Positions 1-64,000 of a DNA stretch of 64,000 bases are shown here, one piece after another. A model generated the notes under the pieces. The model searched no databases. It was given only the letters and a program-made list of their open reading frames with translations, and had not been told where the DNA came from. This stretch comes from Ricordea florida (Eukaryota; Cnidaria; Anthozoa; Corallimorpharia; Ricordeidae). The stretch is taken from assembly GCA_949710005.1 (NCBI GenBank), contig OX453281.1:29568339-29632338 (forward strand). The letters are read 5' to 3'. How positions within the stretch are numbered: the first letter of the stretch is position 1; the number at the start of each line of letters is the position of its first letter. A program made the position numbers and the translations under genes.

Positions 1-31
1 ATCCACAGAAGAAAAAGTTAGAAACATACTG

Positions 32-640
32 TTGTGACTTTCCAAATCGAAGCCACGTGTAGCCGGGTAGAACGAGAGAGAAAATCAGGAGCTTGAAGTA
101 ATGAACGCACAGATATTGACGGCGACGTGAGAGAATCAAATGATCAAAATGTTTATTGTCTTTATTGAAGAAAACGATGAATTAGACGAGATGTTAACGA
201 AACGGCGGAATATGCAGTATAAGTAGAAGATGTGTGTGTGACTGTGTCTGTGGTTCGAACTACAAAGCAAACGACAAAGAAAGCCTATGTAAGATAATAC
301 TGTCTACAATCACGTTGTCGAAATTCACAATACACAAATCGTAACTTAAACCAAATCTAATGAATCTAAGGGAATATAACAAACCAATCAATTGGATACA
401 AAAAGCGACTTACTTTGATCTCGCTCCTGAGAAGGTAGCAGTAGCGTAGAAATAACGAGCTTAAACAACGTAGCGATAGCGGGACAGAAGCGATGGAAAA
501 AAGTAGTCGGCGATTTAAAAGAAAGGGGGCGTAATCTATTAAACAGACAATCACAGCATGCAATAAGATGATTGGATGACGTTGAATCACTTAATTCGTA
601 ACGCTTCGATTAACCAAAAACAGAACACTTTACAAAAGTA
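32..640. other. non-coding stretch, nothing recognised
   Basis: No exon with a convincing protein family and no RNA gene seen. Possibly intron of the gene whose last exon lies at 1630-1833, interrupting the satellite whose partial unit begins the window. Confidence 0.4.
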
Positions 641-1433
641 ACAACTGTATAGTAAAACAAACAGTACCACAGTACCTTACTGTTCAGTAGCTTTACAAAG
701 AATGGTCACACTGCATGGTTTGATCCACAGAAGAAAAAGTTAGAACCATACTGTATAGTAAAACAAACAGTACCACAGTACAGTACTGTTCAGTAGCTTT
801 ACAAAGAATGGTCACACTGCATGGTTTGATCCACAGAAGAAAAAGTTAGAACCATACTGTACAGTAAAACAAACAGTACCACAGTACAGTACTGTTCAGT
901 AGCTTTACAAAGAATGGTCACACTGCATGGTTTGATCCACAGATGAGAAAGTTAGAACAACACTGTATAGTAAAACAAACAATACCACAGTACAGTACTG
1001 CTCAGTAGCTTTACAAAGAATGGTCACACTGCATGGTTTGATCTACAGATGAAATAGTTTGAACCACACTGCATAGTAAAACAAACAATACCACAGTACA
1101 GTACTGTTCAGTAGCTTTTCAAAGAATGGTCACACTGCATGGCTTGATGCAGGGATTAAAAAGTTAGAACCACACTGTTATGGTCAAACAGTACCACCGT
1201 ACTGTACTGTGTGGTTAAATGAACAGTACCACATTACAGTAGTATTCAGTTGCTTTCCAATGGTCACACTGCACTGTTTGATCCAAAAGATGAAAAATAT
1301 AGAACAACACTGTATAGTAAAACAAAGTACTGTTCAGTAGCCCTCCAAAGAATGGTCACACTGCATGGTTTGATCAGTTCAGAGATGAAAAAGTTAGAAC
1401 CACACTGTTAGTTAAACAAACAGTACATTAAGT
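641..1433. repeat. 106-bp tandem satellite, about 7 units
   Basis: Tandem units of about 106 bp, recognisable by the repeated strings TGGTCACACTGCATGG and TTTGATCCACAG and by a palindromic core ACAGTACTGT. Successive ATCCACAG strings fall at 723, 829 and 935, giving the period. Later units are more diverged and partly deleted. A partial unit also opens the window (1-31). The same family recurs at 28190-28610. It lies upstream of, or in the last intron of, the amidohydrolase gene that ends at 1833. Confidence 0.93.
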
Positions 1434-1629
1434 GCGAAAGCATACATGACTAATATCATTCGACTTTTTGCAAAATTCCCTGACTTTTCCCTGACCTTAA
1501 AAACGTTTTGTTTTTCCTTGACTTTTCCCTGACCGTGGCAACCTGCTGTGCTCACAGAATCTATCTCACGGTTTTTGTGAGTAGTCTTAAGTCATTTTAA
1601 CTGTCTTATCCTGATTCTTTATTTTGCAG

Positions 1630-1833
1630 TTCGTGACTTCAGTGTTTGGTGCAAATCGTTGTTTCTATGGCTCTGATTGGCCAGTTTGTACCTTGGCCAG
1701 AGACGCATCGTATGAGCAAACGTTTGAGACGTGTTTAGAATGTGTTTCGCATCTTACAGATGCCGAAAAGCAAGCTGTTTTTTGTGACAATGTGGTGAAA
1801 TTTTACGGACTAGATGTTGAAAAGTCTATGTAA
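1630..1833 (+). CDS. amidohydrolase-2 family protein, C-terminal exon (partial gene)
   Basis: A 3' terminal exon. It follows a polypyrimidine tract and TTTTGCAG acceptor ending at 1629, is open for 67 codons and ends in TAA, with an AATAAA just downstream (about 1837). The translation carries RCFYGSDWPV and then a helical tail ending NVVKFYGLD. This is the C-terminal pattern of metal-dependent amidohydrolase-2 (PF04909-like) proteins, where the Asp of the GSDWP motif is a metal or catalytic ligand and the last strand usually reads NAxxFYxL. Earlier exons with the barrel core are not in the window, so substrate and exact subfamily cannot be stated. Family from motif recognition; function in this animal unknown. 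Confidence 0.7.
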   Translation, partial: FVTSVFGANRCFYGSDWPVCTLARDASYEQTFETCLECVSHLTDAEKQAVFCDNVVKFYGLDVEKSM

Positions 1834-1974
1834 AGAATAAAAGCCTCACCTTTTTGGACTTAAGAGATGCTGCTAGTTTCCCTTACATAGTAGGTGAAAT
1901 GCCGGAACTTACATCGTAAAAAAAGCTAAACGCCATTTGACAAGAATAACCCGCAGCTGGCACGAGCGGGAAAA

Positions 1975-2121
1975 GATCTCATGTATATACCCACCGCGAT
2001 TCCCCATCTATTTATTCAATGCACCATTCAATTACGTCAACGCACCATTCAGTTACGCACCTGTGCGTAACTGAATGGTGCGTTGGGTGGTATATACGTG
2101 GTGGGTATATACATGGGATCT
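1975..2121. repeat. foldback with 20-bp perfect inner palindrome
   Basis: Inner arms CGCACCATTCAGTTACGCAC (2041-2060) and its exact reverse complement (2063-2082) are separated by two bases. Outer arms ATGTATATACCCACC (near 1981) and GGTGGGTATATACAT (near 2100) extend the hairpin. A further direct copy of the outer arm with the following AGGGAAA segment lies at about 2160-2205. Probably a small inverted-repeat element. Confidence 0.85.
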
Positions 2122-2306
2122 CTGCCTGTAAAGGGAAACAATTATATACAATGGGACTCGTGGTGGGTATATTTTTACATGAGATCTCTACCTGTAAAGG
2201 GAAATACGAGCGAGCGATTCCACAAATGTAAGATATAATTTTTGTCGATTTGCTCCCCCTCAGTATACAGTCGAACCTATATTAAGCGGTCACCTCTATT
2301 AATTAA

Positions 2307-2591
2307 GGGACGGACCATTAGAAAAGTGATGGGGGGGAAAAAACCAAAAAAAATTCATGCAAGGGAAAATGCCAAAAAAAAAATTCATGCAAGGAAGAAG
2401 GTAAAAAAAAATTCATGCAGAAGGAAGGTCCAATTGTGACTTTTTCACACGTAGTAAAAAAAAATTCGTGCAGAGCGGTTCACCTGAAAAAAAAATTCCT
2501 GCACAAGCAGTGAGCGAAAAAAAAAATTCGGGCAAGCTGAAAATTCCCCACCCCCCCCCCCCCCCCCATCACTTTTCTAATGGTCCGTCCC
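2307..2591. mobile_element. Harbinger-like MITE, copy 1 (TSD TAA)
   Basis: Terminal inverted repeats start GGGACGGACCATTAGAAAAG at both ends, followed by a poly-G/poly-C run. The interior has repeated AAAAAAATTCATGCA-type strings. The flanks are TAA at 2304-2306 and 2592-2594, the 3-bp TWA target duplication expected of PIF/Harbinger elements. No coding capacity, so non-autonomous. Other copies at 14022-14255 and 41581-41831. Confidence 0.9.
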
Positions 2592-2943
2592 TAAGCAGTC
2601 GCGTTTGTTAAGTCCCAACGGGACTTTTTCTGTTGTCTTGACCTGTATTAAACGGTCACTTGCTGTCAATTACTTGTTCATACGATTTCAAATAATGTAA
2701 CACAAGGGGTGCAACAACTGATTTCCTTGTTTATTTTCGCTAATCATTAAAACGCCGGAAATGAATTTTTGTAATTTGAGGTAAAACGTCTGATCAGCAC
2801 TGCAGGTCGAATTCTTCTTCCATTAATTTCTGTTGAGAAGTTGTCCCATTGAAAATGAATTATTCACATAACACTTCAAGGTAATAGCCATCGCCTCTGT
2901 TTACGTGTTTCCTTTAATAATGACCTTTCCAGAACTTGACGGT

Positions 2944-3085
2944 CTCTTTAAAAACGTATTGTGAGGGTAGTTTCTAAAGATAAGTATTGTGGGGATAGTT
3001 TCTAAAGAAACTGGTGCTGCGTCGGTGGGGAATTGAAACACAAAAAATTGGGATTGATAAAGTTGATAAAGTAGAAAGTCGTCAA
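2944..3085 (-). mobile_element. diverged copy of the 153-bp element found inserted in the LINE
   Basis: On the minus strand this reads GACGCAGCACCAGTTTCTTT followed by AGAAACTATCCCC, the same string as the 3' part of the insertion at 19129-19281. The terminal ATAGTTTCTAAAGA segment is duplicated here (about 2968 and 2996). Further partial relatives: 22545-22620, 46945-46995, 56205-56300. Confidence 0.7.
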
Positions 3086-3191
3086 GTTTACCGCTGCCCA
3101 GTTGCATGGCTCACGGGTTCTGTATCGAAGCATACAACTCCTCCCCCGACGGTAACTACTTGGTGCAAGTAGCTACCGTAGTTCCGTGACT

Positions 3192-3402
3192 GGTAACTAC
3201 TTGGTGTAGGCTGTGGTTTGAGAGGTTCACCCATTAATAGAGAGGTCTGCGTTATAAATATAGTCGCCAAGCTTTACTTTAGCAACATCAGCTGTACTCT
3301 AGCCGTGCTCATTCTTAGCCGTACTTCAGTGTTCTTAATCATCCCTAGCCCATGCTTAGTTTAGTGTCCTCACTATGTGAGTGCCTACACCAAGTAGTTA
3401 CC
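3192..3402. repeat. 19-bp inverted repeat upstream of TRPC-A
   Basis: GGTAACTACTTGGTGTAGG at 3192-3210 and its perfect reverse complement at 3384-3402, with a third, shorter copy at about 3161. It ends 96 bp before the TRPC-A start codon, so it overlaps the likely promoter or 5' UTR. Either the ends of a small transposon or a regulatory arrangement; the sequence alone does not decide. Confidence 0.75.
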
Positions 3403-3498
3403 CCCCAACTACGCTAAAAATAGAATCGCTTCTCGACCGCATTAGGGAAGCATTGCAGGCGCGTTGAAGGAATTCCCTCCACTTTCACTTTTATCATA

Positions 3499-6400
3499 AT
3501 GGAGTCGCCTTCCGCTGCTGTTTACCTACAAGATTTACAATCAGAGATACCTGACGGAATTCCTGCCATTAGCGAGGATGAAAGAGCATTTCTTGATGCT
3601 GTACGTGAGAGTGACATTAGCGCTGCACGCTCGTACATTTTGGAGAAACGGGTAGATATAAACTGCGTCAGTTTGTTGGGGGAGACTGCGCTTCAAATCG
3701 CCGTCAATTACGACCGCCCTGAGATGGCGAAGTTCCTTCTTCAAAACGGTGCAGACATGGGAACTGCTCTCTTGCAGGCTGTGAACAAGAACGCCATCAA
3801 CTGTGTTAAAACCTTACTGGAGTTCGTGGATGATCGGCAACAAACCGAAAAGAACCGTTCTTCAGATGACCTTCGTGTTGAGTATAGAAAATACATTTCC
3901 CCTTTGATGCTAGCAGCAGAAAATGACAACCGAGAACTCATTAAGCTACTTCTATCATATGGTTACACTATTCCCGATCCGCCGCAACACGATCGTTACT
4001 GCGATTGCGAAGAGTGCCTACGTTTAGGGCAACGACTTGGTACCTCACTGTTCCGTTTACATACATACAGCGCTTTAGCCAGTCCCGTTTTCTTATGCCT
4101 TTCTTATTTGTTTGCATTATCTGAATCCTCAGAGTCGGGAACAAGCGAAGGTCACGACATAAACACTTCCAAAGATCCTATAATCAGAGCTTTCCTTTTG
4201 AACAAGAAGTTGGAGATGCTGATGGAGACAGAATACGAATTTAGAAGCGACTACAAGAAGTTGTCAAATCGCTGTGAAGACTTTGCAGTGTCCATTTTGA
4301 CAGAATGCCGCTCCATGGAAGAAATTGGTTGTGTCATGAGTGTCCCAGGGATTGATAAGTTGCACCACATGGCCGTCAGTGGAGCCAGTGGGGCGCAGAA
4401 GCTAAGCGTACTCAATTTTGCGATTGCTAACAAAAATGAAAAGGTATTCTTTCCAGCCTAATAATTATTATACCCTGATTATTTTATGGTTGCTTGAACA
4501 AAAACATCGTTAGTGAGTAAGTTATAATTTCGTGGCAAGGTTACGTAGATTTGCTCTTTGCGCTTCCTTCTCCATCAGTAAAGAGTGTGCTGACTTTGTA
4601 ACAGTAATGATCAAGGAATGATTTCCGCACAGGTCCCTACTTCATTATGCATTCTGTAACTATATTATTTCGTTCTTCGAACACAAGAAATATTTGCACG
4701 TGCATTACACCAGACAAGACAGCTTCAGCATGCATAATGAGTAGGGACCTGTACGGAAATCTTACCCTTGATAACATAGCGATGTTGAAATTTCATCAAT
4801 TGCTGGAAAGTCTAATATTGCGTTCATTTCTACCTCAAAATGACAAGATGATAAAATATCCCGTTACGTTTAGCAGCGGAATACGTTCCTACCAACTGTA
4901 AAAAGGGTCAACATGACAAAGTAAGATGCAAATTTATACCTGGCAAATTAAATGCAAAACAATAGGTGAACAATAGTTCAACTCAAGGTCAAAGACGCTA
5001 AAATAAATTGCTTTGTATGCGGAATATCTAATGACTTCATCCGTTTGAAGCTAAAGTTTGTCTTTCGGGCTTGAAGTCTCACTAAGTGAGATTAAATTCG
5101 TCCACTGTCATGTAGCTGAGTTTGCTTCTGTAGTTTTCCATTCTAAAAATGACGTAGCGGATGCCCGTCAAATGACAACCAGACTGACGCGGGTGTTTTG
5201 ATCATGGAATGATTTCCGCCCAGGTCCCTACTTCATTATACATGCTGAAGCTGTCTTGTCTGGTGTAATGCACGTGCAAATATTTCTTGTGTTCGAAGAA
5301 CGAAGGAGTATAGTTACAGAATGCATAATGAAGTAGGGACCTGTACGGAAATCTTACCGTTATGAAGTTCTATGCTCTAGTTGAAAGATTGAAAAGTTTT
5401 CAACCTGAGTACAGTATTACGTTTTTATATCCACGTAACCCATTTTACAGTCGATAGAACATATGGAGTTTTGTATGGCTTCACTGAGCAAAAAACGTTT
5501 CAGTACGGACAAACATTATTTGGTTATCAAGCAGTGAGGTTGAACATGACGACCAGACAGTGTTCCTTGGCAGCTGTCAGTAGATTCTGTTTGTGAATCC
5601 ATGTAGAATTTTCGTCTAAGCTTACCAAGAGAACGTCTTCCAACTTGTCTTTAAGAATTTCTTAATAACATTTCGAGTAGTGACAAATTTCTCACCGGTG
5701 GGGTGGGGTGTAAAAAGGTACAGTTCATTTCATTCCGGGCTTTCCATCGAAAAACCTTGAATGTTGCCGTTAAACTTTTCCGTTCCCAAAAAAGGAAGCA
5801 GCGAAACAAAAAAGAATTTAAATAAGAGCACTTTGCTATGTTAAGTTACAGAAAAATGATATTTTGGTGAACCCGACCTAGGTTTGGGGTTTCACTTGGA
5901 TGGAAAAACCGTGTGAAAATTACTACTACTGCTGCTGCTGCTGCTACTGCTACTGCTGCTGCTACTACTGCTACTACTACTGCTACTGCAATGCTGCTAC
6001 TGCTATGCTACTGCTACTGCTGCTGCTGGTGCTGGTGCTGGTGCTGCTACTGCTACTACTACTGCTACTGCTATGCTGCTACTGCTGCTATTGCTACTGC
6101 TACTGCTGCTGCTGGTGCTGCTACTGCTATGCTGCTGCTATGCTACTGCTATGCTACTGCTACTGCTGCTGCTGCTACTGCTAATGCTTCTGCTGCTGCT
6201 GCTATGCTACTGCTATAACTACTACTACCACTACTACTACTGCTACTGCTATTCTGCTACTGCTGCTACTGCTATGCTACTGCTACTGCTACTGCTGCTG
6301 CTGGTGCTGCTACTGCTATGCTGCTGCTGTGCTACTGCTATGCTACTTCTACTGCTACTGCTGCTACTGCTACTGCTACTGCTGCTGCTGCTGCTATGCT

Positions 6401-9223
6401 ACTGCTATGCTACTGCTACAACTACTACTACTACTACTACTACTACTACTGCTACTGCTGCTACTGCTGTGCTACTGCTATGCTACTGCTACTGCTACTA
6501 CTACTGCTACTGCTGCTACAGGCAACTCTCTCATAGCGACCACCTTCCGTAGGCGACTACTTTCTAACTAACCGTTTTGCTTCTCAGTCAAATACTGTTT
6601 CAAAAACTCTCGCGTAAGTGACCACTAATCGGCAAATTTTTTAGGCCAAAAATCTGACATTTTCTCTTGTTTTGTTTCCGGTAAGCGACCACCCATCATG
6701 ATCACGTGTGATCGTAAGAAAATCATTTCTTAAATGCCACAGAGTTCAGTTTTTAAAATGGCGCTGACCAGGAGTCCTGACAGATAAGAACAGTTTACGT
6801 TAGACCTGGAGACAGAAGAATTATAAAAGTGATCTGTGGCAAAATGTTATGTACAGAATAAAGTCTCAGCAGTACGTACTGTATTATAAGATTCTCCGAG
6901 CGCTATTCGATGTGAAAAACCCCAGTGCTTTCCATCTTTTCCCTAAGCCATGAAATAGAAATGTCATTGTCTCCGTAGAAAATGTAACTGCTGGGAATTT
7001 CCAGTCCATAACCTGCTCCTCGATTTACACGCTTTCCTGTTATAATGGCCTTTCCATTATTGGTCCTTCGTTTCAGAAATTTGCTAACATACTGAAACAT
7101 TTGTAATGGTATGTGGCCAACAATCTCATCCTTTTCGGACACGGTATTGGGATGTTCGGCTTCAGTTATTAAATTTCTCGACAGCGGCCCGTGACTACTG
7201 CAACAGCATTTCCATCTTTCCCGTGCAGTGGCTCGGAACGCTTCAGAGTACGTTGCTCACCGATGTGGGGAGCCCATGTTGTTTCATCCTTGTAGATATG
7301 ATAGCCTCGAATGAATGAATCGACTGTGATACTTAAAAAGTTACTGTTATCCATTTGGACCCCAAACGGGAGCGAATCAATACTGAATGATAAGCAAATG
7401 AAGGAGATTTTGAGTTCTGTTATTGCAGGTGGTGACGTTTTGTTTGGTGCTGTTTTGATTGGCCGCCGAACATTTTATTCTAACCGCTTGAGTTATTACA
7501 TTACAGAGTTCTCGTGGGATTTTCTCACACCATGTACTCATATAGCGTGCATGTGTGCTTAACAGAGTCTTTTTGGACATGTCGGTATGTACCCCTCAAC
7601 CATGGATTTGGATGACGACGATGAAGATGATCTGTTTGCCGGTTAAGAGTTACTAGACCTTGAATCCCTGGTACAGAAGATGTCCAAGAAAGAAATTGAC
7701 TTTGCAGACTATGCTGCCATCGACAATGAGACCGACACCTATCACTGTTTAGACTCTGCTGACCCTGGCGGAGGGAAACCCTGCAAGATCAGGTTATCAC
7801 AACTCACACAAAAAACAACAACAAAACAGAAATAGAGATTAATTCAGACAGTGACGATGCTACTTTACCAATCCCAGCAGTGCAAACAGTACAGGGAACA
7901 CTCGACCTCTTCACTTCATTTATTTCGCAATCATCATTATAAATTACAACACATGTGCAGTAATATCAGTTATATGATTCTTTAGATATTAATAAACAAT
8001 AAATATGTATAAAAAAACTAAAATGTACAAAACAAGTTATAAATACTGATGATAAGGCAGTCAAAATAGAAACCTCAAGGCTTATAATATTCAGACTACC
8101 TTATAATTAACTAAATAAAGCTAAGTACATTGGTAAAAATTTCCCTTAATGTCCTACTGGAATGCAATTGTAAATGGAAAACAAAGCAAATAAATATCAG
8201 AATTAATTGATGTTTATGATAAGCACTAAATCAGGAACCCAAAAAGTTAATTTCTGTGGCAGTTAGTAGGTTTAAAAAAAAATAATTAAACATTGTTTTA
8301 GCTTTGCTTTGAAGGAATTCAAGGTAGGTCTGGACTTCGATTCATTTGGAAGTGAATTCCAGAAGTGCGGACCTTAAAAATTTTTATATTCGTTCTACAT
8401 AGATGAGGTCTATAATCATTACAGTGTCTAGCTGAATATGGGTGAAAATGTGAGTTTGTTTCAAACGTGTTGAAACGACTTAGGGAGCAATTTATTATGA
8501 AATGAATACATAAATAAACCAACTTGCTGAGCATAAATGTTTTCTGGGTTCAAAAGGTTATTATCATAAAAGATAGGAGCAGTATGCGCGTCTAATTTGG
8601 ACTCCGCGTACGTTAGATTGCTGAGTTCGCCGATTATCGGGGTTGCGAAGAGTTGTCCTCGGCAGTCTCGAAAGTGTCTGATATTCTTGTTGACTTGAGG
8701 CTTAAAACAAAGATGCAATCGAGCACTCTAGACTTCGTGGAGAAGCGACCGAATGCGAAAGAGTGACAGTCTACAGTATTTAGAGTGCCATTACAAGTGC
8801 ACCCCATGTTTGGTGTTCCTTCTTCAGCTTTTTTTCCGTGAAAATTTCAGTGGTTTTGATTGACAAGTGACACATTTACAAGTAAACTGTGCTGTACATT
8901 TCCCAAAACTTGATGCTTGTAAAAAAACAAGAATAAATCAGTTTCAGGTGAAGAAAATATTGTCTATTTGCTTAACTTTAACTTATGAGGTAAATATCTT
9001 TATGTAATCACGTTAATCAGTTGGGGTTATTCTGTTGATTTTTCTCGAAAGCGACCACTTTGTTATACACCAAGGGTGGTCGCTTACGAGAGATTTGACT
9101 GTACTACCACTACTGCTACTGCTACTGCTGCTACTGCTGCTACTGCTACTGCTACTGTTACTGCTACTGCTACTGCTACTGCTACTGCTACTGCTATTGC
9201 TACTGCTACTGCTACTACTACTT

Positions 9224-9282
<59 letters not shown>

Positions 9283-12200
9283 GCTACTGCTGCTACTGCG
9301 TCTTAAATAGTGTATTCGGCGTGATTAATTTTATCCCAAACGGGCGACTACACTCACTGGTATCTTTTCTTTTTCTTTATTGTTATTATGTTTTTGTACG
9401 CAGTTTGTGGCGCATCCTTACAGTCAGTTGATGCTTAATTCAGTGTTGTACGAAGGTTTTGGAGGATGGGAAAGTCTTCGATTTCCTACCAAGTTACTGT
9501 TCGGATTGTTGTATAGTATACTGCTACCCCTGTTGGCATTTCTTTACCTGGTTGTACCCAACTGCAGAGTGAGCTTGTCTCTCAGAAAACCCTTATTCAA
9601 GTTTTTTAGCCATTCGAGTTCATTTTGCTGGTTTCTCGCGCTACTGGTTTTGTCTTCTCTCCAGGACAAGTTCGTTAATGTGCTCCAGTTTTCAGTTTTT
9701 GGTGAGTGTCATCCTATGGTTTGTTTTTGGTTTTTGTTTTTGATTGAACTTTTAACCATTTTCAGTACAGAGCCAAACCTGCAATCATACAGTGCGTTTC
9801 TAACTTTAAGCCCTTTCATTCACAAAGTCAAACCTTCAGTCATTTAGTGAAGTTCTTACTTTCAGCCCTTTCATTCACAAAATCAAACCTTCAGTCATTT
9901 AGTGAAGTTCTTACTTTCAGCCCTTTCATTCACAGAGTCAAACCTGAAAACATACTTGGGAGCTGTAGCTTTTAACGCTTCCTCTCGCAGTAAACCTTGA
10001 GTTATAAAGGGAAAACAATCCAAAAACTAAAACTAGTTTTGGCCTGTTAAATAAGTTTGTTTCACTGCACTAGTATTCTGTATGACCCAATGCAGTCTTT
10101 CTTTTTGCTTATTTTGCAGCAGCACATCTCGTTGCCGTAATAAGCGTTTTTTTTTTGTTCTTCTGTTGCTCACTAGACATCTTTTTGGCGCTCTGGATTG
10201 CCGGATTGCTTTTTCAAGAAGCCAAAGAACTTTATCGTCAGGGAAAAGAGCGTTACTTTTCACAGTTCTGGAATATTGTATCGCTATTAATGTTAAGTCT
10301 GTTCGTGCTATCAGGAGCTCTCTGGCTCACTGGTTACGTGTTAGTCGTAACTGACACTGGAATCTGGAGCGTGCCTATTAAAGCCGTATTTGGTACTAGC
10401 GCGGAAGAGTCTGCGTACCGCCTCATTCTGGTTTCCAATGGACTGTTCGCCCTCGGTCTGGTGTTGAGTTTTTTTCAGGTATCAAATTTGTTCCAAGTCA
10501 GTTCCGTGCTGGGGCCGCTTCAGCTGTCGTTAATCAACATGATGCGAGATATCGCCAAATTTTTGTTTCTTTTTTTGTTGCTATATCTTGCATTTGGTTG
10601 GGCGGAAAGAAAAGTTTATTCACAGTACGTACAGACGCGGGAAGTGTTTGTAGGAAACGCCACTGAACATGGATTTGCCAAGTAAGTCTCGTTTTGGTTC
10701 ACCACAAGTTGTTTCTTTTTTCCTTTGTTTACTCGTTTTGTCACCAATCGAAGAGAACGTGAAGAGTGCAGTGGTGTTTAAAACAGGACATACGGTGTTA
10801 CGTTAGCAGATATCAACAAGTATTCTACAAGACGAATCGAATAAGAGCCGATAACTCTTTTCGTGGAACGATGAAAACTGAAGTTCCGGGGAAACACTCT
10901 CGGAGATTCTGTGCGTTCCTCGAAAGAAACCCCACCTCTTTGACTGGTCGGTCCAGTTTCCAAGCCCGTGTTTTATCAGGCCATAAAGCCTGTGACACAG
11001 TATTTTTCCGTATGTCTCTTGTTATTTATGTGATAAAAGAAAGAATATCGATATGCTCGGGCTTTGTAGCATGATTGAAAACTTGGAAATGTTTTAAATC
11101 ACTTGCCTATCGAATCGTGATTCTACACTTGAAGCTTGTCTCGTGGTTCTCCCCGCATTCCGCCTGGTGTAATTGCGTTACAAAGTGCTGAGATGTACTC
11201 TGTTGTTTGAATCATCGAGCCTTGCGATTCCCAATATGGGTTTTAAGTGACGCAGCAATGTATTATCATTGCACCCCTCTCCTCCTCAAAAGGTGACGCG
11301 TTCGTGATAGAAATCCGCTGGGTGATGTGAGTGCAGGCGCAAAAGACTTGGGCTCAATCGGCAGCATTTTTTCTTGTGCCTGCACTTTATTAATCACCCA
11401 GCGGATTCTCCCTGCACCGAAAACCTTTCCGAGCCTTTGCGGAGGAGACAGCCCTTGCTCTGATTTCGCTTTTTGGTTTGTGTGCTTCATTGCTTATCAG
11501 GAGCGCATAATCCTAGTTTGTTTTTTATGCAACTGAAGCAATTTTTTTCTTTTTTTTTTAGCACCGCAGGCGTCCTACGTTTCTTGTTCTGGGATTTATT
11601 TGGACTCTCTGAACTGGATAAGCTGAAAACTGACGAGAATTTCATTATAACTCAGTACACGGGCGAAATTCTACTTGCTCTGTACAGCATTGCATCTGTT
11701 ATTGTGGCTATTAATATGCTGATTGCAATGATGAGCAACTCATATCAGAGAGTGGCGGTAAGTGAAGTTAGTTTCTGCTGTTAAGTGGAAATAAAAAAAT
11801 ATATGCAAATAACATGAAATGCGAGCGATAAGCGTTTGCCGCGAAAATTGCCACAGGGGTCTCGCCCTTTGACAAGATTATGACACTTTCCTAGTTTATT
11901 AACTTTATTTGAAAATACGTTTTTTTCTAAATAATTCGGGAGCTTTTTGAGATTTTCAACACAAAATACTAACTTAAATTTTGTCAAATAAAAGGAAAAA
12001 CGATTTTTTGGGCCTCTGAAGGTGGGAAGTAACCTTAATTATTCATATTGGTTTGTAACTGTAAGCAAATGCACCAACAGTCAGTCATATCCATGATGCA
12101 CCCCAAGTAGCTGTCTTTCACAACTAACTTCTCGGTTTTGATTCTTACTGCATCCTCGCTCTCTGCTTAACTCAAACTGTACCAACCCTCTCTTCTGTTT

Positions 12201-12901
12201 TGACACTAACTGAACCACCCTCTCTTCCGTTTTGATTTTTATTGCACCACTTCTCTCTTAAGTTTTGATACTTACTGCACCACCCCTCTCTTCTGTCTTG
12301 ACACTAACTGCACCACCCCTCTCCTATTTTCACACTAACTGCACTGCGCTTTTTCTTTGTTTGATAATAAGTGCTCCACCACTTTCTCTATTTTTGACAC
12401 GAACTGCACGGCGCTTGCTCTTTCCAGGACGACGCTGACATCCAATGGAAGTTTTCCAGGACCCGGATGTGGATGCAGTACGTGGATTCTGGGAGTGTCT
12501 TGCCGCCACCGTTCAATCTCATCCCCCCACCCCGCCTCTTGATCCGTTATGTGAGGAGACTTTTCGCAGGGCCCGTCAGGGTAACTCAAACCTTAAAATA
12601 ACTGACAGCTATGTTAATCATTTTATCTCTGTTGTAAATATTTATATGCACCAGTCGCTGGCCAGGCACTACCAAGATTTTAAATGTTTTTAACTATAGT
12701 CAATTTACTTAAGAGGTAATTAATGTAAATTCATTTTACTTTTTGGTTAAAATCTTACTGTATATTTTAAGAGTTTCAATTGTAGCTGTATTTTGTAAGT
12801 GATGTTATTCTTATTTTTATACAGTTTTATCCATTTGTAATCATCTTTACACGACCCCACAAGCTTTGAGCTTTAAACCATATCGTTTTTAAATAAAGGA
12901 T

Positions 12902-12941
<40 letters not shown>

Positions 12942-13921
12942 CCATCCTTGATGTCAAGATGTTAAGAGAATTAAGCAAAACTTTTCCGCGGTGACATTGT
13001 TTGCAGGAGAGTTCTAACGACTCAATGCTAGTGAATATTTAAGTCCTTCGTCAAATCTTTGAAAATTATACTAAAAAAAGCCATATGATAACATTGCTTA
13101 TGTTTACATTTCACTCTTTTTCGGTTGAGAAACGGACTTACTTTGTTTGGTTTCTGTTGTAGGGCGGTTGTTGCGGTGACCACCGTCGATCCCAGTCCAC
13201 GCGGTTAGAGGGAAATGTGGACTTACAGCGTGTACGTATTGGGGGATTTAACCCTTTCATTCCCAGATGTGATCAATATACAACTTCTCCTTACATTATC
13301 AATACAATACAAAGAAAACTGATGATGAGAATTGGGCAGGTGATCAACCCGAGGATATTGACCTCATTTGATGGCAAATTCTCCAAACTGTTTAATAAGG
13401 ATGTGTATGGCTCTTGTTAAGGAGAATTGCTCTTTTGATCTTGGGAGTGAAAGGGTTGACGTTTTCTTTATGTTTTCATTGTATAGTTTTCAATTGGAAT
13501 TATTCTCACATACGTCATGAACATTTAATATCTTGATATTCATGACGTATGTCAGAATAATACCATGCATGTTATTTATATCCACATTTGTTTTTTTTAT
13601 AAACTGGATTTATTTTTAGGTGCTTGATCACCACATTAAGGGATTTCTTGCTAATAGCTTGTGTCCATTCGTTGAGTCGCCATCGTATTAAAATCCTGTT
13701 GTTTTCGTCTTTTGATTCAGCGCACTAACATCATGAGAAGCTTGATTCACCGTTACCTATTCACTCTAGAGAAGTGTGGGACACAGTCTCAAACGTCTTT
13801 CGAGTCCCAGGCCGACCTCAGTCAATTGAGAGACTTGATAAACCGGATACAAGTAATGCTTCAGCAGAGAAATGGCGGGAAATCTGCTCCAGAGAAAGAG
13901 CATGCAAAGACATATCTGTAG
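3499..13921 (+). CDS. TRPC-like cation channel, gene A of a tandem trio
   Basis: Seven exons join in frame: 3499-4443, 9404-9701, 10177-10681, 11562-11757, 12428-12580, 13163-13231, 13721-13921 (788 aa). All junctions have AG/GT and matching phases; exon 6 is least certain. Order: ankyrin repeats (about 25-155); zinc-site motif H164, C168, C170, C173; the TRPC N-terminal TRP_2 domain (ALASP near 192-196, then helices ending EEIGCVM); six membrane segments in exons 2-4; pore LFWDLFG; S6 with NMLIAMM; TRP box QWKFSR followed by LPPPFN, the TRPC signature; short C-terminal helical tail. TRPC channels are tetrameric, Ca2+-permeable, non-selective plasma-membrane channels acting downstream of phospholipase C; this role here is family inference. 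Intron 1 is about 5 kb and filled with repeats. The start is the first Met of the open exon, before the ankyrin region. Confidence 0.92.
4615..4766. mobile_element. MITE family B, copy 1 (interior in reverse orientation)
   Basis: Terminal inverted repeats contain AGGTCCCTACTTCATTATGC and, at the other end, its reverse complement leading to GGAAATCTTACC. The interior is the exact reverse orientation of copy 2 at 5206-5358, while the outermost bases of the two copies match in direct orientation. Lies in TRPC-A intron 1. Confidence 0.9.
5206..5358. mobile_element. MITE family B, copy 2
   Basis: Same ends as copy 1 (left GGAATGATTTCCGC, right CGGAAATCTTACC) with interior GCACGTGCAAATATTTCTTG in the opposite sense to copy 1. 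The 31221-31373 copy has the same interior orientation as this one. Confidence 0.9.
5920..6519 (+). repeat. CTG/CTA trinucleotide array, about 600 bp
   Basis: Nearly uninterrupted CTG, CTA and occasional CTT/GTG triplets on the TRPC-A sense strand, in intron 1. All three frames are open over long stretches (poly-Leu, poly-Thr/Ala, poly-Cys/Tyr), which is a composition artefact. Followed by a degenerate repeat containing AGCGACCACC strings (6530-6700), similar to the sequence just before the second array at 9103. Confidence 0.97.
6903..7354 (-). pseudogene. HIRAN-like domain fragment, frame-broken
   Basis: Two adjacent minus-strand reading frames (7354-7169, then 7142-6903) together resemble one domain: RGYHIYKD, then [18 protein letters not shown], then after the frame change [10 protein letters not shown] and FLKRR. 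The pattern GYxxY, EPxxxxD, AVAVV, VGHxP is that of HIRAN-type domains, which occur in many uncharacterised and transposon-borne invertebrate proteins. Stops separate the halves, so this is a dead fragment inside TRPC-A intron 1. Family assignment is from pattern memory and only moderate. Confidence 0.45.
7590..7940 (+). pseudogene. possible transposase C-terminal remnant
   Basis: On the + strand an acidic stretch ([13 protein letters not shown]), an in-frame stop, then [20 protein letters not shown] and, after another break, [15 protein letters not shown]. Acidic DDEDDLF-type tails followed by a short helical segment are common at the ends of pogo/Tigger-type transposases, but no catalytic core is present here. 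Weak call; it could be any decayed repeat-borne ORF. Confidence 0.3.
9103..9305 (+). repeat. second CTG/CTA array
   Basis: About 200 bp of CTACTG triplets turning into pure CTA at the 3' side, 98 bp before exon 2 of TRPC-A. It immediately follows GGTCGCTTACGAGAG, part of a dispersed repeat whose relatives lie next to the first array. Confidence 0.97.
9782..9952. repeat. minisatellite of about 60 bp, 2.5 units
   Basis: The string AGCCCTTTCATTCACA recurs three times, with CAAACCTTCAGTCATTTAGT between, in TRPC-A intron 2. No other feature seen in that intron. Confidence 0.88.
11312..11407. repeat. short inverted-repeat element in TRPC-A intron 3
   Basis: AATCCGCTGGGTGAT at 11312-11326 is matched by its reverse complement at 11393-11407; an inner GCAGGC/GCCTGC pair extends the hairpin. 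The rest of this intron (10682-11561) shows nothing recognisable. Confidence 0.8.
12120..12420. repeat. degenerate pyrimidine-rich tandem repeat before a splice acceptor
   Basis: Units of roughly 40 bp of the form CTCTCTTCTGTTTTGACACTAACTGCACCACC in pieces, decaying from copy to copy, run for 300 bp right up to the acceptor of TRPC-A exon 5 at 12427. The true polypyrimidine tract looks like the last unit of the array. Confidence 0.8.
12700..12945 (+). repeat. probable LINE 3' tail ending in (GAT)n
   Basis: AATAAAGGAT followed by about 13 GAT repeats, preceded by non-coding sequence. This is the usual look of a 5'-truncated non-LTR element with a microsatellite tail. No ORF supports it, hence moderate confidence. 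In TRPC-A intron 5. Confidence 0.45.
13248..13457. mobile_element. MITE family C, copy 1
   Basis: Terminal inverted repeats TTAACCCTTTCATTCCCA and TGGGAGTGAAAGGGTTGA. Inserted 16 bp after the donor of TRPC-A exon 6. Relatives at 13948-14409 and 52491-52707. Confidence 0.75.
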
Positions 13922-13947
13922 GCTGTCAGTATTAACTGTTGCTGTCT

Positions 13948-14409
13948 TAATCCTTCACTGCCAAGATCTGAGAAGCAATTTTCTCAAGCGACTGCCATAC
14001 ATTTGGTTTTAAGTTAGCTTAGGGACGGACCATTAGAAAAGTGATGGGGGGGGGGGAATTTTCAGCTTGCACGAATTTTTTTTTCGCTCACTGCTTGTGC
14101 AGGAATTCTTTTTTTCAGGTGAACCCCTCTGCATGAATTTTTTTTTACCTTCTTCTTTGCATGAATTTTTTTCTTGGCCTTTTCCCTTGCATTAATTTTC
14201 TTTTGTTTTGTTTTTTCCCACCCCCCCCCCCATCACTTTTCTAATGGTCCGTCCCTTAAGTAGAATTTAGTGTCAGACAGGAGCCCATCAGATCAATTCA
14301 CAATGTCTGAGTTGATCATCTCTGTGATTCTCATTAACAGTTAACCATTCATTTCATTGTTCTTGTATGGAGAAGTTCCATGCTGATCACTTCTGGGAGA
14401 GAGGGTTAA
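13948..14409. mobile_element. family C repeat, copy 2, split by a family A MITE
   Basis: Matches 52491-52707 on both sides of the insertion at 14022-14255: before it, CTGAGAAGCAATTTTCTCA and TTGGTTTTAAGTTAG; after it, TGTCTGAGTTGATCATCTCT and CTTGTATGGAGAAGTTCCAT. Hence an older element interrupted by a younger one. Confidence 0.9.
14022..14255. mobile_element. Harbinger-like MITE, copy 2 (TSD TTA), nested
   Basis: Ends GGGACGGACCATTAGAAAAG and reverse complement; target duplication TTA at 14019-14021 and 14256-14258. Interior opposite in sense to copies 1 and 3. Inserted in the family C repeat. Confidence 0.93.
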
Positions 14410-14436
14410 AGATTTGAGTAATAACAGAGTAATGAG

Positions 14437-14534
14437 TCGTCTCCTTCGCAGCCGTTGTCTGGCTCGTCACGCAGCGCATCTCTCCACACAAAGCGTTGCG
14501 TGACAAGCCAGACTAGGGCTGCGAAGTAGACTGG
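14437..14534. mobile_element. small MITE family D, copy 1
   Basis: Ends GTCTCCTTCGCAGCC / GGGCTGCGAAGTAGAC, with inner TCACGCA and GCGTTGCGTGAC. Relatives at 25660-25760 and 38867-38982. Confidence 0.7.
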
Positions 14535-15796
14535 TTAATGAGCCCTTGGTAATAATTCCTCACAGGGAGTACCACTGTACCACACACTTAGAGATTTTAT
14601 GTTGCAAACAGTTAAATATAATAGAGCTGTATATCAAGTTCTCAATTCTCATCATGTTTACTAGACATGGTTTCGCGATTTTTAAGCAAAAGTCTAATCC
14701 ATATTCCTATCTCAGTTCTCAGAACCAAGGGGCTTAAGGCCATCTATTTCTATTAAACAAATCTTTTTGAGTGTAGGACATATGTAAATTCAATCCTCTT
14801 TGTTTTACTCAATTATTGAAAATAGCTGCATAGAAACTTTGGCTTTGCGCTGAAGATGGATACCACAAAACCATGCCTCAGATTGAGAGCCTGAGTATTT
14901 TTCAAGTCAGCTCGAGCCTGTTAAATTCTGTAAAAAAAGCAAGTACCTCCAGTCTTTTGAGAAATTCATTTTTTACATTTTCAGAAGACAGAAGAGATGG
15001 GCCTGTAATGTCATAGCATGGTCCGGTTTTATTTTATTTTAAGTCATTTATTGGTCAGTTCAATAAAAGAGAACATAGGACCAAACTTGTACACTGCTAT
15101 CGAAGTACAAACCCAGTCAAGACCTGAAGAAGGGACTTAAGTTTCTATTATCCATCAACCTTCTTTTAGACCAGATAGTCACGCAGAAATGCTGGTTCCA
15201 TCCCGGGGTTCCATCTCTTTTCGGGGAAGGAGAAACACCGATTAAAGTGTGGTTAATGAACCAGTGAGGGCGCAACGAACTCTGGGGGTGCGGCTGGTGT
15301 CAATATACAGCTGTAATAAGCTCTGCTTTATCAGCATGCAGTCATTAATATCTCCTGATGTCTTGAGTAAATGCTAATTTCCAAATCTAATTTTAAAATC
15401 CCTTAGCGATCCCACAGTAACTAATGGCGGTTCTCTGAACAGACACTTTGTGGAGGTGTTTTGTATACTTTTCGCGTTGTGTGTATAATTTAGTAAACAG
15501 GCCTGTAGTAGAATAAAGAAATTTAGTACATTGAAACATCAGTTGTAGTCTTTTTTTTAGTTTCATTCTTTCTCGACAATTGTAAGTTGTGCAACATTCC
15601 ATTCAATCAATACTTGCGTCTGAGCAACAGAGAAGTTGTAGGCTATTTACATGAATTATCTTTTATTAATAAGCATGCTGATCATATTTCTTTGCATAAG
15701 TGTAGGTACACTGGTTTTTGTTGTGTAAATGTGGTACTGTACGTATACGGGGAGTAAAATAAAAGCGCGTGGATCAACCGTCGTTCTTGGGCAAAC
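14535..15796. other. intergenic region between TRPC-A and TRPC-B
   Basis: No gene, RNA or clear element recognised. Sequence immediately upstream of 15797 should contain the TRPC-B promoter; no motif can be supported. Confidence 0.4.
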
Positions 15797-18700
15797 ATGG
15801 CGGCCCATGCTGGACATAGGACGTTGATATCTAGTCCTTTCGAGGACGTTTTGGACGTCGCAATGCCGGATTTGTCGCTCTCCGAGGACGAAAATTCGTT
15901 TATGGAAGCTGTGCGGAGGGTAGACACAAAGCAAGTAAAGGAATACTTCAAAAGAAGAGGTGTTAAGATGTCAGAAGAAGAGAAAGCCAGAGATGTTAAA
16001 CTCGGGAGTTTTAGTCTTATTCTTGCTGCGCAAACCGACAGTTATGAGTTGGTAAAGCTCCTGGTTTCCCAAGGATATTCAATCGAGGAGCCACATCCCA
16101 GATCATGTGAGTGTGTCAACTGCGATGCCATGGGAAACTTAGAAAAGGCTCTTTATCGTCTGAATTGTTATCGCGCTTTGGCCAGCCCTGTGTATTTGTC
16201 ACTCTCCTACCTTGGTGAACTTGGCCGAGAACAGTCTTCGGCTAAGTCCGCGGTATGTTCGAGTGACACGAGAGATCCTGTGTATCGGGCCTTCGTGCTG
16301 AACGGAAAGTTAGAGAAACTGGCTGTGGAGGAATACGAGTTCAAGAGTGATTATGGGCACTTATCCACCCGCTGTGAGGAGTACGCTGTAGGACTGTTGA
16401 ACCTCTGTCGTAATATGAAGGAGATAGGCTGTATTATGTCTATGCCTTTCATTAAAGGCTTGGCTCATGTGGAAGTCAGAGCCTGTAACAAGCAAGCCAA
16501 GAAGCTAAGCGTGCTAAATTTCGCCATTAAAAACAAAAATGAACGGGTGAGTTTGTTTATAATTTTGCACTGCTCAATTATTAAATAACTATATGTATTT
16601 TGTTCGCTACCTAAGTACCCGATGACCGGCAGAAATGCATGTAGTGACCACATCTCAAGGCTCTTGGTATACATTATGGTGCGTAACTATTTAGTAGGCC
16701 TGGAGCCGGTTGTTCGAAGGTCGATTAGCGCTAACCCAGGGTTAAATTTTAACCCGGGTTTCTTTTCCTCTTGTTAAAAGGCGTCTTCTTTAACTTCTTT
16801 AACATGGCGGGAAGAAGCAAAATTTTCAGTTCGCCTCAATTTTGGTTTCTTTTCGGCTTTTCTCTGAGCACACTAGCATGTTTGGGTGGCAAAGATGGAT
16901 ACATCGGATTAAATATGTGCCACGTCAGTGTAAACAAGCAAAGTTTGGATAAACATTGGATTTTAAAACCGATATTTCCCATTTTGTATCGACTCAATGT
17001 CCGCCATATTGGATACGTGTGGAATGCTCGAGTCAGATTCAGGAAATCGAGAGTCAACTACTACAGTAATTCCGAAGCAAGCTTCAACTTTGAATATCTA
17101 CAATTATGTGGCGACGTATGTCCCAACCCGGGGCCTGCCTCCCCTCTGTTTGATGCATTTCACGTGGTAAGACACAATAGAAAAGAAGGAATATCCATCG
17201 GTCATTCGAACGTGCGAGGCCTCCGTAAGAACCTCCCCGAAGTGAAATTACTCATAGAGCATACCAACCTGGATATCCTAACCATTTCCGAAACACATCT
17301 GACACAGGATATACATGATAACGAAGTAAACATCGATGGATACCGAATTCTGAGAAGAGATAGAACACACAAAGTAGGAGGTGGAGTCGCTATTTATTCT
17401 AAAGTTAGCCAGTAGATTGTGTACATATATCCAAATACGACAACGAGGACATCGAAGCTCTCTGGATTGAATTGATAGCTCACTCGCAAAGATTGCTCGT
17501 AGGATGTGTATATAGACCTCCTGACATTACATCTTTCTTCGATAAATTCCACCAAGTATTGAGTGAAATCTGGATGACTCGTAGGAATGTTGTGATCGCT
17601 GGAGACTTCAATTCAGATCAGCATGCTCCTAACGGAAATGGTGCGAAACTCAAACGCATCTTACAATCTTACAACTTTCATAACATCATAAAAGTGCCCA
17701 CAAGAACCTCTGCGCATTCTAACACTCTGATCGACCTGATTTTGACTATCAATACCTCAAAGGTTTCGAGGTCTGATGTGATTGACTATTGCATAGCTGA
17801 TCACAAATTCATATACGTCATCTACAAGCTAAAGATCAGGAATCCAAAGCCTTCTGTTAAATATGCCTACAATTTCAAGAATGTGTTGGAAAACCCGAAA
17901 GATTTCAAACATGACCTGGAAAGTGCTCCTTGGTGGGTCTGTTCCACCTTTGAGGACCTGGATGACATCACTTGGGCTTGGAATTGCATGTACAATGAAA
18001 TTGCAAACAACCACATTACCTTACGCAAAGCTAAAGTTAGAAAACATTCACTACCTTGGATGAACAGTGAGATCCGGAAAGAGATGAACAAGAGGTATAA
18101 ACTTTTGAAAGCTTGTGCTGGTACACCCTCAACAAATAATCTCTGGGCTGATTACAAATCCTCTAGAAATAAAGTATCTAAGATGCTACGATGTGCCGAA
18201 GCTCAATATTGGAAAAAGAAATTTACAGAGACCAAGGATTCAAAATCCTTCTGGAAAACTGTAAACGAAGCCACTGGTAAATCTAAGAGTAAACAAATTG
18301 GCCTCCTCAGAGATGCTGATAATAAGCAAATCACAAACGATCATGAGAAAGCTGAATTGATTAACTCTTATTTCATAAATATTGGCAGAGAAACTAGCTG
18401 TAAAATTTCCCGAAGCTGATGAACCCCATCAATTCATGTATAGAGTTACCCCCACTGTACAGGACTTGGAGGTCAACATCAACAAACTCATAGCTGATAT
18501 CAAGACAATTAATATTAACAAAGCATCTGGTCCTGACGGCATCTCTTCTCGTGGTTTAGCTATTGCAGGATCATCATCCTTAGAGGGCATTGTAACTGTT
18601 TTCAAGAACAGCATGACTCAGTGCAGGTTTCCTAATACATGGAAGACTGCAAAAGTTAATGCAATTTTCAAAAAAGGAAGTCCAGCAGACGTTTCAAATT

Positions 18701-21700
18701 ATAGGCCAATATCACTATTAAGTATCCCCAGCAAGCTACTTGAAAGTCAGATCTGCAGCATTATTGATACCCATCTGAACAGCTGTGGTACAAAAAGCTG
18801 TAAACAATGGGGGTTTAGCAAAGGACTATCAACTGAAGGAATGCTTATCTCAATGACTGAGAGATGGAAGTTAGCAATTGACAATGGTCTAACAGTTGGT
18901 GCAGTTTTTATTGATTTCCAAAAAGCTTTTGACACTGTTCCCCATTATATTTTATCACATAAATTACATGCCATTGGCATATCAGGATCTCTTCATGAAT
19001 GGCTAATGAGCTATCTGACTGATAGACGCCAATTTACTGAAGTAAATAACTGTAGGTCTACCACTGATTATGTACGCTATGGAGTTCCTCAAGGCTCGCT
19101 TCTTGGCCCCAGGCTATACACCATATATTCGCTCCGACGAAGGGCTAACGCTCGAAACGTCAGCACCTCCTTTTTACCTTACGGTGGTATAACTTACTTA
19201 ATCAACTCGTTTGATTTACCCATTTTCTTGTGTTTCAACTTCCCACCGACGCAGCACCAGTTTCTTTAGAAACTATCCCCACTATACACCATATATGTTA
19301 ATGATCTCCCTGACCACATTGATTCGGGAGATCTCTACATGTATGCAGACGACACTACAGTCTATTGTATTGGTCCAAATGTTGACCTGGTTATGTCATC
19401 ACTAAACAAAACAATGGAGCAAGTCCTCATGTGGAGTGTTAAAAATCAACTAACCATCCACCCAATTAAAACTGAGGCAATGTTAATACGAAAAACCTCT
19501 TTTGTTGGGCCTATACCTCCCCTCTACTTCAACACTGGCCATATTGACCTGGTTAACTATACCACTTGCCTTGGAGTTAAAATCGACAATAAGCTGACAT
19601 GGACTGTGCACATTGACTCAATAAAGAAACACTTCACGCAGAAGGTTGGAGCGTTGAAGAGAATGAGAATCCTCCCTAAGAAGGTTCTCGAGGAAATATA
19701 CTTTAAAACAATCATTCCCAGTGTAACGTATGGAATCTCAGTATGGGGAAATTGTTCTCCTTCTGCACTGAACTCTCTACAACATATTCATGCAAGAGCA
19801 GCTCGTATTGTGAATAACCTTAATTCAGCGATGGCAGATGACACATGTCTCATGAAATCCGATTGGCTGCCCATCTCCTACTTCTATAAAAAATCCGTAC
19901 TGTTACTTATGCACAAAGTATACTATGAAACAACGACCCAATCAATATTTGAACTGTTTTCTAAAAGAGTATCTTCTAGATCCTCTCGTGCTCCTAACCA
20001 ATTTAACATCATTAGATTTAAATCAGAGACTGGCAGAAACACCCTACAATACAGAGGTCCTGTAATCTGGAATTTTGTAAATAGATCAGTCAAAGTACCA
20101 GATAATTCTTATTCTTTTAAACAAATTTTACGTAAACATGTTAAAATTATAGACAATTTCTCATTTGGCAAGGGGGCAAGCGTAGTCGCTAACAAAAAGG
20201 ATGATTTTATATATTTTTAAATTTTATATTTATTATTTGATGATGTATGTAAATTTATTTTCTTAGTTAGTATTAGTTAATTCTGACTTATTTGTATATA
20301 CTAGTTCGAAATTTATAAATGTAACTTTTATAAATGTAATTCTTAATTTTTAGGATAGTAGGTCCACATCAGCCCTTTGGCTGCCTTTTACTCAACCTAC
20401 TCATCAAATAAAGTATGTATGTATATGTATGTATGTACAAAATTGAGCCCCTCAGAGGGAGGTACACGTTTCCATGTTCCTTTTATCTTTCTGCATTCTT
20501 CCCTTGTCAGTCTTCGTCAATAAAACTACTTGTACTGTAATTGGTGGTCCCTGGTTCCTATCAATTCAATCAGAGGTTCCCTAGTTCCCTGACAATAATT
20601 AGAAAATATCCCCTGTTCCTTGAAAATAAATGCTTCTGTTCCCTTGTTCCTAAAACCCCTGGGAGGGTCAGAAAATTCGAGTGACAGGAGCACAGAAAAA
20701 TATACATTTGTGGCAAGAAGAATATGAAATTTGAACGGGCACACTTCATTCAGCGAACACAGACATCATATTGAAGAATCTTAGAAATGAAACGGCGGCT
20801 ATCGCGGTAAAAGACACGCAAGGCATTGTGGTTGAATGGAATCTTTATAAAACCATTTGACAGTACCTTCAATCATATGTATAACGTCTAAGGACTTTGT
20901 TCAAATCCCTTACGTTTGTCATCTTGTTAGCTAGTAAATGGATTGAAACTAATAACTTGCCTTCTTATATGGCTGGTTCCACCAGGGGGCAAGATGAGTC
21001 GAACCCAGATTTTCGACTAACTACCCGGGTGGGGAAGATGAGCCCATCTTGACCGCTCGAGATTTCCGGCTTTGTCCCACGAAACAACACCAAGCAAAAT
21101 GGCCATATAATAAAACCTTTATTGACCAAGCTTGTTTGTTAAAGAAGGCTGCATATTGGTCTTGTTCATTCTTTGCGTTTTTAGTGACCTTAACTACGTC
21201 TTGGTCAATGAAAACGTAAAGAAAGAACTCGGCCAATATGCAGCCATCTTGACCTCACCCTTGGTCAATAACGCATGTATCTTGACCTCACGCTTGGTTA
21301 ATAACGCATATATCTATTTGCTACTCTTACTTTCTTACTCGTGTTTCTTAACAGTTCGTAGCTCATCCTTATTCTCAGTTGATGCTGAATGCGGTTTTAT
21401 ACCAAGAATTTGACGAGAAATGGAGTCATCGGCGAACGCTCACCAAAGCCGCGTACGTGTTACTGCACACGATTCTTCTCCCAGTTTGGTTCATCATTTA
21501 CTGGATATCGCCCAACAACAAACTATCTCAGAAATTAGCCACACCGCTGGCCAAGTTCATCAGTCATACGGGCTCGTTCTGTTTGTTCTTGGTCATTTTA
21601 ACGTTGTCATCCGTGCAAGACATGCTGGGTCTTTCAATACTGAAAATTTCCTGGATAGGTAATTATGATTAAAGTTCCTTTCTCACCTTGATTTATAAAC

Positions 21701-24700
21701 TCTCAAACTCCTCAATAATGCACAAAGGACGTCAGACACCGTTACGTGTTTGGATATCTGATTAAACACGGCTCGTTGTTACATCGTTAATTTCTCTTCT
21801 AAATAATTTCATTCGAGAAGCTATACCAAACACTCAATATACGTGTTTAATCACATATCAAACACCTCGAATTTCGCCAAAAACACTCCGCTGCACGTAC
21901 TATTTTCAGTTATCTTCTCTGTGTTTGATATGTGACGAAACACTGTTTCTCGTGTTTGATATATCACTTAATATGGAACAGCGTCGGTCTGTCTATCTTA
22001 CAAAGGATAGTAGAATAGCATTCAGATAGAGAATATGACCGTGTACAGCCAACAGGCAACAACTGAACATGTTCAGGATCTTCATGGTTTTATAAGTAAT
22101 ATATAAAAAAGCGAGATAGAGTATTTCATCGCATAACAAACACCGAGAAGAGAGTTGAAAATACGGGGAGCAGCGGCGTATTTTTAGCAAAATTGGTGGT
22201 GTTTGATATGTAATGAAACACAGGTATCAAGTGTCTGATATAGCTTCTCAAACAAAATTATTTGGAAAGAGAAATTAACGATGCAAAAAGAGCCGTGGTT
22301 CATCTGATATCCAAACACATCACGGTGCTTGATTTCCTTTGTTTTTCCTTTATGCATTATTGATGACTTTGAGAAGTACTTTTCAGACATCCAAACACGT
22401 CACAGTGCTTGATTTCCTTTGTCTTTCCTTTATGCATTATTGATGAGTTTGAAAAGTACTTTTCAGACATCCAAACACGTCACAGTGCTTGATTTCCTTT
22501 GCCTTTCCTTCATGTATTATTGATGAGTTTGAGAACTTATTGTTACAACTCGTTTGACAGTCTTAATTTTTCTGCTTAAATTCCTCCACTGATGCAGCAC
22601 CACCTTCTTTAGAAATAGCCCCATTACTGGAAACTGTAAGATCGTTTTCCAGATGATCGACATAAGAAAGCCTTCCTTTACGGTTCCTTGGGAAAAGGAA
22701 ATATTATCTATTATTTTGGTGGGCAAGTCCTGGTTTCTTCACGGAGATTTGAAGAGTAAACGTTACAAAATAGTCTCATGTAAAGTTGGCAGTAAACAGT
22801 CGGTACAGTGTACAGTGTACTTGAATAGTGTCACAGGTGAGAATGTGTTACTTGTGAGTGATAGTATAATGTTACAACTGTTTATAAAGCTGAAAGTGGT
22901 ACGTACGTCGTAAGGAGTCCGGTGGCTGCGGGAGGGGGGAGGGATAACCAGAAGCATCGATGTAGGGATGGGAAGAGTACTCTCAGGTCCTTGATACTAC
23001 AGAATCAGAATAAGCTCTTGTAATGTTTGCTGTCTTGCAGATGTTCTTACCGTCCTCTGGGTCACGGGTCTCATCTTTGAAGAAGCTAAGGAGTTCTACC
23101 GACAAGGCAGGGAACGTTATATGTTGCAATGGTGGAACTTTGTGACATTAACCATGCTTCTTTTCTTTCTTTTGGCGGGAATATTCTGGCTATTAGGTTC
23201 GTCAGCTTTGGTTGTGCAAGATAACTATTCGCTGAAATATATAGTGAGGAGCATTACTCGAGATGACGCGTTTGCTTATTTACTCATTTCAAACAGGTAT
23301 GTAGAAGAAAACCCATACCCCCCTGATCCATGACCATGTGTGACGGTTATTGGCTAATTCATTGGTGGAGGAACGAGCACAACTCTCAAACTAACTGATC
23401 AAATAAGACTGATGAAACCACATGCTGTTTTCTCTGTCTGATCTTCGTTGAGCAGGGTTGGCGCAGTGGTGAGCTCGAGAGCGCTCGCCTTCCACCAATG
23501 TGGCCCGGGTTCGATTCCCGGCCCCGGCGTCATATGTGGGCTGCGTTTGTTGGTTCTCTACTCTGCTCCGAGAGGTTTTTCTCGGGGTACTCCGGTTTTC
23601 CCCTCTCCACAAAAACCAAACATTTGATTAATTCAATTAAATATGGTTTGATTTGATTTGATTTGTGCTTTACAGTGTCCCCAATTAGTACGTCAGTGCT
23701 AGATACAGTTGACACTCAAATAAAGTTCATTATTATTATTATTATTATTATTACTTTACTTGATACTTTTCATCGCGTGCTTTTCAAAGTTTTGCTGTAA
23801 TATTGTACAGTTAATACTATAAAATACTTTGTGTAGATTTACATGTTATTTAAAAAACCCTCACCCATCTCTGGTTTTCTCTCTGCAGCTTATTCTCCAT
23901 GGCATTTCTTGTCAGCTTCTTTCATTTGTCCAACTCTTTCCAAGTTAACAGTACCATTGGTCCTCTTCAGCTGTCGTTAATGAAGATGTGTCAAGATGTC
24001 GGCAAGTTCTTGGTGCTATTTTTGGTGGTGTTTCTATCATTCGCCATGGCCATTCGCAAAGTCTATTCCCAGTTTGAGCAAATTGTTATTTTATATCCTA
24101 AGATGGTTTCACAAAGATCAGGCCCTCACGTTTACGCTGGGTAAGTAAAGCTGTCTCCGACCTTGAGTAAACAAACCAGAAATTAAATATAGCTTCTGTT
24201 TGCGCAGGCGTATAGCAGAAACCGAGAATTGAAAGTACAAACACGAGACCAAGCGACACCGAGTGTTTGAACCTGGTCGAGCCTTAAGTGGTCAAGAGGT
24301 CTGGGATAACTGTCCATGATCTCAATGATTTCCAGGATCTAATCGGTGATTCTTTTTCCAAACTAACCACCATGAGAAGACCCTGGGAACGAGGTTGAAT
24401 AACGCCATTTTGCATTCACCTTAGTCCTCTTCGGATTTCCTCATCCAATATGGTGGCTTCATTTTCAAATATGTTAAATAAATTAACTGGATGTTACATC
24501 GTCTTTACTCTATTTCAGGGTCGCTGGTGGTCTTAGAATGCTTTTCTGGGCACTGTTCGATCAGACCGATTTAGAGTCATTCGAAATTCCATCGAAAACT
24601 TTTATCATCACACAGAGGACAGGAGAAACGCTCTTCGCAATCTTCTATGTGGTGGCCATTTTAATCTCCCTCAACATGTTGATCGCCATGATGTCAAGTT

Positions 24701-26338
24701 CATTTCAGCAAATCGCGGTAAGCGCAAGTTTGTATCAGTACAGGTTGCCTAAAATCATTATTACAACATTATGGCGTTTGGGGATGATTCCCTTACTGTT
24801 CCAGCTTGTACATAGAATAATAAATAAATAAATCCAAAAATACTTTTTTCTCAGAGTTCCTCAGCTGAATGAGCTTGTCAGCTTACGATACCATGACCAT
24901 GTTAAAGTTTGAATCCTATTATTAATATCTGCCGCTCCGCGTATTTATATGATGCTGTTTGAACTTCCGAAGTGGATATTAATTCTTTTATCTTTTTGGC
25001 GAATTCGACGTTAATTATTTGGCAAATTAGATGCTAAATATAGCTTGTAAATACGCGTAGATACAAGGTTAATTGAAAGTACATTTGAATGTTTTTAGGA
25101 TGATGCGGATATTCAGTGGAAGTTTTCCCGGACCGGTATGTGGATGCAGTTTGTTGACAAAAGGAAGTGTTTTACCTCCTCCATTTAATCTTGTTCCAAG
25201 CTGGAAGTCTGTTCTCCAACTGTTTGTGTGTTGTTTCGACTGGATCAAGTCTAAAAAGGTGCCATTTTAACCTTATTTCATTTTCTTCCTCGTCCGTTTT
25301 TATCGCGTTCGTGGCTGTTAACTTCTTGTCTCGTAGCTTGTTGTAAAGTTTCCCAGCTCCTCTGTTCTCTCTTTCCCTGCTTAGGCTTCTCGTTCTCTTT
25401 CTTTCCTTCTTACGTCTTTGTAAATATTTGAACCGCTGAGCCTTTTCATAGTCGGCATGGGTTGAGCGTGAATTTCATTTGCGCACTGATATTTAACTAT
25501 TTCACCAACAGAGACAGAAATATACTGATCTGGACTTGAGTGAAGTAGGTGAAGAGGAAGATATAGACCTGGCTCAGGTATTTTATACATGATTTCAAGA
25601 TCATTAGCAAAACTATAAACCATCACTGAAAACCTGAACTGAACAGTCGTCTAGTACTGGTACCAGTCTCTTTTACGGCCGTTACTTGGTTTCTCGCGCA
25701 ACGCTCCTCCTCAACGTTACTTAACAAGGCGTTGCGTGAAAAGCCAAATATAGTTTCGTTGGTTTCAAAAGAATTTCCAAATTATATCTTAGTGTGGAAA
25801 GAGTGGATTTATCACGCTAAGTCAATCGCAAGATGAAAAATGCCTTCAAAGGAAATGAATCTAGTATTGATCGACTTGTAATTTGCTTGTAATTTTTCAG
25901 CGGGAGGAAGTTATCAAGACTCTTATTGACCGCTATTTCTTCAGTTCACGGCAAGCAAGGGAAAGAAAACTTCTTAGCAGTGCTTTGAAAGTTTTTAATG
26001 CTGGCAATCAGGTAACTTCAGTAAAAGATGTCATTAGATTTTTGCTGTTGATAAGAGCAATTTTTCAGTGATTGCCTGGTGATTTCGCGATTGCCTTTGT
26101 GTTTTGCTTTTAAGGAAGTCTGCCTTTGCATCGTAAAATATAACCTTCATCTACCTTTGCGCCGTTGCAGTCTCCTCTGCAATAGCCACAGTATTCCCAT
26201 AACAGCTTGTATTACTATTAAGTTAATTTGTTACAGGGAGATGTCACATCTGGTGGTACAGGTGCAAACACTTCCACAGAGTCAGAAGAAACACCGCCCC
26301 AGCCTTCTGGCTGGCTGGCTCGGCTGCAGCAGAAATGA
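15797..26338 (+). CDS. TRPC-like cation channel, gene B, with a one-base frame break
   Basis: Nine exons: 15797-16546, 21355-21658, 23041-23296, 23889-24140, 24519-24717, 25099-25258, 25512-25577, 25901-26011, 26237-26338. Homologous exon by exon to genes A and C, except that the S2-S5 exon is split by an extra intron (23297-23888, holding a SINE). Exon 1 keeps the zinc-site motif (H100, C104, C106, C109) and TRP_2 domain but lacks about 65 residues of ankyrin repeats. Pore LFWALFD has Asp where A and C have Gly. S6 reads NMLIAMM; TRP box QWKFSR. In exon 6 the AAAA run near 25159-25162 carries one base too many: the frame then ends at a TAA about 8 codons later, whereas the next frame continues [12 protein letters not shown]. 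Every other junction is in phase; without that base the gene would encode 732 aa. Either a real lesion, a strain-specific allele or an assembly error. Confidence 0.87.
16700..20445 (+). mobile_element. CR1/L2-like LINE (non-LTR retrotransposon), decayed, in TRPC-B intron 1
   Basis: Coding sequence runs 16771-20220 in three frames with two frameshifts (near 17405-17415 and near 18387). The first part has a hydrophobic N-terminus, the motif GDVCPNPGP (17110-17136), then the apurinic endonuclease domain (GHSNVRGL, ISETHL, GGVAIYS; after the shift VGCVYRPP, VVIAGDFNSD, then an IADHK motif). The reverse transcriptase has ASGPDGIS, NYRPISLLS, FIDFQKAFDTV, GVPQGS and catalytic YADD (19342-19353), then a C-terminal region to 20220. 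A 153-bp insertion with target duplication interrupts it at 19129. The 3' end has AATAAA and a (TATG)n tail at about 20408-20437. The 5' limit is approximate. Same strand as the host gene. Confidence 0.93.
19129..19281 (+). mobile_element. 153-bp insertion in the LINE, 15-bp target duplication
   Basis: Flanked by CTATACACCATATAT at 19114-19128 and 19282-19296. Removing insert plus one duplicate restores continuity between the GVPQGS and YADD parts of the reverse transcriptase in the same frame. The insert opens with a hairpin module (CGACGAAGGGCTAACGCTCG then AAACGTCAGC) and ends AGAAACTATCCCCA. No poly-A or coding capacity. Relatives at 2944-3085, 22545-22620, 46945-46995 and 56205-56300. 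Confidence 0.92.
20990..21310. repeat. dispersed inverted-repeat element
   Basis: Contains GGCTGCATATTGG and CCAATATGCAGCC as inverted arms, together with CTTTGCGTTTTTAGTGACC and its near complement, and repeated CTTGACCTCAC strings. A relative with CTTTGCGTTT and GAGGCCAATATCC lies at 38730-38850. It ends about 40 bp before TRPC-B exon 2. Confidence 0.65.
21690..22540. mobile_element. long-armed foldback element with 80-bp triplication
   Basis: Left arm 21690-21895 and right arm about 22178-22385 are imperfect reverse complements over roughly 190 bp (left: GTGTTTGGATATCTGATTAA, ACATCGTTAATTTCTCTT, GAGAAGCTATA; right: the complements). The outer part of the right arm, containing GTGCTTGATTTCCTTTG and TATGCATTATTGATGA, is repeated three times with a period of about 81 bp to 22540. 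In TRPC-B intron 2. Confidence 0.85.
23455..23755 (+). mobile_element. tRNA-derived SINE with (ATT)n tail
   Basis: Pol III A box TTGGCGCAGTGG (about 23457) and perfect B box GGTTCGATTCC (about 23508) in a tRNA-like head, a unique body containing AGAGGTTTTTCTCGGGGTAC, and a tail of ATT repeats at 23728-23755. Lies in the intron that TRPC-B has and its paralogues lack. Not a functional tRNA: no proper acceptor or anticodon stem. Confidence 0.85.
25660..25760. mobile_element. small MITE family D, diverged copy
   Basis: Inner TCGCGCAACGCTCC and GGCGTTGCGTGAAAAGCCAA correspond to the inner arms of the 38867-38982 copy. In TRPC-B intron 7. Confidence 0.55.
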
Positions 26339-27028
26339 TTCAAAAACTCAGTTCACTTGACTTATAACAACACCTTTGATTAAACGGCGTCCTCTTCATT
26401 TTATCTCTCCCACTGTTGAAGAAGATGTAAACTTAAAGAATCAAGTAGTAATAAACAACTGTCACTTAGAAAGCGTTCTTTGTTTTACGACCTCCTATAA
26501 GAAGCCATGCCTGTTTGGTAAAAAGCGACTTCGTATTTATTCTGCCCTGAATTTTTGGACCTTGCGAGTGGGCGCTCATTCGAGGCTGTGCGCCTTTTAA
26601 AATTTCTATTAATTTTTTGCGACTGAATGAGCCTCAAGTCCACATGGAAATTGCAGTTGAAACTTAGAGTGGGGAAAATTCCAACATTCTCATAGGGTCA
26701 CAAAACGGGTTTATCTTATGTTACTATGACCACATGGAATCAAGTCATTTAACGAGTGCAATTTTCGTGAAATTTGTCGTGGGGCGACGGATACTTTGAG
26801 ATTGAGGACTTTCAAGAGTTGAAAACGTAAGCAATGGATGTTTATACACAATATCGATCGATTCGCGGTATGTTTATAATTAATTGAAACAACACATTAG
26901 TCAGTCAGCTGTGAACATGACAGATACGCAATACCGATAAATTACGGAAACACACCAACACATCAAGCAGAATCAAGTCGTACGTCAATTGCCTCGGGTG
27001 AGAATCGAACACGAATTCTCTGCTTTTA
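26339..27028. other. intergenic region between TRPC-B and TRPC-C
   Basis: Only 690 bp. An AATAAA occurs at about 26447, a possible poly-A signal for TRPC-B. No gene or recognisable element. Confidence 0.45.
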
Positions 27029-30000
27029 ATGGCTAGTTCACGAGTTTCTGTTTCCTCTACGACAGACGAAATAGCAAACAGCCCTAATGTTCTGTTTTCG
27101 CCGCAAGCAAGCTCAGCTTCCTCCATTGGGTTGGAGGATATGGAAGTGTTTACAGATTCTGAGCTGTGTTCGCTGAGTGAAGACGAAAAAGAGTTCCTTG
27201 AGGCAGTTCGTCAGAGCGATGAAGCGAAAGTCAAGAAATGCATTGTTGAAAAGAATGTGGACGTTGACTGCAAAGATTCTGGTGGAGAAAGTGCACTTCA
27301 AATAGCTGTTGAGGCAAAAGATTCCAAAATCATTTCAATTCTGCTAAAACATCGTGCTGAGACGGGCAATGCGTTGTTTCAAGCGGTGAGAAATGGCTGC
27401 TTGCAGTGTGTAAGACTTTTAGTGGCCCATGATACAAATAGAAAGACCTCTACGGCAGTGCCACCTGGGAGAACAACTGGCACAACAGGTAGGGGTGGCT
27501 CGGGAAAATTTGATGAATTTTTGACTCCGCTTACCCTGGCTGTGCTGAATGAGGACCATAAAATTGTGGAATTTCTTTTAAGCAAAGGATACAAAGTTGA
27601 AAAGCCTGACATCGCACAGAAAACTCACAAAACCAGCACAGGAACAGAGAAAGAATCTATGACAATGTCCAGTCTGAACGATTCTGTGGTAAAATTGAAT
27701 ACTAACCGTGCTCTGGCCAGCCCTTTGTATCTGTCGTATTCCTTCCTACAAGAGAACAAACAGTTGGGAACAAAGACGACACCTAGCGACCCGATTTTTG
27801 GCGCCATTATTCTGAAAAAGAAGTTGGAAGATCTAGCGGAGATTGAAGACGAATTCCGTGACGATTATCTGGCGCTGTCGGCACAGTGCGAAGATTTTGC
27901 CGTTCGCTTATTGAACGAGTGTAGAAACCTGGAAGAGATTGCAGCCGTTATGGAAATGCCGGACCTGGATGGAATGAGTGAAGGACACTTGAAGGGGAGG
28001 GAGAGGAGACTGCGTGTCCTTCAATTTGCAATTAAATGTTACAACAGAAAGGTAAACAAAATTAACATTTTATTAACTTTTTGGAGGTAGATTCTTCACA
28101 CAAAATAGCGACTCTAAAAATACGTCTAAGCATAGCAAAAGATTAGACAGGGCTTGCATAGTTTTAAGATTTTAAGATGCATGGAGAATCTGAAAAGTTC
28201 TGTTCAGTAGAACAGTACAAAGAATGATCATAGTTTGATTCATAGAATAGAAAGCCACAGCCATACAAAGCAAACAATACCCGCCCTTTTAGTAGCTTTC
28301 CCGGCAAAGAATAGTCACACTGTATGGTTTGATCCACAGATGAAAAAGTTAGAACCACACTGTATAGTAAAACAAACAGTACCACAGTACAGTACTGTTC
28401 ACTAGTAGCTTTAAAAAGAATGGTCACACTGCATGGTTTGATCCACAGATGAAAAAGTTAGACCCACACTGTATAGTAAAACAAACAGTACCACAGTACA
28501 GTACTGTTCAGTAGTTTTACAAAGAATGGTCACAATGCATGGTTTGATCCACAGATGAATTAGTTAGAGCAACACTGTATAGTAAAACAAACAGTACCAC
28601 ATAATAAAATTGTTCAATACCTTAAGGTCATAGGAAAATTCTTTCTTCTTTGATCCACTAAACAAGTGTTCAGTATCCTCGAGTAGTTAACCTATTCTTT
28701 TTTCACTTTATTTTATGTTTGTATTATGGTAATTTAAACAGAGCTTAAAAGTTTAGAATGCAAAATTCAGTAGAGCATGCGTATTTTATATTAAAGTTGC
28801 ACATGTCTTGTTGCGTCTATGTTTCTTGTAATTGAGAATTTTGATGAAAAGAACGTTAACACTATTTTCTAACAAAGAATGTTGCTGTTCAAAGCACACA
28901 GGTTTTACGTCATTAACGTTAAACAAAAGCACAATAATAAGCCTTATTTTGTCAGAAGTTATTTACGTAAATACTGTTAAAGACTTACGATATATTATAC
29001 AATGTGAAGACCAATATAACGCACAAGCGGTCGGATATCGGCGATTTGTTTTGGTCCCAAGTTACGTTACTTGACGACAATAAGAAGAGAATCACCAAAG
29101 CTATGTTTTTACCTTTTTGCCACAAGGAAATTAAAACCCACGGTGCCACCAAAGAGCTTTATAACATTAAATTCTAGAAAACAGTATAATTCACAGTTCA
29201 CTGTTTTCCCGTTTATCTCTCCGTTACAATTTTAACTTGAAACTTTTGATTGCCATTTTAACTCAAAGTATCTTTGTCCAACGTTTTTTTTTGTATGTTC
29301 TGTTGTTTATAAGTTGGGCTTCGAACCATACCGCGGGATCATACAACAGCAGTTATGTCTCCTTTTGTTAATCCACCTTGTTCACGAAGTTGTCACTTCG
29401 TCCTCTTACACTTTACACTGGCGCGGGCTGACAGCTGGGTTGGTTTTGCCCCACTCTCATCCTCGTCAGTGGTACCGACCATTCTTCCTTACTTCTCCCA
29501 CTTTATGCCCTATGAAAAATTTTCCTTTAGATTAGCATAGAGTTATAAGTCATAGATTGCCTGTTGAGGGGCTGTGAATATAATACAATCTAACGTGTAT
29601 TGTATTTTATATTTAGTTCCTAGCTCATCCGTACAGCCAGGTGATGTTGAACTCCGCTGTCTACCGTGGAGCCCACGGTTGGCACCAACTGAAATTTCCA
29701 ATCAAACTTTTGTTGGTCACCTTGTATACGTTTGTGATGCCACTATGCATGCTGGGATACATACTTCTTCCAAAAAACCGTTTCACAAAAAAGTTTGAGA
29801 TACCGCTGGTCAAGTTGACGAATCAATCATGTTCTGTTGTGTGGTTCCTGCTTTTGGTGTCTCTGTCTGCCTTCCAAGACAAATACGACACGTTTTTTCA
29901 CTTATCGCCAGTCAGTAAGTTCTAGTCACGGTAACCCTAGCTTTATAGGGCCTAGAGTAAATTCATTTGATCCTGAATTAAGTAAAATTCCCCTTTTAAC

Positions 30001-33000
30001 AACTTTATTGCAGTTTCAAATGAAATAATTTCTTGTAGGAAGCGTGGCATTGAAAGGAGAGGAACTGATTGCCGTGGTGGATAGATCTCTGAAAACAAAC
30101 CTTTCTTTTCCAGTCTCGACTGGTTCCTTTGACTTATGACTGTCTAACAAGTCCCATATGAATCTCAAAATGAGCTGAGCAAGATGCAGTTTCCAACTTT
30201 GAAGAAAACAAGGAAACGATTAGTCTGGGATCGCGTCTAAAAACCCTCAAATCTGATCACTTTAGACCATTAGAGATGACCGGGTGATAGGGGACATCGG
30301 AACTGTATTCCTATCTCCATGGGGACACGAATTCCCCTGTGGGGAAAACCCGGGAGGAGTAATATTCCCGATCATCTCTACATTATTGTATTAATTAAAG
30401 CAAAAATTGTTATCTTTGTGGATCTGTAAATAGAACATGCTGGGCTATGAGTTTGACTAAGGTCTTGTTTTCGTATGTTTTTTTTCCCTTCGCAGATGTA
30501 TTCATCGCCATTTGGGTGGTGGGAATTACAGTTCAGGAGGTTAAACAAGTCCTTCACCAAGGAATAGAGCGATATTTATCAGAATGGTGGCACCTGGCTG
30601 TTCTTCCTATGATAGCATTTTATATCATTGCCGCTGTTCTATGGCTTGTGGGATACGCCTTCATCGCTATAGACGCAGGCTCATGGACCGTGCATGTCCG
30701 TGATATCCTGGGTTCTACTTCACTGGCTCCTTACCAACTTATATTGCTATCAAACAGTTTTTACTCCTTCGCCTTAGTGTTGACGTTTTTTGAAGCATCG
30801 CATGTCTTGCAGGTGAATTCCACTCTGGGTCCGCTTCATCTTTCCCTCATGAATATGGGGAAGGATATTTTGAAGTTTTTCGTTCTTTTCGCGTTAAACT
30901 TCCTTGCATTTGCTCTGGCCATGAGAAAATTGTATTCTCAACATGTGCAAACTACTGGGAGACTGACCTCTAGTAATAACAATGGTACCACAACACACGC
31001 GTTTGAAAGGTATGATATGTAGAACTCTATATTATGTTTACTTTCCCTAGATTTCCGTTTTTTCTCGTGCTTCATTATGCATGCTGTATAGCTATGAGAT
31101 CTAGACTTATTCATGTGCAATATTTCTTGTTTCAAAACCGACGAAATATTACGCCTATGGCAAGTATAAAGAGGAAGACGGTGATATAGCAATTTGGCCT
31201 TTAACGTTGTACCTAAATAGATTGGTAAGATTTCCTGACAGGTCCCTACTTCATTATGCATGTTGTCAAGTTGAATTGTCTTAGGAAGTGCGCGTGCAAG
31301 CATTTCTGAGAACGAAAACGTACGGCTACAGCATGCATAATGAAGTAGCGACTTGTGAGGAAATCTTACCAATAGATTTAGGATTTTCGTTTAATGTAAC
31401 TTAGTCCTCTTTTTTGTCATTTTCGTTACCACAGAATTGAGGGGACGTTTAGTACATTATTCTGGGCGTTGTTTGGACATGTGAATTTCGAAGAATTCAA
31501 GACGAGCGAGGACTCAGAGATCACTTCCACCACTGGAGAGCTTTTGTTTGCATCGTACACCTTGGCCTCTGTATTGGTTGCTCTGAATATGCTCATTGCA
31601 ATGCTCAGTAACACCTTTCAGACAGTTGCGGTAATAACAACTTACAATGGTAATTTTACGTAAAAAGATAACTGCATGGTCTTATGATATGGGTTTATTG
31701 ACTTGCAGGACGAGAGAGATATCATGTTCAAGTTTACACGGACCCGTATTTGGATGTATTACGTCAGTGAGGTCAGCCCTCTTCCGCCGCCATTTAATTT
31801 GATTCCTGTTGATAAGTTCAGCGCTGCATTGCGCTGGCTCGCCAACAGATGCAATTGGATCGGAAAGGTGGGGAACAATCAGGTCTGTGTCTTATGCGAA
31901 CAGTGACATTAGCGGCCAAGAATCAGCTTACATGTCCCGGCATGCCGTGAGGCAATGTCATATCTCTTAAGTTCTAAATACATCAACTTTGTCCCAGTCC
32001 CTTTTCATACACCGTTTGTATAGAAAGTTGTTGTCCTAAGTGTCATTTTCCACATAAATGGTCGCAGAGAATGCTAAATTTTCTTCCTCTGTGTAACTAT
32101 GTCGCCCTTTGATCAAGAGAAACAGACTTCAGTATAACATTAATAAGGAAATGTTATGCACTCCCGCGATCAGTTGTCGGTTATTGTTCTTTTTTTTGGT
32201 TTTCCCTGATCTGTTTTTGCTCACTGGCGAACGTGAACAGTGGCTTACGAAAATTCAGGGACTAAAAACAGATCAAGCAAAACCAAAAGAAAGCTGAAAA
32301 TATATCAATAAGGATGATATCATATTAATTTGAACACAGGTAAAAAAGAGTTATTGATTGATCTACACTGGTAAAAAAGAGTTATTGATTGATCTACACT
32401 GGTAAAAAAGAGTTATTGATTGATCTGCACTGGTAAAAAAGAGTTATTGATTGCTCTACACTGGTAGAAAAGAGTTATTGATTGATCTACACAGGTCGCA
32501 CAAGAAACAAAAATACGGTACAATTCCACCATTTTTGTCCTTGTAACATGATTGTAAATATTCAAACTAACTCAGATTTACTTTTACTTCAGTGCCTTAC
32601 TTGCATTAAAACAGAACAAGGGACATTCGCTCAAAGGCAAAGGAACGAGATGAGAGTGAGTAAATTGATGGTTTTTTTTTCTATTGTTCTTTCAGAAGAG
32701 CAATTAAAACTCTGATCCAGTGGCTTTCATTAACTTACAAAATTCAAAGTAAATGTAGACTGTTCCCATTCTTACATTTCTCCGAATTTTTGCTTAGTCC
32801 TTGAACTGGTGAAAAGGTGCACCCAAGCGCCTCAGTTCTCTTCACAGCGGAATAAACCTCTTTAAAGCAGATATCCCAGAATTCACCAGGGCACTCAGGA
32901 GATGATAACAGTTCTAAATAGGCGCGATTAGTATAAATACTCAGGTGATTATACAAAATCGAGCGCTCTGATTGGTTCGCTGTCTAGGATTATCAGCCGA

Positions 33001-34124
33001 TAATCACCTCGACGAACAAAATGGCTGTCAGTCGTTCGCGCGCTTTGATAAAATAAAATTTTTTCGTGTTGTACAGTGCTTTTTCTTTTCTTTTTTTTGA
33101 AATAATCACCTGTGTATTTATACTCAAAACAATTATTCGCCTCAGGCTCAGTGATTATCGGTGAATATTCAACGATAATTACTTCGGCTTCGGCGAATAA
33201 TTGTTAATTAATACTTAGCTATCTAAAATATTCACTTGGCGCTTCTCCGTTTATTAATTTGTTGTATGAAATCTTTTAGCGCCGAGCTGTCATCAAGAAT
33301 CTTGTCCATCGATATTTTTCGGAAATCAAGGCTTCAGAAGAGAAGGAAGATGTCCTCGAGGAAGCACATTCACAGTCAGACCTAAAGATAAAACTGAAGG
33401 AGGTGGAGACATCCCTACAGGGTTTACAGAATACTTTGAAAAGTCTTCAACAGTTTATTCCCAAGGTAAAGGCACCAAATGCCAAGCCTGCAAATAACAA
33501 GAGATCTTTGCACAACAGACAAAAGCAACAGACAAGAAAACCAACAGTTTATTAATAGCGTCTCTCCAACAGATGACAAACTGAAATTTGCTTTCTATTT
33601 TTATAACTTGACAGGCTTAAAATATTGCACAACAAAATCAGAGGACAAGAAGAACATCAGTCAATCAATGCCGCTTTCGAAGACTTTCAATCCTCCCATT
33701 CCTATTGTTTCCTCTCTAATTGGTTACAAATTTAACTTTTTGGAATAACTTGATAGGTTTATTATGAAAATATAAATAACCGATGAAGGACCAAGGTCAG
33801 TTAAAACTGTGTGGGAAATTAATCATTCATTTTAGGCAGTTTAATTTACTGCGGCAGGATCCTTTATAATTGCACGCATGCCTTATCAACAATTTCTTAA
33901 GATTTCTTAGATTTCTTTTAGTAGAAGTGAATTGTGTTTAACTGACTTGTCGCTTTAATCGATGTTATTCGGCCAAAATGTAATTTTTACTATGATTCAC
34001 ATTCTGTTTATCATTTCGTAGATTTGGTTCCTGTTTAGCGGTGTTTATAGCTTAAGTATTACTTGTTGGTCTTCTGCAGGAAAAGAAGGATAGTGACTCG
34101 GAGCCACGAGACAAGACTCTCTGA
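27029..34124 (+). CDS. TRPC-like cation channel, gene C, lacking the zinc-site motif
   Basis: Eight exons join in frame: 27029-28051, 29617-29914, 30496-31009, 31435-31630, 31709-31867, 32593-32655, 33280-33465, 34080-34124 (827 aa). Exon 6 (21 codons, between CTTCAG and GTGAGT) is placed by phase and by analogy with genes A and B. Ankyrin repeats occupy about residues 50-190. The TRP_2 domain starts RALASP at 227, but the HxxxCxCxxC motif of A and B is replaced by a Ser/Thr/Lys-rich linker (about 194-218). Six membrane segments; pore LFWALFG; S6 NMLIAML; TRP box MFKFTR then LPPPFN. Exon 7 encodes a coiled coil (DLKIKLKEVETSLQGLQNTL), typical of the TRPC assembly region; the protein ends EPRDKTL. 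An AATAAA follows at about 34400. Expected role: Ca2+-permeable plasma-membrane channel (family inference). Confidence 0.9.
28190..28610. repeat. 106-bp satellite, second locus, about 4 units
   Basis: Same TGGTCACACTGCATGGTTTG and AGTACAGTACTGTTCA strings as the array at 641-1433, in the same orientation, in intron 1 of TRPC-C. The first unit is strongly diverged. Confidence 0.93.
28611..29616. other. remainder of TRPC-C intron 1
   Basis: AT-rich intronic sequence; nothing further recognised. Confidence 0.4.
31221..31373. mobile_element. MITE family B, copy 3
   Basis: Terminal repeats ATTGGTAAGATTTCCT and AGGAAATCTTACCAAT with inner CAGGTCCCTACTTCATTATG. The arms may extend to CCTAAAT on both sides. 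A more decayed relative lies just upstream (31065-31150, TTCATTATGCATGCTG). Inserted 61 bp before TRPC-C exon 4. Confidence 0.9.
32339..32514. repeat. 31-bp minisatellite, about 5.5 units
   Basis: Tandem copies of GGTAAAAAAGAGTTATTGAT plus TGATCTACACT, nearly identical, in TRPC-C intron 5. Ends 78 bp before the proposed exon 6. Confidence 0.95.
32935..33215. repeat. inverted-repeat element(s)
   Basis: ATAAATACTCAGGTGATTAT (32934 onward) pairs with ATAATCACCTGTGTATTTAT near 33105-33123. A second pair, AACAATTATTCGCC and GGCGAATAATTGTT, lies at 33129-33210. In TRPC-C intron 6. Confidence 0.7.
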
Positions 34125-34949
34125 TAACTGATGAGATTGAAAACGATATCACAACTCTAATGTAGAAACTCACTTGTTAGATACAAGAATCACAACGCAT
34201 TGTTCGCCTAGCAGACTTTTCGTCCCAGGGTCCCTCGTGCTGGAAAGGAAGACGGGGCATTCCCCAACATTTATGTGACAAGTTTAGTTGAGACAAGATG
34301 AAGCAGGAGCTTGGAGACCGAAAAAAGAACGTGAATGCTAAACTCACAGTAGCTCTATATGCATACAGATAATTATAACAGAAAGACTTGGAACATGTAA
34401 TAAAGAAATTTGCTGTTAATACTGGACCTCGCTTGAGAAAACGGACTGCACAAATCGATTGAAATTAAAGGTTAGCAGACTGTACGTGGTTAAAAAGCGT
34501 TCAGTAGGAGACTGTCAAGATATTAAAAATAAAACAAATCCCATATTGTATGAAAGAGAACTTTACTTGGCCGTTCAGTTTCAATAGGAACGTCGTGTAT
34601 TGCAGTACCATTCTCGATTTCCTATCCTTTACCATCCCTGCGACTCTCATTTCATTCCCACAGTTCTATAGTAAACAACTAAGTACTGTTTTCGCATAGC
34701 CTCCCATGTCACATTGGTCACGTGCTTCAGATGTTCCTTCGTCACATGGAAGTCATGCGGAAAGGTTAGTTTAAAAACAATCGAATCCAGCTGATTTCGA
34801 CGTTTCTTCCGGTATTTGGTCTCCTCAATTTACCTACTGTCGCTTCTATTAGGAAAGTTCAGATACACACGTAAGAATGCAGAGGAAATAGAATTCATCG
34901 CTAACAAAATGAGTTTTAAAAAGCAAAAAAATCACAGAGTGTAGAAAGA
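34125..34949. other. intergenic region between TRPC-C and the SLC49A4-like gene
   Basis: Includes the TRPC-C 3' UTR (AATAAA at about 34400) and presumably the transporter promoter. No element recognised. Confidence 0.45.
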
Positions 34950-37900
34950 ATGGATTCGTCGGAGAGGACTTCGTTGCTAACCCCGCAAAATAGTTCGCAA
35001 GGTATACAGGCTCTTGACAATCAGAAATTAGACAAGCGCCGATGGTACATTTTGCTGGTGTTTTTCATGTGTTCGGCGATAAACGGTTTAGTATGGAACA
35101 CATGGGGCCCGATACAAGGAACTTCACAAGTTGTGTTTGGCTGGAACGACACCACGGTAACGCTATTGCCTTTTTGGGGTCCTGTTGTTTACATTTTAGC
35201 GTTTTTACCAACATCGTGGTTAATGGATATGAAAGGTGAGGTCATTTACTGACTACACACTTGCTGGCTGCCATCATCCTAACTTGAAGTCGTACCCCAG
35301 TGAAGTCGTTTCCGCCAGTGAGATCGCGAATTTTCCCGGGTTCAACTTATTACAGAACTATTTGACATAGTACTAGCCGTTTGTAAAGGCCAGATTCGGA
35401 AAGTCAAGTTTGAGGGAAGATCAGTTATTAGATAAAGATTGGTGGTTTTTGTCAGCTATAAATAGCGTTCAAATTTTCTGGTAACTGAAATTTTCGTGAT
35501 GCTGTTACTAACGTGTATCCACAGAGGATGGCGTTACGGTTTAATCTTGGGCATTAGGTCACGTATGATTGTGTGACTCGTCAGTTTCACAACAAGAAAA
35601 TTGGGTTTATTAGCAAACGAGTTGATGATGAAGTTGTATCAACGAAAGACAAGGTAGGAAAATGTTTTCGTGGGTATCTCTACAGAATAAACGGAAACGG
35701 GTACTCTAGCGGCTATTTTAAGCGCTGATCCTTTTTCACGGGCAAAATAAATTTCAATCTTTTGCTCAGAAGAACGGCTGACACTAGAAGCGTTAGCTGC
35801 TAAAAGCCTATGGTTTGTAGAGATTTCGGCACGTGGATCGATGGTCCTGAAGGGGTACAATGGGAATTGCGATTGGCTGTGTTTTGCCCTGGGAAAATGG
35901 GATTTACGTAACTGGGAATGGGATTTAGTCAATGGGAATGGGTATTTTTTTTTTCGAATTCTGCCAGTAGGAATGGGATTTGAGCGCTGGGAAGTGGAAT
36001 TTCGAATAAAAAAATGGGCTGGAAAATGGATTCCTACCCCGCCCCCCTCTTCAGGATCCTCTGCATCCACAGAGGTTTATAGAGAAACCAACTTACCCTC
36101 CCGACCGTGAACACTTTCTATGAAGATTAAATTAGCTATTCATTTTTTGATTGTCTTTCTTTGCAGGGTTAAGGTATAGTGCTCTTCTGCTTGGGATCAC
36201 TACTTTCCTTGGCGCGGGACTCCGCGCTATTCCTTCGCAGAACCTACTACTACAAACCTGTCTTATTAACCTGGCTATGATCTTCAACAGTATTGGGGGT
36301 CCTGTGGCTATGGCCCTAGGACCACTTCTCTCAGCAGTATGGTTCCCACCTCACCAACGTACCACGTCGACCGCTATCGCGTCGTTGTCGTCTTATGTTG
36401 GATCAGGAATGTCCTTCATCATTGGTCCAATGATAGTGCCTGATGTTTGTAATCACAGTCAAACCAGACAAAGTATTGACTTTAGAAAGATCCGTGAAGG
36501 AATGAACTCCAGCCAGTTGAGTTATCTTAAGAATAAAATCATGGATCTGATGTACATTGAATGTGGCGTCTCAGCTTTGCTGTTCTTGATAATCATTATA
36601 TACTTTCCAAAGAAACCCGCACTACCACCTAGTGTAACAGCAGCTTCAGGGCGCTTGGATTTCAAGTCAGGTTGTCAGAGCTTGCTGCGTAACAAACAGT
36701 TCTTATTGCTTTTATTCATAAATGGCATCACCTTGGGAGTTTACAGTGGTTGGGTATCTATCTTAGACCTGAATTTGTCGCAATTTGGTATCCTTCAGGG
36801 TCCTGCTGGATGGCTGGGCTTTGGAGCTTCTGTGAGTGGAATAGCTGCTGGAATATTAATCGCCATGTAAGTTGGTAATCCTGTGTTCTAATTAGTATCC
36901 CGACTTCTAAGCCTTTGACGTTTCCATCAAATCTCGAGTCAGTTTGATTCTGACTTTCAACCCTGTTACTTCTTAGCCCAGTTATGCAGAATTTATAACT
37001 TATCTGGTGAGCCAAGGCTTGATCAGTCAAGTGCATCAAACGAGTATGAACCATTTTACTGAGAGGTTTCCTCTTAATTTTAAAGAGTTCAATCCTAGAG
37101 TTGCAATATAACACTTACACTTTATTAAAATTCTTTACTCTTAAAATTCTTTCAAAGTGGACTGACCTGTAGATAGCAATTGCCAGTCTAGGCGGGCCAG
37201 TCTTGCATCAGTTAAATTTGTAACAAAATGGTAACATACATCATAGTTATAATATAGTTTATAAAGACAAAGGAACAAGATCAAGGATAAAACAAACACT
37301 AATACACATACTGAATTTAGTTCACCAACAGCGCTTAATATTTTAAAATATACCTTGTGGATTATAAACTTAGACATGATATTCAGGGATCCAATCGACT
37401 GCAAGATTGTGGTGGCACATAGCCACTGGTTTATTTCTTTTTTAATCTGAATGTACATGCAAATATTTCAACGCGCTGATTGGCTGACAGCATGTCAATC
37501 AATCCCAAACAGTGCAGAAAGTTGAAATTGAGTGCAGAAATTTTAAATTAAATTCTTGCCTGTATATTACATATAACAAGTACCTCCTGAATTTCGTCAT
37601 GATACGAAATACAAAGACAATAAATTGCACTCGCCCTGCAGGCTCGCGCAATTTTGTTAGTCTGAGAAATTTACTTGTACTCATTTACTCCAAACTGCAC
37701 ACGTAACCACGTGATTACCTATACTGCACTGATTTTTCAGATTAGCGGATCTGATCTCGCGTCACTTGAAGGCGATCCAGTTGGTCCTGCTGGTCTGTGC
37801 CGCGTTCTCCTTTACAGCATTCACTCTGATCTGCGCTGGGATTATTCCTTATAACAAACCTGTTCTGTACCTGACTTGCATATCTGCCGGGTTCTTCACC

Positions 37901-38185
37901 AATGGAGCAGTTCCGTTGTTTTTTGAGATGGCAGTTGAGTCAGCATATCCAGTAGCGGAAGGTGTTACCTCTGGGCTTCTTACAGTAGCGTCCAATGCAC
38001 TGCAGCTAGTTTTTTACATCTTCCCCATGTTGCCAAGCGTTGGGCTAAAATGGATTAACTGGTGCGCATGTGCGACCTTTGTAGTGTGCATTCCTCTGCT
38101 TGCCGTGTGGAGAGAACGTTATTACAGATCAGAAGTGGACGATCAAGAATCTACTGAGAAGACCGCTCGACTCGTACAGTGTTGA
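34950..38185 (+). CDS. SLC49A4: SLC49A4 (DIRC2)-like lysosomal MFS transporter
   Basis: Three exons, 34950-35235, 36167-36866 and 37741-38185, join in frame to 476 aa, close to the roughly 480 of the vertebrate protein. The N-terminus carries E5-RTS-L9-L10, a [DE]xxxL[LI] dileucine motif, as in human SLC49A4 where such a motif directs lysosomal targeting. TM1 starts RRWYILLVFFM and contains GLVWNTWGPIQ, a hallmark of the SLC49 family. Loop 2-3 reads WLMDMKGLRYS; later GLRAIP, WFPPHQRTTSTAIAS and FIIGPMIVP match the SLC49A4 pattern, and about 12 membrane helices can be seen. The mammalian protein is reported to export pyridoxine from lysosomes with protons; transfer of that substrate to this protein is inference. 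AATAAA at about 38318. Stands alone, convergent with EXD3. Confidence 0.9.
35236..36166. other. intron 1 of the SLC49A4-like gene
   Basis: Contains a GGGAATGGGATT-rich stretch (35860-36020) with repeated TGGGAATGGGATTTA strings, opening a spurious minus-strand frame. Otherwise nothing recognised. Confidence 0.5.
37500..37705. repeat. dispersed repeat, copy in SLC49A4 intron 2
   Basis: GTTGAAATTGAGTGCAGAAA, then AAATTGCACTCGC and a CTCATTTACT-type end; clearly related to 62990-63180. The preceding CGCTGATTGGCT segment (37470) also has a counterpart at 62731. Confidence 0.75.
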
Positions 38186-39128
38186 CCAACGCCTCGCAAA
38201 TACGTAGAATCGTTTAAATTCTCAGTAACTGTAAATATTTCTGGGTTCGGCAAAATATAATTTATTTCTTTATTTTGTCATGCACATTGCAAAATTCTGT
38301 AAAAAAATCGTAGTAAAAATAAAGAATTATTAATATGATAAGTCTTTTTGTTATCTTAAATCAATTAGTGGTTGATATGGTAAAAGGAATATACGTGCAG
38401 GTATACTTCTTAAACCTCAAAACATCGTACAAGCTGCAACTAGTTGGGTTCGGTAAAATATGATTTATTGCATTACTTTGTCATGCCCATTGGGAAATTT
38501 TATAGAACGTGTAACATAAAAAAAATATTATTTATATTATAGTCATTATTATCTTAAATCAATCAATGGTTGATACGGTAAGGAGAAGTTAAGTTCAGAT
38601 CTACGCCTTGAATGATATCGCACAAACTGCAACTTGATTCAATGAGGTTGCAACCACAAGGTACAAGGGTCTCAACAGTGCATTTGTGTAAACTTTAACT
38701 GCACGTCCTTCCTGTTTAAAGCGTCCGGTCAAGATGGCCACACGTTGACCAAGTTCCTTCTTTGCGTTTCAAGTTTAATAAAAACGCAAAAAAGAACGAG
38801 GCCAATATCCACTCACATTAGTTGACCAGCCAAGCTTGGTCAGTAAACGATTTATCATATTGCCACTTAGTCTCCTTCCCTGGGGCTGAAGTCACGGTCA
38901 CGCAACGCTCCCCGCTCCCACGTGGCCGTTTGTGGGGAGAGCGTTGCGTGACGAACCTAAAAACGGCTACGAAGGAGACTAATGGCCCCTTTGTTTTGTT
39001 TGGTTTCGCGGGACAAAGCGGGAAATCCCGAGTCGGTAGCCAATCAGAACTCAGAATTTGCCTTATTTTGCCCGCTTGCGGAACGAGCCATATATTAAGA
39101 GCTATAGTTACAAAAACACTTGAAGGAT
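38186..39128. other. convergent intergenic region
   Basis: Between the SLC49A4-like and EXD3 3' ends. Has two diverged direct copies of an AT-rich segment (GGTTCGGCAAAATATAATTT at 38245, GGTTCGGTAAAATATGATTT at 38447; CTTAAATCAATTAGTGGTTG and CTTAAATCAATCAATGGTTG), a relative of the 20990 repeat (38730-38850), a family D MITE (38867-38982) and a unit of the CCAAT repeat (39030-39095). Confidence 0.6.
38867..38982. mobile_element. small MITE family D, copy 3
   Basis: Perfect 12-bp ends TTAGTCTCCTTC and GAAGGAGACTAA, with inner arms GTCACGCAACGCTC and GAGCGTTGCGTGAC. Confidence 0.85.
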
Positions 39129-42100
39129 TCAAGACCGATCCAGAACATAGGAAAACTGCGACGTGACTCGTTTATGATGCCCGCCCTCCCAGAAAACCTT
39201 ACCACAACCAGCACAACAAAAAAACACATCAACACTGTCTACAACGCTCTCAGGTACTGGCTCCAGCTTCAAAGGAATACCCCCAGGTAGGGTGAGGTGC
39301 GCAAGATCAATAGGGCAGCCTCGTGGCAGTTGGTCAACCGAGGGGACCTGGAATCGACCGTGGAAAATTCCCATAGCGAGTGTCATGTGATCTTGATCAA
39401 CTTGTACAAAGTCCCTGCCATTACAAACCTATGGGCAAAAGACGAAATGAATACAGCTGGTCAGCAGACAGTATTGTCGCTTATTGGAATACCATACTGG
39501 AGAGAACTCTGATTTCCTTTTTCCGAGTTTGCCTGTGACAGTGCCGCAAATACATCTTTCACAAATTCTCCAGGCTCGAAATACAACATATTCGCTATTT
39601 CACAGAGGATTTGTCCAGAGAATGAAGAATAAGAAGTTACACAATAACCATACATCTCACACCAACCGCCTTTAACAGTTGAGAACAACATTTACTGAGA
39701 CAAGAGGCACTTAAGAACTTCATACTAATGAAAATATCGATAGAAAGACCTATTTATAGCAGGAAACAATAAATCCCAAGGAATATCGTGCGAGCATCAT
39801 CTAACAGCTATGTTATTTCGCTCTTGTCTTTACTTTGTCCGTTATTTTTATCTCCATTCAAAGAACTATAATTTATGCAATAATGGCTTAAAGTAAAGTA
39901 TAGAGTAAGATATGGTGACTGGCGTGAACAACAAGAGATTTTCGGAGGAGGAGATTCGCGAGATTGAAGCCATGATTGTCATCATGTAAGGGCCAATGTG
40001 CGTGCGAACCTTACCACCATCGTAACTATCGTCGTTATCGTTATCAATTTTACCTGGCAGCGACTGAAGATATCTTTGGTTCTGACTTTAACATTAAAAT
40101 ATTTGAGCAAAGCTGACACTTGCTGTCTTGTGTTACCGCCAGGAACACAGATGCACTTTCCTTCGGGTACTTGTCGACGTAACTGCATAACAGCGGAATA
40201 AATATTGGTCAGCTTGGCAGCTATTCGTACTTTGTAGGATATATTTTGAGTCACTGGGTTTTGAGGATCCAGTGGGTTTGTCAAAATCAGAGGCGAGTTA
40301 AAATATCCCTGATTCTAAATATGGATTTCCGAAGATTTGGACGAACTTCAGGAATCGTTAATCAACACGTTAACGACCTAATGACCTAAACCTACAAATG
40401 TTGAATTGCTACATTAGAGGCGAGAGACAGTTTCTTTTGCAATTTCCATATATCAGCACCAAAAGATGATTCGGTGTTTTGAGCTTGAAAAAGACACTGC
40501 CTCAACAAGATATCGCGTGACAGATTTACTGAAAAAAGAAACACTTGACGGAAAACAATGGAGCTCTTACTTTGTCGTACGGCAAACCGCTGGTCAGAAT
40601 TATGCGGTCTTCAGACCTCGCAATCTGATAAATAACAACCACAGTTTCAGCTTTTTCAGTTTTGAGTTATTAAAATACTGTTCACAAATGTTAAGATAGT
40701 TGATCATGCAAGTAACACTGGCTGCAAAAAGGAAAATTAAGTAACGAAAGGTAGATACAAAATTGACATACAAGGGGAGCTTAATCACATCACCTCAACT
40801 GATTTGCTGTGATCACTGCTGTTGTCCAAAATAAACACGTCCACCCCACAACATCTTAGCTGTAGACCCAGTCCCTGAAGCATCGTGTCCACAACGACCT
40901 TAAGAGACTGTGGGGGAATGGGTTTACCCGCTCTTGGTGGAGGAAGAAGATTCTACAAAGAATTCAACCAATAATTGTTAGCTTTAGATTCGTACTAAGA
41001 ATGTCAGAGAATGTCGAAGTTGCCATCATGACTAGCAATGTAAGTTTCGATTAATGAGAATTTCTTAAATATTCTTACATTAGTGATAGTTCCTGGCTTC
41101 GGTCGTTTACGACTGCAACAGAAGAGGACGAAAATATAAGAGATTTTAATTAACAAACAACAACACGATCAAGCAAGTTTGTCTTTGTTTACGCAAAATG
41201 GAAGTCGCTAAATTCGGGACCTGTACCACCATGATTACACGCATGCGTACACACGTTCCAAGCGATCGCAATATATCTGCAACCATGAAAATAACTGAAC
41301 ATGTTTCCAAGCCCTTTGAAATGCACAGACACTTCATATACACCGTGGAGACTCAAAATCTACAACGCAGTTCACGTCAATTTTCGTGGTATAAAAAATT
41401 ACCTATTATAGCGCTATATAACTTAATATTATTATTAATGTAATTTACATTAATTAAAATTGGTAGCGACGAAAACGGATAATAACAGTAACCAACAGGG
41501 AATTAAAACCCACTGGTTGGAAGGAGTTACAAAGTCAAAGAAACACAATATATACAAAACAACTGATACAGAGAACATTAGGGACGGACCATTAGAAAGT
41601 GATAGGGGGTGGGGAAAAAAAACAAAAAAAATTCATGCAAAGAAGAAGGTAAAAAAAAATTCATGCAGAAGGAAGGTCCAATTGTGACTTTTTCACACGT
41701 AGTAAAAAAAATTCGTGCAGAGGGGTTCACCTGAAAAAAAATTCCTGCACAAGCAGTGAGCGAAAAAAAAAATTCGTGCAAGCTGAAAATTCCCCACCCC
41801 CCCCCCCGTCACTTTTCTAATGGTCCGTCCCTTACATAAACAATCCCATCAACAAGGGGTAAAAGGAACCAATGATTAATAAATAAACAGCTTTCAGTTT
41901 CCTCAAGGAAATCAGGGAAGATTTAATTTCCGCTTCATAGATTTGATTTATAGCTGACGAACTCTGTTTTGTCCATCATCAAGTCGATGTCATTTATTGA
42001 TGATTTTGTTTCGTGTGAAGACACTCATACCGAGTCTTTTCTGCCTGAGATCGCTGCCAACTGAGAACGAGCTCAGGTTCCATATTGATCCGTAGCCTGG

Positions 42101-44783
42101 ACTCTCGAACCCAGTCCTTTAGTACCTCATAGACTTCAAGCAAACAGTAGGCATCTAACGCTACAGAAAACAAACAGAAGTCAGAAGTCAGAAGTCAAAA
42201 CTTGAACTGTACTGTGTATATCTGACTTTTACCATGGTATCTCTATATACCATAATATGACCTGGAATAATCCTTATACAATGCGGTCTTACTGGTCTTG
42301 ACACTATATTACTCTCTGATGCAAACTAACAGTGATACATATGCATTATTGACTGAGCGTGAGGTCAACATGGCTGTATATTTGCCGCGTTCTTTTTTGT
42401 GGTTTCATTGCCCGAAACGGGGGTCAATAAAAACACCTGTTTTATTTTGTTTGGCGGAACAACGAAATTGCGAGCGGGAAGGATAGGCCCAACTTGCCAG
42501 CTAGGGTAGCCAATCAGAGCTCAGGATACATACGCCTCATCTTGCCAGCTCGGGTAGTCAATCAGAACTCAGAATACATACGCCTCATATTGCCAGCTCG
42601 GGTAGCCAATAAGAACTCAGAATACATACGCCTCATCTTAACAGCTCGGGTAGCCAATCAGAACTCAGAATAAATACGCCTCATCTTGCCAGCTCGGGTA
42701 GCCAATAAAAAATCAGAATACATACGCCTCATCTTGCCGGCTCGGGTAGCCAATAAGAACTCAGAATACATACGCCCCATCTTGCCAGCTCGGGTAGCCA
42801 ATCAGAACTCAGAATATATACGCCTCATCTTGCCAGCTCGCGTAGCCAATCAGAACTCAGAATACATACGCCTCATTTTGCCCGCTTGCGGGACCACCCT
42901 CAAAATAAAGTATACTGACTTCTAAATTTAAGCCATTTTAGTCCCATCACTAAACTTCGCGTCATCCAGCATTTCACTCCTATCGTCAAACCATGAGTCA
43001 TATACTGTGGTTCTAAATTTTAACTCTTTCTCTCTCGCGTTAAACTTTAACAAATGGGCTGCTTATTGGCTACGACTCAAAGGCGACCAGTAGCTAATAA
43101 AAAATCATTTCTGATATACCTGCATATAAAATTTGATCTTCACTCAATGGACGCCTTTCCCAGTCTGATATCTGATAGGTTTTGTCCAATGGGAGACCAA
43201 GACACAAGAACACCAGTTCACTCAGACCCCGCTCTTCTTCAATACATGCGCGCTCTCTGGCTGATGTGCCGCGTATGCGTGAACTAAGTTTGTGCTTTAC
43301 ACTTGGAATTTTAAGGATCTGAAGACAAAGGTAGACAAAGGTAGCAAACAGAGACGAATATAAGTCGCTAACGCTAAGAAAAGGTGAAATGAAATGATTG
43401 GTCAAAAAATGTGTAACATAAATGGGTTACCAAAGGGAAGCAAAACCGCTTTAAAAGGCACAAAGCAAAACTGGAAAAAAAATCAGTTACTAATTAATGT
43501 CTTTCGGTTCCCTTTATCAAATACAGATCTGCCTTCCTAGTCTCCAGGCGTCCTCTATTGTCCCGTTGTCTGCACGAAGCCTAGGGAAGCATGGGCAAGA
43601 GTCTTTCTTTCTAGGTGACGTCGAGGAGGCATGGTAGCGTCCAAGTTTGACCGTGCCGACGCTGCCGGTCTGAAGAAAAAGACACACAGCAGCAGCAAAA
43701 ATAGAAACGACTAAGTGCCCAGCGGTAGTCTCCAAATCGCAGGCATGCTACAGAGGTGGCGGTAAACTTCAAACTGTGAGGATTGGTTAATTGATTCCCA
43801 CCTGCTTACTAAGAGGGCAAAGGTCAACAAATCGTGACACGTGTTCTAAGGCGTGCTTGAATGGTGGACACGACGAACCCAGGACTTTCACGTCTGTATC
43901 TACACCGTAACCAAGCTTGAGAATGCCTCTGTTAGCGAACAAATTTTCTGCGAATTCAGCGAGCTCTTGGTCTTTTACGTTATCTGTTAGTGCAATCATA
44001 TCCAAGATGAAAACTTCACACCACGTGGAAAGCTGAATAGTGGCTAACCTACATACGAGATAAATCATAACATTTATAGTTTCAAAATGACAGAGAAACG
44101 TTAAACTCTTTAAGCCTCTTTTTCTCAGCACGTCACAGGTAAATTTAGGAAAAAGGAAATCCACTTTCTCCCGACAGGAGCTGAACCTAGAGACCTATGA
44201 TTACCAGTAATTTCAAGATCTTAGATTCAAACTCCATGGGCTTAACTCTGATTTCCTTTTTCTAAATTTGCCTGTGTCAAGCTGAAAAAAACTACTTCCT
44301 CTATTTACGGTTGCTACCTTCTATGAACGTTCGAGAGCCAAAACCCGTGACACACAAAAAAGCCTTAAATAAAATAAACCTTAATAAACCCTGATCAAAG
44401 GTGCTACACTTGAATAACAACAAAAATATTTCCTCCTCCCAGGGAGGTAATGGAAATATATAACATGCTGATAAATCAACATTTATTAGCCGTATAGACC
44501 CGGGGGGTACTTAAGGAATTTCTGGTAGGGAATGTGCCGCTGGAACCCTTAGCCTATACCAGAGCTGGTTCAGTTGAATATTTTGCTACCTTATACTAGG
44601 GTAACCCCCCAAATCACTCCTATCCTACAGCAGCTGTTTTCCAGAAACTGAGGTCACTAGCACAGTCCAGCCAAAACAAAACCTTATACCACAGTCGTTT
44701 TTCTCTCTCAAAAAAGATTTATTTATACTTGTTCATTTTTTTTAAATCTTCAACCAACTGTTCAGTGTCGTGAAAAATGATAC

Positions 44784-44818
<35 letters not shown>

Positions 44819-47800
44819 ATATGCTAGAGTAAACTGCTTAAAAACCACACCCTTCACAGCGGCACATGCCTATATAGCCCATATATGGAAGTACCCTCCC
44901 CCCCCCCCAGGCGTATAGATCATGACCTTTCACACGAAGAAACAAAGTCGCAAATAATCACTGACCTATCCTCAGTCCCAGCGCGGCACATTGTTGGCTT
45001 CCACTCGGCATCGAATCCCACCACGCTACCAGGCTAGGAAAAGAAATCGAGAGCAAATAATCTAATTGTTTTAGTAAAAATCATAATAAACAAATCATGT
45101 GTCGGTGAAAAAAATACCAAACTACTAAATTCGTGCGAAACTTTGCTAAAGCGGGAAGACGTCGCTACAGGATTCAAACGTGAAATCCTTGCATTCCACG
45201 GTCACTCATAAATTCATAATTTAATTTTCACGCACTCTTTTTATATGACACCTAAGTTCATTTCAAATTCAATTTTCGTTTAGCAGCACTTTCATTTCTA
45301 GCTAGCTAGGCAGGGAAGCATTTGTAACTACCTTTTTACAAATATCTTTCTGCTATCGTTTCTTCTTCTCATTCATATACTTGATCTATTTTTCCAGTCG
45401 AACCAACTTCTTTCAAGCAACTTCTTTCAAGCAACTTCTTTCAACCAACGATTTCAACCGACTCATGTGCACAGTTTTAAACGATCGAGTTGAGTTCGAA
45501 AGCTCCCGAAATAAATTCACGTAATTAAACTCAATGCTCAATTTTGTCGATAACAGTCGCCATTTGAAAAACGATCTTGAACCAAGTGTTGCGCTCTAGT
45601 GGCTGATAGTGGGCAGTAGCTCAGCCAATCAGATTGCGGCATTTGTATAAATATGCTAGAAGGTTTTTACTAACAACAGACAGACTACAAAACAATACAA
45701 TACAATACAGTTCAGTACAACACAACACAACACAACACAAGACAATACAATACAATACAGTTTTATTGACACTCCCCTAATGGGGCTTTTCAGTGACAAT
45801 GCGAGAACCCATCCCACGAGTCAATGCGAGAGAACTACATTCACAAGAGCCAGACCACAACAACGGAATCTACGTGCCCTACTCTTTGTGAACAGTGTGT
45901 AGGTTGTTAAACGTCCCACGAAGTTATACAAACAAAGGTTGAGCGAAGGGGCCTCCTGTAAATACTAAAGGCAACAAGAAAGCATAAACCAAGAAAAAAA
46001 CATCTGCACTTACCACACACAGTACACTCTGACATTCTTGTAAGGAATCACTGGTCTCCACTACTGTGATCTTGTCCAGTGGTAATGGCAGTTTGTAGAA
46101 TTTTGTTACAGGTGACATGAATGCATCAGGGGGAGGATTTTGAAAGGATTTTGAGGGTGATCTGCTCTCTGATTCAGCCTCCCAGTCCTCAAGTTCTTCA
46201 GATGGGGTTTGCCTGAATGGGTGAAAATGGGTGAAAATGGGTGAAAAAATGGAAACCGTCCATTTCCTCTTTGCTCTAAAAATCTACATAACAATGTTAC
46301 AACGTTAAGTCTCTTATTGTTGCGATCACTTCTCCTTGCAGCAGAGAGGGTAGTGTAGTGGTTAGTGAACGTCTAAATATATCTCAAAATTTCTTCAAAA
46401 AGAAGTTTTTGGAAGCAAGCAAACTATTTAATAACTGGCTGCCTGCCCTTTTTAACTCTACAGTTATTTCAGGCAGCCAGACCCTTAATTACTTATTTAT
46501 TTATTTATTTATACTATATATATTCTCTTTCTTGTAATTTATTAGGGTAAAATAAAGTTGTTGTTGTTGTTGTTCGGCGTGTTGTACACTAAACCCCTTA
46601 AGCTGACCAACCCGCATGGGCGTACTAAACTAGCAGGAAATACAAAAAAGAACAGTGCATAGAAAGGAGTAGGACACACGACTCAGAGGTTTTCAAAAAA
46701 ACTTATACCAAGAGGAGAGAGTCGCTCTGACTTCAGGCGGAACAGACTCCAAGGGAAGGCCATAAATCATCGCCCAGCGAGCAGCCTCAACGATGTCATC
46801 AAACTCAACAAGGCTCTCTATCAGCTTGTGCTGTAACCACGTGTTGTTTCCCAGAGCAGTCTGTAAGTACAGGTGGTAACGTCATGAAATTAAAAAAAAA
46901 AATACACAATGATTTATCAAACGAGTTAATAAAGAAAGTTTACCTCTGTAAAATTTTAGGATTGCCGACGTTTCAAGCGCTAGCTCTTCGTCAGTACGAA
47001 GGTAACTTAAAAGAAAACTTCTAGCATCAAACACCTAAAAATGTTACCTCAATTAAATTGTCCCACTTTTGCGTCAGTGGTCTTTTCTGATGAAAGATGT
47101 GAAAAATATATGAATACTTTGCACTTCAGGTCAATAGCTCTGTTACGCCACATTCAAGAACATTCTAAAAAGTTTGGCATCGTAAAAATTCAAGGGAATG
47201 AACAATATGGAACAAGCCACTATTTATGAAAACGAACCTCTGAGTATTTCTTTTGTAAGAGATACCTCAGTCCACTCAAATTCTTTTCCTTGTAAACGTT
47301 TGGATAATTCTCTGCAGACACAAGCAAAATCTCTTGATATGAAATAGCTAATGCAATATATATAAATGCACCGTTCAGAGACCACAGTCCACCATGACTT
47401 ATTAGTCCGCTAGTTTTCGCGCGTTATTTTGCACCTAATAGGTACACGTGCCTATATTTTACCGCTTCTTTGGGCAGTGGGGCAAATCATGATTCAATGA
47501 AATGCAATCGCATTTGAGTATCTCTCTTTAATTGACTTTCAAATGGGTGTTCTGTAATCTTGTGTCAGTGAACTGTTTATTATTAGCTTATTACGTCTTA
47601 ATTATTAAATCATCCATGATAAATTTTTAACCAACGAGAGAAAAGGCTATTGTCAAAAACGACAATTACTCCGATCAAAAATTACTGTCTCAAATTATTT
47701 TAAATTAAACAGATTTGTTCATATCACTACATGCCATTATATGCAAGTGCAGACAAGATTTATTTCTCTGCCAACCTGCTTTCAAATGAAACATCTTGAC

Positions 47801-50800
47801 CAATCTCTCTCCAAGTTTCACAAGAGTTTTGTTCTTTAGTCTATGTTCCTTTGGCCTGGGAGACACAGTTTTGCTGTCCAAAAATAAAACAAACTCATTA
47901 CTGTGGACTGTTTTACCGCCGACCAGTTAGCTCAGTTGGTAGAGCACCGGACTAACGTGCGGGAGGTCGCGGGTTCAAAACCCCGGCCGGACCAACACTC
48001 ATGGTCTTAAAATAATTGAGTAGAAAGTGCTGCTTTTGTAATGGAATCTGCAAATGGTTAGACTTTCTAGTCTTCTCGGATAAGGACGATAAACCGTAGG
48101 CCCCGTCTCACAACTCTATCTGTAATGTGGGACGTAAAAGAATCCATGGCACTGTTCGAAAAGAGTAGGGCGTGTTCCCGGTGTCATGGTCTATTGGTCT
48201 GATTGTAATGCGCATATGATTATTAATATAGAATATGCGCAATATAAATGGAGTATATTATTATTACTCAGAGAAATAATGTAACATTTATTAATTCTAT
48301 ATTATTAAATCTATATCCATTATATTATCTATAATACTTACTCTACAATAACTTCCAGTTCTTCGTCTGTCATTCCACAGAGGTCATCAAGCACTCCCAT
48401 AAACAGCTGAAGAGAAGTTTGACAACCTGCTACATAGCTGAAGTAACAAAAAAGCTCCCATTATTATGATATAATACAACCCATCAAACATTAACCAAAC
48501 ATAATATTGCCATGAAATCTCAGACAAATGAGACAGCAGGAATGACAAAGTGTTTCCAAAATCCTAACATTGATAATGGTGATGATAATGATGATGATAA
48601 TGATGATTAACCAACTGCCTCGCTTAACCTGGGATACCCAGGGGCTTCCACTGTGGCCAGCCAGCCCCTAGATAGAATACTGTCCCCATGGCTGGCAAAT
48701 ACCCTGGTAGAAATCCTACATAGGATCCTGTAGGATCCTACAGGATCCTCTAGGATTCCATAGGATCCTGTAGGATCTTGAATAGGATTAGGATCCTTTC
48801 CAGGATTTCAAACTAGGAAAGGATCCTAATCAGGATCCTGAACAGGATAACGATCCTGATCAGGATCCTGAATAGGATAAGGATCCTAATCAGGATCCTG
48901 AACATGATAAACATCCAGATCAGGATCCTGAATAGGATAAAGAACCTAATCAGAATCCTGAATGGGGTAAGGATCCTAATGCACACTCTTGATATAATCC
49001 ATAGGATCTTAATAAGATCCTATAAGATCTCGATAAAATCCTATATGATCTTGCTGAAGAATCTCGATAAGATCCTATAGGATCCAGCTAAAAAATCTTG
49101 ATAAGATCCTATAGGATCTTGATAAAGAAATCTTGATAAGATCCTATAAGATCTCGATAAAATCCTATAGGATCGTACTAAAGAATCTTGATAAGATTCT
49201 ATAGGATTTTGAAGAATCTTGATAAGATCCTATAGGATCTTGCTAAAGGATCTTGATAAGATCCTGTAGGATCTTGATAAAATCCTATAGGATCTTGCTA
49301 GAGGATCTTGATAAAATCCTATAGAAGCATTTCCACCTTTCCTCTGATCGTGATGTAGCTGTTAGTTTTAATACCAGTTTCATGGTTCACTGATAGAGGG
49401 AGGGGATAAAGGGGGCAAAACTTTATTGTCAGGTACAATGAAATCAGTTCAAATAACTTTGAAATTGCAAATGCATTTTTATTAAATTGACCTTATAATT
49501 TGCATTTTTCAAGCATGTGCATGTGTAGCGCGGAATACCTCTGAGACCACTACATAAAGTCTTTAAAACAATAGTTGTTGGGAAAGACTAATTGAAAACA
49601 TAATAACAAACCGCAATTCATTGAAATTCAAAATTCAAACATAATTTGCATTTTTCAAGCAATTTGTCGAGTTTTGTGAATATTTAATTATCTTAGCGTA
49701 ACGCGGCAAAAATTGGTCAGGTGACTAATCATTTAAAAAGCCAGAAATTCGTTAGGCAAGGTACATTTCAAAAGTGTCAGCACCGATCGCAAATCGAAGC
49801 TTACTAGCTGTATAAGGAACACAAATTGTAAGTATTATATTTGCCTGTCGCTTCAACCGAAATCGACATCTGTAATAACCTTCTTTAATTTAATTTTTCA
49901 GTTGACTGTACTACAACAAGTGCAAATAAATTCCATGTACGGTCATGTACGCGAAAATCATCAGTTAGTAGTGAAATCTTCAACGTAAAGTAGCCCTTCA
50001 GTCACAGGAGCGAATCACCTTATCAAATTCAAATATATGCTACATGTGTTCCTCAAACACAAGTTTCTTAAGTCATGTTTTAATAAATTGACCAAGAGAG
50101 GCATTATGTCAATTTATTGGGTCGTTCATTTCTCATTTATGCACTGTAGGTGTAGTGTAAGACACTAGTTGTAAGACACTGTAGTTTCAGGTAGCATAAT
50201 TATTAGGTCATTTTTGCGGTTGTGGTTCATTGTATACCATTCCTATCGTTAGGAACTTGCGACATAATGCATCAGAGGATGCACTGTACAATAAAATGTC
50301 TAAGTGTATTTTTCCTTTACGTTGCCTTTCTCCTGTGTACATGTATTGCTGTAGTCCGGGTCAGCTGCGACTGGAGTTCATAAGCTATCTCCAATCACAA
50401 CTTTCACGTCGATCGCCAACAAAATACCGCACCGCGCAACTCGAAGCTGATATTCTAAACAGGTCTTTTGTATTCGCTTTCTGAGCTTGGAAGACCAATA
50501 GAACACTTAAAAGAACCTCGTCTTTCTGTAATTCCCATAAATTGCTTCTGAAGCAACAGCTAACACATCTCAATAATGGTCCGCCATATTGAGACAAGAC
50601 TGCCGTCAAGGCCCTGGATCGAGATGCTTTGCTGCTGAACCAATCAGAGCATGCATATTTTCATGGCGGTAAACGCTCCTGGTCGTGCAGCGAGCTCAAG
50701 CGGTGAATGAAAATCGATGTAAACTTCCAGGTATGGTACAGTACGTCGATTGAATCAAACGTTTTCGATGGCTTGGTGAGAAGCAACGCCGTATAAATTA

Positions 50801-53800
50801 AAAAAGTTTTTATTTTGGAAGTCACAATCAAGATTCGTTTGGGAACCATTCAAAAGCGCGCAGTTCGTGGTGAGTACAACAACGACTTCCTTTGTTCACA
50901 CATACTTTACGGTGCAGCTTAAATTTAACTTAAAAGACAATTGAAAAAGGGCTGTGTGTTTATTTTGATGAACTTAAAAATTTTTCTGTGGAAAGGTCGT
51001 CATTAATATCACGACATAGTACAAAGTAAAATCAACTCGGGCGCTGCTTTATAGCTTGGTTTACGAACTTCATGCGAAATGCTGGCTTACATTTGGCTTG
51101 CAAATCTAGCACCCTCCTAGATTTTCCTTTAGTTTTTCAATGGATTCTGGTTTCAAAACTAGTAGAAACTGGAGCAAAAGGGAACACACGTAAGGAATAG
51201 TATAAATTTTTCATTTTTGTATCAGGACATTTTTGAGTCAGAATTTCCGTGTTGATTTTGATTTGGTTTTGAGTACATGTATATAGCTAGATGCCCTCCC
51301 AGCTGTTCGTTGTTTGGCATAATATATTTTGCGGAATTGGACCTAGAACAATTACCAATATAGACCTAGCCCTTTTTCTGCAAAGATTTCAACCTTGCTA
51401 TATAAACTACATATACATCTCACTGGGTATTTTTATATTACAGATGCTGTGCAAGAGAAACCAAAATCAAGAGATAGCTAGATCAAAAGCAGCTAAGTCT
51501 TGATCATCAATGATCATTGTTATTATGAAACAATATCTCGTCAGTCAGATCTTATTTTCTAAGTTTTGTTTCATGAAAATGAAGCTAACTACCACAATAA
51601 CTACAAGGAGACTCATGACTTCATTGTTAATTTTTTTGAATAAATAGTATAAGGTGCAGATTCAAAATACCTGTAGTATTTGCTGTCTGAGGGTTACTGT
51701 CAGTGTGCATTACAAGAGACCATATTAGTATATACAACTTACCAAGATGTCCTGCACTCTTGATATTAATGATTATATCAAAAGTAGAATGCCTGCATGT
51801 TGCATAGTATACTTTATTATAATTATAAACTACATACTTAATAAGAAGTATACTTTTAAGTAACCGAGAGTACTGTAATTTAAGTATACCTCTATTAGTA
51901 CAGTTTAAGTCTACTTTAAGTGTAAGTAGAATATACTTTTTGGTTCTTAAAAGGTGTTCTGAATTCCAGCAAGATATCGACATCAATGAACCAAAAATGT
52001 TAAGATAAATTAAAACAGCATAGGCATACTTCTACTGCTGATTAACTGCAGAATTCTTGTAAGAAAATTTTAATCTCTGTGCCTGGAATGTTCATCTATT
52101 GTACCAAGAAGAAATTTTAATAGGCTGATGAAAACCCATTTCCTCATACTTGTCCAATACTCTGACAAATTTATGCACAGCTTTGTATTGAAATGCACTG
52201 CGTTGTATTGCATCATTCTAGAATGCATTGTTGAACTCTTGTTATGGCCATATAATACAGTACAATGCTACGCATAAAATTTGTTGGAGTATTGGACAAC
52301 CCTCCATTTCATGAGCAGTCTTTATGCTCAATGCAGTTTCAGACTATAAATACAATACAATGAATTGGCATTCCAAGTACAGTCATTTTGAATACAAGAG
52401 TTTTTTTTAGCAAACATTGACCTGTACAATAAATCCTTGCAGATGTTGATAAACAAACTAATCTTTGTTGTTAGCTACATATAATGTTAATTAACCCTTT
52501 AACTCCCATGCTCTGAGAAGCAATTCTCTTAGCAACTGCCATATATTTGGTTTTAAGTTAGTTGGGAGAATTTGGTATCAGAAGAATTTATGTCTGAGTT
52601 GATCATTTCTGTGATTCTCATTAACAGTTAGCCATACTGATAGTACATTGCACTGTTCTTGTATGGAGAAGTTCCATGCCGTTCACTTCTGGGAGGTAAA
52701 GAGTTAATAGAAATTAGAACTGTCAATTCCTTGTGGTTAGTGTATTATTTTAAGTGCAAAATCAGATCTGTGTAGTTTAAGCCTTTGTAAACAACAGTTA
52801 CGTGCTCTTTGAAAAATTAATATTTGTTATAACTTTTATTATAAGGGTTGAATAAAATAATGTGTTATCAAGTTAGGTGCTTTTTCAAATGGATGCTTAA
52901 TATACTGAAAGGGAACATGACATCAGAGGGATTTGTAGAGATAAGAACCAATCAGAATACTTATACGAATTTCCTAGGATCCTGTACAAGATCCTACACA
53001 TTTGCTAGGATCTGCACAAGATCCTACACATTTGCTAGGATCCTGTACAAGATCCTACACATTTGTTAGGATCCTGTACAAGATCCTACACATTTGTAAG
53101 GATCCTGTACAAGATCCTACACATTTGCTAGGATCCTGTACAAGATCCTACACATTTCCTAGGATCCTGTGCAAGATCCTACACATTTCCTAGGATCCTG
53201 TACAAGATCCTACACATTTCCTAGGATCCTGTACAAGATCCTATACATTTCCTAGGATCCTGCGCAAGATCCTACACATTTCCTAGGATCCTGTGCAAGA
53301 TCCTACACATTTCCTAGGATCCTGTGCAAGATCCTATACATTTCCTAGGATCCTGTACAAGATCCTATACATTTCCTAGGATCCTGTGCAAGATCCTACA
53401 CATTTCCTAGGATCCTGCGCAAGATCCTACACATTTCCTAGGATCCTGTGCAAGATCCTATACATTTCCTAGGATCCTGTACAAGATCCTACGCATTTCC
53501 TAGGATCCTGTGCAAGATCCTACGCATTTCCTAGGATCCTGTACAAGATCCTACACATTTGCTAGGATCCTGGATAGGTACAGGATCTTGAACAGGATCT
53601 TGAACAGGATCCTGTAGGATCTTGTAGGATCCTGTAGGATCCTACAGGATCCTACAGGATCCTAAGTAGGATCCTACAAGATCCTAACAGAAAGACCTGT
53701 AGGATCCTGAAAGGATCTTAATCAAGATCCTATCAGGATCTTATTAGGATCCTATTTAGGATCCTAGGTAGGATTTCTACCAGGGTACCCCCAACCCAGC

Positions 53801-55804
53801 CATGAGCCCCCGTTCCAGGCACCCTTCACACTGATGAAACAGTGCAAGGAAGAAAAATAGGGATTGGGAGGAGGACGCTAACTGAACCGCTCCACAGACC
53901 ACTGCACGAACGCTGGACAAAGAAATTTGCAGATCCTAGCAATGTACAAGGCAACTGCATACTATGTGAGCCTGCACTTATGGGATTGACTGCTGGATGC
54001 CCACCAGGCTTGTGGGCCACTTGACTGCTAAGCTTGCAGACTGCTTAACTTGTGGACCACTAGACTTGTGGACTGTTTAACCACTACTCTTGTGAACTGC
54101 TTGACCACTCAGCTTCTGAAATGCTTGACCACTAAGCTGATAACTGATAACTGCTTGACTGCTAAGCTTGTGGACAGCTTAACTACTAAGCTTGTGGTGG
54201 TTAACTTAGTTAAATTACATTTAACCAAATTGATGATTAATAAGTTGACAATGACTGTGATATTAATGATGATAGCCTTGTACTACATGTAAGGCCACTA
54301 CAGTGATTGGTAATTTTTCACAATGTCTGGCACATCATTTCAAAAATCAAGAAATCATAGTGAGACTTTGGAACACACCTTTCTGCAAGTTGCAACTTGT
54401 CCAAGATAACTAAAGGCAGCAAAATCTGGGTGGAATAAATTTTACAATTAAGCTAACTTAGCAGTATCCATGTTGCCTGGGTAATTTAATAACACTAGTC
54501 ATTAAACCAAGTAAATACCAAATCTAACACAAGGTATGTAAGAAGATTAAGTGGTTGGTTCCATAGAAGCACTTCAAACAATAACTCAAAGAAACTCCAA
54601 TACAGAAGTGAAAATTATACCTCAGTTACTTCAAAATATTTTTGAAGGTTCAACTTGCATGCAATGTTGGCTGCCTAGAAAAAGAAAAAACTTTTCAGTC
54701 CTTTTAATCTAAGCTGGGGAAAGTAAACAAGACACAAGTATTTATTATATCAAATCCAGAAAACGAGTTTGCACTTACTTCTTTGTATCTCTTTTTGGAA
54801 TGCATCAGGAATCTGACATGTTTTGTTAGAAAGCTGTTTTCCCCTGAATCAAGTTCAAAGATCCTTTTAATAGGTTCAAAAACCAAACATGTTGTGGTCA
54901 CAACAGTTTCAAGAGCCATGTCTTTGTGCTTATTAGAGGGCCAATAACCCAGAAGCTGTATCTCCTCAATACTTCTTCCTTCTGTTTTAGACTTAAGCCA
55001 TGCCTCAAACTCAACAACAGTCAAATAAGCAATGGACTTTTTTCCAGTCTGAATATCAAAGTCTGCAAATTTGACCACAAAAAGAACAAACTCAAAACAG
55101 TCCCGGCTGGCCTCAAAAGCCTTAGTTAATAGTTGCTTCATTTCTGTTATCATATCAGAATGATAAAGCGACTCTATAGCATCAAGCCACTCTCTATCTG
55201 AAAGAAAGTGAAGCGATGTTTTCATATAACCGGAGTCAGTTACATGTTGAGATGGATGTCTGTTCTCTACTAATCGACCGGGAAAAGAATAGCATATTTG
55301 CACTGACTCTTCCAAAGGTAGATCACTATGTTCAGAGAAATCATTTTGATAAGAACTGGAAAACAGTTTATGATCTTCGTAACCCGATTCAGGATTTTCA
55401 AAGTCATTCAAATCATTGCATGAAGATGTTTTAACAGCATCCTGCTTTCTGTCATTATCTCCATCACTCTCCCAGTTTTCCCCTCCAGAAAACAAGAAGC
55501 TTGTGTCAGAGTTAGCTTTCAAGCAACCTGATCCATGAAAGCTCGCTGGACGATCGCTATCTGGTAAACTTAAGCAGCCCGCACGTGTTGATTGATCATC
55601 ATTCGCTTTCTTCAAAGCAAAATTTTCGAAACTTTCTGCATCATGCCGAAGACTTTGTTTGCAAGCCGAGTCGCGTTCTTCAAAACTCCACTTTAAAGCA
55701 CGTAACCCTAGCAGCAAGAAATCCTTCCAAAAGCAGTAGATAATCTGCGATGTGACAATCATTTTCGCTGTGGAGGAAGACGATTTAAATTTATCGTTTT
55801 GCAA
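39129..55804 (-). CDS. EXD3: EXD3 / mut-7-like 3'-5' exonuclease
   Basis: Eighteen exons (5' to 3'): 55804-54779, 54674-54621, 54425-54379, 48437-48342, 47873-47776, 47311-47238, 46860-46709, 46212-46014, 45033-44966, 44048-43802, 43669-43525, 43260-43120, 42160-42031, 41112-41079, 40952-40794, 40624-40571, 40182-40054, 39428-39129. All junctions are AG/GT and phases agree; total 3,153 nt, 1,050 aa (vertebrate EXD3 is somewhat shorter; the extra is mainly an N-terminal Ser/Asp-rich region). DEDD exonuclease: GFDAEW (D590, E592), GYGVDTD (D655/D657), Y781-x3-D785. Mut7-C follows from about 855 (VVDTMLQGLG, LRCCGVDV, RIILTSGLPY). CxxC pairs C950/C953 and C1023/C1026 (CGKVFWEG) form a zinc-ribbon-like end. 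C. elegans MUT-7 acts in siRNA-based transposon silencing; the role here is unknown. Met15 (55762) is an alternative start. Exons 11 and 14 lie in variable regions and are least certain. Confidence 0.92.
41581..41831. mobile_element. Harbinger-like MITE, copy 3 (TSD TTA)
   Basis: Ends GGGACGGACCATTAGAAA and reverse complement; TTA at 41578-41580 and 41832-41834. In EXD3 intron 13, between the exons for the exonuclease end and a 34-nt linker exon. Confidence 0.93.
42493..42893. repeat. 48-bp minisatellite, about 8 units, each with CCAAT
   Basis: Tandem units with the order CTTGCCAGCTCGGGTAGCCA, ATCAGAACTCAGAATACATA, CGCCTCAT. One unit-like segment also occurs alone at 39030-39095 (GTAGCCAATCAGAACTCAGA), ending in the same GCCCGCTTGCGG, so the array probably grew from a dispersed element. 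In EXD3 intron 12. Confidence 0.93.
44491..44918. mobile_element. inverted-repeat element with CGTATAGACCCGGGGGG ends
   Basis: Left CGTATAGACCCGGGGGGTAC, right GTACCCTCCCCCCCCCCCAG followed by GCGTATAG; inner GCCTATA and TATAGC strings also pair. Non-coding. Its right end is 47 bp from the donor of the EXD3 exon encoding catalytic Asp590/Glu592. Confidence 0.75.
45695..45900 (-). repeat. probable LINE 3' end with pentanucleotide tail
   Basis: On the minus strand CCCCATTAGGGGAGTG is followed by TCAATAAAACTG and then (TATTG/TGTTG)n, the look of a non-LTR element tail. Reverse orientation, in EXD3 intron 8. No coding part. Confidence 0.5.
46345..46575 (+). mobile_element. possible tRNA-derived SINE with (GTT)n tail
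   Basis: Opens with TAGTGTAGTGGTTAGTGA, an A-box-like string, and ends AATAAAGTTGTTGTTGTTGT. No clear B box, so tentative. The middle contains GGCTGCCTGCC and its near complement GGCAGCC. In EXD3 intron 7. Confidence 0.35.
47926..48270 (+). mobile_element. tRNA-derived SINE in EXD3 intron 4
   Basis: tRNA-like head at 47928-47994: A box TAGCTCAGTTGG, a loop CTAACGT (AAC in anticodon position, valine-like) and B box GGTTCAAAACC. Acceptor and anticodon stems contain mismatches, so not a working tRNA. The body includes CTTCTCGGATAAGGACGATA and GTGGGACGTAAAAGAA, ending in an AT-rich (ATT)-like tail near 48265. Antisense to EXD3. Confidence 0.83.
48718..49325. repeat. left GATCCT array
   Basis: Irregular tandem repeats: first ATCAGGATCCTGAACAGGAT-type units of about 30 bp, then TTGATAAGATCCTATAGGAT-type units of about 34 bp. 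Many units are near-palindromic. Confidence 0.93.
49330..52490. other. interior of the 5.1-kb block, non-coding
   Basis: AT-rich, no exon supported on either strand. Has a cluster of AAGTATACTT-like palindromes at 51800-51960. The stretch at 50490-50880 is more GC-rich with CCAATCAGAG, and could be a decayed promoter or element; nothing definite. Confidence 0.4.
52491..52707. mobile_element. family C repeat, uninterrupted copy
   Basis: Ends TTAACCCTTTAACTCCCA and TGGGAGGTAAAGAGTTAA. Serves as the empty-site reference for the nested insertion at 14022-14255. Lies inside the 48700-53787 block. Confidence 0.87.
52976..53783. repeat. right array: 31-bp minisatellite, about 19 units, then irregular GGATCCT
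   Basis: Unit: AGGATCCTGTACAAGATCCT plus ACACATTTCCT, very regular from 52976 to 53570, then irregular AGGATCCT repeats to the terminus. Each unit contains the BamHI palindrome GGATCC and can pair with its neighbours and with the left array. Confidence 0.95.
54010..54200. repeat. degenerate 24-bp minisatellite
   Basis: Repeated CTTGTGGACTGCTTGACCAC-like units with CTAAGC, about seven decayed copies, 180 bp before EXD3 exon 3 (minus strand). Confidence 0.8.
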
Positions 55805-55899
55805 GGCGTTCCTTGTTTCTCGTCCCAGTCCTACCCCATTTTATGTATGGCTTTTCGCGAGGTTTGTCCATAAAAGCGGCCTTTACCGTCTTACCAATC
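55805..55899. promoter_or_regulatory. putative bidirectional promoter / shared 5' region of EXD3 and TXNL4B
   Basis: Only 95 bp separate the start codon of EXD3 (minus, 55804) from that of TXNL4B (plus, 55900). No TATA box is evident. The span must hold or overlap both 5' UTRs, so a shared core promoter is the simplest reading; if EXD3 starts at Met15 the gap is 137 bp. Confidence 0.7.
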
Positions 55900-57640
55900 A
55901 TGAGCTACATTTTAAAACGACTGGCAACAAAAAAAGAGGTCGACAATGCGATCAAGACTTGTGAGGACAAAGTTCTCGTGTTAAGGTTTGGAAGGGAATC
56001 TGATGGAGTCTGTCAGCAGCTGGATGACATAGTAAGATTCGAATTCAAAATGGCGTCACAGTATCCTTACACAGTTTTGCGGTCTAAACTTTGTTTTGGG
56101 TTGGTAATGTCCTATCTTATTCTAAAAAAGGACTATGAGACATTGCACTAATGAAATGTCTATTTTTGCGATCGCCCGGAGGTGTTACCTGGGGATATTG
56201 TTTCGTCAGATTCGCTTTGAAGAAGGAATGAGGCTCGAACCTTCAGTTGTTTTTTTTTCATTTTACGGTGGTACAACTTACCTTATCAACGCTGGCTCGG
56301 GTTTTCATCTCTAAAATGCTCTGAAGCTTCCACATAATTCTCTATTACTTTAACTGAACACTGTTTTGACCACAATGAGATAAGATTTCTAATAGGAACT
56401 TTTGGTGAGTTTATCTGTTGCATCCTAAACAGAAAAAAAAAAACTATTCCAAAACCATTTGTTTGTGCTTGATTAACAACCCATGTCCACAGTGTAATGT
56501 AGGGGAGAGATAGATTTCCATATCATCATCCTATATTTCATTATGCATGCTCTAGCTTCACAGATGATGATGGTGATGATGATAATAATCACTTTTTTTC
56601 TAAGGGTCAGTGCTAATTGGTAATCTGTAAACAGAGAAACAAACATTGCATATAGACTTAAACTTTGGTTAGAATCCCAACTGGCAGGAGTGCGGACCAG
56701 TTGGCTATGAACAAGCATCGTCAAGAATGTGAAACTTGGCATGACTGGATTACAAATCCAGCAAGTGGTCAGAGCTGGAGTTGAACCCAGGACAACGAAA
56801 TTTGAAGTCTGACAACTAAATTTCAAGCCTGTCCACACTTCCTCTGTCAAAAATGTTCTGTGCACTACCTTAAACAATCCAGCTACAGCATGCATAATCA
56901 GTATAGGGTGGTATAAACATCTAATCAAACATGGTGTGACCAAGTCTATTATTTTACAATGCATTTTACCTTGACAAAATAGCTGGCCAAGACAGAACAT
57001 GATGTGTCTCGCATGGCTGATATTTACACTGTGGATGTGGATACAGTCCCTGTTTACACACGCTATTTTGACATCTCGTTGATACCAGCCACTGTTTTCT
57101 TCTTCAATGGACAGCACATGAAAGTGGATTACAGGTAGAACTGCCATAAAAACACACTAACAATCTTACAGGTAAAACTACCGAACACACTTATGAATAA
57201 TCTGAAATCTTGTCCTGTTGCACTGGTTCATCTGATGGACAACAAAGTATTATTTCACCTTTGTAGACTGTTAAAGTCTTAAGGGAAATATTCCTGAAAC
57301 ATTCAAGATCACACAAAGGAACCTTTTAAGGGAGTGCAGGACAGCATAGATTTGTCTCATTGTCAAGTTTTCACTCCCATTTGTGTGGCATTGTATGACT
57401 GAACCATGTTTAGAGGCATAAGACTTTTAATATCAGTGGTTTCAATGTTGTTGTTGTTGTTGATTTTTTCTCAGCACACCAGATCATACCAAGTTTATTG
57501 GAAGCTTTAAAACCAAGCAAGATTTTATCGATTTGGTGGAAGTCATCCTCAGAGGTGCTCTCAGAGGAAAACTTATCATCACTAGTCCCATAGATCCAAG
57601 AAATATTCCAAAGTACAGTCTAATATACAAAGACATCTAA
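55900..57640 (+). CDS. TXNL4B: thioredoxin-like protein 4B (Dim2), spliceosome-associated
   Basis: Three exons, 55900-56031, 56983-57134 and 57475-57640, join in frame to 149 aa, the length of the human protein. The start [15 protein letters not shown], the [14 protein letters not shown] segment, the [13 protein letters not shown] strand, [20 protein letters not shown] and the final [13 protein letters not shown] are the diagnostic blocks of the Dim1/Dim2 thioredoxin-fold family, with FFFNG and HMKVDY typical of TXNL4 proteins. TXNL4B interacts with pre-mRNA splicing factors and is linked to cell-cycle progression in mammals (family knowledge). There is no CxxC redox pair, as expected. Intron 1 carries a family B-like element (56528-56912). 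Head to head with EXD3. Confidence 0.97.
56205..56300 (+). mobile_element. partial relative of the 153-bp element (5' part)
   Basis: TTTGAAGAAGGAATGAGGCT then CGAACCTTCAG, followed by TTTTACGGTGGTACAACTTA, which matches the insertion at 19129 in order and spacing. In TXNL4B intron 1. Confidence 0.65.
56528..56912. mobile_element. longer element with family B-like ends
   Basis: Left ATCCTATATTTCATTATGCA and right complement TGCATAATCAGTATAGGGTG, with TGCTCTAGCT / AGCTACAGCA inside. The interior is unrelated to the short copies. Ends 71 bp before TXNL4B exon 2. Confidence 0.65.
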
Positions 57641-60600
57641 AAACGCCCTGTCTAGCATCTTTAACAAGACCACATTCGACCAAACTTCCGATATCGACAC
57701 GCAACACGCCTGCGAGGAAAAAATGTACGAAAACCGTTGTCACTATGAAATGCGGGCGTTCGCGAAGAGTTGCAAACCTCGTGAAATCAGATTAGAACGA
57801 AAAGGGAACAGTTTGTTTTTGCCAGATGTCCCCAGGCGAGCTAGACTGAAGAGAGCATCTCAAGTATCACAGAGAACATTTATGTTTTGTGCGGAAGCGA
57901 GAAGGATCCGACACATAGACAAAATTCTATATGATAATGTGTTTCTCTCCCTTGTTAACATTGTATAGTCTCTGATTGTGTTATATTGGGACACCTCAAT
58001 AGTTTAACCAAGAGAGCCTTGCAGCAGTACTCATCAGCATCATCTCGATCTTTATTCAGTGCCATTTTTGTTGCAAACATGTTGGGGAATAATTTTGGTG
58101 CGAGCATCTGTTTAAATTGGGATAACATTCGAAGGTCATTAACTTGTTTCTATGTGATTAAACGTTCTAACGAGTCGGTCAATACAAGAAGCGAGAAATT
58201 AGTACACGGAATCGGTTCCCTTAAGATAAATGGAACAGAAATTGAAAATGAGATTCGTGTAATAAATTCATAAAGTACAGAAAGTTTATGTATCGGAAGT
58301 GAGTGCGTGCATACAGCTTTGGAAGAGAACTGAACAGATGGACAGAAGCTAGCAGAAATTATTGACTTGTGTGATGTAAAGTAATACATTACAAAGTGGA
58401 AGGAATTCACCTTATTTTATTCACCAAAGGAGAAAATGATGAATAATGTAGATATCAAGTCTTCACTACACGAAAACGAGTAAAAAAGAAAGGACCGTTG
58501 AATGGTCTTAATGAGTGTGCGCTTTCCAGTGTAGCGCTTCTTTTGCGCTCGAATTTTTACAGAGAAACACTCCGCTTTTACATCGAAACCAAATGACGGA
58601 ATGATTACCAAGTTGTTGCCGCCTGCCTGAACACGGTAACAAAAATGTCGGTGAAAAAGGCGAGACAAAATGAGGCCCGGCAACCAGCCACTGCCGAGCT
58701 ACGTACCGAGGACAGCAGTAAGTCCACCATTTTGGTTATTCCGCTAACCTAAATGATCACAGGCTGAAAAACTACTCGGATTTTTTTATTTGGATCGACC
58801 TAACTCTTCCGATTCAAAAGTTTTCGGATTCAAAGTTCCCACTTTAAATTCTGGAATCAAAATCTCCGGAGACGCTACCAAACCGGTGGGTTTTCATGTC
58901 GAGTTCGCCTACAAGTGTGTAAAAGGCAAAACGAATCCGGTACAAAATCAGCCGGGATTGACCACGAATCCGGAAAAAAAATCTGCTCTAGTGTAAACGT
59001 AGTCTAAAAAATGCTTTGCAGGGAACTAAATTTCACGAAAATTGTCAAAATACTGATCTGCATTAACAAACAGTAAGTCTCAGAATTGGTTCGATTGATT
59101 TCTATTTTCCATTGCGATAATTTTCATTGCTGTGAACAAAACCATTCAACAACAAAGATGAAAACAGTTTGACATGTTCCTCTGCAACAAAAAAAGAAGT
59201 ATTTAAGGACGCCGTCGAATTGCACGTACAGCTGACGATTACAGTCAGTTTCTTTAAATGGTTCCTCGGAAGGAAGAGCTGTTTCAACCTGTACTACCCC
59301 AGCGACTTCTGTATTCTCCCATCCTTTGATAACGTAGCTGTTTTCACTAGCTCATGAAGTAAACTGACCATAAAATTTGTAGGTTATTTAATTTCGCGGA
59401 ATAAATTTTCGCGAGAAGTTTTTTTTCGATGAACCTAACTTTCGTGATTTTTTTCAGTTAAAATAGCGAAATTTAAGTCACGCTAAAAATAACAGTAAGG
59501 TAAACGGATGGCCAGCTGATCATTGTAGTTATCGCAAATAAATAGTTTTCTTTGAGAGGCCTCTATTAGTTATCTATAAAAATAAGTGGCGAGTGGACGA
59601 CTGAGGAAAATTTTGTAGCCAGTAATAATGAATGGAAACTGATCAAGTAAATGGGCTGAAGTTTTCTTTTAGAAAAAAAAAATGAAATTAGTAGGTTCCA
59701 GCTTTACTTGTTTTTTTTGTGAAACGAACAAGCCATTGGATAAATACAAGTTAAGGCTTTGGTGAAGAGAACAGATTTATCTGTGCTAAAATAAATGCGG
59801 TTATAATGTCAAAAAAATATCTTTATAAAGAAAATTGAAAATGTACCTGCACTATCAAAAACACTCGTCAAAATACATGTAATGCGTCGCTTTCACATGT
59901 AAATGAACCATTCTTTACAGGTCCAAAAAAAAATAGCACAATAATGCATGCCAAAAGCCCACTACAAAGTAGCTAACGTTTAAAAACACACAATGTTTAT
60001 TCGTACATAACATTTCACTTATCTTTGTCCAATAAACAATATCCGTCGCAGTTATACTGAGTGGGGCTATTTTAAGCTCAGAATTACCATACTCGCTACA
60101 AATGTAAATGTCTGGAACGGGATCAAGTAGAGGTATAGAGTATATTAGTTCCCTGAATACAACTACCTGTCATTTCTACAGTTTAATATCCTTCAAAAAT
60201 TTCAAAAAACTATTTCACTGATATTGTAAGTTTTAAGAAACCCCATCTTAGAGTGTCTAAACAAACTTTGCTATCTGTTTCAGGCAGAAAAGTGCCAAGC
60301 TCGATTTCAGTTAAGTTGGGAGAAAGGAACTGCCATATTCATGCAGTCGCGAGAGAAACTTTGATTACAGATATGATAATGTAAGAAGTAAAAAATGACC
60401 TCTCTTTTTTACAAATCTGGTCAAAAGTACTATTTGCTTGATAAAAGCTCTTCTGACCATGGTACTCCAAAACAGCCGAAAAGTTGTTTTGCAAAATGCA
60501 ACAACCAAGTAGTGTTTCATGGTGGTTTAAAAATGAAATTAAATATGTTAAATAAGGGCGAGAAAAGTTATTTATGACAAACTGAGTGATGGGCTCCGGT

Positions 60601-61254
60601 GATAAATTCTATCGGAAAGCTAGTTTCTAATCACACCTGGGAATATTTTTCACTGTTTAGCTATTTGTTGTTTAATCATCGAATTGAAAACTTGGACACT
60701 CGTTGAAAAAGAGAGGCTATTTTATTATAATATATTTTATTAATACTATTTGTGCATTTACTGGCTAAAGCTAAAGCTATTCAACAGTCGACTGGCCTTT
60801 GGTGATTGGATACAACACAGCACCGGTCTTAAATAAGCTCTGAATCTTTACATTCTTGAATAATTCAACACTAAGTTTTGTTCAAGAGGATTAATTTTTT
60901 TTGGGTAAATTGCAGGTAGACGATTTCACTCGGCAACAAGTTTTGCAGCGTCGTTGTGGTGTGCACTCGGCAAAGCCGGGCAGAATCTCGATATCTACCG
61001 ATTCTACCTAAGTAAGAAGCCGGTAAGATTTTCTATCGTGCCGTTAAAAAGGACATTACAGCCACATACTGTTTTGTTTTCTTTCCATTTGCTGGTGCGA
61101 ACAGTTAGACATTTGGATTACCGGTCGGCTCTATTCAGCCGTCTAAAAAGCGAACACAGAAGAAGTGTTGCAGTTAAAGTAAACCAGAAACGCGATAAAT
61201 CTGAGTCAACGTTTGTATTCACGAAGAGAAAAATGTTGATCGAGTCAAAACATT
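57641..61254. other. intergenic region between TXNL4B and the GPCR
   Basis: Includes the TXNL4B 3' UTR. Several open frames of 60-95 codons (57723, 57986, 58790, 59169, 60954) show no recognisable family and no splice context; I do not call them genes. No structured RNA or clear element seen. Confidence 0.45.
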
Positions 61255-62346
61255 GTGATCGTACAAAAAGATTTTTACCCTGGTGATAATTCACCTTGGC
61301 AACGATCTTGTACACTCGTGTGTGTACGCCTTTTCACACTTAAAACCGAATCTCAAACCAAACACGAAGCCGCTGGAGAAACAGAGATTGTTTTAGTCAC
61401 TATGGCAGTTGGGTTCAGTTTTCTCGGATGGTTTCTGTCCATCGTTACAGCCTTGGGAAATGGTTTCGTCATTTTTCTCATTAGTAACACGCATCGACTT
61501 TATACCTCGTCAAACTGGTTTGTGTTGTCGTTGGCGGTCGCTGATCTCTGTGTGGGTGTGTTTGTGTTTCCGCTGGGATTTCTCTGTGACGTTTTATTCT
61601 CATGCAACATGAGACTGTATACAGCATTTCACTGGTTCTTTCTCCACTCTTCGGTCGCCAATCTCTGTATTCTGACATGGGATCGTTTTACTGCTATTGT
61701 TCATCCATTTAGGTACCACACATCGACTTCAGAGAGACGCCCTCTTTTGCTTATAATGTCAGCCTGGTTGACTTGTCTGGTCATTTCGTTGGCGCTCTTC
61801 TTTGGCATGTATGTTATTGAGACCGACACAGCTCATAAAGTCTTGCGACTGGTGGGGGTCTCCGGTTTCGACGTCATTTGCTGTGCATATCTTTTATACG
61901 CTGTTGTTAGAATACTTGTGGTAGCTCGAAGGCATTCTAAACATGATCAACATTTACAGCAACAAGTACAGTTTAACCAAAACTTATCCATCGAAAACAA
62001 CAGTCAGTCTGTAAGTACACGAGTTAAGTGTACCAGGAGAGGCAGTGCAGCAGCCTTTATAGCTGTTATCGTTTTGTTTTTCTTGAGCTGTTACACGCTT
62101 ATCAATTACCTGATTTTATGCTATGCTTTTTCGCCGTGCCACGGTACCGGAGCGCAGTACGCTTCGAAAGTTATAACTGTGCTACTTGTGTTCAATTCAG
62201 CAGTGAATCCTGTGGTGTACGCTCTGCTGAAGAAAGATATTAAAACAGAACTGCAAAGGATTATTCTTCGAAACAAATTCGACTCACGCTCGCAAAATTG
62301 CGAAAACCGACAGCAAGATACGGTAGCAATGGAACTGGCGCATTAA
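61255..62346 (+). CDS. rhodopsin-like (class A) GPCR, orphan, intronless
   Basis: Single open frame of 363 aa with seven hydrophobic helices. Landmarks: N69 in TM1 (ALGNG), D97 in TM2 (LAVADL), D143-R144-F145 at the end of TM3 (a DRY variant), W171 in TM4, a 40-residue third cytoplasmic loop with basic ends (ARRHSKH, TRRGS), and N318-P319-VVY in TM7. Two usual features are missing: no cysteine in extracellular loop 2 to pair with the TM3 cysteine, and TM6 reads FFLSCYTL instead of CWxP. Intronless class A receptors are commonly expanded in cnidarians; the ligand cannot be inferred. Start: the first Met gives a 49-residue lead without signal peptide; Met50 at 61402, just before TM1, is a plausible alternative. 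Confidence 0.9.
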   Translation: MIVQKDFYPGDNSPWQRSCTLVCVRLFTLKTESQTKHEAAGETEIVLVTMAVGFSFLGWFLSIVTALGNGFVIFLISNTHRLYTSSNWFVLSLAVADLCVGVFVFPLGFLCDVLFSCNMRLYTAFHWFFLHSSVANLCILTWDRFTAIVHPFRYHTSTSERRPLLLIMSAWLTCLVISLALFFGMYVIETDTAHKVLRLVGVSGFDVICCAYLLYAVVRILVVARRHSKHDQHLQQQVQFNQNLSIENNSQSVSTRVKCTRRGSAAAFIAVIVLFFLSCYTLINYLILCYAFSPCHGTGAQYASKVITVLLVFNSAVNPVVYALLKKDIKTELQRIILRNKFDSRSQNCENRQQDTVAMELAH

Positions 62347-62780
62347 AGCGTCTCTAAATCGAAAATTTTCACGACATTAAGTAATTGTCAAAACCTTTCT
62401 TATTCAGAAAAACTTTACTTGAAACAATTGGGAAACGTCAGGAATTAAGCATGCACAAAAGCAATGCTTGAAGAACTCTGAACAAAACTAATCTAGCCTC
62501 CTCATTATGCAAGAGACTGTTAGAAACAAGGGCTACTGGGAGGGAGAGAATAAAAGAAAGGGGAAAAGGGAGAGGAACTGAGGGTTTCTCCCGTGGTTTG
62601 TTTTAAATATAATGGTGGTTAAAACAAAGAGAACAATTGCTCCTTCTCTGCAGTTAATCAGGCTTTTAGTAGTGAGAGTATCATGCAAAGTCTATATACT
62701 CCTTGATAACATACATAAAAAATTGCAACGCTCTGATTGGCTAAGAACACGTCAATTGCAACAGTGTAAAAAGTTGAAAC

Positions 62781-62987
62781 AGACCTTATTCGCTTAAACA
62801 ATTTGTTTTCCCAATAACGATCACGTGATGATACTCAGGAGATTTGGTTCTCTTTCTTGTTCATTAAAGAGTGCAGGCAGACATATTCATGCTTGCATGC
62901 ACTCTTGTTAATGAACAAGACAGAGAACCAAATCTAGTATATGATCTGTATTGGAAAAACAAAATGTAGAAGCGAATAAGGTCTATT
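62781..62987. mobile_element. hairpin MITE nested in a dispersed repeat
   Basis: Nearly the whole length folds back: GACCTTATTCGCTT, AGATTTGGTTCTCT, CTTGTTCATTAA and AGAGTGCA on the left are mirrored by TGCACTCT, TTAATGAACAAG, AGAGAACCAAATCT and GCGAATAAGGTC on the right, around a short TTCATGCTTGCA loop. It interrupts a repeat whose uninterrupted relative is at 37500-37705. Confidence 0.87.
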
Positions 62988-62989
62988 GA

Positions 62990-63185
62990 GTCCAAGAAGT
63001 TGAAATTGAGAGCAGAAATTTGAAATTAAATTTTTGCATGTATATAAGTAACAATAAGTAATCAAATGATTTCGAGTGCAACTTTGTAATTGATAAGCAC
63101 ACGTAAATTCTTCAAAGACAACAAATTGCACTCGCTCTATAGGCTCGTGCTCATTTACTTCAAATTGCAATCGAAACCAAATGTA
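62990..63185. repeat. dispersed repeat, second copy
   Basis: GTTGAAATTGAGAGCAGAAA to AAATTGCACTCGCTCTATAG and CTCATTTACTTCAAA, homologous to 37500-37705. Confidence 0.75.
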
Positions 63186-64000
63186 ATAAAACTTTTAATC
63201 ACGAAATTTTCAGTTCAAATCAGTTAAGACATCCGTTGCACTGTTAAAGAACAGGTTAGCTGAGAAATGTGCATAAGTTAACTTGAATACTCCAGTAAAC
63301 ACTGCGTTCTTTGCATGGTATCCAGTCGTTTCGTACCCACGACCAGTTCGTACAGAGACGATTCGTACCCGGCCAATCTGGGATGGTTCGTACCCAACCC
63401 TCTGGACGATTCGTACCATGGTCAACATTCATAACAAAAAGCATCTTTGAGAATGATTAAAGATCAACCGTAGTTACCTTGAATGATGCTGACTGTTTAT
63501 CCTCCTTGATTGATAAGTGCATTTTGACAAAGAAAACCGGCTTAAGCACGCGCAACACAAGCTTCACAAATTCTTTCTGTGATCGGCAACTCGATTGTTG
63601 CGTGCGACATGTCGTTAGAGATGTCACGAGTAGGATACGAGTAAACCCCTTTTGTTTATTTTAAAAGAGCATATTTAAGCGAAGTCAAGCGAAGCGAAGT
63701 CAAGTCACTGATTGATTACATTTAACTTTAGATTTAACAGGTTCCGGTTAAATCCGAGCGCGCGCAACACAAGTTAATAGCTTTTTCTTTCGATTCCGAG
63801 TCGCTCGTGATCGGGACAAGCCAATTTCCAAATTGTAAAGAAAGTTTGACTTCCTAAACAGTACCAGTTTATTAGTTGCTTAACTTTGCACTGCGTCAAA
63901 TGTAATAAGTAAAACACTATACTTGACAAGAACAAGATACTGTTTGACACAAAACAACTTGGTAATAGGATGGGTACGAAACGTCCGAGTTGGGTACGAA

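Follow-up and report, generated by a model that had tools for sequence, protein, structure and literature searches.

We show here that positions 3499-34124 hold three TRPC-type genes, A, B and C, arranged head to tail on the plus strand. Probably the three are cation channel genes of the TRPC type that form a local tandem array of ancient origin, a reading that takes in the assembly, activation, copy-specific losses and decay of gene B proposed below. The initial annotation had placed three tandem TRPC-like genes on one strand at these coordinates, with spacers of 1.9 and 0.7 kb, and our models confirm this, the A-B and B-C spacers measuring 1875 and 690 nt. When the whole window, that is, the entire 64-kb stretch of DNA that was analysed, was searched by tblastn (E<=1e-3) using A, B, C and four solved TRPCs as queries, no further TRPC-like match was found outside 3400-34200 or on the minus strand.

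The gene structures were modelled from splice sites and homology. Gene A runs from an ATG at 3499 to a stop at 13921 in seven exons and encodes 788 residues. Its first exon (3499-4443; alignment, Pfam and AlphaFold) carries the start, four ankyrin repeats, the HC3 zinc motif and the linker-helix domain, and is followed by pre-S1/S1 (exon 2, 9404-9701), S2-S5 (exon 3, 10177-10681), the pore and S6 (exon 4, 11562-11757), the TRP helix with LPPPFN (exon 5, 12428-12580), a short linker (exon 6, 13163-13231) and a segment that aligns with the TRPC C-terminal helix region and ends in the stop (exon 7, 13721-13921). If exon 3 instead began at 10120, a start considered by eye, it would contain an insert that B and C do not have, and 10177 was chosen.

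Gene B extends in nine exons from an ATG at 15797 to the last-exon stop at 26338. Exon 1 (15797-16546) encodes ankyrin repeats 1 and 4 only, the zinc motif as HPRSCECVNC and the linker helices; pre-S1/S1 (exon 2, 21355-21658), S2-S3 (exon 3, 23041-23296), S4-S5 (exon 4, 23889-24140), the pore with LFWALFDQTD and S6 (exon 5, 24519-24717) and the TRP helix (exon 6, 25099-25258) come next. Exon 7 (25512-25577) is open in phase 0 and, as assembled, out of frame with exons 1-6, exon 8 (25901-26011) holds the REEVIKTLIDRYF segment, and exon 9 (26237-26338) supplies the last stop. Intron 1 contains a degraded non-LTR retrotransposon with endonuclease and reverse transcriptase pieces (16753-20220, plus strand), and the intron at 23297-23888 a tRNA-Ala-like stretch (23452-23529); for RNA families there was no Rfam match at gathering scores.

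Gene C, from an ATG at 27029 to a stop at 34124, has eight exons and a product of 827 residues when one candidate small exon is included, or 806 without it. Ankyrin repeats 1-4 (by alignment) and the linker helices lie in exon 1 (27029-28051), pre-S1/S1 in exon 2 (29617-29914), S2-S5 in exon 3 (30496-31009), the pore with LFWALFGHVN and S6 in exon 4 (31435-31630), and the TRP helix with LPPPFN in exon 5 (31709-31867), for which a second donor at 31883 appears possible by eye. The candidate small exon (32593-32655) is the positional counterpart of exon 6 of A and exon 7 of B; after it come a next-to-last exon (33280-33465) with RRAVIKNLVHRYF and, judged by eye, a coiled-coil-like segment, and the last exon with the stop (34080-34124). 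The small exon of C, like the C-terminal splice choices, is a guess from splice sites.

All 21 modelled introns of the three genes have GT-AG borders. The six introns of A are in phases 0,1,2,0,0,0, and the same phases recur in B and C, where those of B after exon 6 are taken from the exons' own open frame and the fifth and sixth matching introns of C depend on the candidate small exon. An extra phase-2 intron between S3 and S4 (23297-23888) occurs in B only, and an extra phase-0 intron near the C-terminus is common to B and C. Local duplication, as originally proposed, is well supported by the exon-by-exon homology, the shared introns and the placement of all three copies on one side of a 100/100 branch. 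The short B-C spacer of 690 nt might instead point to a single complex locus whose first exons, shared or alternative, are joined by splicing to one channel body used in common. However, a start, an N-terminal exon, a pore and C-terminal exons are found separately in every copy, and AATAAA or ATTAAA is present in all three spacers, although such hexamers are common by chance; we consider this arrangement very improbable.

Protein identity between the copies is 38-49%, and their fourfold sites are only 25-28% identical (28/101, 31/126 and 25/88); therefore the copies are ancient and not haplotigs. The same order, strand and structure would also be expected if haplotigs or collapsed alleles had been placed end to end in the assembly, but with such protein identity, saturated fourfold sites and blastn similarity between copies confined to short stretches of exons and a single repeat that introns have in common, this explanation is barely credible and, for the array, in effect ruled out. 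Only the one-base break in B could still be such an artefact.

The ranks of the PDB matches rule out another TRP subfamily: the best TRPC matches reach 7.2e-104 for A, 2.9e-74 for B and 1.3e-84 for C, versus 3.5e-18, 4.1e-15 and 6.5e-21 for the best non-TRPC TRP. The copies are thus not spread over unrelated TRP subfamilies, the outcome that the initial annotation had named as speaking against its reading. The TRPC matches cover A and C almost from end to end, and B from residue 73 onward. Pfam TRP_2 (PF08344) is matched at 51.7, 48.3 and 28.9 bits in A, B and C (cut-off 27), and NCBIfam TIGR00870 (trp) over much of its length at 349.3, 279.7 and 313.9 bits, below a cut-off of 498.75 that serves for naming in a library built for genomes of bacteria and archaea and was not taken as defining. 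LFW in the pore helix is a TRPC signature, and it is found in all three copies; the TRP helix is followed in frame by LPPPFN in A and C, and in B by a segment in another frame. Weak NCBIfam matches of A and C to bacterial ankyrin proteins fell far below cut-off and were judged to reflect ankyrin repeats only, and alignment of exon 1 revealed no relatives among 578 pattern matches in viral contigs or 150 in prokaryote contigs.

Nearly the whole of A is covered by TRPC4/TRPC5 structures (PDB 5z96, 7x6c and others), with which its ankyrin repeats, linker helices, LFW pore helix, TRP helix with LPPPFN and C-terminal helix segment align. Yet A, B and C are only 31-35% identical to TRPC4/TRPC5 and all lack the S3 aspartate; other differences from TRPC4/TRPC5 are the absence of two ankyrin repeats and of the filter glycine in B and of the zinc motif in C. 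TRP-gamma (PDB 9vqq) and human TRPC6 (6uza) have the same architecture as the three copies at 28-33% identity. In a tree of seven rows (A, B, C and four bilaterian TRPCs) without outgroup, TRP-gamma and TRPC6 group with TRPC4/5, and the three copies are separated from the four bilaterian proteins at 100/100 support. Because identity to the latter is only 28-35%, the array may belong outside the crown of the TRPCs.

At the N-terminus, the two losses described in the initial annotation are borne out. Against ankyrin repeats 2-3 of A, only 14 of the 73 residues could be aligned in B, 2 of the 14 being identical, so these repeats are missing in B, whose Ank_2 score is 16.1 bits (cut-off 27.3). The HC3 zinc motif, HxxxCxCxxC, is present in A, in B and in all four solved TRPCs of the set, and is absent from C in the alignment; C has Pfam Ank and Ank_2 above cut-off and aligns along repeats 1-4. 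The AlphaFold model of A exon 1 forms four helix pairs, with pLDDT in 10-residue blocks of 79-96 over residues 21-110 and 73-84 over 131-160, and of the 225 Foldseek matches (E<=0.001), the 50 that were listed all belong to TRPC chains. The model of B exon 1 is poor (mean pLDDT 42.6) and was not taken to the fold search, and for this reason the two-repeat reading of B rests on sequence. Since repeats 2-3 are missing, we file B only as a TRPC-derived copy.

In the membrane domain, conservation of the pore and TRP box, as first claimed, holds for the sequences of A and C but not for B, in which the filter glycine is replaced by aspartate and the reading frame of the TRP-helix exon is broken. Pore and S6 are better kept than the linker helices in two of three pairs (A-C 54% vs 43%, B-C 48% vs 41%) and slightly less so in A-B (48% vs 53%). 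Of all the pieces, the TRP helix is the most conserved (17/19, 12/19 and 10/19 identical); alignment of the C-terminal tails is weak. None of the three copies has the S3 aspartate that belongs to the TRPC4/5 cation site (Ser in A, Thr in B, Val in C), and C also has His for the S3 asparagine; the columns align to TRPC5 residues 418, 421, 436 and 439, which are the cation site named in the available portion of PMC7987348. The same portion describes a TRPC5 triple mutant of this site that is not activated by extracellular calcium. By analogy, the missing aspartate predicts weaker or absent activation of A, B and C by calcium itself, a prediction that leans on the triple mutant and not on the aspartate alone.

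The TRP-helix exon measures 160 nt in B versus 153 in A and 159 in C, and the frame of B is lost at, or close to, the run AAAA at 25159, after about codon 608, so that B ends at residue 616. The in-frame stop at 25186 lies 70 nt before the end of exon 6 with three more junctions downstream. Under the nonsense-mediated decay rule, a transcript of this kind should be a target. Inspection by eye revealed no splice that would skip the break in exon 6. Being frame-broken as assembled, B may be a degenerating gene, or there may be an error in the sequence. The exon length, the stop and the unusual filter aspartate would all suit a young pseudogene, in which the one-base break in exon 6 has only recently disabled a paralogue that is old and was functional. 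However, exons 7-9 retain an open frame in phase 0, a TRPC-like segment persists in exon 8 (9/23 residues identical to C and 5/13 to A), no second lesion was seen in the other eight exons and no splice site is lost, and a sequence error or polymorphism would also explain the break; we give the pseudogene a real chance, somewhat short of even.

By homology to TRPCs, the full-length products, namely A, C and, if its break is not real, B, would assemble into tetramers, alone or mixed, of subunits with six predicted transmembrane helices, an LFW pore helix and a TRP helix. Such channels are predicted to open downstream of phospholipase-C-coupled receptors and to let calcium and sodium enter, with a cytosolic assembly and docking surface that is altered copy by copy, through the loss of repeats 2 and 3 in B and, in C, of the zinc staple expected between ankyrin repeat 4 and the first linker helix. 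B as assembled would end just after the TRP helix; this truncation and the expected decay of its transcript make it probable that B is a copy in decay or a polymorphic one, unless an error in the sequence accounts for the extra base.

The initial annotation had also suggested a division of labour, in which three working channels each have an N-terminus tuned to its own partner or cell type. The lost blocks do differ between copies, A and C are least alike in ankyrin repeats 2-3 (27%, 20/73, versus 39-54% elsewhere up to S6), and all splice sites and the other eight exons of B are intact. Moreover, G-alpha-i3 binds the ankyrin edge of TRPC5 in the part of PMC10156788 at hand, and by analogy the loss of repeats could change docking. 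Against this, B is frame-broken as assembled and its filter departs from the usual one, and A-B identity outside the lost blocks is similar in the linker helices (53%) and the membrane part (47-51%). In addition, mutating the three zinc cysteines of human TRPC5 left activation by calcium and englerin unchanged, according to the accessible text of PMC7987348; as these cysteines were dispensable there, zinc loss in C need not alter gating. We therefore regard a division of labour as rather unlikely.

For the tandem array that we favour, a nearby parallel is the TRPC family reported with extra copies in the stony coral genus Montipora (HOG0002487; PMC9145168, available in part). That is a TRPC expansion as here, although the word 'tandem' does not occur in the main text as available, and its orthogroup may be a different one. 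No tandem TRPC trio with these losses appeared in titles or abstract starts among the matches listed.

In terms of gene content, the array is a family expansion of an ordinary kind in which some sequence changes are unusual, and if the host is a coral or an anemone it adds to the TRPC expansion reported for corals in the available part of PMC9145168. More speculatively, and in our view doubtfully, the copies could represent a divergent non-bilaterian TRPC lineage without the calcium self-activation site, that is, receptor-operated channels uncoupled from cytosolic calcium, in which B, if its frame is whole, would bring into mixed tetramers an acidic selectivity filter and an ankyrin domain of two repeats. 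If expressed, the three genes would be natural experiments on which TRPC parts are dispensable, among them ankyrin repeats 2-3, the zinc staple, the S2-S3 cation site and the filter glycine.

Three TRPC-type channel genes, A, B and C in order, lie head to tail on the forward strand at 3499-34124. In exon models built from splice sites, A encodes 788 amino acids in 7 exons, B comprises 9 exons, and C encodes 827 amino acids in 8 exons if a candidate small exon at 32593-32655 is included and 806 amino acids if it is left out. The six introns of A (phases 0,1,2,0,0,0) are present at the same phase in B and C, with the phases of B downstream of exon 6 read from the exons' own open frame and the last two of the shared introns in C depending on the candidate small exon. 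In addition, a phase-2 intron between S3 and S4 is found in B only, and a phase-0 intron near the C-terminus in both B and C. In the PDB, A is matched best by TRPC5 (E-value 7.2e-104), and B and C by TRPC4 (2.9e-74 and 1.3e-84), with the best non-TRPC TRP channels far behind (3.5e-18, 4.1e-15 and 6.5e-21, respectively). All 21 modelled introns have GT-AG borders. The three tandem same-strand TRPC-like genes proposed in the initial annotation are real, and its inference of local duplication with shared intron phases was the right reading. Pfam TRP_2 exceeds its cut-off in every copy, and the NCBIfam trp model is matched in every copy, yet under its cut-off. For A exon 1 as modelled by AlphaFold (mean pLDDT 64.7; four helix pairs, at 26-48, 64-82, 90-116 and 135-153), the best 50 of 225 Foldseek matches (E<=0.001) are all TRPC chains; since the overall rmsd is large (14.9-18.5 A), this support is limited to the local fold. 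No further TRPC copy was found in the window by tblastn at E<=1e-3 with the A, B and C proteins and the solved TRPC4, TRPC5, TRPC6 and TRP-gamma as queries.

The copies are old. Protein identity is 49% for A-B (597 columns), 40% for A-C (763) and 38% for B-C (598), and 28-35% between the array and the four solved TRPCs. Fourfold sites are close to saturation, with 28/101, 31/126 and 25/88 shared sites identical across the three pairs, which excludes the alternative that the copies are alleles or haplotigs. A seven-row tree of A, B, C and the four bilaterian TRPCs separates the array as a whole from the latter with support of 100/100; having neither an outgroup nor a named cnidarian TRPC, this tree does not establish a lineage-specific clade. 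TRPC family expansion has been reported in the coral genus Montipora (PMC9145168). A tandem TRPC trio of this kind was not found in the titles and abstract openings among the literature matches listed, which is not proof of novelty.

Tandem repeats of ~106 bp, very similar to one another, lie upstream of A (644-1210) and in C intron 1 (28305-28601). Introns of A (5205-5358) and C (31223-31370) share a short element (74%) that looks like a small mobile repeat and is accompanied by an inverted pair, 4610-4740 with 5233-5363. B intron 1 contains a non-LTR retrotransposon (16753-20220) whose endonuclease and reverse transcriptase fragments have broken reading frames, and the B-only intron a tRNA-Ala-like stretch (23452-23529; single copy in the window at <=3 mismatches), possibly, as a guess, the head of a SINE. 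After C on the same strand follow two Major facilitator superfamily pieces, at 36151-36870 (Pfam 34.4, cut-off 33.4) and 37733-38185 (17.3, under cut-off). Farther along are a 48-bp tandem repeat (42493-42886; 8.2 copies), a minus-strand reading frame with a weak 3'-5' exonuclease domain match (43787-44194; Pfam 21.1, below the cut-off of 23.6), GGATCC/GGATC-rich satellite-like arrays (48722-49324 and 52969-53774) and a rhodopsin-like GPCR open reading frame (61240-62346; Pfam 7tm_1, E 2.8e-27).

The middle copy is possibly a dying gene. Its TRP-helix exon, exon 6, measures 160 nt, versus 153 in A and 159 in C, and the frame breaks at or near an AAAA run starting at 25159, so that the first in-frame stop, at 25186, leaves 616 residues as assembled. 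The exons beyond still have an open phase-0 frame, and a TRPC-like segment survives in exon 8, identical to C at 9 of 23 positions. The break is either recent, polymorphic or a sequence error.

At the N-terminus, the ankyrin block had been considered lost from B. This holds for repeats 2 and 3, missing from within exon 1 (over A positions 62-134, 14 residues of B align and 2 of these are identical), but not for repeats 1 and 4, which B retains together with the zinc motif. The loss of the zinc site from C is borne out by the alignment, where the motif is absent and the ankyrin stretch retained. In human TRPC5, whose zinc ligands are conserved, mutation of three cysteines is reported to leave calcium and englerin activation unaffected (PMC7987348); by analogy, the loss in C need not alter gating. 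The ankyrin edge of TRPC5 is described as the docking site of G-alpha-i3 (PMC10156788), and the repeat loss in B could, we infer, affect such docking. The division of labour suggested in the initial annotation is a possible reading of the differences between the copies. The view that the pore is kept while the N-terminus changes fits only some of the pairs: identity in pore+S6 exceeds that in the linker-helix region for A-C (54% vs 43%) and B-C (48% vs 41%), but not for A-B (48% vs 53%), where, the lost repeats aside, the linker helices are not more changed than the membrane part. A-C identity is poor in ankyrin repeats 2-3 (27%). The best-kept piece is the TRP helix, with 17/19 residues identical in A-B, 12/19 in A-C and 10/19 in B-C.

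Within the pore filter, a glycine reported at 86.3% in a TRP alignment (PMC9242649) is Asp in B. At the S2-S3 cation site, aligned to TRPC5 positions 418/421/436/439, A has E/E/N/S, B has E/E/N/T and C has E/Q/H/V, the Q at 421 being also present in TRPC4 and TRP-gamma. Unlike TRPC4, TRPC5, TRPC6 and TRP-gamma, all of which keep Asp at position 439, the array lacks this cation-site residue in all three copies. In TRPC5, the E418Q-E421Q-D439N mutant is reported to have lost its activation by extracellular calcium (PMC7987348). This precedent covers the triple mutant rather than the Asp by itself; with that caution, the array is predicted to show reduced activation by calcium.
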